A DNA stretch of 64,000 bases from positions 13,266,001 through 13,330,000 of the forward strand of contig OU612068.1 of the NCBI GenBank assembly GCA_914767715.1, written 5' to 3'. This document shows, piece after piece, positions 1 through 64,000 of the stretch; the first letter of the stretch is position 1, and every line of letters begins with the position of its first letter. The notes below the pieces were generated by a model, which saw only the letters and a list, made by a program, of their open reading frames with translations, was not told the DNA's origin and made no database searches. The position numbers were made by a program, and so were the translations under genes. The stretch comes from Membranipora membranacea. Lineage: Eukaryota; Bryozoa; Gymnolaemata; Cheilostomatida; Membraniporidae.

Positions 1-1350
1 CATCATTCTCCACTATCTGAACCAAAAGCTGAATGACTTCCTACACTGCAGACAGCATGGATTCCGGAGAGGTATGTCCTGCGAAACACAACTCTGTGCT
101 ACCTTCCATGACCTCGCCAAAACAGCTGAGTCCTCAAAAACCACACATGCTGTAGTGCTTGACTTTAAGAAAGCTTTTGATAAGGTCCCCCATGCCCTAC
201 TAATGAAGAAACTGAAAGAAGTTCCTGGTATCCACCCTCAGCTGGTTAACTGGATACAGGATTTCCTCACCAACAGGAGACAGAGAGTGGTCATCAAAGG
301 TCAGACCTCATCAGAATTATTGGTGACTTCAGGAGTGCCCCAGGGGTCAGTCCTCGGTCCCATACTGTTTCTGATCTACATCAATGATCTACCGACAGTG
401 GTAAGCTGTAACATTAGCCTATATGCCGATGATACACTGCTCTATCAACAAGTCACAACTGACGAAGATGCAGCTCTATTCCAAAACAACATTGATGCTG
501 TCCACAGATGGTCGGTTCAATGGAAAATGCAGTTCAATGAAAGTAAATGCCACATGATAGCCTTCGGAGACCAAGAGTTCAAGCCACAATACAAACTGGG
601 CGACACATGCATGGCATGGAACAGTTCCACAAAGTATTTGGGGGTGATGATGCAGTCTGACCTAAAGTTTGATCAGCACATAAAACTAAAGAGAGACAGC
701 GCCTCAAGAGCTCTTGGATCCATCAAACACATACTATACAATGCACCCAAGAAGAGCCGCCTACTGGCATATACCAGCCTATGTCGCCCAATACTCGAAT
801 ATGCTGATACAGTCTGGGACCCAATGCTCAACAAGGACATTGAATCAATAGAAATGATTCAACATCGAGCTGTCAGATTTATCAGCTGCCTAAAAGGAAG
901 AGAAAGCGTTACTGAGGCCAGCTCTGAGCTTGGCCTCCAAACACTACAGAACAGGAGAAGAAATCACAGGCTAACCCTTCTGATGAAGATCCTTCAAGAA
1001 GAGGAGCAACACAGCTCACTAGCTCTCGCATATGATGAAGTATCAAACGACAAACAGAACATGACAATGAAAACAAGATCTGCCACCAGAGGCAAACTCA
1101 ACTCTGTATATGCATCTACAAAAGTCTACTATGGAAGTTTCCTTCCGAGGACAATCAGGGACACCAAGGGTACCACAAGTTAAATCCAAAGACAGCGTCT
1201 AGCTGGAAATAAAGTGATGACTGACAACACTAAACAGCATACAGCTGTAACCCCCGTTAACCATTAAACACACTGTTAGTCATGAGGCACTCCTTTAACT
1301 TTTAGTTCCTGAGTGTACGAAGTCTTCAAAGGTATTCAAAGGTATTCAAA
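1..1350 (+). mobile_element. LINE 3' end with short repeat tail
   Basis: This covers the RT reading frame plus about 165 bases of 3' UTR. The element ends in two to three copies of a ten-base GGTATTCAAA-like repeat (about 1329-1350), as CR1-like LINEs end in short tandem repeats rather than poly(A). The sequence after 1350 matches the start of the repeated gene units at 10616 and 24857, so the LINE end coincides with the left limit of recognisable unit 1. Confidence 0.75.
2..1183 (+). CDS. non-LTR retrotransposon reverse transcriptase, 3' part (enters window open)
   Basis: The frame is open from base 2 to the TAA at 1181-1183, so the 5' part lies outside the window. The protein is the reverse transcriptase of a CR1/jockey-type LINE. 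An early motif HGFRRGMSCETQL is followed by DFKKAFDKVPH, SGVPQGSVLGPILF and the catalytic YADD box (LYADDTLLY), then the C-terminal 'thumb' with ILEYADTVWDP and QHRAVRF. It copies the element RNA into DNA at a nicked chromosomal target. No stop or frameshift is seen in the visible part, so the insertion may be fairly young. It differs clearly in sequence from the LINE at 18766-22264, which has FADD instead of YADD, so they are different families. Confidence 0.9.
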   Translation: MILHYLNQKLNDFLHCRQHGFRRGMSCETQLCATFHDLAKTAESSKTTHAVVLDFKKAFDKVPHALLMKKLKEVPGIHPQLVNWIQDFLTNRRQRVVIKGQTSSELLVTSGVPQGSVLGPILFLIYINDLPTVVSCNISLYADDTLLYQQVTTDEDAALFQNNIDAVHRWSVQWKMQFNESKCHMIAFGDQEFKPQYKLGDTCMAWNSSTKYLGVMMQSDLKFDQHIKLKRDSASRALGSIKHILYNAPKKSRLLAYTSLCRPILEYADTVWDPMLNKDIESIEMIQHRAVRFISCLKGRESVTEASSELGLQTLQNRRRNHRLTLLMKILQEEEQHSSLALAYDEVSNDKQNMTMKTRSATRGKLNSVYASTKVYYGSFLPRTIRDTKGTTS

Positions 1351-1972
1351 GCCCCAACAACAATTCTTTGTGCAAGGAGTAAAAACTCCTTGCTTCGCAG
1401 TCCGGGGGTGTTGTAGGCCACCCCATATGAAGCACTTGCCACTTTCATGTTATTACAATTTGTGTCGCTGATTGGATTCCTGTGACATCCTACTACACTT
1501 TACAGCACCTACTAAGACTGTCATTAACAGTCTTGCCTGTGAGCAGTATGACTGTTTGTGATAAGTATGGATATAATGAGTAACTCAGTAATAGATAGGT
1601 TAACTAACTCTCTATGTCTGGACATGCCAATGCCGAGTATGTTAATCCTGAACATTGGCAAAGTAAAGGCATGTTGATGTAAGTCCCAGGGGCCCATGAC
1701 GGTAGAGTGCCGGTGTAGTGTAGTGCCGATGCAGATGCGGCCTTCTGGCCATCAACCACTGGACTTGCACAAACTGTAAAGCGATGTGCTAGTTGTATAA
1801 AATTAACCACGGCATATTTTATTTAAGCTTGCATGAAATAATGAAAAATAAAAACTAAAAATAATTGAAATTGTGAAGAGCAGCAGCCTGAGATCCAGTC
1901 TTGATCCCATAGAGCAAGACCGGACATTTATTTGCCATTTTTATGAAATATTCTTCCAGAATCAAGGCATCC
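1351..1972. other. 5' region of gene A with damaged hairpin
   Basis: Noncoding stretch between the LINE end and the gene A start codon. It carries the right arm (about 1650-1699) of an inverted repeat that is complete in units 2 and 3. Most of the left arm is missing here. A TATAAAA at 1796-1802 is conserved at the same place in units 2 and 3. No other gene is seen. Confidence 0.6.
1796..1802 (+). promoter_or_regulatory. candidate TATA box of gene A
   Basis: TATAAAA about 170 bases upstream of the ATG at 1973, kept at 11127-11133 and 25366-25372 in the sister units. The sister units are so similar overall that conservation is weak proof. An upstream noncoding exon cannot be excluded. Confidence 0.25.
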
Positions 1973-4900
1973 ATGGCAGAATCAATCGCAAATCAAGAAG
2001 AGCTCAATTGTGGATTCTGTCTGCAGAAGTTGACATACATGATAGAACCTAAACAGTTACCCTGCTCTCATGTCTTCTGTTTACCTTGTTTAGAGGAGGA
2101 TCCTAAGAAAGACTGTCCTGTGTGTAGGTGAGTGAAGTGCATTCAAACCAATAGTGATTGGATGCTCAATATAATATTCCATTGTTGAATCACCCTCCTT
2201 TGAATTCCAGTCCACATTCTATCCGAATCAGTGATGGTGGGAGGACATGTTCAGTGTTGTCCCATTCTTTAACCATACCACGACCAAGTTGATTTGAATG
2301 CAACATCTTTCACAAAACAGCGCAAAGGACTCATCATATGATTCTAATAATTACCGCTCATGAGAGAAAACAATGGTGAGAAAGGGAGAAGATTTCTCGA
2401 GATAGGTCCAGAGAAGATGTGTGTGTGTGTTGTCATTTATGAATAAAGTAACAGGACCTTCTTTTATAACTATCTAGGAGAGTTTATGATGCACAATGGA
2501 CTGGGATGAAGAGCTTCTTGAGACCATCAGAGACAGACAGTGACACTACTACAGAAAAAAGAGAAGATAACTCAGATCAGATCGAGTGTGATGTCTGTAA
2601 ATATCGGAAAGCTGTCTGTTACTGTTTAGGGTGTGAAAAGAAACTCTGTGATCACGACTTCAAGGTAAGAGTCTGTATGTCAAACATTTAATGTCAATGG
2701 AATTTGATGGCCTGAACCATACATACGTATGTGCGTACGTACTTACACACATACATACATACATACAAACAAGCGTAAGTGTATCCACTATCAGTTAACG
2801 GCTTCTCTGCTCCAACAAGTCAACACTTTTGCGGTCCTCTCTGCTTTCAGATCCATGAACAGTCATCGATATACTTTACAAGCAAGCATCTTCAGATAGA
2901 CATAGCTGTTTATGCCTCCAACCCAGAGAAATATACACCAGTTTACTGCTCTGACCACAAGGAACAAAAACTTACTGTGGCTTGTTACCACTGCCACCAA
3001 GTATTCTGTGAGACATGTCATCCTAAGCTGTCAAGTTGCTCCCAAAGCAAGGATGAACGAGGTAAGTATATTTTGCTTGGGTACCAACTTATTGAGGAAT
3101 GAATTCATTATTTTAAGGGTTGTGAAGGAATTATTGAATTTTTTTATTCTAATATCCTTTTGTTTTAACCTGTTAATAGTGTCCTTGTTTCTGTGAGTGT
3201 TATTTTCTAGAGCATTGTTGTTTTCTTCAGGGCTTCATGCAATTTCAGCAATCGCTATGATGGCTGACAGCATGAGGCTTCAGTTGAATGATAGGATTAA
3301 GAAGATAGCTGACCAAGTCACAGAAGGTCTAAACCTTGAGAAGAAATCCTGGAGTAGTCTGTATGATGTGGAGTGTGAAGTAACAAAGATGATGAGTGAG
3401 ATTGATGAGAGGGTTGAGAAAGCCGTAAGTTGGTTTATACTGTATCCTCAGTGGAGGTGAGATTCCGGTAACTATTTCAACAAAGTTTCAGAAAGTTTAG
3501 AACTTTGGCAACACCTAGGACTAGTTTCTTACCTCTGTTATATTGCAAATATCTAGCTAGTTCTAGATGTTACCAAGGTTTTTGACTCTTTGAAGCTTTG
3601 TTGAAGTTGTTTAGAATACAATTCGACCAACAATTTTTAATTTGTATGCATGCATGCAATAACTCACTCGCTGTTATCAAAATGTCTTTCTAAAAGTACC
3701 TTTTGGTAACTATGAGGTATTATGTAAGATGAAAATTGTGTGACCTGGGAGACTTTCATGATTACAGGCAATGCTCTACCAATTGCCCTATCAGGATAAG
3801 GGATATGCTTGAATAAGTACATTCAGTAAAGCTCCATATGACCAACCAAACACCAATCAAAGCCATGACATTGGCTGAAAGGGACCCTGGGGGGTCTTTC
3901 AATTAGAAACAGCCAAAATCGCAATCTTATCGCTCACTCGGTGAGTGAGCGATACCTGCTAGGGGTCTCGCTTTCAGATTGCTCAGTCACTTGATGGAAC
4001 TATATACATTCTGAGTGAGCGATTTGGAAGTGATTTTCTCTAATTGAAATACCAAGTGAGTGATAATTTTGAGCGATGTGATAGTGATAACTTGCTTTAG
4101 TAAAGGATCACTCTTTCTAATTGAAAGACCCCCCAGGATTGTAGACTCTCAGATAGGTTTGGAGTTACCGGGTTTTATTGAAATTGTTAACCTCGTGTTA
4201 CAGATAAAATCCCTAAGAGAAAGCGCTGAACAGATGAAGAATGAGCTGAGAGAGCATCAGGCCAAGTCTTTGTCAGTGGTAGAAGCTTACAGCTCGCAGC
4301 TGACTGAACAGAGAGACAGACTTGAGACTGAATGGAAGGAGCTCAACAGAAGATTTCAGGACATGAAAGGCTCAGAAGTTATCACTAAGTATGAGTCTCT
4401 CAAGAGCAGTATTGATACCAGTCCACCAGCACTGTATGAGGCACCACCAAAGTTACCTCTTAGACCAAAGATTCTGAGTCAAAACCCTGTTTTGAAAGGT
4501 AGGCTAATAGACTTTAAATAGTCAGTTTTCCTGTATTGAATTCGAGCCTATAATCGGAGCTGTCCGATCTCCATTTGGATACTGTGAAACACTTAAATGC
4601 AAAGCATAGGAAATTGCATCAAAGTGGCCGTGTCTGGAGGACTATCTAAAGTTCATTAAAAATGAAAAACCATCAAATTTGGCATCTGCAGCATTGAGGA
4701 ATCGAAAGGACGTGTCTTTTGTTCAAAATATAATTGATAATTATTTCAGTATTACATGCTACAATAATAATCTGTAACCATTAAATCATTTTTTTTGTTT
4801 CACCTTTTTTGTTTCTTTTAAATGGCATTTTTGAAAAACATTTTACAGAAAATGGTATAGATGCCAAAAAAGTTATCAGAAAAATACATAAAAAGGTGTG

Positions 4901-6674
4901 GAAACATAAAAGTAATGATGGTATTCACCCTATCACAAATCAAATTAACATTATACCCAGCATTAGTGATCTATTCTTTACACTGACATGTGAGACTTTC
5001 TTTTCAAACTGCTGGTCTCATTGCGGCGCAATACCCAAATCTCTATATATGTTTTGGTTAAACTGAACATCTTTAATAATGTTCATTTCATGTGTGTTTC
5101 TAGAACTGTTTGCTGAAGAACTTTTCTCCCAGATGAGCATCTCCTCTTCAGACCAAAAATCAATCAAAATCAAGTATATGAAGACTCTACCCTGTGATGG
5201 GTTCGATATTTACTCAGTAACATGGCATGGGAAAGATATTGTCTGTGGAACCAAAAACGGTGTTCTCACACTCAACGAGCACTTGCAGAAGAAACAAGTT
5301 AACATACGCGGTCATGTCGATTGCATCAGGAAAATAGATAAATATGCCTTTGCCATTTTGTACAGCAAAGACCTCCCTGAGCGAGAAGTGAGAATATCCT
5401 GTAAGAACACTCTGGCCGATCCGAAAACAACATTGTGTAGATTTCCCCAGGATAATGAAGATCTTTTGCATTTATCTGTTTCTGAACAGTATGTTGCAGC
5501 CTGTGACAATGTGGAAAAGGTGGTTCATCTGTGGACAACAGAAGGGGAACACTTGATGAAAATCGGTTCAGGTCACCTCCGTGGCCCGTTTGGCGTGTTA
5601 TTACTACAGGACTCAGTTCTTGTCAGTGATTATGATGCGAGATGTCTTCACAAGTTCAGGCTGCAGCCCGGATCAGAGCCAGTGTGGACATGCAGAGGAC
5701 TCGATACTCCGGCGGGGATATGTGTGGATAACCTTGGCAATTTATATGTAGCATCAAGAAACACAATCTATCTTATCGCCCAGGATGGTAAGTTAGAGAT
5801 CTTCACTAGAGTAAGTTGGATCCAATTTGCCAGCATTCCAGATGTTCCCATTCTAATAGTAAGTTGGAATGGGCAACTCCAAATGCAGGTAAATTGGATC
5901 ATCGTAAATCTAGATCTCCAATGATGCACATTCGTTAAAGTATTAATGAGGGTGATGGTATTTTGAAATGAATATCTGCTCTCAACAAACTGAATATCTT
6001 TTGCGGTATCATAACCATGAATATTCCCAATCTGAGTGATTGTTTCCCATTTCTCTTGGCTTTCCACACAACAAAATACTATATTAGTTAATATAAGCTA
6101 GTTTAGCTTTAGCTAGTTTGTGGGTGCTTACTTATGTCAGCCAGCATCTAATAGCTGCTAGCTGAGGTGTAGTCCAAATAAAATAACGAGGGTGAGTAGA
6201 TGTCAGCTAACATTAAATTTAGCTAGTTCATGTACATGTGAAATGGCAAGCTTCTCTTTTTATGAAAACTTTACTCCTCTAGAGTATAATGGCTCCCTTC
6301 ATCATAACAGTTGAGTTGAAGATATTTCAATCATAGTGTTGAGTTAGTGAGCTAGTTGCTATGGTTATTAACCTGATATGTCAATCAATACAAGATCATG
6401 TTATATTTCTGCTATACTTCAGGACTGCTGGCTGTGTAAATTATCCTTGAGTTGAATCACAATAATAATATAGAATATTATAAGACTAAACTTCTCTAGC
6501 TTCTTGCATACATTTTTTTTGTATATTGTTCAAGGTTTACTGACAAAGAAGTTGTGTTGCGAGGAGCTAAGTAAAACTGAGAAAGTTTTCGATATCAGCC
6601 TATCAGAAGATGGAACTACAATAGCTCTGGCATGTGATGATGAAGGGGTGAAGATATTCACTCTTACGCCGTGA
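1973..6674 (+). CDS. TRIM-like protein A (RING, two B-boxes, coiled coil, NHL-like propeller), 621 aa, 7 exons
   Basis: The exons are 1973-2127, 2478-2664, 2851-3061, 3231-3424, 4204-4498, 5104-5787 and 6535-6674. All introns are GT-AG with phases 2, 0, 1, 0, 1, 1, and the joined frame is open to the TGA at 6672-6674. ATG 1973 is preferred over the in-frame ATG 1943 because it sits in CCATGG and matches the genes E and F starts. Residues 13-51 form a C3HC4 RING (CGFC, PCSHVFC, CPVC). Residues 89 to about 127 and 147-177 are two B-box-type zinc modules, 185-347 a predicted coiled coil with many E/K/Q, and 348-621 about six NHL-like blades (for example GPFGVLLLQDS, PAGICVDNLGNLYV). By family this is a cytoplasmic E3 ubiquitin ligase whose propeller picks the partner; the target is unknown. 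Intron 4 holds a TIR element. Confidence 0.88.
3888..4135. mobile_element. MITE with GGGGGGTCTTTCAATTAGAAA inverted ends, in gene A intron 4
   Basis: A 248-bp element whose ends are inverted copies of TGGGGGGTCTTTCAATTAGAA. The same intron in genes B (around 13225) and C (around 27510) reads GACCCTGGATTG without it, so those are empty sites. The interior has a second inverted repeat around the GAGTGAGCGAT motif. A related copy lies at 44438-44696. The target duplication is ambiguous because the flanks resemble the ends. It contains no coding sequence. Confidence 0.85.
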
Positions 6675-8275
6675 ATATGAATATACCGTGAATGTCTGAT
6701 TGAAGACAATGGATCCAGATGTTTGCCTGCCTGACAATCAGTTTGTTTTATTAAGTAATTATTTAGTAATTCTTTCATTGAAATTTTTATGTACAATATA
6801 TGTCACAAAATTTGCCTGATGATGATATCATTGATTTATCTAAGTTTTTTGAAGTCATAAAATGGACCAACGATTTTTTGCAAACTTAATTTAGTTTAGG
6901 AAAAATCTATCCTTTATTCAAGAAAGATTTACCCTGCATTGTTCAACGGTTTGTTTGAAGATCTGACGAAAATGTAATCAATTCTCATGTCATTTTGGTT
7001 GGCTATAGCAAGATGATTGGCTTGACTAACTTTTACTCCAACTGCTAGCAATTTCAGTTTAGTTTGTTTCAGAGTTCTTCTCCCATCCAGGTCCTAAGAC
7101 CGTTGAAGTTGTTTGCCGGAAAGCAAAAAGCTACTGAGTATAGAATATAATAGATTATTTCAGATATGGCTCCTTGACTTAACCAATGGGGGATTTACCA
7201 AATCATCTGCGTAACTTAATTAGGAGTTGTCTACCTCTTTGTACGGAGGAGGCAACTCACTCTCCACAGGTGCATGCTGGGACATGATTGTTTATCTATT
7301 TCAAATTACACCATATGCTGAACGGAGACAGTTTCTTATCTCACTGCATTACGATAATTCAAAGGCACGATTTGACACAGCTCCCTGACTGTGGCAAGAG
7401 GAGCAACTTTTTTTGCGTTCAGTTAAAATGTTATTGAATTTGTCAGTAGGGATTGTTGTGAGCCTGAGCAAGCTCGATAGCCTGGACAGCCTGCCAAGGC
7501 TAGATTGTCGTCAAAATGTTGATTGGTAATGCTGTAAGCTGAGCTAACCTGTAAAATTCACAAGTTTAACAAGCTTATTATTATGTGTCTACTCGCTGTT
7601 GCGTATTCTTCAAATTTGCTTTTGTGAAGGCATATAGGCTTTTTTAACTTTGTGTTGCTAGAAATGGCATTCCATTTTGATTGATAGTGCTAGGTACTCC
7701 AGCAATCAAAGCAAGCGTCAAGTACTCAAACAAGATATCATGAAGTATTTTCCCTTGCTGGCAGTTTGTGAGTTGGACTAATAATTGAATATTATTATCA
7801 GAGTGGTTAGGCTAGAGAATGTCGTTCTATTAGTACCAATTCTTATCATTTGAATACATTTTATGATATCAATGGAATGCAAGAGGGGTTTGTCCCCACA
7901 AACCTACTGTTTGAGTTCTATTGAAACTGAATGAGTACATATAGACAAACAAAAAACTTGATTTCAGCTCATTATATCCATTTCAAAATTTGAACAGTGC
8001 TAAGCCACAGGATTAAAAGAAAAGGTGAGCAAGCATTCATATTTGTAATGTAAAGTAAGGTGTAATAATACGATGATGATCAAATTCGTTCCCATCTGTT
8101 AGCAGCATTTGAGCAGCAACTCAAAACTGGTATAGGGAAGTAGAGCAATACTTGAGCAACTTTGTCCTATATACTGATTTTGTATTGGTGTTGTGCAGCT
8201 AAACTCTAAAGCAGAAAACAATCAATATCAATATCAATCATAATGCGGGAGCAGACTGAACTTGTTTAGGATAAC
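6675..8275. other. intergenic stretch after gene A
   Basis: No gene is seen. It is collinear with 15739-17351 and 30027-31599. A block near 7190-7290, ending in CAGGTGCATGCTGGGACATG, has a diverged inverted copy at 37919-38002 downstream of gene E. It therefore belongs to the older 3' flank of this gene family. Confidence 0.7.
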
Positions 8276-8485
8276 ATGGCAGAAGCAACTGTTGAGTCAC
8301 TCCTTGATGACATCACAGCCCCTCTCGAGTCAGAGGAACAGGAGAGACCTGAAGCTGTCAGCAGTGATCACTGTGAAGATGAGGACAACCTTATGGATGA
8401 TGACTTGAACTGTGGATTCTGGTTTGAGGAGCAGGTAATGAAGGGCAAGGAAATTCCATTGAGTGGCGGTGGTGATCAGTGTTAA
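8276..8485 (+). pseudogene. truncated first exon of a D-type TRIM gene, unit 1
   Basis: The first about 50 codons match gene D (31600): an acidic N-terminus (VESLLDDI, SDHCEDEDNLMDD) up to the first RING residues LNCGF. Where D continues into the rest of the RING, the sequence changes abruptly at about 8424 into the 3' end of an antisense LINE fragment. The frame then runs about 20 foreign codons to a TAA at 8483-8485. Only the first RING cysteine remains, so no RING can form and no downstream D exons follow. It is a gene relic that could make a 69-aa peptide. The same break is in unit 2, so the event predates that duplication. Confidence 0.85.
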
Positions 8486-8960
8486 ACTGGTGGATTAGCA
8501 TTGCTCAGGGTGTCTGCGCACAGATGAGTGGGTGGCACTGCTGATGTATTTGCCGAGCACAGCAGGGTCGTTGTGGTGTTACTTGCTAAAGACTTGAAAG
8601 CGTCATTCGTGTCTACGCTGTGAGAGAGTTGATATATTCAGCTTGTGTAGGAGACCTGTAGTGTATTATTCTCGCAGCCCGTCTCTGCACAGCCTCAAGT
8701 TGGTTGGTGGCCAGCTCCAGATACAGGATGAGTATTCTAGCACTGGGCGGACGAGATGTTGGTACGCAGTTTGTTTCGCATCTTGTGATTTGGTACAAAA
8801 ATTACAGCGGATGACAGTGTCGAGTTAGCCTTGGCTTGTTGAGGTGAGGGCGCCAAGTAAAAATTGGGTCTATTGTTATATCTTGGTAGTTGATTGTGTC
8901 AGCACGTGGTATTTGAGTGTCATGAAGATGAAGCGGCTGGTTGTCAGGTTGGTGTTTGCG
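8470..8960 (-). mobile_element. LINE 3' fragment, antisense, unit 1
   Basis: On the - strand this encodes the C-terminal part of a LINE reverse transcriptase, including NQLEAVQRRAARI followed by a frame ending near 8613. The reading frame is interrupted, and only the 3' end of the element is present. It joins the D-type first exon at about 8424 and is shared with 17546-18060. Confidence 0.75.
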
Positions 8961-9802
8961 GGAGAAGGTGATGTATAGGTAGGGTTATTTCATTCTTATA
9001 TTAGTCTTGCTTGCTCTCAACAGGGAGAATTCTCTCTGCTCTGAACAGATAGGCAGTCATCAAGTGATAGAAAGCCATATGTATGGAGCATTGAATTCCA
9101 TATAGTACAATTCAATGGTATGGAGTTATCCAAACTTTGAACATGAGTAGGCAATCCCTTGTAGAACTAGCTTTCCTTTCTACAATTGTGAAAACTTGCT
9201 ATTTATTGAGGTCAAGGCTAAAGCTGTAGTACTTTCCAAAACAATAGACAACCAATTATTGTCAATAATTTGATAATAGAAAAATTGGTGTGTCTGTGCA
9301 TAAAGATTCTCCCTGTGAATGAAAACTGCAGCTGAGAGCAGAGTGAGTAACCAAGGAGTAACCAAGGAGTAACTGCCAGTGTTGTTAGCCACTTATGTAT
9401 GAACAGAGCCATATATATATATACCATTAACTAGATAGTTAGCCTGTATTGACACGCATTTCCTACCTTTGTGCCCAAAGTTATGAAATGCAGCAGTCAT
9501 GAAGTGTGGCCAATTGTACAGCTAACACTAACAGCTGTTAAAGAGTAGTTGTTAGCTTTCGATAAGTAACTAACTTATTGATCTTTGATCTATATGCCAT
9601 ATCTCAGTCAATAATGGACTCCTTGCTTTATTTCATGGGTCATATTAGCCTGTCATGTAAAGCTTTTCAAGACAGGCTAGGGTCATATACTCATATATTA
9701 AAGCACACCAGTGAACTTCAGTTCATGGGAGGAAGAGGGAGTTCATTGAGCACACTATTCCTCACAATTTTACAACCTAGGACATGGCTGAATCTCCTAT
9801 TA
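8961..9802. other. noncoding stretch of unit 1
   Basis: No gene is seen. It is collinear with about 18061-18709 of unit 2. It has a small GTAACCAAGGA repeat near 9350-9375 that is shorter in unit 2. Confidence 0.6.
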
Positions 9803-10456
9803 CCGTAAGGTCGCGTATTGTAGCCGCATGGTTAATGTCCATGAGTGGTTAAAACTTAGTCAAGCATACCGCGGATATAATAAGGGCATTGTTTTCAAAT
9901 TCTATAGGCAGGCGGCTAATGAGTGAACATACATACTAATTCAGTTGTAACATGCTAGCATTGACTATATATCTCTTATTTTTATTAACAATATCCGACC
10001 TCAGAAGAGACATATAAAATTGTTGAGCTCAATGTAGTAACCTTGACCTCAAGCAGTTGTTTGCCTCGTTACAACTACATAAGATTATCATCCGATTAGA
10101 AACGATCTGACCAATAGTCAACCAATCAGCATTCTTCTTCTCCAACCAGTTGATGCAATGATTATTATTATGGCAGACAGAAATGTATCATAATGTTTTG
10201 TTTTGAAGAAGTAAGTAGGACAGCTGTGGGCTGTGGTCAGGTCTGTGCAGTGTGGTGGGAGGGCATTAGCATGTAACACATAGTGTGCACATTTCTTGAT
10301 CATTATATTGCCTGGGCGGCTAGATATTGTGGTTAAATGGGGGCTGTGGTCAGTGGGCTTGCTGGTGTGATATGGCTAAAATCTGTGTTATGTTTCCTAA
10401 ATTAATCCAGGCCTGTTCACCAACAAGCCACGTGGTTACAATACGCGACCTTACGG
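9803..10456. mobile_element. non-autonomous DNA transposon with CCGTAAGGTCGCGTATTGTA inverted ends and TA duplication
   Basis: A 654-bp element. Its left end and the reverse complement of its right end agree over about 30 bases with few mismatches. It is flanked by TA at 9801-9802 and 10457-10458. Unit 3 keeps the empty site at about 24690 (CTCCTATTATAATTATTG), with a single TA. TA duplication suggests mobilisation by a Tc1/mariner-type transposase, which is not encoded here. No long reading frame is present. Confidence 0.9.
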
Positions 10457-11306
10457 TATAATTATTGTACATCACAGAATCTAGAACAGAGAAAGTCATG
10501 TTCTGTAAATGCAGTGGAGTAGCCACTGACTATGAAAGTTTTTTTGTAGCCTATTCATTTCAATCTTAATTGGTGCAACAGAACACATACTAATGAATGT
10601 TGCAAAGTAGTTGTAGCCCCAACAACAATGCTTTGTACAAGGAGTAAAAACTCATTGCTTCGTAGTCCGGCAGTGTTGTAGGCAACGGCATATGAAGCAC
10701 TTTCCACTTTCATGTTGTTACGATTTGTGGCGCTGGTTGGATTCCTGTGAAATTCTACTACACCTTACAGCACCCACTAAGACTGTCATTAACAGTCTTG
10801 CCTGTGAGCAGTATGACTGCTTGTGATAAGTATGGGTATAATGAGTAACACAGTAATAGATAGGTTAACTAACTCTCTATGTCTGGACATAGAAGTCATC
10901 ACCGGAGCAGGGTAGACATGGGCCTCTGGGACTTATATGCCTTTACTTTGCCAATGTTCAGTATATTGATCCTGGACATTGGCAAAGTAGAGGCATGTTG
11001 ATGTAAGTCCCAGGGGCCCATGACGGTAGAGTGCCGGTGTAGTATCATGAGTGTGGTGGATGCAGATGCGTCCTTCTGGCCATCAACCACTTGACTTGCA
11101 CAAACTGTAAAGCGATGTGCTAGTTGTATAAAATTAACCATGGCATATTTTATTTAAGCTTGCATGGAATAATAAAAACTAAAAAAAATTAAAATTGTGA
11201 AGAGCAGCAGCCTGAGATCCAGTTTTGATCCCATAGAGCAGGCTAAGTCAAGACCGGACATTTATTTGCCATTTTTATGAAATATTTTTCCAGAATCAAG
11301 ATATCC
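10457..11306. other. 5' region of gene B
   Basis: Noncoding. It holds the unit boundary (10616), the complete hairpin at 10917-11022 and a TATAAAA at 11127. No gene is seen. Confidence 0.6.
10917..11022. repeat. long inverted repeat upstream of gene B
   Basis: Arms of about 45 bases with an eight- to ten-base loop. The left arm starts CATGGGCCTCTGGGACTTA and the right arm ends TAAGTCCCAGGGGCCCATG. A six-base bulge lies in the right arm. It sits about 285 bases upstream of the start codon. Confidence 0.85.
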
Positions 11307-14300
11307 ATGGCAAAATCAAACGCAAATCAAGAAGAGCTCAATTGTGGATTCTGTCTGCAGAAGTTGACATACATGATAGAACCTAAACAGTTACCCTGCT
11401 CTCATGTCTTCTGTTTACCTTGTTTAGAGGAGGATCCTAAGAAAGACTGTCCTGTGTGCAGGTGAGTGAAGTGCATTCAAACCAATAGTGATTGGATGCT
11501 CAATATAATATTCCATTGTTGAATCACCCTCCTTTGAATTCCAGTCCACATTCTATCCGAATCAGTGATGGTGGGAGGACATGTTCAGTGTTGTCCCATT
11601 CTTTAACCATACCAAGTTGATTTGAATGCAACATCTTTCACAAAACAGCGCAAAGGACTCATCATATGATTCTAATAATTACCGCTCATGAGAGAAAACA
11701 ATGGTGAGAAAGGGAGAAGATTTATCGAGATAGGTCCAGAGAAGATGTGTGTGTGTGTTGTCATTTATGAATAAAGTAACAGGACCTTCTTTTATAACTA
11801 TCTAGGAGAGTTTATGATGCACAATGGACTGGGATGAAGAGCTTCTTGAGACCATCAGAGACAGACAGTGACACTACTACAGAAAAAAGAGAAGATAACT
11901 CAGATCAGATCGAGTGTGGTGTTTGTAAATATCGGAAAGCTGTCTGTTACTGTTTAGGGTGTGAAAAGAAACTCTGTGATCACGACTTCAAGGTAAGAGT
12001 CTGTATGTCAAACATTTAATGTCAATGGAATTTGATGGCCTGAACCATACATACGTATGTGCGTACGTACTTACACACATACATACATACATACATACAT
12101 ACAAACAAGTGTAAGTGTATCTACTATCAGTTAATGGCTTCTCTGCTCCAACAAGTCAACACTTTTGCGGTCCTCTCTGCTTTCAGATCCATGAACAGTC
12201 ATCGATATACTTTACAAGCAAGCATCATCAGATAGACATAGCTGTTTATGCCTCCAACCCAGAGAAATATACACCAGTTTACTGCTCTCACCACAGGGAA
12301 CAGAAACTTACTGTGGCTTGTTACCACTGCCACCAAGTATTCTGTGAGACATGTCATCCTAAGCTGTCAAGTTGCTCCCAAAGCAAGGATGAACGAGGTA
12401 AGTATATTTTGCTTGGGTACCAACTTATTGAGGAATGAATTCATTATTTTTAAGGGTTGTGAAGGAATTATTGAATTTTTTTATTCTAATATCCTTTTGT
12501 TTTAACCTGTTAATAGTGTCCTTGTTTCTGTGAGTGTTATTTTCTAGAGCATTGTTGTTTTCTTCAGGGCTTCATGCAATTTCAGCAATCGCTATGATGG
12601 CTGACAGCATGAGGCTTCAGTTGAATGATAGGATTAAGAAGATAGCTGACCAAGTCACAGAAGGTCTAAACCTTGAGAAGAAATCATGGAGTAGTCTGTA
12701 TGATGTGGAGTGTGAAGTAACAAAGATGATGAGTGAGATCGATGAGAGGGTTGAGAAAGCCGTAAGTTGGTTTATACTGTATCCTCAGTGGAGGTGAGAT
12801 TCCGGTAACTATTTCAACAAAGTTTCAGAAAGTTTAGAACTTTGGCAACACCTAGGACTAGTTTGCTTCCTCTGTTATATTGCAAATATCTAACTAGTTC
12901 TAGGTGTTACCAAGGTCTTTGACTTTTTGAAGCTTTGTTGAAGTTGTTTAGAATACAATTCAACCAACAATTTTTAATTTGTATGCATGCATGCAATAAC
13001 TCACTCGCTGTTATCAAAATGTCTTTCTAAAAGTACCTTTTGGTAACTATGAGGTATTATGTAAGATGAAAATTGTGTGATCTGGGAGACTTTCATGATT
13101 ACAGGCAATGCTCCCTATTGCCCTATCAGGATATGGGATATGCTTGAATAGGTACATTCAGTAAAGCTCCATATGACCAACCAAACACCAATCAAAGCCA
13201 TGACATTGGCTGAAAGGGACCCTGGATTGTAGACTCTCAGATAGGTTTGGAGTTACCTGATTTTATTGAAATTTTTAACCTCGTGTTACAGATAAAATCC
13301 CTAAGAGAAAGCGCTGAACAGATGAAGAATGAGCTGAGAGAGCATCAGGCCAAGTCTTTGTCAGTGGTAGAAGCTTACAGCTTGCAGCTGACTGAGCAGA
13401 GCGACAGACTTGAGGCACAATGGAAGGAGCTTAACAGAAAATTTCAGGACATGAAAGGCTCAGAAGTTATCACTAAGTATGAGTCTCTCAAGAGCAGTAT
13501 TGATAGCAGGTCACCAGCACTGTATGAGGCATCACCAAAGTTACCACTTAGACCAAAGATTCTGAGTCAAAACCCTGTTTTGAAAGGTAGGCTAATAGAC
13601 TCTAAATAGTCAGTTTTCCTGTATTGAATTCGAGCCTATAATAGGAGCTGTCCTATCTCCATTTGGATACTGTGAAACACTTAAATGCAAAGCATAGGAA
13701 ATTGCATCAAAGTGGCTGTGTCTGGAGGACTATCTAAAGTTCATTAAAAATGAAAAACCATCAAATTTGGCATATGCAGCATTGAAGAATCGAAAGGACG
13801 TGTCTTTTGTTAAAAATATAATTGATAATTATTTCAATATTACATGCTACAATAATAATCTGTAACCATTAAATCTTTTTTTTTTCACCTTTTTTGTTTC
13901 TTTTTAAAAGCACTTTTGGAAAACATTTTACAGAAAATGGTATAGATGCCAAAAAAGTTATCAGAAAATTACTTAAAAAGGTGTGGAAACATAAAAGTAA
14001 TGATGGTATTCACCCTATCACAAATCAATTTAACATTAGACCCAGCATTAGTGATCTATTCTTGACACTGACATGTGAGACTTTCTTTTCAAACTGCTGG
14101 TCTCATTGCGGCGCAATACCCAAATCTCTATATATGTTTTGGTTAAACTGAACATCTTTAATAATGGTCATTTCATGTGTGTTTCTAGAACTGTTTGCTG
14201 AAGAACTTTTTTCCCAGATGAGCATCTCCTCTTCAGACCAAAAATCAATCAAAATCAAGTATATGAAGACTCTACCCAGTGATGGGTTTGGTATTTACTC

Positions 14301-15738
14301 AGTAACATGGCATGGGAAAGATATTGTCTGTGGAACCGCTAAGGGTGTTCTCACACTCAACGAGCACTCGCAGAAGAAACAAGTTAACATACGCGGTCAT
14401 GTCATATGCATCAGGAAAATAGATAAATATGCCTTTGCCATTTTGTACAGCAAAGACAACACTGAGCGAGAAGTGAGAATATCCTGTAAGAACACTCTGG
14501 CCGATCCGAAAACAACATTGTGTAGATTTCCCCAGGTTGATAAAATTATTTTGCATTTATCCGTTTCTGAACAGTATGTTGCAGCCTGTGACAATGTGGG
14601 AAAGGTGGTTCGTCTGTGGACAACAGAAGGGGAACACTTGATGAAAATCGGGTCAGGTCACCTCCGTGGCCCGTTGGGCGTGTTATTACTACAGGACTCA
14701 GTTCTTGTCAGTGATTGTGAGACTGGATGTCTTCACAAGTTCAGGCTGCAGCCCGGATCACAGCCAGTGTGGACATGCAGAGGACTCGATTTTCCGACGG
14801 GGATATGTGTGGATAACCTTGGCAATTTATATGTAGCAGCAAGAAACACAATCTATCTTATCGCCCAGGATGGTAAGTTAGAGATCTTCACTAGAGTAAG
14901 TTGGATCCAATTTGCCAGCATACCAGATGTTCCCATTCTAATAGTAAGTTGGAAGGGGCAACTCCAAATGCAGGTAAATTGGATCATCGTAAATCTAGAT
15001 CTCCAATGATGCACATTCGTTAAAGTATTAATGAGGGTAATGGTATTTTGAAATGAATATCTGCTCTCAGCAAACTGAATATTGAATAAGTGCTCTCTTT
15101 TGCGGTATCATAACCAACAATATTCTCAATCTGAGTGATTGTTTCCCATTTCTCTTGGCTTTCCACACAACAAAATACTATATTAGTTAATATAAGCTAG
15201 TTTAGCTTTAGCTAGTTTGTGGGTGCTTACTTATGTCAGCCAGCATCTAATAGCTGCTAGCTGAGGTGTAGTCTAAATAACATTAAATTTAGCTAGTTCA
15301 TGTACATGTGAAATGGCAAGCTTCTCTTTTTATGAAAACTTTACTCCTCTAGTGTATAATGGCTCCCTTCATCATAACAGTTGAAGATATTTCAATCATA
15401 GTGTTGAGTTAGTGAGTTAGTTCCTATGGTTATTAACTCTATATGACAATCAATACAACATCATGTTATATTCCTGCTATACTTCGGACTGCTGGCTGTG
15501 TAAATTATCCTTGAGTTGAATCACAATAATAATATAGAATATTATAAGACTAAACTTCTCTAGCTTCTTGCATACATTTTTTTTGTATATTGTTCAAGGT
15601 TTACTGACAAAGAAGTTGTGTTGTGAGGAGCTAAGTAAAACTGAGACAGTTTTCGATATCAGCCTATCAGAAGATGGAACTACAATAGCTCTGTCATGTG
15701 GTGATGAAGGGGTGAAGATATTCACTCTTACGCCATGA
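11307..15738 (+). CDS. TRIM-like protein B, 621 aa, 7 exons
   Basis: The exons are 11307-11461, 11806-11992, 12187-12397, 12568-12761, 13292-13586, 14189-14872 and 15599-15738, with lengths and phases identical to gene A. The joined frame is open to the TGA at 15736-15738. The RING (residues 13-51) and both B-box modules keep every zinc ligand. The coiled-coil exon 5 has a few replacements (for example SLQLTEQSDRLEAQW). The propeller differs from A and C at a limited set of positions: 382, 398-399, 420, 438, 464-468, 510, 524-526, 551, 564-566, 592 and 610. Most are replacement changes. The inferred role is the same as for A, an E3 ligase with a different propeller specificity. Confidence 0.88.
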
Positions 15739-17351
15739 ATATGAATATACCGTGAATGTCTGATTGAAGACAATGGATCCAGATGTTTGCCTGCCTGACA
15801 ATCAGTTTGTTTTATTGAAGTAATTCTTTCATTGAAATTTTTATGTACAATATATGTCACAAAATTTGCCTGATGATGATATCATTGATTTATCTAAGTT
15901 TTTTGAAGTCATAAAATGGACCAACGATTTTTTGCAAACAGAATTTAGTCTAGGAGAAATCTATCCTATATTCAAGAAAGATTTACCCTGCATTGTTCAA
16001 CGGTTTGTTTGAAAATCTGACGAAAATGTAATCAATTCTCATGTCATTTTGGTTGGCTATAGCAAGATGATTGGCTTGACTAACTTTCACTCCAACTGCT
16101 GGGAATTTCAGTTTAGTCTGTTTCAGAGTTCTTCTCCCATCCAGGTCCTAAGACCGTTGAAGTTGTTTGCCGGAAAGCAAAAAGCTACTGAGTATAGAAT
16201 ATAATAGATTATTTCAGATACGGCTCCTTGACTTAACTAATGGGGGATTTACCAAATCATCTGCGTAACTTAATTAGGAAGTGTCTACCTCTTTGTACGG
16301 AGGAGGCAACTCACTCTCCACAGGTGCATGCTGGGACATGTTTGTTTATCTATTTCAAATTACACCATATGCTGAACCAGGGAGTTACAAACTCCTTGGC
16401 TGAACGGAGACAGTTTCTTATCTCACTGCATTACGATAATTCAAAGGCACGATTTGACACAGCTGCCTGACTGTGGCAAGAGGAGCAACTTTTGTTGCGT
16501 TCAGTTAAAATGTTATTGAATTTGTCAGTAGGGATTGTTGTGAGCCTGAGCAAGCTCGATAGCCTGGACAGCCTGCCAAGGCTAGATTGTCGTCAAAATG
16601 TTGATTGGTAATGCTGTAAGCTGAGCTAACCTGTAAAATTCACAAGTTTAACAAGCTTATTATTATGTGTCTACTCGCTATTGCGTATTCTTCTAATTTG
16701 CTTTTGTGAAGGCATATGGGCTTTTTTAACTTTGTGTTGCTAGAAATGGCATTCCATTTTGATTGAAAGTGCTAGGTACTCCAGCAATCAAAGCAAGCTT
16801 CAAGTACTCAAACAAGATATCATGAAGTATTTTCCCTTGCTGGCAGTTTGTGAGTTGGACTAATAATTGAATATTATTATCAGAGTGGTTAGGCTAGAGA
16901 ATGTCGTTCTATTAGTACCAATTCTTATCATTTTAATACATTTTATGATATCAATGGAATGCAATAGGGGTTTGTCCCCACATACCTACTGTTTGAGTTC
17001 TATTGAAACTCAATGAGTACATATAGACAAACAAAAAACTTGATTTCAGCTCATTATATCCATTTCAAAATTTGAACAGTGCTAAGCCACAGGATTAAAA
17101 GAAAAGGTGAGCAAGCATTCATATTTGTAATGTAAAGTAAGGTGTAATGATACGATGATGATCAAATTCGTTCCCATCTGTTAGCAGCATTTGAGCAGCA
17201 ACACAAAACTGGTATAGGGAAGTAGAGCAATACTTGAGCAACTTTGTCCTATATACTGATTTTGTATTGGTGTTGTGAAGCTAAACTCTAAAGCAGAAAA
17301 CAATCAATATCAATCATAATGCGGGAGCAGACTGAACTTGTTTAGGATAAC
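15739..17351. other. intergenic stretch after gene B
   Basis: No gene is seen. It is collinear with 6675-8275. It differs from unit 1 by a roughly 28-base insertion near 16376-16403 (around GGGAGTTACAAACTCC), which itself repeats the flanking GCTGAAC. Confidence 0.65.
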
Positions 17352-17561
17352 ATGGCAGAAGCAACTGTTGAATCACTCCTTGATGACATCACAGCCCCTC
17401 TCGAGTCAGAGGAACAGGAGAGACCTGAAGCTGTCAGCAGTGATCACTGTGAAGATGAGGACAACCTTATGGATGACGACTTGAACTGTGGATTCTGGTT
17501 TGAGGAGCAGGTAATGAAGGGCAAGGAAATTCCATTGAGTGGCGGTGGTGATCAGTGTTAA
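17352..17561 (+). pseudogene. truncated first exon of a D-type TRIM gene, unit 2
   Basis: Almost identical to 8276-8485. It has the acidic D-type N-terminus, the first RING residues, then the same break into antisense LINE sequence and a stop at 17559-17561. It confirms that the truncation was already present when units 1 and 2 separated. Confidence 0.85.
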
Positions 17562-18060
17562 ACTGGTGGATTAGTATTGCTCAGGGTGTCTGCGCACAGA
17601 TGAGTGGGTGGCACTGCTGATGTATTTGCCGAGCACAGCAGGGTCGTTGTGGTGTTACTTGCTAAAGACTTGAAAGCTTCATTCGTGTCTACGCTGTGAG
17701 AGAGTTGATATATTCAGCTTGTGTAGGAGACCTGTAGTGTATTATTCTCGCAGCCCGTCTCTGCACAGCCTCAAGTTGGTTGGTGGCTGTGGCAGAGTCC
17801 CAGGTACAGGATGAGTATTCTAGCACTTGGCGGACGAGATGTTGGTACACAGTTTGTTTCACATCTTGTGATTTGGTACGAAAATTACGGCAGATGACAG
17901 TGTCGAGTTAGCCTTGGCTTGTTGAGGTGAGGGCGCCATGTAAACATTGGGTCTATTGTTATATCTTGGTAGTTGATTGTGTCAGCACGTGGTATCTGAG
18001 TGTCATGAAGATGAAGCGGCAGGTTGTCAGGTTGGTGTTTGCGGGAGAAAGTGATTTATA
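17546..18060 (-). mobile_element. LINE 3' fragment, antisense, unit 2
   Basis: Sister of 8470-8960. Relative to it there are small indels, for example GGTGGCTGTGGCAGAGTCCCAGGTACAGG near 17783-17812, which restores sequence missing in unit 1. The coding frame is broken. Confidence 0.7.
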
Positions 18061-18709
18061 GGTAGGGTTATTTCATTCTTATATTAGTCTTGCTTGCTCT
18101 CAACAGGGAGGATCCTCTCTGCTCTCAACAGATAGGCAGTCATCAAGTGATAGAAAGCCATATGTATGCTACATATGGCTTTCTATGTATGGAGCATTGA
18201 ATTCCATATAGTACAATTCAATGGTATGGAGTTCTCCAAACTTTGAACATGAGTAGGCAATCCTTTGTAGAACTAGCGTTCCTTTCTACAATTGTGAAAA
18301 CTTGCTATTTATTGAGGTCAAGGCTGAAGCTGTAGTACTTTCCAAAATAATAGACAACCAATTATTGTCAATAGTTTCATAATAGAAAAATTGGTGTGTC
18401 TGTGCATAAAGATTCTCCCTGTTTATGAAAACTGCAGCTGAGAGCAGAGTGAGTAACTGCCAGTGTTGTTAGCCACTTATGTATCAACAGAGCCATATAT
18501 ATACCAGTAACTAGATAGTTAGCCTGTATTGACACGCATTTCCTGCCTTTGTGCCCAAAGTTATGAAATGCAGCAGTCATGAAGTGTGGCCAATTGTACA
18601 GCTAACAGCTGTTAAATAGTAGTTGTTAGTAACGATAGTTAGTGTCGATAGGTAACTTATTTATTGACCTTTGATCTATATGCCATATCTCAGTCAATAA
18701 TGGACTCCT

Positions 18710-18765
18710 TGTTGCGAAGTTGGGTTCTAATCAGGATGGCAAGATATAAGGCAGTCCACTCACCA
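18710..18765 (-). repeat. left LTR, outer part
   Basis: Matches the first about 56 bases of the right LTR (24399 onward) with one or two differences. It is interrupted at CACTCACCA by the LINE; the rest continues at 22269. Confidence 0.85.
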
Positions 18766-21700
18766 CCATCAAGATATCCGGTTTCATGGCGGCCAGCCGC
18801 AATTTTTAAGTGCTCTTAGACTTAGAAAATTCACAGTTTTATCCAAATTTATGCTTTTAACCTTTACACAAACAAATTTTAACATTGCAAATTTTACAAA
18901 GAGTGTTTGTTCAGTGTCAAAGAGTATTTGTTCAGTACCAAAGAGTATTATTGTTCAGTACAAAGAGTACTTGTTCATAACAAAGAGATATTGTTCACTC
19001 TTGACTTGGAGCAACTCCTTGCTTGGAGTTAGCTTGGAGCCTGGACTGGATTGGATACAAACTGGAGTGGAAACAAACTGGACTGGAAATAGCTTGGAGA
19101 CTAGACTGGATTGGATACAAACTGGACTGGAAACAAACTGGATTGGAATCAACACTGGACTGGATCATGGATTACACCGGAAGAGGCTCATCTAACCTGA
19201 CAACTGGAAAGCAGCATGATGACACCGTGAACCAGGAGGAGCCCATTGAAATCAGCAGCCTCTATCTCTGTGGAGCTTGTCACCATCCTGTCACATGGGA
19301 AGATAAAGGTATACTATGCGAAGACTGCTCAACATGGTTCCACATTTCATGCCAAAACATCAACTCAAATGAATACTCAAGACTTGACAACAGTAGCGTT
19401 GCCTGGGCATGTCTGAACTGTAATTCCATCAACTACAGCCATATTGCCTTCAACTGCTCAGTGACATGGCTGAAACCAGAGATCTACACAGCTGAGCTTG
19501 AACTCGGTGACTACAGCGTGTTTAGAAGAGACCGCCCAGCTGGAGGTGGTGGTGGAGTTCTCATTGCTGTCCACAACACCATCAGCTCTACAGAGGTTGA
19601 CGAGAAAAGCCAAGGCGCAGAATTCATCTGGGTCAAGGCTATTCTGACTGGACAACAACATCTCTACATAGGAGCTTGCTATAGACCCAATGTAGCAGAC
19701 AAAACAACCATCCCTCAATTACGAAACTCTGTTGATAATATTTTAGCAGACAACCATAAAAACATCATCATCGCAGGTGACTTCAACCTACCAGGCTGGG
19801 ACTGGACTGCCATGCAACTCAAACCAAATTGCCCTCAACAATCAAACCATCAGGAACTCAAAGAACTACTAGACACTGCAGGTCTGACACAGCTTGTTAA
19901 AGAACCAACAAGGATCAACAACACGCTGGATCTAATCATGGCGAATATACCAGAACGAGTCAACAGAACCAAAATCTTACCAGGCATCAGCGATCACCAC
20001 ATCTGCTACACAGAACTGTCACTCCGGGCAAACAGGAGAAAACAGGCCCCAAGGACCATCTGGCTGTAAAAGCGCGCTGATTGGGATGGACTATTGAAAC
20101 ATGTTACACCAACACTACAAAAGCTCACAACTAGCCGACAACCAGTTGAAAAGATGTGGACGCACCTCAAGAACACCATCCATGAGGGAGCTAAGAAATT
20201 TATCCCTACCAAGACAACAAAGAAACACAATCGAAAACCGTGGGTCAGCCCTATCCTGGAGCAGAAGATCAAACTCAAAAAACGACTGCATAGAAGAACG
20301 AGGAAAAATGGAGGACAGCAACTGGAGAAGAGATACAATGATGTCAGAAAAGAAGTTCAGAGAGAGTTTCGCAAGGAACACAACAAGTTCGTGGAAAACA
20401 TCTTGACAGAAGAAGAAAATGATAGCAGCAAGACAAACAAGAAATTCTGGGCTTACGTCAAACAGAAAAGATCAGACAACTCTGGAGTTGGCACATTGCG
20501 AGTCAACTCGAAACTAATTACAGACCCTACAGAAAAGGCAGAGGCGCTAAATAAACAGTTTCACTCTGTCTTCAACCCTGTCTCCCCATCAGAGCCTGTA
20601 AACACCGCTGGCTCCAATGACATGTCAAAGATAAAGATCTCTGAAAATGGAGTCCTAGCTTTACTGAAGAAACTCAATCCCTACAAGGCCACAGGACCTG
20701 ATGACCTCAGCCCTAGACTATTAAAGCAGTTGGCACCAGTATTAGCAGGACCTTTAACCCATCTCTTTCAGAGATCCCTGGACACCTCAACGATACCATC
20801 CGACTGGAGGAAAGCATGAGTCTGTCCAGACTTCAAAAAAGGAGATAAATACCAGCCTTCTAACTACCGATCCATTAGCCTCACCTGTGTCGCGAGCAAA
20901 CTACTTGAGCATATCATCACTAGCCAAGTAGCACACCACCTGGAGACTACAGAGAAACTGACACCAAAACAACATGGATTTCGACCGAAACGATGTTGTG
21001 AGTCGCAGCTCATAGAGCTTTTGGCAGATATCTCGGCACTCATGGACCAAGGGAAAGAAGTTGATGCTTGCTTCTTGGACTTTGCAAAAGCTTTCGACAA
21101 GGTTGACCATGTCAAACTTGTCCACAAGCTAAAAAACATCGGAGTCAATAATCAAGCCACCAGATGGATTGAGGACTTCCTTTCAAAGAGAACCCAAGTC
21201 GTGGTTGTGGATGGCTTTCCTTCCACTCCCTGTAAAGTAACATCAGGAGTTCCCCAAGGCTCAGTCATTGGGCCCCTACTCTTCACCATCTTCATCAATG
21301 ACCTCCCTGACTCTGTCAGGTCCAATGTCAGACTATTTGCGGATGACACTGTCATCTATAATACTGCTGACAATCGAGATAAACTCCAAGAAGACCTCCA
21401 CACACTAGAGACTTGGGAGAAAGAATGGAAAATGAAATTCAATGCTCTCAAACGCGAGCATATCAAGATCAGCCGAAAACGAGAGCGAGGTGTGAACAAT
21501 ACCTTCACCCTGCACAACATTGACATGCCAAAAGCTACAGGAGTGAAATGCCTAGGAATCAAGTTGGAAAACACACTGAGATGGAATGAAAACAGTACGT
21601 TTATCACCAGTAAAGCATCGGGTAGACTTGGCTATGTCAGCAGAACTATCCCCCCGTCGCTCCCGGACTTGAGAAGTCGGGCCTACAAATATCTGGTACG

Positions 21701-22264
21701 ACCCGTCATTGAGTACTCGAGCACGGTGTGGGATGGAGCTCTGACCAATACTCAGATAAACTCCATTGAAGCAGTCCAAAGAAGAGCAGCCCGGATGGTG
21801 TCCAATGTCAGAAGAACTGATCACACCACCAGCACTACAAAACTTCTGGAGGACCTGGAGTGGGACACACTCAAAGACCGAAGGGAGAGAAGAAGGCTCG
21901 GCATCTTCCGCGCTATGCACTACAACAAGGTTGCTGTTAACATCACTGACTACCTCTCTCCACATCCTACACATGCTGGACAGTCAAGGAAACACCAATC
22001 GCAGTATTTTATCCCTCACTGCAATACCAAACTGCACCAGAACAGCTCCTTTGTGAGCACTGCTAAACTGTGGAACGCCCTACCGATCGGCAGCACCCTC
22101 CTCGAGGGACCCCCAGTGGCAGGCTAAGGTTGATGGCGATCGATCTACCGACCCTACGTTGCAGACCCGGAACGGAGACGGACAGACGAGATGACATATT
22201 GCCACAACCTTCTCACAGAAGTTGGCGATTAACCTTCAAGTACCAAGTAAGTAAGTAAGTAAGT
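18766..22264 (+). mobile_element. LINE (PHD-finger type) inserted in the left LTR
   Basis: About 3.5 kb, flanked by ACCA at 18762-18765 and 22265-22268. The uninterrupted right LTR (ACTCACCATGAAAG, about 24446) gives the empty site. The 3' end is a TAAG/AAGT tandem repeat (about 22243-22264) rather than poly(A). The 5' region has direct repeats around CAAAGAGTA (18897-18990) and GGATTGGATACAAACTGGA (19035-19150). The element carries one long frame with two in-frame stops. Confidence 0.88.
19167..22127 (+). pseudogene. LINE polyprotein: PHD-like finger, truncated endonuclease, reverse transcriptase (two in-frame stops)
   Basis: One frame runs from ATG 19167 to TAG 22127 but is cut by TAA at 20067-20069 and TGA at 20817-20819. 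It starts with a PHD-like zinc finger (CGACHHPV, CEDCSTWFHISC, WACLNC). A piece of APE-type endonuclease follows (GACYRPN, GDFNLPGWDW, ISDHH), but the N-terminal part with the first catalytic Asn is missing and the usual ETWL reads VTWL. The reverse transcriptase follows, with HGFRPKRCCESQL, FAKAFDKVDH, SGVPQGSVIGPLLF, the catalytic FADD box and the thumb with QRRAARM. No frameshift is seen over about 3 kb, so inactivation looks recent apart from the endonuclease deletion. Confidence 0.85.
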
Positions 22265-22268
22265 ACCA

Positions 22269-22460
22269 TGAAAGTCAGTAGACAAGTGCTCATGTGAGTC
22301 TCTTCAATCAAGGTCACGGTCAAGTCAGTCTCTGTCATATATAGGTCAGGGCAGCTGATGATAACTCCTTAGTATGTACAGAGAGGACAACTCCAAGATA
22401 CATGTACAAAGTACATGTATGACAACATGACAAAAAACCTTATGATAGGACTAGTCCACA
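22269..22460 (-). repeat. left LTR, inner part
   Basis: Continues the LTR after the LINE (ATGAAAGTCAGTAG to CTAGTCCACA). It matches 24450-24633 and has an extra CATGTGAGTCTC-like insertion near 22290. Confidence 0.85.
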
Positions 22461-22705
22461 TGCCCTTACTATTATAAGGGTTTTTTTGACACATACTCTA
22501 TAACCCTAACAGGGTTGAGAGACTTCACATGCTCTTTCTTTGAGAAAGGGATGTTTACTCATACTCTGTGGCCCACCATCAGGGTTAGCACACAACTACG
22601 GGGACTACCGACAACTGTCAGCAATCACACAAGCAATAACGAAAAGCGGATAGGATGTTAACTTAAAACAAGTATGTTTACATACAAGGTGACAACAGCT
22701 CTTCA
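22461..22705. other. internal 3' region of the LTR element
   Basis: On the - strand this lies between the gag stop and the 3' LTR, where pol would normally be. Only about 245 bases are present, with no coding sequence. The short inverted motif CCCTTACTATTATAAGGG lies next to the LTR. Confidence 0.6.
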
Positions 22706-24001
22706 CTAGATTAGAATATTAGAATTTACAGAGGGAAGTGATCTCTGCCAATTACTATCACTACTACCTGAGCTCTGCCTAGGTGGAGAGCGGTCATCAC
22801 ATGACTTTCTTTTAGTTCGCTCTTTGTACCTTTGGTCTGAGCTCCCATTCACTCTACAACTGCAATCTCTTGCTGAGACGCCTTCACGCAAACAAAACCT
22901 ACATCTATAAACATCAGTACAATCCTGCTGGTGATGTGACATCCTTTGACATCTGAAACACCCGCCTTCAGGACAGTAACGCGCAATATGATCATTTTTA
23001 TGACATATATAACAGCCAGAATGCTGACTACTACTATGACTTACATACCTCCTTTCACGGTCAGGTGAAGGGTAATCATCATGATCACTCCCACCATCAC
23101 CATTATAACGATGGTTGTCACTACAAAATCTCTTGTTTTCAGAACCTCGATTAGAATGGTTATAAGCATCATGATAAGTATTACTTACACTACACTCATC
23201 ACTTCTCTCTCGGTGAGGACGACACTTCACTTCACCAACATGCGCCTGTATAACAGTAACATTTGGTACAACATTGATTGGATCACAAACTACACTAGAC
23301 TCAGCGTGTAATTCAACTTTAACAGGTATTTTAGCAGGGCCCTGTTTACTCTCTGAAAGCGCATAAGTCGGGTCTGATCTATTTAAGGCATTCAAAGACT
23401 CTTGCGCAGCTAGTCTTGCCCTTAACACTTTGTTGATCTTGACCCAGTTCAACTCATCATCAGCCATCATCTCAAACTTCAATTTTGAGTTACGCAAACC
23501 TCTTACTGCGATCAACAATGCAAATCTCTCTCTGACATTGCCACCAGAGAAATCACATTGTCTACTCAGACCTTCAACAGGCAGAAGATAAGCGCGTTCA
23601 TCCTCATTGTCAAGTTGTTGACATGTAACAAACTTGTCCAACTTAACATACTCAGACTCGTCATGCTCAAAGTGTTCTCTCAACAAGTTCCACACATCTA
23701 AGAACTCCAAAGATGTGGAAAACAAGTCAACACCAAGCGATGACACTACTTCACGAGCATCACTGCCCATACACCAGAGCAAAGACGCCAGCTTTGCATC
23801 TTCACCGAAGCGAGGCACCCTCACTTTTTCGGTAACTCTAGAACCGCCAGTGCCAGTAGTCACTTCTTCGATGTTATAGCCAAGTTCAATCGACTTCATT
23901 CTTAAAGCCAGATTAAACTCAACAGACCACCGCTTAAATGACCCATGGACATTGGATGAGTCTACAACAAACACAGGTAGACTAGCAAAGATACTAGCCA
24001 T
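22706..24001 (-). CDS. retrotransposon Gag protein with CCHC knuckles, about 431 aa
   Basis: A single open frame from ATG 24001 (strong context GCCATGG; an in-frame ATG at 24025 is less likely) to the stop at 22706-22708. The N-terminal part has capsid-like sequence (FKRWSVEFNLALR, LLWCMGSDAREVV, LREHFEHDESEYVKLDKF). Near the C-terminus are cysteine/histidine knuckles, CYICHKNDHIARYC and CFRCQRMSHHQQDC, then CRFCLREGVSARDC. A serine/arginine-rich tail follows. Gag packages element RNA into particles. Being intact without any pol suggests it is used or was recently used with pol from a relative. The exact LTR superfamily cannot be told without pol. Confidence 0.85.
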   Translation of the reverse strand: MASIFASLPVFVVDSSNVHGSFKRWSVEFNLALRMKSIELGYNIEEVTTGTGGSRVTEKVRVPRFGEDAKLASLLWCMGSDAREVVSSLGVDLFSTSLEFLDVWNLLREHFEHDESEYVKLDKFVTCQQLDNEDERAYLLPVEGLSRQCDFSGGNVRERFALLIAVRGLRNSKLKFEMMADDELNWVKINKVLRARLAAQESLNALNRSDPTYALSESKQGPAKIPVKVELHAESSVVCDPINVVPNVTVIQAHVGEVKCRPHRERSDECSVSNTYHDAYNHSNRGSENKRFCSDNHRYNGDGGSDHDDYPSPDRERRYVSHSSSQHSGCYICHKNDHIARYCPEGGCFRCQRMSHHQQDCTDVYRCRFCLREGVSARDCSCRVNGSSDQRYKERTKRKSCDDRSPPRQSSGSSDSNWQRSLPSVNSNILI

Positions 24002-24398
24002 GGCACCAGTGTACAACCTATACAATAGTAAGCTAGGGTATACTCAAGCGACACAAGTTCAAATTGTATTCAAGAAGACAAAGAAAACTATTACTCAAAT
24101 TTCCAGCCAAAATTTGTGAACAAAGATGGAGGAAAATATCTTTTGTTGTTTGATTTTTGTATGTTTCACTTCTCATACACCTTGGCAACACTTCCTCCTC
24201 ACCTAAACTAGGGCTTTCCACTCCTAGTTAGTAACTCACCTAAACACCTTTTCTACACACCTTTTTCTCCTTACTCCTCTCCTCAATAACACCTTATCTC
24301 CTACTCATTCACCTCTCCTATACACCTATCTTTCTCCTCTACACCTCTCCTAGCACTTCACCTTCACCTCTCCTAAGTATATCTCACAACTGACACCA
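24002..24398. other. 5' leader of the LTR element
   Basis: Between gag and the 5' LTR on the - strand. The primer-binding-site-like TGGTGTCAGTTGTGAG lies at 24383-24398. On the + strand it is rich in CTCCT/CACCT runs. There is no gene. Confidence 0.6.
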
Positions 24399-24633
24399 TG
24401 TTGCAAAGTTGGGTTCTAATCAGGATGGCAAGATATAAGGCAGTCCACTCACCATGAAAGTCAGTAGACAAGTGCTTCAATCAAGGTCACGGTCAAGTCA
24501 GTCTCTGTCATATATAGGTTAGGGCAGCTGATGATAACCCTTTAGTATGTACAGAGAGGACAACTCCAAGATACATGTACAAAGTACATGTATGACAACA
24601 TGACAACAAACCTTATGATAGGACTACTCCACA
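24399..24633 (-). repeat. right LTR (5' LTR of the element)
   Basis: 235 bp, TG...CA ends in both orientations, intact. It is closely similar to the two left-LTR pieces. An inverted motif TACATGTACAAAGTACATGTA lies inside. Confidence 0.88.
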
Positions 24634-25542
24634 GTCATATATAAAGCACACTATTCCTCACAATTTTACAACCTAGGACATGGTTGAATCTCCTATTATA
24701 ATTATTGTACATCACAGAATCTAGAACAGAGAAAGTCATGTTCTGTAAATGCAGTGGAGTAGCCACTGACTATGAAAGTTTTTTTTGTAGCCTATTCATG
24801 TCAATCTTAATTGGTGCAACTGAACACATACTAATGTATGTTGCAAAGTAGTTGTAGCCCCAACAACAATGCTTTGTACAAGGAGTAAAAACTCATTGCT
24901 TCGTAGTCCGGGAGTGTTGTAGGCCACCCCATATGAAGCACTTGCCACTTTCATGTTGTTACGGTTTGTGGCGCTGGTTGGATTCCTGTGACATTCTACT
25001 ACACCTTACAGCACCCACTAAGACTGTCATTAACAGTCTTGCCTGTGAGCAGTATGACTGCTTGTGATAAGTATGGATATAATGAGTAACTCAGTAATAG
25101 ATAGGTTAACTAACTCTCTGTCTGGACATAAAAGTCATCACCGGAGCACGGTAGACATGGGCCCCTGGGACTTACATGCCTTTACTTTGCCAATGTTCAG
25201 TATGTTGATCCTGAACATTGGCAAAGTAAAGGCATGTTGATGTAAGTCCCAGGAGCCCATGACAGTAGAGTGCCGGTGTAGTATCATGAGTGTGACGGAT
25301 GCAGATGCGTCCTTCTGGCCATCAACCACTGGACTTGCGCAAACTGTAAAGCGATGCGCTAGTTGTATAAAATTAACCACGGTATATTTTATTTAAGCTT
25401 GCATGAAATAGCAACTAAAAATAATTAAAATTGTGAAGAGCAGCAGCCTGAGATCCAGTCTTGATCCCATAGAGCAGGCTAAGTCAAGACCGGACATTTA
25501 TTTGCCATTTTTATGAAATATTTTTCCAGAATCAAGATATCT
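24634..25542. other. 5' region of gene C
   Basis: Noncoding. It begins with sequence collinear with 9750-9802 plus 10457 onward of unit 1, including the empty TA site near 24690. It then holds the unit start (24857), the complete hairpin (25156-25261) and TATAAAA at 25366. Confidence 0.65.
25156..25261. repeat. long inverted repeat upstream of gene C
   Basis: Arms of about 45 bases, nearly perfect (CATGGGCCCCTGGGACTTA with its complement), with a six-base bulge GTTGAT in the right arm. Same place as in unit 2. Confidence 0.85.
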
Positions 25543-28500
25543 ATGGCAGAATCAAACGCAAATCAAGAAGAGCTCAATTGTGGATTCTGTCTGCAGAAGT
25601 TGACATACATGATAGAACCTAAACAGTTACCCTGCTCACATGTCTTCTGTTTACCCTGCTTAGAGGAGGATCCAAAGAAAGACTGTCCTGTGTGCAGGTG
25701 AGTGAAGTGCATTCAAACCAATAGTGATTGGATGCTCAATATAATATTCCATTGTTGAATCACCCCCCTTTGAATTCCAGTCCACATTCTATCCGAATCA
25801 GAGATGGTGGGAGGACATGTTCAGTGGTGTCCCATTCTTTAACCATACCACAACCAAGATGATTTGAATGCAACACTTATCACAAAACAGTGCAAAGGAC
25901 TCATCATATGATTCTAATAATTACCACTCATGAGAAAAAAACAATGGTCAGAAAGGGAGAAGATTTATCGAGATAGTTCCAGAGAAGATGTGTGTGTTGT
26001 CATCTATGAATAAAGTAACAGGACTTTCTTTTATAACTATCTAGGAGAGTTTATGATGCACAATGGACTGGAATGAAAAGCTTCTTGAGACCATCAGAGA
26101 CAGACAGTGACACTACTACAGAAAAAAGAGAAGATAACTCAGATCAGATCGAGTGTGATGTCTGTAAATATCGGAAAGCTGTCTGTTACTGTTTAGGGTG
26201 TGAAAAGAAACTCTGTGATCACGACTTCAAGGTAAGAGCCTGTATGTCAAACATTTAATGTCAATGGAATTTGATGGCCTGAACCATACATACGTATGTG
26301 CGTACATACTTACACACATACATACATGCATACAAACAAGCGTAAGTGTATCCACTATCAGTTAACGGCTTCTCTGCTCCAACAAGTCAACACTTTTGCG
26401 GTCCTCTCTGCTTTCAGATCCATGAACAGTCATCGATATACTTTACAAGCAAGCATCTTCAGATAGACATTGCTGTTTATGCCTCCAACCCAGAGAAATA
26501 TGCACCAGTTTACTGCTCTGACCACAAGGAACAGAAACTTATTGTGGCTTGTTACCATTGCCACCAAGTATTCTGTGAGACATGTCATCCTAAGCTGTCA
26601 AGTTGCTCCCAAAACAAGGATGAACGAGGTAAGTATATTTTGCTTGGGTACCAACTTATTGAGGAATGAATTCATTGTGAAGGAATTATTGAATTTTTTG
26701 ACTCATGGAATAAAATTAAATTTGGTTTATATATTGATATGCATCCACTGAGAATATTAGGCTGGTCAGTCACTCTAATATCCTTTTGTTTTAACCTGTT
26801 AACAGTGTCCTTGTTTCTGTGAGTGTTATTTTCTAGAGCATTGTTGTTTTCTTCAGGGCTTCATGCAATTTCAGCAATCGCTATGATGGCTGACAGCATG
26901 AGGCTTCAGTTGAATGATAGGATTAAGAAGATAGCTGACCAAGTCACAGAAGGTCTAAACCTTGAGAAGAAATCCTGGAGTAGTCTGTATGATGTGGAGT
27001 GTGAAGTAACAAAGATGATGAGTGAGATCGATGAGAGGGTTGAGAAAGCCGTAAGTTGGTTTATACTGTATCCTCAGTGGAGGTGAGATTCCGGTAACTA
27101 TTTCAACAAAGTTTCAGAAATTTTAGAACTTTGGCAACACCTAGGACTAGTTTGTTACCTCTGTTATATTGCAAATATCTAACTTGTTCTAGGTGTGACC
27201 AAGGTTTTTGACTTTTTGAAGCTCTGTTGAAGCTGTTTAGAATACAATTCAACCAACAATTTTTTAATTTGCATGCATGCATGCAATAACACTTGCTGTT
27301 ATTAAAATGTCTTTCTAAAAGTACCTTTTGGTAACTATGAGGTATTATGTAAGATGAAAATTTTGTGATCTGGGAGACTTTCATTATGACAGGCAATGCT
27401 CTACCAATTGCCCTATCAGGATAAGGAATATGCTTGAATAGGTACATTCAGTAAAGCTCCATATGACCAACCAAACACCAATCAAAGCCATGACATTGGC
27501 TGAAAGGGACCCTGGATTGTAGACTCTCAGATAGGTTTGGAGTTACCTGATTTTATTGAAATTTTTAACCTCGTGTTACAGATAAACTCCCTAAGAGAAA
27601 GCGCTGAACAGATGAAGAATGAGCTGAGAGAGCATCAGGCCAAGTCTTTGTCAGTGGTAGAAGCTTACAGCTCGCAGCTGACTGAACAGAGAGACAGACT
27701 TGAGACTGAATGGAAGGAGCTCAACAGAAGATTTCAGGACATGAAAGGTTCAGAAGTTATCACTAAGTATGAGTCTCTCAAGAGCAGTATTGATACCAGT
27801 CCACCAGCACTGTATGAGGCACCACCAGAGTTACCGCTTAGACCAAAGATTCTGAGTCAAAACCCTGTTTTGAAAGGTAGGCTAATAGACTCTAAATAGT
27901 CAGTTTTCCTGTATTGAATTCGAGCCTATAATCGGAGCTGTCCTGTCTCCATTTAGATACTGTGAAACACTTAAATGCAAAGCATAGGAAACTGCATCAA
28001 AGTGGCTGTGTCTGGAGGACTATCTAAGGTTCATTAAAAATGAAAAATCATCAAATTTGGCATCTGCAGCATTGAAGAATCGAAAGGACGTGTCTTTTGT
28101 TCAAAATATAATTGATAATTATTTCAATATTACATGCTACAATAATAATCTGTAACCATTAAATCATTTTTTTTTGTTTCACCTTTTTTGTTTCTTTTTA
28201 ATGGCACTTTTGAAAAACATTTTACAGAAAATGGTATAGATGCCAAAAAAGTTATCAGAAAAATACTTAAAAAGGTGTGGAAACATAAAAGTAATGATGG
28301 TATTCACCCTATCACAAATCAATTAAACTTTAGACCCAGCATTAGTGATCTATTCTTGACACTGACATGTGAGACTTTCTTTTCAAACTGCTGGTCTCAT
28401 TGTGGCGCAATACCCAATTCTCTATAATATATGTTTTGGTTAAACTGAACATCTTTAATAAGGGTCATTTCATGTGTGTTTCTAGAACTGTTTGCTGAAG

Positions 28501-30026
28501 AACTTTTCTCCCAGATGAGCATCTCCTCTTCAGACCAAAAATCAATCAAAATCAAGTATAAGAAGACTCTACCCAGCGATGGGTTTAGTATTTACTCAGT
28601 AACATGGCATGGGAAAGATATTGTCTGTGGAACCAATAACGGTGTTCTCACACTCAACGAGCACTTGCAGAAGAAACAAGTTAACATACGCGGTCATGTC
28701 GATTGCATCAGGAAAATAGATAAATATGCCTTTGCCATTTTGTACAGCAAAGACCACACTGAGCGAGAAGTGAGAATATCCTGTAAGAACACTCTGGCCG
28801 ATCCGAAAACAACATTGTGTAGATTTCCCCAGGATAATGAAGATCTTTTGCATTTATCTGTTTCTGAACAGTATGTTGCAGCCTGTGACAATGTGGGAAA
28901 GGTGGTTCATCTGTGGACAACAGAAGGGGAACACTTGATGGAAATCGGTTCAGGTCACCTCCGTGGCCCGTTTGGCGTGTTATTACTACAGGACTCAGAA
29001 CTTGTCAGTGATTATGATACAGGATGTCTTCACAAGTTCAGGCTGCAGCCCGGATCAGAGCCAGTGTGGACATGCAGAGGACTCGATTTTCCGATGGGGA
29101 TATGTGTGGATAACCTTGGCAATTTATATGTAACATCAGGAAACACAATCTATCTTATCGCCCAGGATGGTAAGTTAGAGATCTTCACTAGAGTAAGTTG
29201 GATCCAATTTGCCAGCATTCCAGATGTTCCCATTCTAATAGTAAGTTGGAAGGGGCAACTCCAAATGCAGGTAAATTGGATCATCGTAAATCTAGATCTC
29301 CAATGATGCACATTCGTTAAAGTATTAATGAGGGTGATGGTATTTTGAAATGAATATCTGCTCTCAGCAAACTGAATATTGAATAAGTGCTCTCTTTTGC
29401 GGTATCATAACCAAGAATATTCCCAATCTGAGTGATTGTTTCCCATTTCTCTTGGCTTTCCACACAACAAAATACTATATTAGTTAATATAAGCTAGTTT
29501 AGCTTTAGCTAGTTTGTGGGTGCTTACTTATGTCAGCCAGCATCTAACAGCTGCTAGCTGAGGTGTAGTCTAAATAAAATAACGAAGGTGAGTAGATGTC
29601 AGCTAACATTAAATTTAGCTAGTTCATGTACATGTGAAATGGCAAGCTTCTCTTTTAACTTTTAAACTTTACTTCTCTAGTGTAACAGTTGAGTTGAAGA
29701 TATTTCAATCATAGTGTTGAGTTAGTGAGTTAGTTCCTATGGTTATTAACCTGATATGTCAATCAATACAAGATAATGTTATATTTCTGCTATACTTTGG
29801 ACTGCTGGCTGTGTAAATTATCCTTGAGTTGAATCACAATAATAATATAGAATATTATAAGACATTTTTTTTGTATATTGTTCAAGGTTTACCGACAAAG
29901 AAGTTGTGTTGCGAGGAGCTGAGTAAAACTGAGTATGTTATGGATATCAGCCTATCAGAAGATGGAACTACAATAGCTCTGGCATGTCGTGAAGAAGGGG
30001 TGAAGATATTCACTCTCACATCGTGA
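25543..30026 (+). CDS. TRIM-like protein C, 621 aa, 7 exons
   Basis: The exons are 25543-25697, 26045-26231, 26418-26628, 26857-27050, 27582-27876, 28486-29169 and 29887-30026, with the same lengths and phases as A and B. The frame is open to the TGA ending at 30026. The RING and B-box ligands are complete. Exon 2 codes the same protein as in gene A. Exon 6 differs from A by 15 residue changes and, by eye, only one silent codon change (F381), for instance 382 D to S, 438-439 LP to HT, 549 T to F and 551 A to M. Intron 3 has a private rearrangement near 26673-26770. The role is inferred as for A. Confidence 0.88.
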
Positions 30027-31599
30027 ATATCAATATACCGTGAATGTCTGATTGAAGACAATGGATCCAGATGTTTGCCTGCCTGACAATCAGTTTGTTT
30101 TATTGAAGTAATTCTTTCATTGAAATTTTTATGTACAATATATGTCACAAAATTTGCCTGTTGATGATATCATTGATTTATCTAAGTTTTTTGAAGTCAT
30201 AAAATAGACCAACGATTTTTTGCAAACTGAATTTAGTTTAGGAGAAATCTATCCTTTATTCAAGAAAGATTTACTCTGCATTGTTCAACGGTTTGTTTGA
30301 GGATCTGACGAAAATGTAATCAGTTCTCATGTCATTTTGGTGGGCTATAGCAAGATGATTGGCTTGACTAACTTTTGCTCCAACTGCTAGGAATTTCAGT
30401 TTAGTCTGTTTCAGAGTTCTTCTCCCATCCAGGTCCTAAGACCGTTGAAGTTGTTTGCCGGAAAGCAAAAAGCTACTGAGTATAGAATATAATAGATTCT
30501 TTCAGATATGGCTCCTTGACATAACTAATGGGGGATTTACCAAATCATCTGTGTAACTTAAACAGGAGTCGTCTACCTCTTTGTACGGAGGAGGCAACTC
30601 ACTCTCCACAGGTGCATGCTGGGACATGTTTGATTATCTATTTCGAATTACGCCATATGCTGAACGGAGACAGTTTCTTATCTCACTGCATTACGATAAT
30701 TCAAAGGCATGATTTGACACAGCTCCCTGACTGTGGCAAGAGGAGCAACTTTTGTTGCGTTCAGTTAAAATGTTATTGAATTTGTCAGTAGGGATTGTTG
30801 TGAGCTTGAGCAAGCTCGACATCCTGGACAGCCTGCCAAGGCTAGATTGTCGTCAAAATTTTAATTGGTAATGCTGTAAAGCTGAGCTAACCTGTAAAAT
30901 ACACAAGTTTAACAAGCTTATTATTATGCGTCTACTCGCTGTTGCGTTTTCTTCTAATTTGCTATTGTGAAGGCATATAGGCTTTTTTAACTTTGTGTTG
31001 CTAGAAATGGCATTCCATTTTGATTGGTAGTGGAAGCTACTCCAGCAATCAAAGCAAGCATCAAGTACTCAAACAAGATATCATGAAGTATTTTCCCTTG
31101 CTGGCAGTTTGTGAGTTGGACTAATAATTGAATATTATTATCAGAGTGGTTAGGCTAGAGAATTTTGTTCTATGAGTACCAATTCTTATCATTTTAATAC
31201 ATTTTATGATATCAATGGAATGCAAGGGGGGTTGTCCCCACAAACCTACTGTTTGAGTTCTATTGAAACTCATTGAGTACACATAGACAAACAACAAATT
31301 TGATTTCAGCTCATTATATCCATTTCAAAATTTGAACAGTGCTAAGCTACAGGATTAAAAAAAAGGTGAGCAAACATTCATATTTGTAATGTAAAGTAAA
31401 GTGTAATGATACGGTGCGATCCCATCTGTTAGCAGCATTTGAGCAGCAACACATAACTGGTATAGGGAAGTAGAGCAATATTTGAGCAACTTTGTCCTAT
31501 ATACTGATTTTGTATTGGTGTTGTGAAGCTAAACTCTAAAGCAGAAAACAATCAATATCAATCATAATGCGGGAGCAGACTGAACTTTTTTAGGATAAT
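30027..31599. other. intergenic stretch between genes C and D
   Basis: No gene is seen. It is collinear with 6675-8275 and 15739-17351. Confidence 0.65.
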
Positions 31600-33215
31600 A
31601 TGGCAGAAGTAACTGTTGAATCACTCCCTGATGACATCAAAGCCCCTCTCGAGTCAGAGGAACAGGAGAGACCTGAAGCTGTCAGCAGTGATCACTGTGA
31701 AGATGAGGACAACCTTATGGATGACTACTTGAACTGTGGATTCTGTCTACAGAAGTTGGCTCACATGAAAGAACCTAAACAGTTACCATGTTCTCATCTT
31801 TTCTGTTTACCCTGCTTAGAGGAGGATCCTAAGAAAGACTGTGCTGTTTGTGGGTGAGTGAGTCTATTGCTTGTTTTCAAAAATTGCAAAGTGTACATTA
31901 CTGTTATGTCATATTACTTTCCGTTGGTTTTTCTTCAGTATAAAATTGAGTTAGTTCTGGCCCCCGCCTGGTTTATCCCTAAATCACAATTAAAGGCTGA
32001 AACTTTGAAGTAATAGCCACCCAAAATAGGCAGTGGCCTCCTGCAAACCTGACTGGTCATAGTTTAGTCTTTAGTCCTCAGTCTCCATACCCAATTATGT
32101 TGGGTCTTGTGTTGAACTGGACCACTGACTTTAGAGTCTGGTCTTCTCCCAAGTTAAGTCAAATCAACAGTCTTAATCTCTCAAGTTTTCTGAAAAAAAA
32201 GAGCATCAATATAATGAAGCGTCTACAAAATGTTCCGCCTTGCTTGTTAAGTGTTCTCAGATTTTCACTCACCTCACCAATTAGACTACAAGGAAGGGTA
32301 TATCTGATCAGATTTATGCTGTAAGGTCCGAACTAGGAGTAAGCTACCTGGGCAGGAAGTCCCACCAAAGAAGACATTAAATTGACAATGCAGATTATTA
32401 CATGCTATGAAATGTTACGTTATAATTTGGAATGCTTACCAAAACAAAATTCTCCAGCATGCTACCAGTATTTAGAAATATAAACCAACCTCTCAGTGTA
32501 AGTTTGAAGGTTTCAGATAGGTATGGAAGCTCACTTCACTCCCAGATGTCAACTGAACTCTGATTATAATGGTCCCCCATTTATACCCCATAACTCAGAC
32601 TGCGATTTCAACTACATGATTAATATGCGCTCAAAATGCACTGTCACTCTCAAGCGTATACAGCCAGATCCCTGTAGCTGTTGTAGTTTCTGATCTCCAC
32701 CAGTCTGTTTATTTGGTCTAGCTATTTTTTAGGAAGGTCTATGGAGTTGAATGGACTGGTATGAAAGCCTATCTACCTGATAATAAAAATCTTTATCCTT
32801 CTGTTGAAATTGCCGACCCTGTCAAGTGTGATATCTGTAATGAAATGTCTGCTGTCTGCTTTTGTCTAGAGTGTGAGAAGAAACTTTGTGATAATGACTA
32901 CAAGGTAAGTCTGTCTTAGAGCTCTGGTGCAGGGCCGCAGCTTAATAAATAATATAGGGAATGCAAATGTCGAGGCCTTTCCGAAGCATCACAAGGAGAA
33001 GTGATTTAAGCTCCTCACCAAGCAATTTAAGGCATATAATTAGCACATGGAAATCCCATAGGAGTGTGTAAGAATGTGATAGCAATTGATGTACAGTGCA
33101 GTTCACTTAATTCATAACCTCTGGGGACCACAACAATTTATCCTTATTAAGCAGAGTATGAATTAACCAGCTTAGACTGAATACGCACTACAGTGGTGTA
33201 TACATATATCGATAT

Positions 33216-33264
33216 GCGATTTTAACCGCGTCTAACACCGTGGGTTAGACGCGGTTAAAATCGC
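33216..33264. repeat. perfect hairpin in gene D intron 2
   Basis: Two 21-base arms (GCGATTTTAACCGCGTCTAAC and its exact complement) around a seven-base loop. It lies next to the tRNA-derived sequence at 33265-33480. Confidence 0.9.
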
Positions 33265-33480
33265 AAGGTTGTCTCTGTCCGAAGACTGAGAAACACAGTC
33301 TTAAGGGCGCAGCCGCCATATTCGGCGCCAAGTTGCTCTCAGTTTGCAGGCAGGTCGGAGCACACCTTGGGCGTCAATTGAGCCCAACAGTTTGTAGACT
33401 GCAGCCGGATTCGAACCCGAGACCTCAAATGGTTGCGCGTTAAAGGGCAGGCGCTCTAACCAACTGAGCTACCTCCTAGG
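33265..33480 (-). mobile_element. tRNA-derived SINE-like element in gene D intron 2
   Basis: The - strand starts with a tRNA-like head: A-box TAGCTCAGTTGG, then a perfect B-box GGTTCGAATCC about 60 bases later. The acceptor ends do not pair and there is a long unrelated 3' body. It is therefore a SINE-type repeat rather than a tRNA gene. A similar A-box (GGAGGTAGCTCAGTTGATCAG) is at 35152 in intron 5. Confidence 0.6.
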
Positions 33481-36400
33481 CCTACCGTTGAGAGAATACA
33501 TTATGGAGGATCGAAATCGAAATCCAAAATTGACCATTTTTGTGTGGGTTATCTTATGACTCAGGTAAAGTACTAATGGAATGATGTATTTCCCCAACCT
33601 GTTTTACTTTTACCAACTTTCGATAGAATGATTTTGAGATGTTCAAACATACTTCTGGGTACCCCTGTCGCTGTTTTTAAACTCATGCCAATGTTTAACC
33701 AGCAATTATTTTATACTGTGCATTCTTAAAGCACTCCTTAGTGTGTTTGGCTTGGCATATTGTTCATACTTTGTCCATGCTCTGTCAGTGCGCAGCCAAA
33801 CTTTTCTGATAACAATCCAGGCACATAATAGTACAAAACTCTCTAACATGACATGTATAATTATTAACATACGGCACATTATCTGACCTGTTTATTATGA
33901 GAGGACAACTTCCGATGAAATAACAAATTATTACACTTTCATATAGGTACACAAGCAGTTCATCAATACCAAACATGAGCAGATAGACATATCAGTGTAC
34001 AATACACAGAGAAATCGCTACAAGACAAGATACTGCACCTCACATGAGGAAAAGAAAGTCGCGATTGCCTGTTATAACTGTCATCAGATGTTCTGTGATT
34101 CATGCAAACCTGAGAGCTCTAAATGCTCGAAGATTCCCAGCCGCTATGGAGCAGGTGAGAGTTTGTTTTCAGTTATAACAACTTCTAGAGGAAACTACTG
34201 GACAATATTTCTCATCAAAATCAACTTAATCCTAAACATAATTCTTCTGCTTTAATATTGATAATAATTTCTTTTGTTGGCTCTATTACATTCTGCCTCC
34301 AAAACTATAAGATGAAAAACCCTTCAGAAACAACTATTGAACCCTATCCACCAACTTTGGTAAATGAATATGCATTTCGAGCCACTTTTTGCTTAGGCTG
34401 CCACCGGACTAGTAAAGAAGATTGAATACATAATTTATCTCGTAGTTGATATCTCAGCTTGATTGATAATTATTGATCAGTGTTGTGGTTGACACAAAAA
34501 ACAAGTCTTTTTTTGAGATGATCACGTGGGATTGTTTTCCGTCTTCCTTTTTTAGTAAAGGCCCATGAAACAGATGCTTTTTCATCACGAGTTGAATGTC
34601 AAACTGAAGGTCTTAGCTAAATAAACAACAGACGGCTTGAATCTGGAGAAGAAAACTTGACGTAACCTTCATGATATTGAGGAAAATATGGAGAGGATGT
34701 CAACAGATTGCAGATTGCAGATTGCAGATTGCAGAGCTCAAGGAAAGTGCAGAGGTTCTCAAAGCTGAGCTCAAAAATTATCAAGGCAGGTATACCAAGG
34801 AGGTGGGGTCTTACAGCAATGAGTTTAGAGAAAAACGAGATTGTATGGAGAAGACTTGGAGATCTACTTCTGAAACGTTATCCAATTCATCTGGATCAGA
34901 AATCATCAGGAAACACCAAAAGTTGGAGGAAAAACTAAACTCTGTTCTTCCGATAACATACAAACCAGAATTACACCAATCGCAGATGTTTCTCTTCAAG
35001 TGTCCACCACCTAATAAAGGTTTAAAAGGATAAACTATCAGTTTAACAGTGCTACAAAATTTTGATCATGCAGGTTTTTCTAGGCATTTAGTTTCATGAG
35101 GGGCCTTACGAGAGAAGTGGTGTAGGTGCTACTCTGCCACCTCATTTGTTCAGGAGGTAGCTCAGTTGATCAGAGTGGACAAAAGTTCTTTGTTATAATG
35201 CCACTGAAGCTCTGTGCTACTGGCCCACAGCACTATTAAATCACATTGTCATTGGGACCATCCCAACATTTTGTTTTACAATTCAAAGTCTTATTATCTG
35301 GTTTGGTTCATGAAATTTGAAAACCATTTTTTGACTTAGAATCAAAGACTTTGTCTGCTTTTGGCTGCCAGTGAATATTTAGGACACTTTTTATTTTATT
35401 GCAGAGTTGGTAGTTGACACCCCCAAGATGTCAATGTTCCTCATAGAACCAGACTACCACATGGTGGAGTTAAAGAATCACTACACCAAAGAAGATGTCT
35501 TCTGCAGCTCTGTATCATGGCGTGGGCATGAAATCATCATGGGGACAGGGTCTGGTGTTTTAGTTGGTGATCCATCTAGCGGCAAACGGTGGGGAATGAA
35601 TAACAGATCAGGCAAGATTGATAGAAGGATTCACTGTGCCAGGGCTATCGGGTCCTATTCTTTGGCCGTATGCTGCCAAGGACGAGATTTTTTTGAAAAG
35701 CCAGACTGCCGTGATATAAGAATCTCTGGTGAAAGTTTCATCAGGGATGTCAAAACCACAATATGCATTCTCCTAGAACAGGACAAAACTGGTAGCATAT
35801 ACACATACATATAAGTCTCTGAATCGCACATTGCAGTGTGTGACATTCAGAACAAACATATCGCAGTGTTCAGACCCACAGGGTCAAATCTCTTCACCTT
35901 GGGAGAAGGACAGATAGTTCGACCGTGGGGAGTTTTATTACACAACAACTTGGCACTGGTCACTGATCACACAGCGTGGTGTCTCTACAAGTATAGGTTA
36001 GAGGCAGATTCTACACCTGAGTGGATTTGTACAGGCCTAGCAGCTCCCACAGGCGTTTGCATGGATAAGAAGGGATTCATCTACGTGACTTCATACAACC
36101 AGCCTGGAGAGGATGACCCTGTATTTTATCTTATATCTCCAACAGATGAGACTTTGTGCGAGTAAGTCTGATCTTTGTCAGTAAGATTTTTTGTGAAATG
36201 ATTGAAAAAACTATAATAATGACTAGAACAAGTTTGCTCCCTTTGAGGCGCCTCGATATCAAACATTTGCAATATCCCTCCGCCACAACAGAGGGAACGA
36301 ACTTGTTCTAAATAATGACCTTGATTTATTATTGACCGTTTTAACTGATTAAGACTGACAATCAATAACCCTATCTATGTACTACATCACTATAACATTT

Positions 36401-36957
36401 TGAACCTGAATACTTTGCATTCAAAAATGTATACACATGTCTTGAGAATGAGAAGAAACTAAACTTCTTCAATTTGCTGACATAGACTATAAATGTTTTT
36501 ACCAATTCACCCGATTCTTCTGGTATGTTTATCGCCATCATAGTAAGGTCTCCTTTCTGTCCAATATGTAGGAGAAGACTGTCTGTGGTCAGTGGTCTGT
36601 GGTTAGTGTCACACATTAATATTATATCATATGAACAGGCCTGTGATTGAACTCTTTTGTAATCTGCTTCTGGCAACTGCATGATGTGGATTCATTCAAG
36701 GTTGTTCACAATCTAGGAGTAGCCAGACTGTGGGTGCCATTATCTTTTAAATTAATTCATACCGTAAGTTATGGTCTATGATGACACACACTTTTTTGGG
36801 GTCAATAGTGAAGATATATTCCAGCTTTGACCTCGACCTCAATGAACTTGAGAGCTTAAAGATATACGATATCGCATTGTCCAGTGACGGACAAGCACTT
36901 GCTCTAGCCTGTTGGGAAAATGGAGCTATCCTATATTCAGTGAAAAAGAAAACTTAG

Positions 36958-38049
36958 CATCAGGTCCAGTGCAGGTAAGCTTGACAACCAGGGCACAGGT
37001 GAGACCACATATTAATCAATCGTGTATTAATTTTACTAGTAATCTAGGATAAAGGCTTGTTTGATATGCATGTATGGAGGAGCAGGAGCATGCTTTTCTG
37101 TTCACAAACATTCAGATTTTTAGGGTGAAGAGTTGACAATATAGGACTTATGCAAACCAAGTTTTCCACAATAGGGATTATTGTTAATATGTTGTCTTCT
37201 CTATTATACCCAGAGGCGATTCCCAAGTCTATGTCGGTCTCTAGACAATGGCATAATCTGCATCACGATTAACATACTCATTGAAACCTCATTAACATAA
37301 AATTTACTCGCAGCCTGATCTGACCTGAAGATTGATTTTTTTGTTGTGTACAAGCTGACCTTTGTTGTCCTATACAGAGATATATGTCATGGTATACTAT
37401 CCTCTTGCAAAACGCTCCTGTTTTGCTTTGCTCAGGCGTTTTACCATTTCCCCCAACTCCACGTTGCACTCATTTATGCCATACATCATTTTGCAGAGAG
37501 AAATCAGTACTTAAACAAAGTGTTCCCTGAGCTGCGGCAAACAATTGTAGTGGTTATACATAACCAGATTATTTGTCACGACGTTTTTTAACTTGCTGGA
37601 GTAAACCACTGCTATTTTCTTTTATAACATACAGTCTATCAATGTCAGTTGACAAAACCTATATGCCTGCACCAACAAATTAAAAGAAAACTACTCAGCT
37701 AGAACAGGCGTAACATTTAGCTTGTGATTATTAACTGTAACTTATTTTTCTGGTAACATTACTATTAGCAATACAATTCCTACTGACAAATTCAATAACA
37801 TTGGCTGTTATTGCTGCTATCAGGGAGCTGTCCTAAATCATCTTGATGAGTTACAGGCAATAAAATGACATAAAAAAACTACCTCAGTTCAGCTTACGGT
37901 GTAGATGAAGGAGATTAACAAACATGTCCCAGCATGCACCTGTGTAGAGATAGTTACCTCCTCTGTGAAAAGAGGCGGACGACTCCCAATCAAGTTACAT
38001 TATTGACTTGGTAAAAATGGCTTCTGCAAACAAACTTATATACCTGACA
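36958..38049. other. stretch between the convergent genes D and E
   Basis: No gene is seen. An inverted, diverged copy of the family 3' flank (compare 7190-7290) is at 37919-38002, in the orientation expected for gene E. Confidence 0.6.
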
Positions 38050-38470
38050 ATGTATTATTTTCTATACTCAGAATACTCAGGTATTATCCTTGATTTAAAT
38101 ATTACTTTTAAGTCGCACATAAATGAATTGTGCAAAGAATTAAATTTGGTTGTAATAATGATGCGTGTAGTAAGGCCATATTTTGACGAAAAACAATGAT
38201 CGAACTATATTACTCATTTTTTTACCCGCACCTGGTCTATGGAATAGAGTTCTGGGGCCATGCTGCTGAAAATGACCTTAAACGAGTAATAGTCCTCCAA
38301 AAAGCTTGTGTAAGAGTGATTTTAAAGAAAAAAACCAGAGATCATGTTTCAACCCTTTTTAAGACTTTAAATATAATGCCTTTGAATATGCTATTCCAAT
38401 ACTGCTCTTTAAAACTATTTTTAAGAACATTTTCGAATGAGTTTATCAACTCTGTCGTTCCGGCAGGCGA
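38050..38470 (+). mobile_element. LINE reverse-transcriptase C-terminal fragment
   Basis: Codes for GIILDLNITFKSHINEL and then, after a one-base frameshift near 38196, for LYYSFFYPHLVYGIEFWG and LQKACVRVI. These are the thumb motifs of a non-LTR reverse transcriptase. Both ends are truncated. It is a different family from the other LINEs here. Confidence 0.75.
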
Positions 38471-39107
38471 GTGTGACGTCGAGAGTTCTAGTCGGACAGT
38501 CTCTGCTCTAGCTTCGTGCTATCTGACTGTCCCATTGCTTTTTAACTTTTTATACACCTTTGATACTGTTTTACTCATTCTAGTTTTTATAGTAAGCAAT
38601 AAACACACACATAAAAAAAAACCCTCTTCTCCCCACCCCCAATCTTCAAATGACCCCTTTACCAATGTGGGGTTAAATCTTTCCTGAATATAGTACATAA
38701 TCCTCCTTGTCTCATTTCAGTAATGTCACAGCCAGTCAAATATTGTACCGTACTTGTTGGTGTATTTTTTATGACGCCAAACAAAGTTTTAGATTATAGT
38801 ATAAGAGATGTCAGAGAAAGCATTACTGTGTCCTCGTGAAACTTAATGTCTTGCGGGAAAAAATCCGCATCCGAATCACATGGGTACAAACAGACATTCA
38901 AAATGTACCTGACAAACAGGATGGTGAACCATAGGATCAAGAAATGAAGGATTTTTGGTAGAGAAAACAGACAGACAGACACTCCTATGCAACTATGTTA
39001 ACAGGACAGGGTACATTGCCAGTAATTCTTCTAAATTACACTGAATAGCATAAAGATTATTGCTGGGTGCCATTGTTAGGTTCAGGTCCTCCTGGTATTC
39101 TTCATAT
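38471..39107. other. 3' flank of gene E
   Basis: Noncoding. No feature could be recognised apart from a short inverted motif around GACTGTCC / GGACAGTC near 38490-38532. Confidence 0.4.
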
Positions 39108-42100
39108 TCATGATATAAGAGAGAAAAGCTTCACCCCTTCATCTTTACATGCTAGAGCTACTGTTGTTCCGTCTTCTGAAAGACTGATATCGAGAATATT
39201 CTCGGTCATTCTGAGCTCGTCGCAAATTAACTTCTTAGTAAGTATGCCTAAAACGAAAATAGGTATGCAACACAAGCAGACGTGGAAGTTTTGTCAGTTG
39301 TTTGCAACAACAACCTTCATGGCAGGTCACCTCAACAGAATATTTCCCACAGCCAGCAATATATTGTTTGAGTTAATCTAACATGATGTCAATAACAATC
39401 AGTAAAACATCACTGTTTTTCTTTCTAATATGATTCTGCAAATACTAAATCTTGATATTTTATGATCGAAGGTTCTAACTACAATTTCATGAACTTGGTA
39501 GGACATACCGCTGAATCATATGTTAATAGTATTTTGAAAAGCATGGATAAATAGAGAATAATAATCACCCACTTTGAGAATGTTGTTGGTTTGTGTACTA
39601 CAAAAGGGAGGGCAGTTTGATGAGACCATCACCCTCAAAATTACTTTTACAATAAATGGAGCATCAGGTGGAGTTCCATGTCTTACCCTCTTGTGTTATG
39701 AGATGGATTGTGTTTCCCAAGTCAGAAGTAACATATATGAGGCCTTCTTTATCGACACATATCCCATATGGAGTATCAAGATTTCTGCATGTCCATACTG
39801 GCTCTGAGGCAGCCTGTAGTCTGAATTTATGAAGACATCCAGTTCGGTAATCACTGACAAGGATGGAGTCATGTTGCAACAATACACCCGTGGGATCCTC
39901 CAAGTGTCCAGAGCCAAGATCCATCAGATGTTCTCCCTTTACGGTCCACAGATGAACGATGCCTTCTGCAAAGTCGCAAGCTGCAACATACTCTTCACCG
40001 ATGGATAAATGCAAGAGAACACCATTTTCTTGAGGAAATTTACACAATGATGTTTTCGGGTCGGCCAGAGTGTTGTTACAGGATATTCTCACTTCTCGTT
40101 CAGTGTTGTCCTTATTGTATAAAATGGCAAAGGTATATTTATTTATTCTCCTGATGCATTGCACGCAACCGCGTATGTTAACTTGTTTCTTTTGGGAGTG
40201 TTCGTTGAGTCTGAGAACACCCTTATCTGTTCCACAAACAATATCCTTCCCTTCCCAGGTCACCGAGACCACATACATCCCGTTACTGGGAAGAGTTTTG
40301 AGATACTTTAGTTCGATTGACATTGGGTCTGTGATGCGTATTGGTGAGAAGAGTTGATTTTCAATCAGTCCTACAAGATTAAATGATATCTCTCTTTATA
40401 AAACTTCAGAAAAAAGTACTTCTTAGGTGAACTTGATTGGAATCAATTATGACCCTACTTGAGCCCTCACAATCCATAATGACCTCAAAAGTTTGAAACA
40501 CTTAACATGTAATTGGCTGTTCACCGACCTTATAGGCCTACCTTTAAAATCAGGGCTTTGTGTCAGAGTCTTCGGCGTACATGGTAAATATGGTGGGGTC
40601 TCATACAGTACTGTTGGACTGTTATCAATGCTCTGCTTGAGAGACTCAAACTTAGTGATAACTTCTGAGCCTTTCATGTCATGAAATCTTCTGTTGAGCT
40701 CCTTCCATTCAGTCTCAAGTCTGTCTCTCTGCTCAGTCAGCTGTGAGCTGTAGGCTTCTATTAGAGATACAGACTTGGCCTGATGTGCTTTTAACTCATT
40801 CTTCATCTGTTCCGCAGTCGCATTAATATTGTTGATCTACATCGAAAAAGAAAATTCTCCAAAATGGTCATGTAATGAAAATGAAAGGGATTTGATAACG
40901 ATAATACTATACTAATACGATGGTCCAACCCTATTCACTACCAATACAAACAGAGGCAACATTTTCATATTGTCAGGGCAATAGCTACGTAAGGAGGGCC
41001 TTCAACTGCTATGATAATTGGAAATATTCACCAACATGGATCAATCAACAAACCACAGCCAACTACGCTGAGAACCTAATTGCCAAAGGTTGGAGTCAAC
41101 TTACAGCTTTCTCAACCCTCTCATCGATCTCGCTCATCATCTGTGTTACTTCACACTCAACATCATATAGACTACTCCATGACTTCTTCTCCAGATTTAA
41201 ACCTTCTGTGATTTGGTCTGCTATCTTCTTAATCTTAGCATTCAACTCTTCTCTCACGTTGTCAGCCATCATAGCAATTGGTGAAGTCGCATGAAACCCT
41301 GAAGAAAACAACATCACTTCTAGCAAATTACACTCAGTGAAACAAACCACTAAAATCTGGTTGGAATAAAATAGTTTTCCTTCAGATTGGCATTTGCATA
41401 AAGGCTGCTCAGAATTTAGTCACTGACCTCGTTTATCTTTGCTTTGAGAACAACTTGACAGCTTAGGTTTACATGTCTGACAGAATACTTTGTGGCAGTT
41501 GTAACAAGCCACAGTTAGTTTCTGATCCTCATGGTCTGAGCAGTATACTGGTGTATACCTCTCTGGGTTAGAGGCATAAACAGCTATGTCTATCTGATGA
41601 TGCTTGCTTGTAAAGTATATCGATGACTGTTCATGGATCTGAAACCAAAGGGGATAAGAAGATGTTTCCTTGTTGGAGCAGAGAAGCCGCTAACTTGATA
41701 TTGGATACACTTACGCTTGTTTTTAAACCCTTACAATGCATTGTGTTAGACTATGTCGGTAGTAAATAAACACTTTTAACGATCTCTTCTCAGGTGTTTA
41801 CTAATTGTGCTGGTCTGGCCTTGAGGACAGGTCAGAGAAAATTAGTTGGAGAGTAAATGTTTGTATTATTTCCGGGCACCTAGGCGAAAATGAAAACATA
41901 CACGAAGCACATGATAACTCTGTTAACATTGCGGAAACAGGAGATCGTTGCAAAATCCAAATCAGAACCTTTATCAAAGTTGTTGGATTAAGATGAGGAA
42001 GGCAACTGGGATAAAGTTTAAATCTTGGCTGGTTATCCAAAGCAACATTGCGAGGGGTAGGGATAGGACTATCATCAAACCCTCATTTTTTTTTATTTGT

Positions 42101-42908
42101 AAACCAGATCAATTCCAATTACATCAGATGATGAACCATAGTATTGCGAAATAAGCAGGTTTTAGATCTTGTGGTTCAGGCCATCAAATTAATCAATAAT
42201 AAATTTTCGGCATACAGATTCTTACCTTGAAGTCGTGATCACAAAGTATCTTTTCACAGCCTAAACAGTAACAGACAGCTTTCTGATCCTCACAGACATC
42301 ACATTTAATATGATCAAAGTTGTCTTCTCTCTTATCTGTAGGAGTTTCACTGTCTGTCTCTAATGGTCTCAACAGGCTTTTCATTCCAGTCCATTGTACA
42401 TCATATTCTCTCCTAAGAAACCGGTTATAATATTTTCTTATCTCTTTTTGTCATGGCACACACATTACTCTTCTATGGAAGCTTTTACTTACATTATTGC
42501 ACTTAACTCAGGTTTGGTATTGATGGGCATCAATACAATCAAAAGATAAGCACTTTACACTGAGCTCAGCTCAACTGAGTTATTATATGGGCAAAGAATC
42601 AGACACTGCTGAACACTATTTCATCCTAATTTTCTTTTTGCTCGCACTGCCAGTGAATAGGTTAGAATATGGGACAGAACTATTCAACAAAGGAATACTA
42701 TATTGAGCATCAAACCACTATCGGTTTCAATGCACTAGACTAACCTGCACACAGGACAGTCTTTCTTAGGATCCTCCTCTAAACAAGGAAAACAGAAGAC
42801 ATGAGAGCAGGGTAACTGTTTAGGTTCTATCATGTATGTCAATTTTTGCAGACAGAATCCACAATTTATATCCTCTTGAAATCCGTCAGGAACGCTTGAT
42901 TCTGCCAT
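39108..42908 (-). CDS. TRIM-like protein E, 624 aa, 7 exons, intact
   Basis: On the - strand the exons are 42908-42745, 42412-42226, 41638-41428, 41298-41105, 40836-40542, 40370-39687 and 39247-39108. Intron phases equal those of A-C, and exon 6 is exactly 684 bp as in the others. The joined frame is open to TGA 39110-39108. The start MAESSVPDGFQEDINC leads into a full C3HC4 RING. Both B-box modules are complete, the coiled coil spans exons 4-5, and the propeller carries about six blades (TGVLLQHDS, PYGICVDKEGLIYV, ILDISLSEDG). It is clearly paralogous to A-C but older. The introns are not alignable, and the exon 3 donor is GTCAGT, as in F. It converges on gene D. Confidence 0.88.
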
Positions 42909-42928
42909 AGTCAATCTTTAGTCTGGAA

Positions 42929-43351
42929 TTAAAGGCCTGAGCACATTATAGCGTATCATAGGCCGTAACCCGTAATAATTCCTGGGTACAGTCGTAATCC
43001 GTAATGCACTGGTGAGCACACTGCAACGTATACAATCGTAATATGTTTTGTTAACAAACACAATGCACGTGCATTGTAATCATTGAGTTGACTGTGAATC
43101 AGTCAACTGTAAATTGTTAACCAATCAAATGCTTTGTTGTGAAAGTTCATAGGTCAATCAAGCACGTGCTAAGCATGTGCTTTCAAATTGACCAATGACA
43201 CTCGGGCGTAAGCGCAGTCGACCCACTAGTAATGGGAATGCTGCGTTTCAAGGAGCCGTAGCCCGTAGCTAATCAGGTCATTGACCTCAAACGCATGGCT
43301 AGTAAAACTACGTTACTGAAGGAATACGCCATAGTGTGCTTTGGGCTTAAA
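42929..43351. mobile_element. MITE-like element just upstream of gene E
   Basis: Imperfect inverted ends: TTAAAGGCCTGAGCACATTATAGCGTAT against the complement of ATACGCCATAGTGTGCTTTGGGCTTAA. Both sides have TTAAA, so TTAA(A) could be the target duplication. Inside are several CGTAATCCGTAA and CCGTAGCCCGTAG repeats. There is no coding sequence. It begins only 21 bases upstream of the gene E start codon. Confidence 0.65.
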
Positions 43352-44437
43352 TTGCCCAAAACAGAAAATAAATGACCGACCTTGACCGAGCTGTTCCTGT
43401 GATCCAGTCAGGGTTTCCAGGTGGTTTTATCATTTTAAGTTACATTTTTATGCAAGTGTAGATAGCATACACCTTGGTCAATTTGTTGGAGATTAGCCTT
43501 TCATCCAAAGGAAAGTCTTGCATTCCAGTTTGTGCAAACTGGAATTTGCAGGTGTTTCATCGTATTTTCATGAGTAAATACACACCATGAGCTGAGTGGT
43601 GTAGTATGATGTGATAGCAATCGAACAGTGCCGCAAACCGTAACCCCTAAACTATGGCACACCGATGAGCAGCATTGTGGGAACTTAACACTCTGATGTA
43701 TGGGTTGCTGTTGTGTGGTATTTAAGGATTAGTATCAAGACTGCAAGACTTAAACATATATTGGCACTCAATGTGACATAGACTACAATAAATTTTTCAT
43801 ATTACGATGGAGAATCCTCCCTGATAGTACCTACTAAGTGCCTACTTACTCTTCCTGCCCTTATAAAACAGGGCATTTCATTGTAACCATGCTGCTGAAA
43901 TTCAGACAAGGTTATAAATTAGAGATTGAACCTGGTCCATAGATTGTTAACCAAGAGGGACCCCAGCCGGCAAGGCTTAGCCAGCAACCTTTTGAAGAGG
44001 TTGCCAATGGGCAGATTTTTTGTTGGCCAATATCCTCTGACATCACCTGTCTTTGATAGGTATGCCAGAGGGAGCCACAAATCCCCATTTCCCAGCAACA
44101 GATAAAAGTGGTTTTAGATGCTTCTGCTTTTATACTTTATTTTCTTGCCGTTGGCGGTTGCAGAAATAATTTTCTGGACTGACAAAGCTTAGCTAACACT
44201 TAAATTATAATGTATATACCATCTATTAGTATGGCTCCAGCATTCATCACTGTTTTCAATGGTACACAGAAGTCTAGGCTGAGTGTAAAAATGGTTGTCA
44301 ATGCGAGGTCGATGTAATTTGCAGACCAAAGTAGCATTTATCTCCCCTAGCTGATTGATCATATTCGAGAATTCTCTACACCCAGACACCAAACAACCAA
44401 ATGAGAAATCAGCATCCCTATTTTATTCCTGTGAACC
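43352..44437. other. noncoding stretch
   Basis: No gene or repeat is recognised in this kilobase. Confidence 0.5.
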
Positions 44438-44696
44438 TGGGGGGTCTTTCAATTAGAAAGAGTGATCCTTTACTAAAGCAAGTTATCACTATCACATCAC
44501 TATCACATCGCTCAAAATTATCACTCACTTGGTGTTTCAATTAGAGAAAATCGTTCCCAAATCGCTCACTCAGAATGTATATAGTTCCATCAAGTGACTG
44601 AGCGATCTGAAAGCGAGACCCCTAGCAGGTATCGCTCACTCAATGAGTGAGCGATAATATTGCGATTTTGGCTGTTTCTAATTGAAAGACCCCCCA
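44438..44696. mobile_element. second copy of the GGGGGGTCTTTCAATTAGAAA MITE
   Basis: Same inverted ends and the same internal GAGTGAGCGAT motifs as 3888-4135. The interior is in the opposite orientation, and it is 259 bp long. It is flanked by GTGAACC and GTATCAC. Confidence 0.85.
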
Positions 44697-45450
44697 GTAT
44701 CACATCCAAGAAATTTGAAATAGGCAAATATGTGGCCATTGATTGAATCAACTGCTTCTGGCACCACTTGCCACTCAACACAAAAAGTGGTGGTGATGGA
44801 AGGAAACATTTGTTGATGCAAGAATCATTGATTCCAGCTGAGTCTTTACACTCTTAGGCTAAATGCTCTAAGCATGACAGAAGCCTTCTACAGCAGACCC
44901 ACTCAGACAATACTCCCTGCCCTGACTCCCTCCTCTACAGGCCTTATGAGTAACATAATAAATGAATATATATAACAAATAAATGAACTATTCAATTTTA
45001 ATATTGGATAGAGATATCCCTGTTATATCCTTCCCTGAGAAGGATATAAAACTTATATTAAACTTCTTGAAGAGGTTGCTAAAAATCCCTTTTGGCAACC
45101 TCTTCCACCGGTCCATATGGCATACAATTGGCAACAGTGTTGAGCCTCTTCTGGTAACCTCTTTCCAACTCAGTTTAGACAACAAATTGCCCGCTGGGAC
45201 ACTTTGAGTTATGCACAATTGTACACCAAACAAATTTCAGAATAATGACATAAAAACTTTAATTGTTGGTTTGCTACAAGGACTAGACTAGGATGTATCA
45301 AGAAGTCCTTGTTTGCTGGTACCCTACTGCTATCTCTCTGCTAACAGGGGACCTTGTTACTCCTTGATGATGTATAGCTTCTGCTATGACCCTGTTGATA
45401 GATGTGGCCAGCAAACATTTAACATTGGCTAACAACAGTCACTCACTCTC
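44697..45450. other. noncoding stretch
   Basis: No gene is seen. Short inverted pieces around AACTTCTTGAAGAGGTTGC / GGCAACCTCTTCC lie near 45061-45106. Confidence 0.45.
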
Positions 45451-45550
45451 ACAGGTCTACTCCAAAACCTGGGATTTTGGCAATGTTTTACTGCCCCCCT
45501 CAAGGGGGGAAGTCAAACATTGCCAAAATCTCAGGTTTTAGTAGACCTGT
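45451..45550. mobile_element. hairpin MITE with ACAGGTCTACTCCAAAACCTG ends
   Basis: A 100-bp hairpin with arms of about 40 bases (ACAGGTCTACTCCAAAACCT, GGCAATGTTT and complements) and a C-rich/G-rich centre. Related ends recur at 58258. Confidence 0.75.
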
Positions 45551-45879
45551 GCTCACTCTACTCTAGTCAGCTGCACTTTTACTCTTCATACAGACCAGAG
45601 GGAAACTTCTTGCACAGACATACCAATTATCTTACAATGAAAACATTCAATAATTCTTGTTGTCTATTAATTTGGAAATTCCCACACAAACAACCTTGAC
45701 AACCTCAAATAGCATATTTCCACAACTGTAGACAGAAACCTAATGTGGGAAACAGAATGGACTGAAAAACTACTTCATCGAAGGATTGCTTGTCCATGCT
45801 GATAGTTTAGATAACTCCATACATACAGCTATATATACAATTGTATTTGGTTATCTACCCTGAGTTCAACCTCGTGGAC

Positions 45880-46110
45880 CTAGGATACCAACATTATATA
45901 CACATAAAAAGTTATTCAAAAATAAAGCATCAAAGCACATTCTTCGCCTGGTGCAAAAGTCCAATAAACACCAACGCTCCCTTAGAAGTAAATGTTCAGT
46001 AATAAAACCTTCTTTTAGGACACATTTTGGCAAAACAGCTCTCTTAAATCTGCTGCACAATTTCAGACTGAACTGCAAACTGGCTGGCAGTCTACTATCT
46101 TTTAACTAAT
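45880..46110 (+). mobile_element. possible LINE C-terminal tail
   Basis: An open + frame rich in K/R (SNKHQRSLRSKC, FRTHFGKTALLNLL) ends in a stop at about 46108 and is followed by TA and AAAT repeats. It resembles the last part of LINE proteins, but no diagnostic motif is present. Confidence 0.35.
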
Positions 46111-46365
46111 ACTTTTGATAATAATCGTCACAAGAATAATGATTTTATATATATATATATATATATGATTTTCTATTTCTATAAAGCCATATATAAATTA
46201 CTTTCCCATTTCTAGAACATCGTCATTTATTTATGTATAACCCCTTGTTTTTGTGTGTATTTAACTGTGTGTAGAGGTCAACAAGTTACTTTTTAACTAC
46301 TCTGCTATCTGTTAACTTTCTAGAAAACCTCTTTAAACAAATAAATAAATAAATATAGAGGAAAT

Positions 46366-46440
46366 CAGGGATAGCTCAGTGGTAGAGGCGTGTGACTTAG
46401 GATCAAATGGTCCTGGGTTCAAGCCCCACTGGGAGCACTG
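46366..46440 (+). repeat. tRNA-like sequence, probably a SINE head
   Basis: A-box TAGCTCAGTGGTAGAGG and B-box GGGTTCAAGCCCC at tRNA spacing, preceded by an AAATAAATAAAT tract. The two acceptor arms do not pair, so a working tRNA is unlikely. Confidence 0.5.
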
Positions 46441-46650
46441 TTTGTCTAGTATTACCTGACTTGGCTGTCGCGGGCCATTCACCCGAGCCGACCTGGAACG
46501 TTAACGGACATATGGCTAGCCACATTGCCGGAGTCTTCAAACATACCTGAAGTTGTTATTACGTTGAGAAAAAAAAAAAATTCTATCGCATTTACCGTAA
46601 TCTTGGCAATTATCGACATGTTTTTCAATATTATGACGGCTGTACCTTCT

Positions 46651-47037
46651 TATATTATTATTATCACCGACAGTGTATCGGATCTGTTATATGTACTACC
46701 AGTAAGTGCATTTCAGTGTCAAATCTGATCCTATTATCAATACACCTCATATAGTTCAGGATGCGTCCCACTTAGGCTTATATATTATTATTATCACCGA
46801 CAGTGTATCGGATCTGTTATATGTACTACCAGTAAGTGCATTTCAGTGTCAAATCTGATCCTATTATCAATACACCTCATATAGTTCAGGATGCGTCCCA
46901 CTTAGGCTTATATATTATTATTATCACCGACAGTGTATCGGATCTGTTATATGTACTACCAGTAAGTGCATTTCAGTGTCAAATCTGATCCTATTATCAA
47001 TACACCTCATATAGTTCAGGATGCGTCCCACTTAGGC
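46651..47037 (+). repeat. 130-bp tandem repeat, three copies
   Basis: TTATCACCGACAGTG recurs at 46661, 46791 and 46921, an exact 130-base period, and I saw no difference between copies. The third copy ends at CACTTAGGCT (47038), where sequence switches to ACACAG. Frames inside are incidental. Confidence 0.92.
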
Positions 47038-47038
47038 T

Positions 47039-48564
47039 ACACAGTTAAGGTACGGGTGCTTCCTGCTTAATCTTCTCAGAGGGCAAGGTCCGGGTGCGTC
47101 CTGCTTCGAATTGTATTATATCAGATGTAAATGCACCCACTACAAGGTCCAACTTGTATGCAACTCTCTCAACAACAGTTACGCCTCGCTCTAGGCTAAA
47201 GCTCTGACAGTTGCTAGTTTGCAGATGTTCGCTATCCAGGAGTTACCCTGTAGCTGCGGGGAGTTGTGCGCTTGTTTCTGCGATGCGTTGCATGGGTTGT
47301 CCACCTCTGGCAAACTTATCATCATTCACCCTCATTTGTATATCTATTCATCTAGTTTGCGTGTGTGCTGTTTCCTAATAAGGGTTAATACCATGACCAT
47401 ATTTGGGGAACAGCGCATACTGGCACATTATCGCCACATCATAATTTTGGGGCACAGTCATACAAGCAGTGCTTGGGGACAGATGGTCTAGCTTTAAATG
47501 TGAGAGTGAAAGTTGTTAAATAATATATATTGACGTAGAAGGATTATGTTTTTTGTACGCAAATCAGAGTGACACAGATGGAAAGGTATGTTTACAATGA
47601 TTATTCATATGTTTTATTTAATATGCTATTAGGCGTTTGCGATTTATTTGATGCACCTTTTTCATATTATCTATTTACCAGTTGTTATCCTTCTGTCATC
47701 ACAAAGTAATTGAACCTTGAATTGATTTCTCAAAGTAGTTGAACTGTTATTTGATTTCAGTTTTACGAGCAAAATATAACACCCCAACTCCGTAAATCCT
47801 GTCACAAATCACTCGAGGGCAGAAACATACCCTCTCTCTGCTCATTTATGGTGAGTTTGTTTCGCTTGATATTGTTAGCCTGAAATCCAAACCCTAGCCA
47901 GGTATCTATTTTCTATTCAGATGGGAGCACTTTAAATCTGAGTCAAGTTCTGCATATTTCAATTTCAAAACATGAAAATAAAAAATTGCCAAATAATATG
48001 CCATGAAGGGTAAATGCTGATAACCAGGTAAACCAGGTAAAGTAGGTCACTTTCAACTGCCATATGGTTTTGGTTTTAGCTGGCAGAATAACAGGAGGAT
48101 TGAAAAACTTTATTTCCATATTCAGAGTACTGATCCACTATTGACAAATATTAGTAAATCCCCTCTTTTAAAGAGAACAAATAGCTTCTCTACTCAATTC
48201 AGTAAATTAATTATCGACAAAAATACAATTTTTTTAATGCATTATGCGACCTTGAAAATCTTATAATCGTTAGTAGAATCAATAAGACGTATTAATCTCA
48301 GCCAAAATTGAGGAAATGAATAAAAAGAAGGTCAATGCACACATAAGATGTCCTCTATGATCCTGATTGTCTAGCATGCAAGCTTATGTTTTCACCAAGG
48401 AAAATGTGGGAGCAAACTGTCATTGAGAAATAGTCCTGACAAACTTGAACTGTGTCGTTATAAAGATTTGATTGAAAGTTGAATGAATCATGAATTCGAT
48501 CGTTCGATGTAAGCATTACATTCAGTCCCATACTGTTTTTTCACGGCAAAACTTTAGCATACAT
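47039..48564. other. noncoding stretch, one candidate exon
   Basis: Mostly without recognisable features. See 47761-47850 for a possible exon. Confidence 0.45.
47761..47850 (+). other. candidate small exon
   Basis: A 90-base stretch, open in phase 0, lies between a good acceptor (TTATTTGATTTCAG) and a good donor (GTGAGT). No neighbouring coding exon could be joined to it, so it may belong to a noncoding RNA or be chance. Confidence 0.2.
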
Positions 48565-51500
48565 CTATGTCAGAGTGAATATCTTCACCCCTTCTTCCCT
48601 ACATGCCAGAGCTAATGTTGTTCCATCTTCTGATAGGCTGATATCAAGAACCGCTTCAGTTTTTTCCAGTCCATCACAAAGCAACTTCTTCATGAGTATA
48701 CCTTAAACGAATTAAAATCAAGTCTGTGGAATGTTTAACAGAAGGGATGGACATTTTATTTATAAATTTTTTTTTTATGCGATAAGAAATTTAAAAGACC
48801 ATTTAATTAAGGTTATTAGTATTAGTATTATCCGTATTAGTATTATTATAACCAATATTGTAAACATAGCTAAAGCAGCCAGCTATTTCTCTCAGCTGTT
48901 TACGCTTTCCTTTTGTTCTAAGTTCTATAGCTATGAGCTATGACTCATTTGTTTTTACCATCAGCCAGATTATTACACCCGGCAGCTCGGAGGAAGGGTT
49001 ATCTCTGGCCGCCAGTATATCTTAATGATTATTGTGTTTCAACTCAGCTCCAAGTCAGGAACCCGATAGAACCCTACACTATGTAAGTTCATTTTTTTAA
49101 ATTAATAAGATTAATCTGATGCGTTCTTAAATGTAGCAAATTGTTTGTGTAGTCTTTTATCGATTGCTATGATTGTATCTTAAATTTGAGAGCGTTTTAT
49201 TATGTCAAGTATTCAGTATTCATTATAACAGCAAACCAAACGTTTTAGAAAACTATCTATACCCTTTTTAGCGGTGTAAATTATCTACTTGGAGGAGTTA
49301 TATTCTCGCTGGTTTAAACATCCACTCCAATCAATAATTGTAAGAGTTTTAATATATTTTGTGATTCGCGTACTATGTTAATTGTTTTTGTCTTGTTTTC
49401 AATTCTGATATTGAATTTAATTCTATATACTAGCTTCATTGCATACTGTATGTTAAATCGTTTCGTCTTGTCCTGTTCTATCGTTACAATGTCAGTACTT
49501 TTTATAGGTTTATAGCATCTGATAACATTCAAGAGTGGAGGAAATAGGTCAGTCATAGACTATATATCGATGAGAAGACACCACTTAGTAGTGAGGAACT
49601 GCAAGGTAGTGCCAGGAGAGTCTATAGCACCACAGCATAGACTTCTCATAGCGGATCTTACAGGGAAGAGAAAGCGAGAGCGGCGAAGGAAAAGAAAGGC
49701 TAGGAATAAGTGGTGGAAGCTAAAGGAAGAAGGATAGGAGTATATAGAGAAATTAACTGAATATATCGAGAGTAAGGAGACAAGAGAATGGAAATGGGGA
49801 AATACGTACCAGAAGGCAGTTGAACTAGCAAAAGAAGAACTCGGCGAAACATCTGGAGGGAAACACCTAGAGAAAGAGTCTTGGTTTTGGAATTCAGAGG
49901 TACAGGAAGCAGTAGTACAGAAACGTGCTGCTTTTAAGGAGCGGCAGAGAGCGAAGGACAGACTGGAGATGGACTCAGAGGAGGCTGAAGCCAAAGAAAG
50001 AGACTATAGAGAACGTGGCAATAGCAGAAAAAAGGGGTATGAGAAGTTGTATGAAGATGTCAAAGAAAATGGACCAAAGAACGTCTATAAGCTTGCCAAA
50101 ACCAGAAAAAGGAGGTTTCAAGACATAGACAGGATGATCTTTGTGAAGGATAGAGAGCAAAAAATCTTGTGTGGAGACGATGATATTAAATAGAAACTGA
50201 GGGAATAATTTGACAAGTTGCTCAACACCAAAAATGAAAGGAAGGACTTACAGAGGAGCGATGGAATAGAGTGACCGATGAGGCTGATAAGCAAATCCGA
50301 AGTCAAAATACAGTTAGAAAAGATGAAATATATTGGCAACTGGACCAGACGAGTTCCCATAGAGGTAGTGGAGAGTCTTGGGCAGACAGGTTTAGCCTGG
50401 ATGACAGCTGCACTACAAGATGTGCAGGAAAATGGGATACCACCACGATGGAGAAAAGTAAGATCACACCTCTGTATAAGCAAAAAGAAGATCCTGAGAA
50501 AAATGAGAAATCTAGAATTTAACATATGTTAATCTATGAAATCACATTTGGAATGTAGACATGTTGGGCTTTCCTTCCGCTGCTGCCAATTAATCCAAAG
50601 TTGTGAAACTTACATGCTGCATTTTAAATAAATTTCCAAGGATGTGTTGACAGCCCTTACACACATCCTTTAAACACAATTGCCGATAGACGCACAGAAT
50701 AAAAGAACAAATCCACACCTGTTGTTGTATCAAAATAATATTGTCTATCATCTTATTATCCTTCCAATAACTTTGGGGAGCTCGAATTTTCAATCCCATG
50801 AAAATTTATCAGGAAATAGGGACACAGACTTTTATAAAAATGACTATAGTGAGACTTTTCTTGTCATCCGTCAAATAAATGTATTTTCACAGTAAATTGT
50901 GTCATGTGGGCCAATATGAGTATTTTACAGAGCGCATTGTAAATTTAAAAATCATGTGTTCTGTTAAATTCAGTGAAGGTGTATAATAGCGTCTTACCTT
51001 CTGGGGTGATAAGGTAGATTGTGCTTCCAACGGTAGAATTAACATATATGTAACCATGTTTATCGACACAGATCCCAGACGGCCTAGCGAGATCCCGACA
51101 TGTCCACACTGGATCTGAGTTGGCCTGTAGTCTGAACTTGTAGAGACATCCAGCGTCATAATCAGTGACAAGAACTGAGTCATCTAGTAGTAAGACACCA
51201 AACGGTCGCTGCAGGTGACCAAAACCGATTTTCATCAGATGTTTTCCTTCTGTGGTCCAAATATGGACCACATCTTCCACATCATCACAAACTGAAATAT
51301 ACTGATTAGAAAAGGATAAATGAAAAAGACTACTATTATCCTGGGTAAATCTACACAATGTTGTTTGTGGGTCTGTCAGAGTGTTCTTACAGGATATTTT
51401 CACTTCTCGCTCAGTGTGGTCTTTGCTGTACAAAATGGCAAAGGCATATTTATCTATTTTCCTGATGCACATGACATGACCGGGTATGTTAACTTGCTTC

Positions 51501-54500
51501 TTTTGTGAGTGTTTGTTGAGTGTGAGAACACCCTTATCTGTTCCACAAACAATATCCTTCCCATGCCATGCTACTGAGTAAACACCCAATGCATCACTGG
51601 GTAGAGTCTTTATATACTTGAGTTTGATTGATTTTGGGTCTGAGATGCTCATCTGGGAGAAAAGTTCTTCAGCAAACAGTCCTAGAAACCCAATGAAATG
51701 ACCATTATTAGAGATGTTCAGTTTAACCAAAATATATATAAAGATTTGGGTATTGTGCCGCAATGAGTCCAGCAGTTTGCCATAGAGCCACTGCCCAAAA
51801 GGCCACTGGTCATAAGGCCACTGTCCAAAAAGCCACTGCCCAAAAAGCCACTGGTTCAATGGTTACATAATAGAAGTCTGATACCAACTTTCTATTGACA
51901 TGTTTTTTTGGGCCCATAAAAATAAATTCTAGCTCTTGATATGCCATTTGTCAATGACTTTTATTTGTAATCACTGATTCCCATTTTAGTAAAGTTAGAA
52001 AAGATTCCACCCACCATTTGCAAATAATTATTTTAAATGGCTCCACCTGGCCATCTTCTCACACATTTTTCCTGTACCGTAACCCCCAATTAATACCTTA
52101 TAATGTATCTAAATGGCCAAATTGAAGTCATCCCAAGCAAACAGTCAGCACTTCTAGATCGAAGCGATGCCGAACTGAGAAGCGACAGCGGCGTAGCTTT
52201 TTGGTTTTTTTTCATAATAATGACAATAATTAATATTCACACGGAAAGATTTTTAGTATCATTTTTACCCAATGCACCCTGTGATCTATTTTGATTATCA
52301 CAAGGTTATATTGGATCTGATACTAAACAAAAGCTAAACTCTCTTGTGATCAAAACAAGCCTCTACCGAAATCTATCTGTGCATCCATCGAATGTTTTTT
52401 ACCATTGATGGCCAACAAACTTAACCGACTCAATATGATCGCTATTGCTCAAAGTTTTGTAACCTGATCACTGACTTTTTCTGTTGTTGGCATGTGAAAT
52501 GTCAAAATCAGAAAAGCTACAACTGTTTGCTTGTGATGACTTTAATTTGTCCATCAAGATACATTATAATGTTTTAATTAGGGGTTACGATACAGAAGAA
52601 ATGTGTGAGAAGATGTCCGGGTGGAGTTATTTAAAATGATTATTTGCAAAGGGTGGGTGGGATCTTTTCTAACTGTACTAAAATGGGAATCACTGAGTAG
52701 AAATAAAAAGTTATTGAAAATTGGCATATCAAGAGCTAGAATTTTGTTTTACGGGCACAAAAAACATATCAATGGCTTTTTGGCCAGTGCCCTTATGGGT
52801 AGTGGCCTTTTGACCAGTGGCCTTTTGACCAGTGGCCTTATGACCAGTGGCCAATTGGCCAGTGGCCATTTGGCCTGTGGCTTTATGGCCAGTGGCCTTT
52901 TGGCCAATGGCTTTATGGCCAGTGGCTTTATGGCCAGTGGCTTTATGGCCAGTGGCTTTATGGCCAGTGGCTTTTTGGCCTGTCTTAACAAGCTTTGTTC
53001 GAACAAAGCTTGTTAAGACAGGCTACAGTTACCTATGCTTTGTATTTAGGTGTGTTTCACAGTATCTAAATGGAGATCGGACAGCTCCAATAATAGGCTC
53101 ATATCCATACATGAAAACTGACTATTTAAGCCTATCAGCCTACCTTTCAAAATAGCGTTTTGACTCAGAATCTTTGGTCTAGGTGGTAACTCTGGAGGGG
53201 AGACATACTCAGCAGGTTGACTGATATCTATACTCCTCTGGAGAGACTCAAACTTGGTGATAACTTCTGAGCCTTTCATGTCCTGAAATCTTCTGTTGAG
53301 CTCCTTCCATTGTGTCTCAAGTCTGTCTCTCTGCTCAGTCAGCTGAGCGCTGTAGGCTTCTACTAGAGAAACAGACTTGGCCTGATGTACTTTTAACTCA
53401 TTCTTCATCTGTTCTGCACTCTTTCTTATTGTTTTAATCTGCAACAATTACAGGTTATACTACAAAGTTATAGTTTTATGTCCTTAGATATATTTGGGAA
53501 GAAAAAAAGAGATTGACAAAAAATAACGCATGAAATAGATCAATTGAATGCTGTAGGTTTGCAAAGTGAGATCTAGAGATCAGAATCGTATTGTGATGAA
53601 GCTGAAACGTAAAACCTGAAAACCTGGCTTAAACCTATTCAAAGCCGTATTGTTTTCAAATTATACTAGCCTAAGCTACAAAGGAAGCGCCTTGGCTACC
53701 ATGATCATTGAAACTTTTCACAAGTTTTTTTACTCAACAACCTCTAGACTGCTACAATGAGAATTTTTTCAAAAAGCTGGAGTTAACTTACTGCTTTCTC
53801 AACCCTCTCATCGATCTCCTTCATCATCTGTGTTACTTCACACTCAACATCATACAGACTACTCCATGACTTCTTCTCAAGGTTTAGACCTTCAGTAACC
53901 TGGTCAGCTATCTTCTTTATCTTAGCATTCAACTTAAGCCTCATGTTGTCAGCCATCATACTGATCGATGATGTTGCATGAATACCTAGTACCAGAACCA
54001 ACCTTAATGGTAATGCAGTGCAGTGATTCATAGCAATATACAACAAATATATCAATACAAACATTTCTGTTTTGGGATCTTGTATTATAATATCGTTCAA
54101 ATCCTATTTAATCTGCAGTGACCTCAATAAACTAGTGACAGAGAGTAGGAATGTGTAGTACCAAAAGATACTTTGTTAAGGTTATGATACCAGCGTTGAC
54201 CGATTTGGACATTTTATATACCGTTGGAAAGCTGCTGAGCTACTGATCGCTAATTGCTCATCAAAAATGTCATTGGATGACGTTGCGTCATTTTATCGGA
54301 GAAATGAGGCCGAAAAGGCTGTTTTTAGCAAAGTGGATGGCTGTGCTACATTGATTGCTACAAATTTCTAAACAGGTTACATTCATTCTTAGAGACATAG
54401 TTCATCCTAATTTTAGGTTGAAAATAATATTTGATGAGCCCAAAATGGCTTTTTACGTCACGCCATGATGCGTGTTGTTTTTTATCTTTGATGATATAAT

Positions 54501-57500
54501 CCTAAATTTTAAGCAACGATTTGAGACAGTTCGAATAAAAAAGGGCCAAATTTTTTGCTTTTTTCCACTATATTACTGTTTAAATGACACACACCACAAA
54601 TTTCAGCAGTATATCAAATGTATCAATATCAGCATAGACCATCAAAGGTAGATACGTTTTGCGCCATTTATCAATAACGTCAAACATGCTGTCAAAAGGT
54701 CCAGCACTAAGGACAGACAAATTTATTTTGAAAATTCTCACATACGAAGCTGCTTTGATAAGCATGGCACAAACAGGAAATGCCAACAGAATATGGCACT
54801 ATGTATTTGTCTTCCTCGAATTATACCGCACAGAATGCCCAAAACAGCCAATTTAAGGGGCTTTTCAAGGTGTTTTTCGGCATTCTGTGTGGTATAATTC
54901 GAGGAAGACAAATACATAGTGCCATATTCTGTTGGCATTTCCTGTTTTTACTATGCTTAATCAAAGCGGCTTCATATGCGAGAATTTTCAAAATAAATTT
55001 GTCTGGCCTAAGTGCTGGACCTTTTGACAGCATGTTTGACGTTATTGATAAATGGCACAAAACGTATCTACCTTTGATGGTCTATGCTGATATTGATACA
55101 TTTGATATACTGCTGAAATTTGTGGTGTGTGTCATTTAAACAGCAATATAGTGGGAAAAAGCAAAAAATTTGGCCCTTTTTTATTCGAACTGTCTCAAAT
55201 CGTTGCTTAAAATTTCGCATTATATCATCAAAGTTAAAAAACCACACGCATTATGCATGACGTAAAAAGCCACTTTGGGCTCATCAAATATTATTTTCAA
55301 CCTAAAATTAGGATGAACTATGTCTCTAAAAATGAGTGTAACCTGTTTTGAACTTTCTAGTAATCAATGTAGCGCAGCCATCCACTTTGTTAAAAGCAGC
55401 CTTTTCGGCCTCATTTCTCCGATAAAATGACGCAACGTAATCCAATCACGTTTTTGATGAGCAATTAGCGATCAGTAGCTCAGCAGCTTTCCAACGGTAT
55501 ACCGTAATTCCTCACATATAAGACACCCCCCTTGGGAAAAGTAAAAATGCTCCAGTTATAAAGCACCCATTTGAAAAAAAAACTGACCTCGATGGGATTC
55601 AACCCGCAACATTCTTAATAAACAGTGATTACCGGGCAGACGCTCTACACACTGAGCTATTCAGACTGGCTTCAAAAGCTGAGCTTTGATACGCGACTTA
55701 TAGGTGAGGAATTACGGTATAAAATGTCCAAATCGGTCAACGCTGGTATCATAACCTTAAATTAGGTGTCTGTCATAATCATCAAACCAACTGACCTTCC
55801 TCTTCTTTGCTTTGGGGACAACTTGACAGCTTCGGTTGACATGTCTTACAGAATACTTGGTGGCAGTTGTAACAAGCAACAGTCAGTTTTTGATCCTCAT
55901 GGTCTGAGCAGTAAACTGGTGTATACCTCTCTGGATTAGAGGAATATACAGATATGTCTATCTGCCGGTGCTTACTCGTGAAAAACACTGAGGATTGCTC
56001 GTGAAGCTGAAAATAAGAGAGCGACTAAAGTTGCGAGATTGCCACAGTTATGGTTAATATAAGTCAATCATTATTGTTCTGAATCATGCCAGAGACATTT
56101 GGGTGCTAAAAAGGCTTGTTTCAAAGTTAAATGGTTCGAGTAAACATTTTTTTCTTGATAGTTTTGTCTGGATATATAACATGTTTTGCATATAAATAGA
56201 TTGTTGGTTAAAGCTCGCTTCCAAAAAGAATAGTTGGTGGTATGCAATGCCTTTTATCATGGACTGGGAGTTTTGACTTGATTATTTGAGCACAATTGCA
56301 GAAACCAACCCAACCCATCAACTAAAAGACCAAGCCATTCTCAGGATACGGTCTTAAAGGGTCTCAAGCTTGATGAAGCCTTTGAAAGATAAAACACCAT
56401 AATAAATGGCCCACATAATATTTCTTCAACTTATATTTTAGTTTGAGTTTATTCCACCGAAATCAGCTGGTGAAAAGCTTGGGATTGTTCCTAAGTTCTG
56501 TTGAAAAATAATTGTAACCCCTTCACCAATCAGACGAGTACCCTTATGTTTATCAATCTGCTCCATTCACACAGACTGGCCAGCGATAATGGCCTCTCAT
56601 CACAAAACTAATTCTTACCTTGAAGTCATGATCACAAAGTTTCTTCTCACAGTCCAGGCAATAACACACAGCTTTCTTCTCAGTGCAAATATCACATAAA
56701 ATGTGATCAAAGCTGACTGCTGGATTCTCAGTAGATAATACATCATTATCAGTTTCTGATGGTCTCATATAGGCTCTCATTCCAGTCCATTCAGGTCCAT
56801 ATAATTTCCTTATAAAGAATAATAATACATCTTTATAACAGCAATTATTTGGACCTACATCTAACACGAATCAAAATTCAAGTATCCACTCGTCAACAAT
56901 ACCATTTACAGTTTTCTTTCCTGTAAACCTCAGTTTTTGATGATTGTAGAAATGTGCACGAGTTATTCATGATATTGAGTAGTTGGCTAAATGAATGTTC
57001 CGCTATACCAGTACAGTAAAGCATCACTTGGCACTTAGACCACTGCTGCCACACAGCCAAATGTGTGCTTATAGAATTATGTGTAGCTTAAAACTAATAA
57101 AATGAGGCTGCATTCTCAGCATTGTCACCTAATGAGCAAATAATTTGCAAATATTGATCATCAAAAGTAGGGTATGAAATTAATTATCTACCGCATCCGG
57201 TGACGTAGTTACCGGCTCACTAGTGCACACTGTACACGTCATAAGCTGGTGCGTAGATTTCATGCCCTGATTTTGAAGATCAGTTTGTGCAAATCGTTTG
57301 TCCATTAGGTGACAATTATGAGATTTAAGTCTCAATTTATTATCTTGGAGCTATGCAGAATTCAATGAGCACAATTTTGCATGAGTGGCAGCAGTAGTTA
57401 AGGAAGGAGAGATGCTTTGATCTTGCATTCTCGGGTGCTCTTCTACACAATCTGAGCTATTCCCAGATTTACACAAATATAACATACCCACACACAGGGC

Positions 57501-60500
57501 AGTCTTTCTTAGCATCCTCTTCTAAACAGGGTAAACAGAATACATGAGAACAGGGTAACATGCTTGGGTTCTATCATGTATGTTATGGCGGCCCGTAGCA
57601 CCTTTATTAATGCGCATTAATTAACATGCTAACTCGCTAACTCGCTAATGCGCATTAGTTAACATGCTAACTCGCTAATGCGCATTAATTAACATGCTAA
57701 CTCACTAACTCGCAGTTAAACCTGTTTTGGGTAATGACTGTATTATCAAAGATGGGCTTTGTGATAGGCACTTACACCACTACCATACCTGCCATGACCC
57801 TGGAGCTATTTCAAACTACTTACATGGGAGATTGTGAGATGCCAATTCTTCTTGATCAATCATTGAGTCAATGTCTTAGGTCTGTTGTATTATTATTTAC
57901 ATCACATGTTGGTCATGTGATCGCACTCTTATGTGGAGGACACAAATTGATTGTGGCTCTTTGGTTTTGGAGTTAGTTAGTGGATCACCATGAGGAGCCT
58001 GAAGCAGACAAATTAATGAAGAAACTTATACATAGATAGTTAAATGAGTTAGGGCTGGCCTGCTATAAAGAACCACAAGAAGAACACTTACCAGGTAACA
58101 TTACTTTACATCAAGGTATCACTCACTCATTTTGGCCAAAGTTGCATGCATGGAATGGATAGCCATGGATTTACATGCAACAGCCCATGGGAATGGCCCA
58201 ATGGGTCTTGATGGATGGCCCTAGCCTAGACTGCTCTGCAATCTTTCTATCCAACCCACAGGTCTACTCCAAAACCTGGGATTTCACTCCAAAATCCCTA
58301 TTTTCACACCTCAAATAACACAGGTTGGATCACAGGTCTTCTCCAAAACCCCAGGTTTTTGGAGTAGACCTGTGATCCAACCTGTGTCATTTGAGGTGTG
58401 AAAATAGGGTGACTCAAAATTAGTGACTGGAGTTTTGGCAGGTCTGGTACTTCATTACAGTCAATGTTGTATGACAAATTTCCATCAATCACTTTGTTAT
58501 GCGCAGTTCTAAGAATGCGCAGTTTTAAGAATGCGCAGTTCTAAGAATGCGCAGTTTTAAGAATGCGCAGTTCTAAGAATGCGCAGTTTTAAGAATGCGC
58601 AGTTCTAAGAATGCGCAGTTCTAACAATGCGCAGTTCTAGCAATGCGCATTTCTAACAATGAGCATTTATAATAATGTGCAATGTTTTGTGTACTTTTCA
58701 TTCAGTGATTACTTTAATATGTATTTTGGTTTCTCACCTTATCCATGTTACTGTCATCTCAAGTGGATCACCCTATTCTTCCAAAGAGTAGACAACTCTC
58801 CTTTAGTTGCCATACCTTTAGATTTTGTGTGACATATGATGTGATATTATTTCTTGGTAATAAAATCATGATGGCTAATTTAGTCCAGCTCCAAACCTCA
58901 TATTACGTTTGTCTTGGTTTGATATATTGTTCCAATGTTCCGGGACCTAAAATGTTTCCGCTTACGGTTTTAATAATCTTTTATAGATATTCCATACTAT
59001 GTCTCCATTACATTAATCTTTGATAATCTTTTTCCCACAGTGAAACCGCTGCATATAGTGTAGTGTCTAGCCTACAGAACTGTTGGGTTAGTCCAGAACA
59101 TAAGACATGTCTATATACTTGGGTCGAAGTATGAAGAGAGAGTATCCAAGACTGCACAAATCCGCACAACACTTGTACAGTTTCTTCTCACAACGGGGAG
59201 AATTCTCCCTGCTCCAAAGCTAAATAATGATACTTTCAAATTTCAAATTAAACTCATTGTCATTTTATTAGGAAAGAGTGTGGTGATTTTTCTGGTTGTT
59301 TATTTATTGCAAAATACCTGTTTAATGATAAATATATACATATGATGAAAAATTTTGTTTATTGAATATAAAAATGGAGGAGGAGAAAAATTTAATTGGT
59401 TTGATAGCTTTGCTGCAGGAGTCATCGCTCTCACCATTCAGAGTAAGCTCTATGACTTTCTAAAAAGGAGAATAACAACACAGTTGGTTTCCTACAATGC
59501 ATTTGGTCCAACTACACTGATACAGCAGGGATACAGTGCTTCTTTCAAGACTCCTTTGTATTCTAAGGAGTTGTCCTCTCTTGTTCAGAGGTCTCAACTC
59601 AATAGTTGAACGATTCGTTAGATTGAATGGTAACAGAGCCAGATGGTACACTCAAAGTAGGGCTCATATAGTAAAAAGTGATCACGCACTTAGAATTTGC
59701 CTAGCAATGACCTTTATTATTTGTTTGTTATTTTTGCAGAGAAACTAAGCTAGGACTTACTTGAAAGACCCTACACAGTCTTTAGTGTTTCAAGCAAACT
59801 TGACTACCTGAAAATGCCAATCTTAAAATCTGTGTGTCATGTCATTGTACTGATCCAGATAGCATATCTTGACAAACTTTGTTGGTGCCCCCTCCTCAAC
59901 CAACATAACCAACATCAAGGTTGTCATGACAGGCCATTAGCTGGTTTACTTACATCTTTTTTTAAGACACTGAAGTTAACGTCGATTCTGATTAGGTGCA
60001 GCCCTATAGAGATCCCCCATCTTCTCGATCACTACAGTATCATTGTAACCCAGTGCCCTCTCAGCACCTTCGAAAGATAGACATATCCATTACTAGCAGG
60101 CAGCAAAGGCAGTGCATGCAGGCAAACAAAATTGGGGTAAAACATAGCATAACATAACATTTTTTCGTAAAGAACATAATGGGGGTACTTTGTCCTGTAT
60201 GTGAAGGAAGACTTTTGTCAGATTGATGAATTACTGTGCCTGAATGTGTTGGTGTTGGCAGTAAGTTACAGCCTAATAAAGCAAGAGATTGGCCTTAGCC
60301 TAGCTCAACTAAGTTTCGGTAATTTCTATTTATCTAAACCAAGTTCTCTCAAACTCTTCTCCTTGACAAACAGATAAAAAAAACTGAGCAATGTAGATTG
60401 AAACGGTCGCCGCCAACCAGGTAGTATTAATATATTTATCAACATACAAACAACTCACCTTCAATCCTCTGATTTGAGGTTTATCCGAACTCCACACACA

Positions 60501-63500
60501 ATTGTGAATATATCTGCAATAAAAATTAGTATGAGGATACAACACAAATAGGTCTTCATGGCCAATGCAATATCATTTTCTTCCTTTGAATCTCAAACTT
60601 TGAATGATTAAGAATTTCGTTTCCCCATACCTAGGTAAAACCTATACAGGTTCATACTTCAAATTGAATAACGGGTCAAAGTCTTAGAAGGAACTGGGAT
60701 ATGATCTCCTGTATTTCATAATTTTAAAATATCTATCTGAAATAAATTTGATGATATAATTGACATATCAAACTCTGATAAAAGCTATAAATTACGGATC
60801 AAGGTACAATACAGTTCAATCAGGAGTTGTCCAGCGCTTTTACAGAGGGGGGCAAATCATAAGAAATCTACGCATTTTATTACAAATAGGGTTGTGTGGT
60901 TTCAGTATACCATTGTTAAGCTGACAATGCGACCAATAAGTCTCTTCAAGCTCAAATCTAGTTTCATAACAAAGGTAGCGAGTGGGTCCAAACTCCAAAG
61001 TTTTAACACCAAACATGACTGAGCTATTATATTTCGGAAATAACCGTATCTTTTCTGATCAAGTTGGTCAAATTTATCACCAGCAACATAATTGATTAAT
61101 CTGCAGTGACCTCGGCCAATCTTTGGGTTGGAATTTATTTAGATATTTGACCAACTTATGGGAAAGGGGATTTCAGATGATGAGTTTTCTGAAAACTTAA
61201 GCTTGTCTTTATTCCTTTTCAAATTGCCCTGCTGTAGGTTCAATCCATCTTCACCTTACTGCAATGAACATGTTTTAAAGAGTGCACTGAGATATTGAAC
61301 CACATATGCGCGTGTCTGAGGTATTCCAAATAAATGTTAGAAACAAATGCAGATCTCAGCTTCAGTCCAAAATTGCCTGACTATTTTTCTGTCCCAATCT
61401 TATCCTTTCATTCAAACAATACTGCTCAAGTCTCAAGATCAACTGGATACTGTATCTTTGCTACAACGAGCTTGATTTCTGTACTGAGACTAAGCAAAGA
61501 AAAGGTTTACTTACATGTACCAGACGGTGCTTCTTGAGTAGAACTTATTGGCTTTTTTTTTCTTTTTTGGGGTCAAAATGAGTCCTTCATCTAAAAGCAA
61601 AGTAATTTTGTGTTATCAATTGGTGAAATGTCGGGTACTAATTCTGAAGTCGCATTTTCACTCTTTCTAAAATTAACAACACAAGTGGCATTCAGCTTAT
61701 AATGTAACTATGGGTTAACAACGAAACGGATAGGATCCATGATATTCATCTTGGGCAGGAACCATCTCAAAATTGAAACCTTGGTGTCCAATAACTGTCA
61801 ACAGATGTTAGATGATATTGCAGAGATACCTAAAAAAATAACGTATGGTTGCTCATAGATGGTTTGAGTTGTCATCCCCTTTTCCGTGACATTGCAACTC
61901 CAAGACGATGTCAATAAAGTAGACCTGGCTGATAATGATGACTTCTTCTTGTGACGCCAGCTACCAAACTGGGCTACTTTATTGTGTTGTCAAAATCAGT
62001 GATGGCAAATCATTTTATCAGATGTTTTGGGAAGAGGCTGACTTGAATTTCATTATACTATTATATCTATTCTGAGTCATATTCATCTGGTGGGCCCGCT
62101 ACTATGATTGTTCTTTGATCGGTCTCTAGGTTGGTAATGTATTTTATCTCATGAATAAATCTTAAATTGTGACTCACCAAAAGCAGTCTTTGGATCTAAT
62201 GTTGGTAGTGATAAAGGTATACCATTGTCATCATGTCTACCATTGTTATCATTTGTACCATCGCTCTCTTCTCCATCACCATCATCTTTAAAATATTACA
62301 ATTGAATTATTTTTTCAGTCCAAGGATTTCACTGGGCACAAAATTGTTATTTTGAGGACCCTAACAAACCGCTGGTCATTTTTACTGTATTGCCAATTGT
62401 ATTGACAAGGGGTTTGAGTGCAACAAATCTATGATGGTGTTCATTTTAGGATACATTTTAATATATATATTACAGTATAAAGCGGAAAATAGGGTGAATC
62501 AAGGTGTGAAGTAACTGTTTTTTTTTACCAATTTACTGCGTCTATTCCCGCCAGCCGAATAATATTGGCAATTCATTATTAGGGCCCTGTTTTAATTAAA
62601 GTTGACAAAAGCCTGGTCTTCAGTCAGGGGTTCAAGACCGTTTCAATAAAAATAATTAAATCTTATTGGTCAAATCCACTGAATTAGATTCTTCTCTTAG
62701 AATGGAAATAGTATCACAGCGTTATACGGTTAAGACACTAAACACAGGGACCCATCTGACTGTTATCTGATTGGCTGTCCCTAGTAGCATGAATAATTAG
62801 CCTGAGAAATTGTTTTGTTTACAATGTTGCAAACAGTAATTATACCCCTACAGTGTCGATGATTAGGGCATTTCTAGATTGCTACTAGGGACTGGCTATT
62901 TTTGCAAGCCCTTTGTTTTGCAAAAGAAAGCTAATGATGCTATTCCAGATATGGAATTCAATGGTCAAATCCAATGCTCTCTGGGGGCAGAGGACAAATT
63001 GTATCCGAACTGGGCTGGCCTCTACAATGACAATACTTTGACCAGATTGTTTACCAAACTTTGAACTACTAAGAGTAAAGGCTTAGACACAAAGCTCAAA
63101 TCAAGGCTAAATATCTGAATACAAGGTGTGAAGACTGGGATTTTGGATGTAAAGAAGGTAAAGCTTATAAATGGCATAGTATGGTTACGGTAATGGTCCC
63201 ATCCTGACAATCCCAGGGAGGGTAGGCTACTCCCATAAAATTATCCACTAGGCTCATGTTTGTGAATCACTTGACAATCACTCTGAATACATGGGCGCCT
63301 GAAGAGAAAAAGTGATGCAATTTCCACTTACCTTGAGAAAAAGACAAAAAAAAACATAAAACCAGGGGTATGTAACAAATATCTTGCTATAAAAGATAAT
63401 TTGGCTGAATATTTGTGTGCGACCAGGTGGTGTGACGTGGGCATCATTGCATGAGCATTGCACTTCGTCAACTTCTGCAGACAAAACCCACAGTTCAGGT

Positions 63501-63540
63501 CTTCTTGAAACTCATTCTGTGTCGCTGATTCTGTCATCAT
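48565..63540 (-). CDS. TRIM-like gene F, exons 2-7 intact, RING exon split
   Basis: On the - strand exons 2-7 are 56808-56619, 56006-55796, 53985-53792, 53438-53144, 51681-50998 and 48701-48565 (TAG). The frame is open throughout and intron phases equal those of A-C and E. They encode B-box 1 (CDICTEKKAVCYCLDC), B-box 2 (CSDHEDQ, CYNCHQVFCKTC), the coiled coil, and the propeller (PFGVLLLDDS, PSGICVDKHGYIYV, VLDISLSEDG). The RING exon is in two parts: the N-terminal half at 63540-63467 (up to CGFCLQKLT) and the C-terminal half at 57583-57488, with a one-base insertion that shifts its frame. A conventional RING protein cannot be made. An alternative first exon, 63540-63332, ends in a GTAAGT donor in the phase exon 2 needs. 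Introns hold an RTE LINE and several fold-back elements. Confidence 0.75.
49560..50530 (+). mobile_element. RTE-type LINE fragment in gene F intron 6, antisense to the gene
   Basis: The + strand codes for the linker between endonuclease and reverse transcriptase of RTE-clade elements (SIAPQHRLLIADLTG, WWKLKEEG, a long K/E/R-rich helix). It then gives the start of RT (GNWTRRVPIEVVESLG, NGIPPRWRK). Several stops and frameshifts (about 49737, 50191, 50270) are present, and both the endonuclease core and the catalytic RT are missing. It is a dead fragment. Confidence 0.75.
52770..52985 (+). repeat. 15-base minisatellite (AGTGGCTTTATGGCC)
   Basis: About fifteen head-to-tail copies with small variation. 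Open frames on both strands (repeats of LWPVA or ASGFM) are a by-product of the period being a multiple of three. Confidence 0.9.
52978..53023. repeat. perfect 46-base palindrome
   Basis: The sequence from GCCTGTCTTAACAAGC to its exact complement, with no loop, centred at TTCGAA (about 53000). It sits at the outer border of the minisatellite. Confidence 0.9.
54176..55760. mobile_element. long fold-back element, arms about 660 bp, gene F intron 3
   Basis: The left arm 54176-54839 and right arm 54879-55760 are near-perfect inverted copies separated by only about 40 bases. The right arm is longer because a MITE (55502-55717) is inserted. The element is bordered by TTAAGG...CCTTAA, so TTAA may be the target site. 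Each arm contains the same outward-reading short frame (KAASY, FKINLS, GPFDSMFDVIDKW), which may be a trace of a captured gene. No transposase motif could be identified. Confidence 0.88.
55502..55717. mobile_element. MITE with CCGTAATTCCTCAC ends and TA duplication, inside the fold-back arm
   Basis: 216 bp, inverted ends of about 23 bases, TA on both sides (55500-55501 and 55718-55719). The other arm of the fold-back element (ACATTTTATATACCGTTGG, about 54210-54233) is the empty site. The - strand has tRNA-like boxes inside (AGCTCAGTGTGTAGAGCG, then GGGTTGAATCC). The first six bases, CCGTAA, equal those of the 9803-10456 element. Confidence 0.88.
57115..57322. mobile_element. fold-back MITE in gene F intron 1
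   Basis: Imperfect inverted arms of about 85 bases, from CATTGTCACCTAATGAGCAAA to its counterpart TTTGTCCATTAGGTGACAATT, with a short centre near 57205-57235. Confidence 0.7.
57488..57583 (-). pseudogene. C-terminal half of the gene F RING exon
   Basis: The - strand matches gene E from TACATGATAGAACC through the last RING cysteines and a GTATGT donor. An extra T (CAAGCATGTTACCC against AAACAGTTACCC) shifts the frame. Homology stops at 57583; the other half resumes at 63467. Confidence 0.85.
57600..57716. repeat. tandem repeat of TAACATGCTAACTCGCTAATGCGCATTA
   Basis: About three to four copies of a roughly 30-base unit built from ATGCGCAT, TTAACATGC and AACTCGCTAAC. It lies at the edge of the insertion in the RING exon. 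Confidence 0.8.
58258..58425. mobile_element. compound hairpin element with ACAGGTCTACTCCAAAACC ends
   Basis: The sequence ACAGGTCTACTCCAAAACCTGGGA at 58258 resembles 45451. It is followed by nested inverted segments (CCTATTTTCACACCTCAAAT, CACAGGTTGGATCACAGG and complements). It looks like one hairpin element rearranged by, or inserted into, another. Confidence 0.6.
58499..58665 (+). repeat. 16-17-base tandem array (ATGCGCAGTTCTAAGA)
   Basis: About ten copies, most alternating between TTCTAAG and TTTTAAG forms, so the higher-order unit is about 34 bases. Copies decay toward the right end (ATTTCTAACAATGAGC). Confidence 0.9.
58666..63331. other. region without a recognised gene
   Basis: No protein family was recognised. 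On the - strand, 62285-62178 (108 bp; DDGDGEESDG...LDPKTAFG) and 60513-60459 (55 bp) have good acceptor and donor signals, but their phases do not join each other directly. An open tail, GFNFEMVPAQDEYHGSYPF, before a stop lies at about 61787-61718. Confidence 0.4.
62178..62285 (-). other. candidate coding exon, - strand
   Basis: Acceptor TTTTAAAG and donor GTGAGTC enclose 108 bases with one frame open (acidic, Asn/Gly/Asp-rich, ending PLSLPTLDPKTAF). It starts with two bases of a codon and ends with one. No family is recognised. Confidence 0.3.
63332..63540 (-). other. possible chimeric first exon of gene F
   Basis: From ATG 63540 (or 63537) the frame codes TRIM N-terminal sequence to CGFCLQKLT. 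It continues about 45 codons into foreign DNA (ending in a hydrophobic stretch LHTPGFMFFFVFFS) and meets CTCAAG|GTAAGT at 63332. The exon ends with two bases of a codon, exactly the phase of gene F exon 2. Only the first cysteine pair of the RING is kept. Confidence 0.4.
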
Positions 63541-64000
63541 TCTCTGGAGTCTGTGAAAATTTGAAAAAATACATAGGGAACAGTTTTGCTTATTCTGTCT
63601 GGGACATATAAATGCGATCTATCATTCTTTGTCATCATCATCAATTTAAAAGTTTACACAGAGCCTGACTACAGACAGTCTCCAAATAGTAGGGGGTGGA
63701 GTCGCGGGCTCGCTTTGGCTTGCAATGTTTCTCTTAGCCAATGTTAAGAATCCAACATAAAAAACACACAGACCAAACAGGATAAGATACATAAATTGAA
63801 AAAATGTAGTACTGCTGCTATAATGTGTGAGAGATTTGAGCGCTTTAGAAGGGGTAGTATATGGACAATATGGAAGTTTGAAAAGCTAAAAACCACTTTA
63901 ACTTTAATGGATTTGCCTACACAACTGACAAAGCTTTATTATTTTTATAATGAGCAAAACCATCGTTAACATTCAGCCATCAACTCGATCCTATAGTTTT
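63541..64000. other. 5' flank of gene F
   Basis: Noncoding. No feature is recognised. Confidence 0.4.

Follow-up and report, generated by a model that had tools for sequence, protein, structure and literature searches.

Evidence for positive selection concentrated in predicted top-face propeller loops of tandem TRIM-NHL-like genes from Membranipora membranacea

The window, a stretch of 64,000 nucleotides of Membranipora membranacea DNA, contains three intact genes, A, B and C, which are recent tandem copies. Each has seven exons separated by GT-AG introns and an open reading frame of 621 residues, with RING, B-box-like, putative coiled-coil and predicted propeller regions in this order. Gene A (1973..6674, + strand) has its exons at 1973-2127, 2478-2664, 2851-3061, 3231-3424, 4204-4498, 5104-5787 and 6535-6674 (stop included). 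Gene B (11307..15738, + strand) has its exons at 11307-11461, 11806-11992, 12187-12397, 12568-12761, 13292-13586, 14189-14872 and 15599-15738, and gene C (25543..30026, + strand) at 25543-25697, 26045-26231, 26418-26628, 26857-27050, 27582-27876, 28486-29169 and 29887-30026. Exon 6 of gene A (5104..5787) encodes blades 1-5 of the propeller except for the outer strand of blade 5, which exon 7 (6535..6674) supplies together with blade 6. The corresponding exons are 14189..14872 and 15599..15738 in gene B, and 28486..29169 and 29887..30026 in gene C, all on the + strand. Long blocks of the three genes are 94-97% identical, and their differences are unevenly shared from region to region, which suggests exchange between copies.

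Three diverged copies follow. Gene D (31729..36942, + strand) has in-frame stops in its exon 4- and exon 6-like stretches and, being broken, was excluded from all counts. Gene E (39117..42908, - strand; exon 6 match 40356-39682, exon 7 match 39245-39117) and gene F (48568..57567, - strand; exon 6 match 51670-50993, exon 7 match 48699-48568, RING exon in two frames) are represented by matches only, not by full models.

In C, residues 12-52 form a RING finger (zf-RING_2, 27.8 bits, cut-off 27.3). The full-length protein scores below the cut-offs for zf-B_box (16.9 bits against 24.1) and TRIM_CC (20.5 against 30); in the B-box region, two Cys/His clusters are found in order when read by eye. Judged from its sequence, the C-terminal part of the three proteins would fold as a six-bladed NHL/WD40-like propeller, predicted to be closed by an N-terminal strand; it is non-repetitive and encoded mostly by one exon. 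Scored against the NHL family (cut-off 20), the exon 6 frames of B (30.1) and E (23.3) lie above the cut-off, and those of A (19.8) and F (16.2) below it, as does full-length C (15.6). A profile of exon 6 also finds Pizza, PknD, TRIM2/3/71 and Brat. Neither B30.2 (PRY/SPRY) nor NACHT is among the 14 Pfam families matching full-length C at E up to 0.1.

The face of the propeller was assigned from propeller topology and from sequence matches to solved chains. The region from strand b of blade 3 through blade 5 matches TRIM2/3 and designed Pizza propellers, and blade 6 also matches solved propeller chains. Blade 1 has a weak match to Prp19 (E 0.012), in a list of 29 that also contained phospholipase chains, unrelated and matched by chance. 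A profile of blade 2 and its flanks up to blade 3 had no counterpart among solved chains at E up to 1. The strand map was made by eye, with the variable sites already known; the site models described below do not use it. An automatic six-blade alignment with variable residues masked was discarded because its register changed with the setting (6 were used); blades 4, 5 and Pizza alone agreed, in some of them. Overall, strand topology and the matches to solved propellers, blade 2 being without one, support the original prediction that the variable d-a and b-c loops share one face, the predicted top.

Residue numbers given earlier for the variable positions correspond to the spliced 621-residue protein. 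In exon 6, the comparison of A with C reproduced exactly the 15 replacement codons and single silent change (F381) first counted, and B against C again gave 23 replacement and 5 silent codons. The residue just before inner strand a varies among the three copies in all six blades (382, 420, 468, 510, 551 and 594), and each of the six b-c loops has a replaced residue (398-399, 438-439, 485, 524-527, 566 and 610-611). Some positions had been listed differently: 609 is invariant, and 564, 565 and 608, given as loop residues, belong to the end of strand b in the strand map. Also variable, though missing from that list, are 378 and 549 in d-a loops. Seven further variable propeller sites (373, 408, 489, 500, 519, 539 and 578) lie outside both loop classes, as does the variable last residue, 621.

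In total, 56 residues of the protein vary: 20 in the RING/B-box/coiled-coil part, 35 in the propeller and 1 at the end. Of the 35 propeller sites, 25 belong to d-a or b-c loops on the predicted top face and 10 lie outside these strict top loops. In all, 25 of 58 top-loop positions vary, versus 10 of 195 in the remaining propeller (Fisher p = 3e-11); the bottom loops vary at 3 of 33 residues. These counts omit 19 N-terminal propeller-linker codons (0 variable), codon 621 (variable) and columns gapped in C. Among the 253 circular shifts of register, only the true register reaches 25, and when every loop boundary is shifted by one residue p stays between 1e-4 and 3e-11 in all nine versions, the unshifted one included. 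The charge class changes at 13 of the 25 variable top sites.

The rate of replacement in the top loops was compared with the divergence of introns. For the pairs AB, AC and BC, top-loop dN is 0.24, 0.17 and 0.21, and intron divergence 0.022, 0.033 and 0.031, giving ratios of 10.8, 5.2 and 6.8 (p 5e-17, 2e-8 and 9e-12). The bottom loops show no distinguishable difference from introns (ratios 1.18, 0.40 and 1.30). Exact intron limits were used; coarser limits from tblastn matches, which include some tens of coding bases, change little. Constraint relative to introns is not significant in every pair, either for the strands (p 0.08, 0.02, 0.41) or for the RING/B-box/coiled-coil part (p 0.58, 1.5e-5, 0.28). 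Within the top loops alone, which offer only about 38 silent sites, dN does not differ significantly from dS (p 0.05, 0.22, 0.09), so that the argument depends on the rates of introns and on whole-gene silent rates.

Codon models by maximum likelihood gave an omega of 4.4 for the top loops and 0.35 for the rest, with omega = 1 in the top loops rejected at p = 1e-8. The M7/M8 site tests that had been proposed, which involve no structural partition, were significant with three copies (p = 3e-6) and with five (p = 4e-8). All sites with a posterior above 0.9 are in top loops (10/10 with three copies, 5/5 with five), and the observed M1a/M2a statistic was reached in 0 of 120 null simulations. The sample consists of three close copies, five in all, from one window.

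The protein databases provided four further sequences: P0001 (64%), P0002 (88%, covering 42% of the query and carrying a tail that looks unrelated; compared over 97 residues only), P0003 (weak) and P0004 (distant, TRIM-like). Scans of genomic and viral contig collections confirmed no further paralogues. In exon 6, differences in E, F and P0001 fall at 24 of the 29 sites variable among A, B and C, versus 75 of the 180 invariant ones, and P0002 brings new residues at 398 and 420. The more distant copies thus vary at the same sites as A, B and C, and change there looks recurrent. Together, the intron comparison, the partition and site models and this repeated variation support positive selection concentrated on the two predicted top-face loop classes, as originally proposed.

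Several other explanations could account for part of these data. One is that, after duplication, the face of each copy was fitted once to an endogenous substrate or an RNA of its own, with no continuing conflict. TRIM-NHL faces are indeed described as differing widely among paralogues (PMC5908797, PMC9634614), and selection tests are blind to the identity of the partner. However, the renewed variation in E, F and P0001, the new P0002 residues and the switches of charge class make such a one-off specialisation unlikely. Wrongly stacked haplotypes of a single locus, whose differences would be allelic, are quite improbable: the identity of the long blocks would suit alleles of a very diverse animal, but the genes occupy three separate locations with different intervening sequence, and even for alleles the selection result would stand, as balanced polymorphism.

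A mutational origin, by local hypermutation or by patches imported from divergent donors, is very improbable. Several hot codons differ at two or three bases, codons 464-468 of B are all changed, and the uneven sharing of differences fits exchange between copies. On the other hand, silent changes are limited to 1 of the 33 other top-loop codons, silent divergence of exon 6 is near the intron level, and transitions to transversions in the top loops (18:22) are similar to those in introns (56:49); local hypermutation was rejected on the few silent changes and this intron-like balance. The signal persists without codons 464-468 (omega 4.1) and without codons differing at three bases (3.6), and an artefact of multi-base codons was also rejected; the drop of omega for the top loops to 2.25 (p = 0.03) when all codons differing at more than one base are removed nevertheless counts against the main reading. 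As for imported patches, the 15-base B patch occurs nowhere else in the window as an exact copy, and there are two 2-mismatch matches elsewhere. Finally, relaxed constraint, by which loops at the surface of young and partially redundant duplicates would drift, is the least probable explanation and was rejected: variation does lie mostly in loops, the bottom loops resemble introns and both D and F seem decayed, but in all three pairs top-loop dN amounts to 5-11 times the divergence of introns although the neutral rate is the upper bound for drift, few bottom-loop sites vary, and the remaining coding sequence stays at an omega of about 0.35.

We therefore favour diversifying selection on a recognition surface: these genes probably form a TRIM-NHL-like E3 family in which the top of the propeller has this role. 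A face changing several times faster than introns probably recognises something that itself keeps changing. The variable face would be where an E3 ubiquitin ligase binds its ligand, with a common scaffold and a different face on each copy; the coiled coil would dimerise the protein and the RING would mark whatever the face captures. Most likely, recurrent change would be driven by an antagonist (pathogen, symbiont or mobile element) or by a self/non-self partner, itself changing. The face was originally predicted to bind RNA or protein; the net acidic character of the top loops in all five copies makes protein appear the more likely ligand and RNA the less likely. A diversifying face is in itself no proof of immunity. 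A more specific reading, which we put forward tentatively, is an invertebrate recognition repertoire of tandem TRIM-NHL-like ligases, in which exchange between copies would homogenise a near-fixed E3 scaffold and selection would rewrite the loop ring of one face, as an animal counterpart, built on TRIM, of fungal HNWD non-self propellers.

TRIM-NHL proteins are known chiefly for regulating RNA and as conserved E3 ligases; a TRIM-NHL-like propeller whose putative ligand face is under fast selection points to a conflict role. The 25 residues, drawn from two loop classes in each blade, provide a short list that could be swapped between copies to probe binding. The literature searched, which consisted of titles and the starts of abstracts, with most subscription papers outside it, contained no earlier description of an NHL propeller face under selection.

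Several TRIM-NHL proteins (among TRIM2/3/32/56/71, Brat, LIN-41 and Mei-P26) have a comparable layout, a RING, B-box and coiled coil followed by a propeller whose top binds ligand. In LIN-41, Brat and Mei-P26 the top carries positively charged patches that bind RNA, and the tops of TRIM2/3 are described as mixed in charge (PMC5908797, PMC9634614, PMC9070667), whereas here the top loops are net acidic and change fast between copies. Selection on TRIM genes has also been studied in bats (PMC10145180). finTRIM and TRIM5alpha are duplicated TRIM genes with positive selection in loops of the C-terminal recognition domain (PMC2657112); the analogy first drawn with them holds in its logic but not in the domain, which is B30.2 there and a propeller here. 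Coral tachylectin-2 is another invertebrate propeller protein under positive selection, but it is a lectin and its selected sites are described as lacking significant spatial clustering (PMC2880987).

The closest precedent appears to be the WD40 propeller of the HNWD/NWD NACHT-WD40 family of Podospora anserina (het-d, het-e; PMC1805685). There too, one genome holds a family with very similar propeller units, positive selection acts on residues of the d-to-a loop and b-c turn of the top face, and the remainder is described as kept alike by concerted evolution. HNWD proteins combine NACHT with highly repeated, exchanged WD40 units, in contrast to the RING/B-box-like/coiled-coil architecture and non-repetitive propeller found here. 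The selected residues nevertheless follow the HNWD layout, a likeness of working rather than of membership, which suggests that the same recognition layout was reached by different kinds of propeller in fungi and animals.

The three near-identical TRIM-like gene copies A, B and C lie on the + strand as units whose long blocks are 94-97% identical, introns and flanks included. Each has seven exons with GT-AG introns and encodes an intact 621-residue protein, in which a RING, two B-box-like Cys/His clusters, a coiled coil and a propeller (exons 6 and 7) follow one another. Neither the B-box nor the coiled coil reaches its curated cut-off, and in several copies NHL falls short as well. By domain content, membership of these proteins in the TRIM-NHL class is therefore likely but only partly borne out.

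The original prediction was that replacements among these copies gather on one face of the propeller. Its exon 6 counts are exact (A vs C, 15 replacements and 1 silent change; B vs C, 23 and 5), its residue numbers are those of the spliced protein, and the residue directly preceding strand a is indeed variable in 6 of 6 blades. Of the 56 residues that vary among A, B and C, 20 lie in the RING/B-box/coiled-coil part (RBCC, 348 residues), 35 in the propeller set (253 residues), and one is the last residue; the linker of 19 residues is invariant. In the propeller fold, the d-a and b-c loops share one face, hereafter the top. With strands a-d assigned by eye after the usual propeller pattern, the variable sites being already known, 25 of 58 predicted top-loop residues are replaced (b-c 12/19, d-a 13/39), as compared to 3 of the 33 residues in bottom loops, on the opposite face, and 7 of the 162 strand residues. 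This concentration on what would be a single face is significant against the remaining propeller (p = 3e-11) and against the bottom loops (p = 8e-4), and among 253 circular shifts a count of 25 was attained by the true register alone. Matches to solved chains back this register in part: the stretch that begins at strand b of blade 3 and runs through blade 5 aligns with the TRIM2/3 and designed Pizza NHL propellers, blade 6 matches WD40 blades, blade 1 weakly matches a Prp19 WD40 blade, and blade 2 had no match among solved chains.

The introns of A, B and C themselves served as a neutral yardstick (differences AB 56/2543, AC 81/2525, BC 75/2494). Exon 6 dS is close to this divergence (0.041, 0.024 and 0.042 for AB, AC and BC). 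Nonsynonymous divergence in the top loops is 0.24 (AB), 0.17 (AC) and 0.21 (BC), which exceeds intron divergence by factors of 10.8, 5.2 and 6.8, respectively (p = 5e-17, 2e-8 and 9e-12). The corresponding ratios are 1.2, 0.4 and 1.3 for the bottom loops (0/3 significant), 0.36, 0.37 and 0.66 for the strands (p = 0.08, 0.02 and 0.41) and 0.81, 0.22 and 0.75 for RBCC (p = 0.58, 1.5e-5 and 0.28). Because silent sites are few, dN vs dS within the top loops alone is non-significant (p = 0.05, 0.22 and 0.09).

In our own GY-type codon model (F3x4), omega in the top loops is 4.4, against 0.35 elsewhere, and a top omega of 1 is rejected (p = 1e-8). The top value is 4.1 without residues 464-468, 3.6 without 3-base codons and 2.25 (p = 0.03) once codons with more than one base difference are removed. 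Structure-blind site tests, in our own implementations rather than PAML, agree and support the positive selection that had been proposed: for A, B and C, M1a/M2a gives p = 3e-5 and M7/M8 p = 3e-6, which become 7e-7 and 4e-8 with the diverged copies E and F added. Sites with a naive empirical Bayes posterior above 0.9 (10 for A, B and C; 5 with E and F) all fall within top loops. The maximum statistic in 120 M1a simulations was 12.4, vs 20.8 observed.

With its intron-bearing TRIM-like genes and LINE-type reverse transcriptases, the window has the look of animal DNA. There are six TRIM-like genes in it. Gene D (31729-36942, + strand), adjoining C downstream, is strongly diverged and broken, with in-frame stops in its exon 4- and exon 6-like stretches; E and F are on the - strand. 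The RING exon of F (57600-57490, - strand) is split over two frames, and F may thus be decayed, although the reading frame stays open in the stretches for exons 6 and 7. Gene F also contains a 1.3-kb near-palindrome between exons 3 and 4 (54217-55501; 93.6% against its own reverse complement) and, between exons 5 and 6, tandem repeats of 15 bases that form a higher unit of 45 bases (52773-52980). An additional RING exon fragment (63507-63430, - strand) suggests that the array may continue past the window edge. LINE-type stretches with reverse transcriptase occur on the + strand at 2-1183 and at 19005-22127, the latter with three open frames and a PHD finger preceding the endonuclease. A 445-aa open frame (22706-24043, - strand) carries CCHC-like knuckles, is Gag-like by eye and has no Pfam match at E <= 0.001.

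In E, F and P0001, a paralogue from protein-database searches, differences are found at 24 of the 29 exon 6 sites variable among A, B and C vs 75 of the 180 invariant ones (p = 4e-5). Differing sites make up 35/48 of the top loops, 64/161 of the non-top residues and 16/28 of the bottom loops, where variation has set in at the greater distance of these copies, as expected for weakly constrained loops. A second paralogue, P0002, is unlike all three copies at 10 compared residues, 4 in top loops and 2 directly preceding one. E, F and P0001 have two extra residues relative to A, B and C at codons 566-567 of C (29139-29144), in the b-c loop of blade 5; this is the sole length change seen within propeller loops among the six.

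A scaffold under constraint that carries one face under diversifying selection fits a ligase that would capture its target with the propeller top, the putative ligase activity following from the RING match. Infection, symbiosis, mobile elements and self recognition are candidate drivers of such change. Which copies share a difference changes from one part of the gene to another: in intron 1, A and B differ by 1, and C differs from them by 16 and 14; in exon 5, A and C differ by 3, and B differs from them by 13 and 15. This uneven sharing, rather than a formal recombination test, suggests conversion between the copies, which would make it more striking that the face differences were retained.

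In each of five copies, the top loops are on balance acidic (positive/negative residues: A 8/15, B 7/9, C 5/12, E 5/12, F 5/14). In contrast, positively charged patches are described for LIN-41, Brat and Mei-P26 (PMC5908797, PMC9070667). From these charge counts, a protein target therefore seems likelier than an RNA backbone. For the fungal HNWD family, PMC1805685 places the d-a and b-c loops on one face of the WD40 propeller. The layout of selected sites described there is the same as found here, and the TRIM context is shared with finTRIM and TRIM5. With site layout and context already known from these systems, what would be new here is a TRIM-NHL-like family in which a propeller face diversifies.
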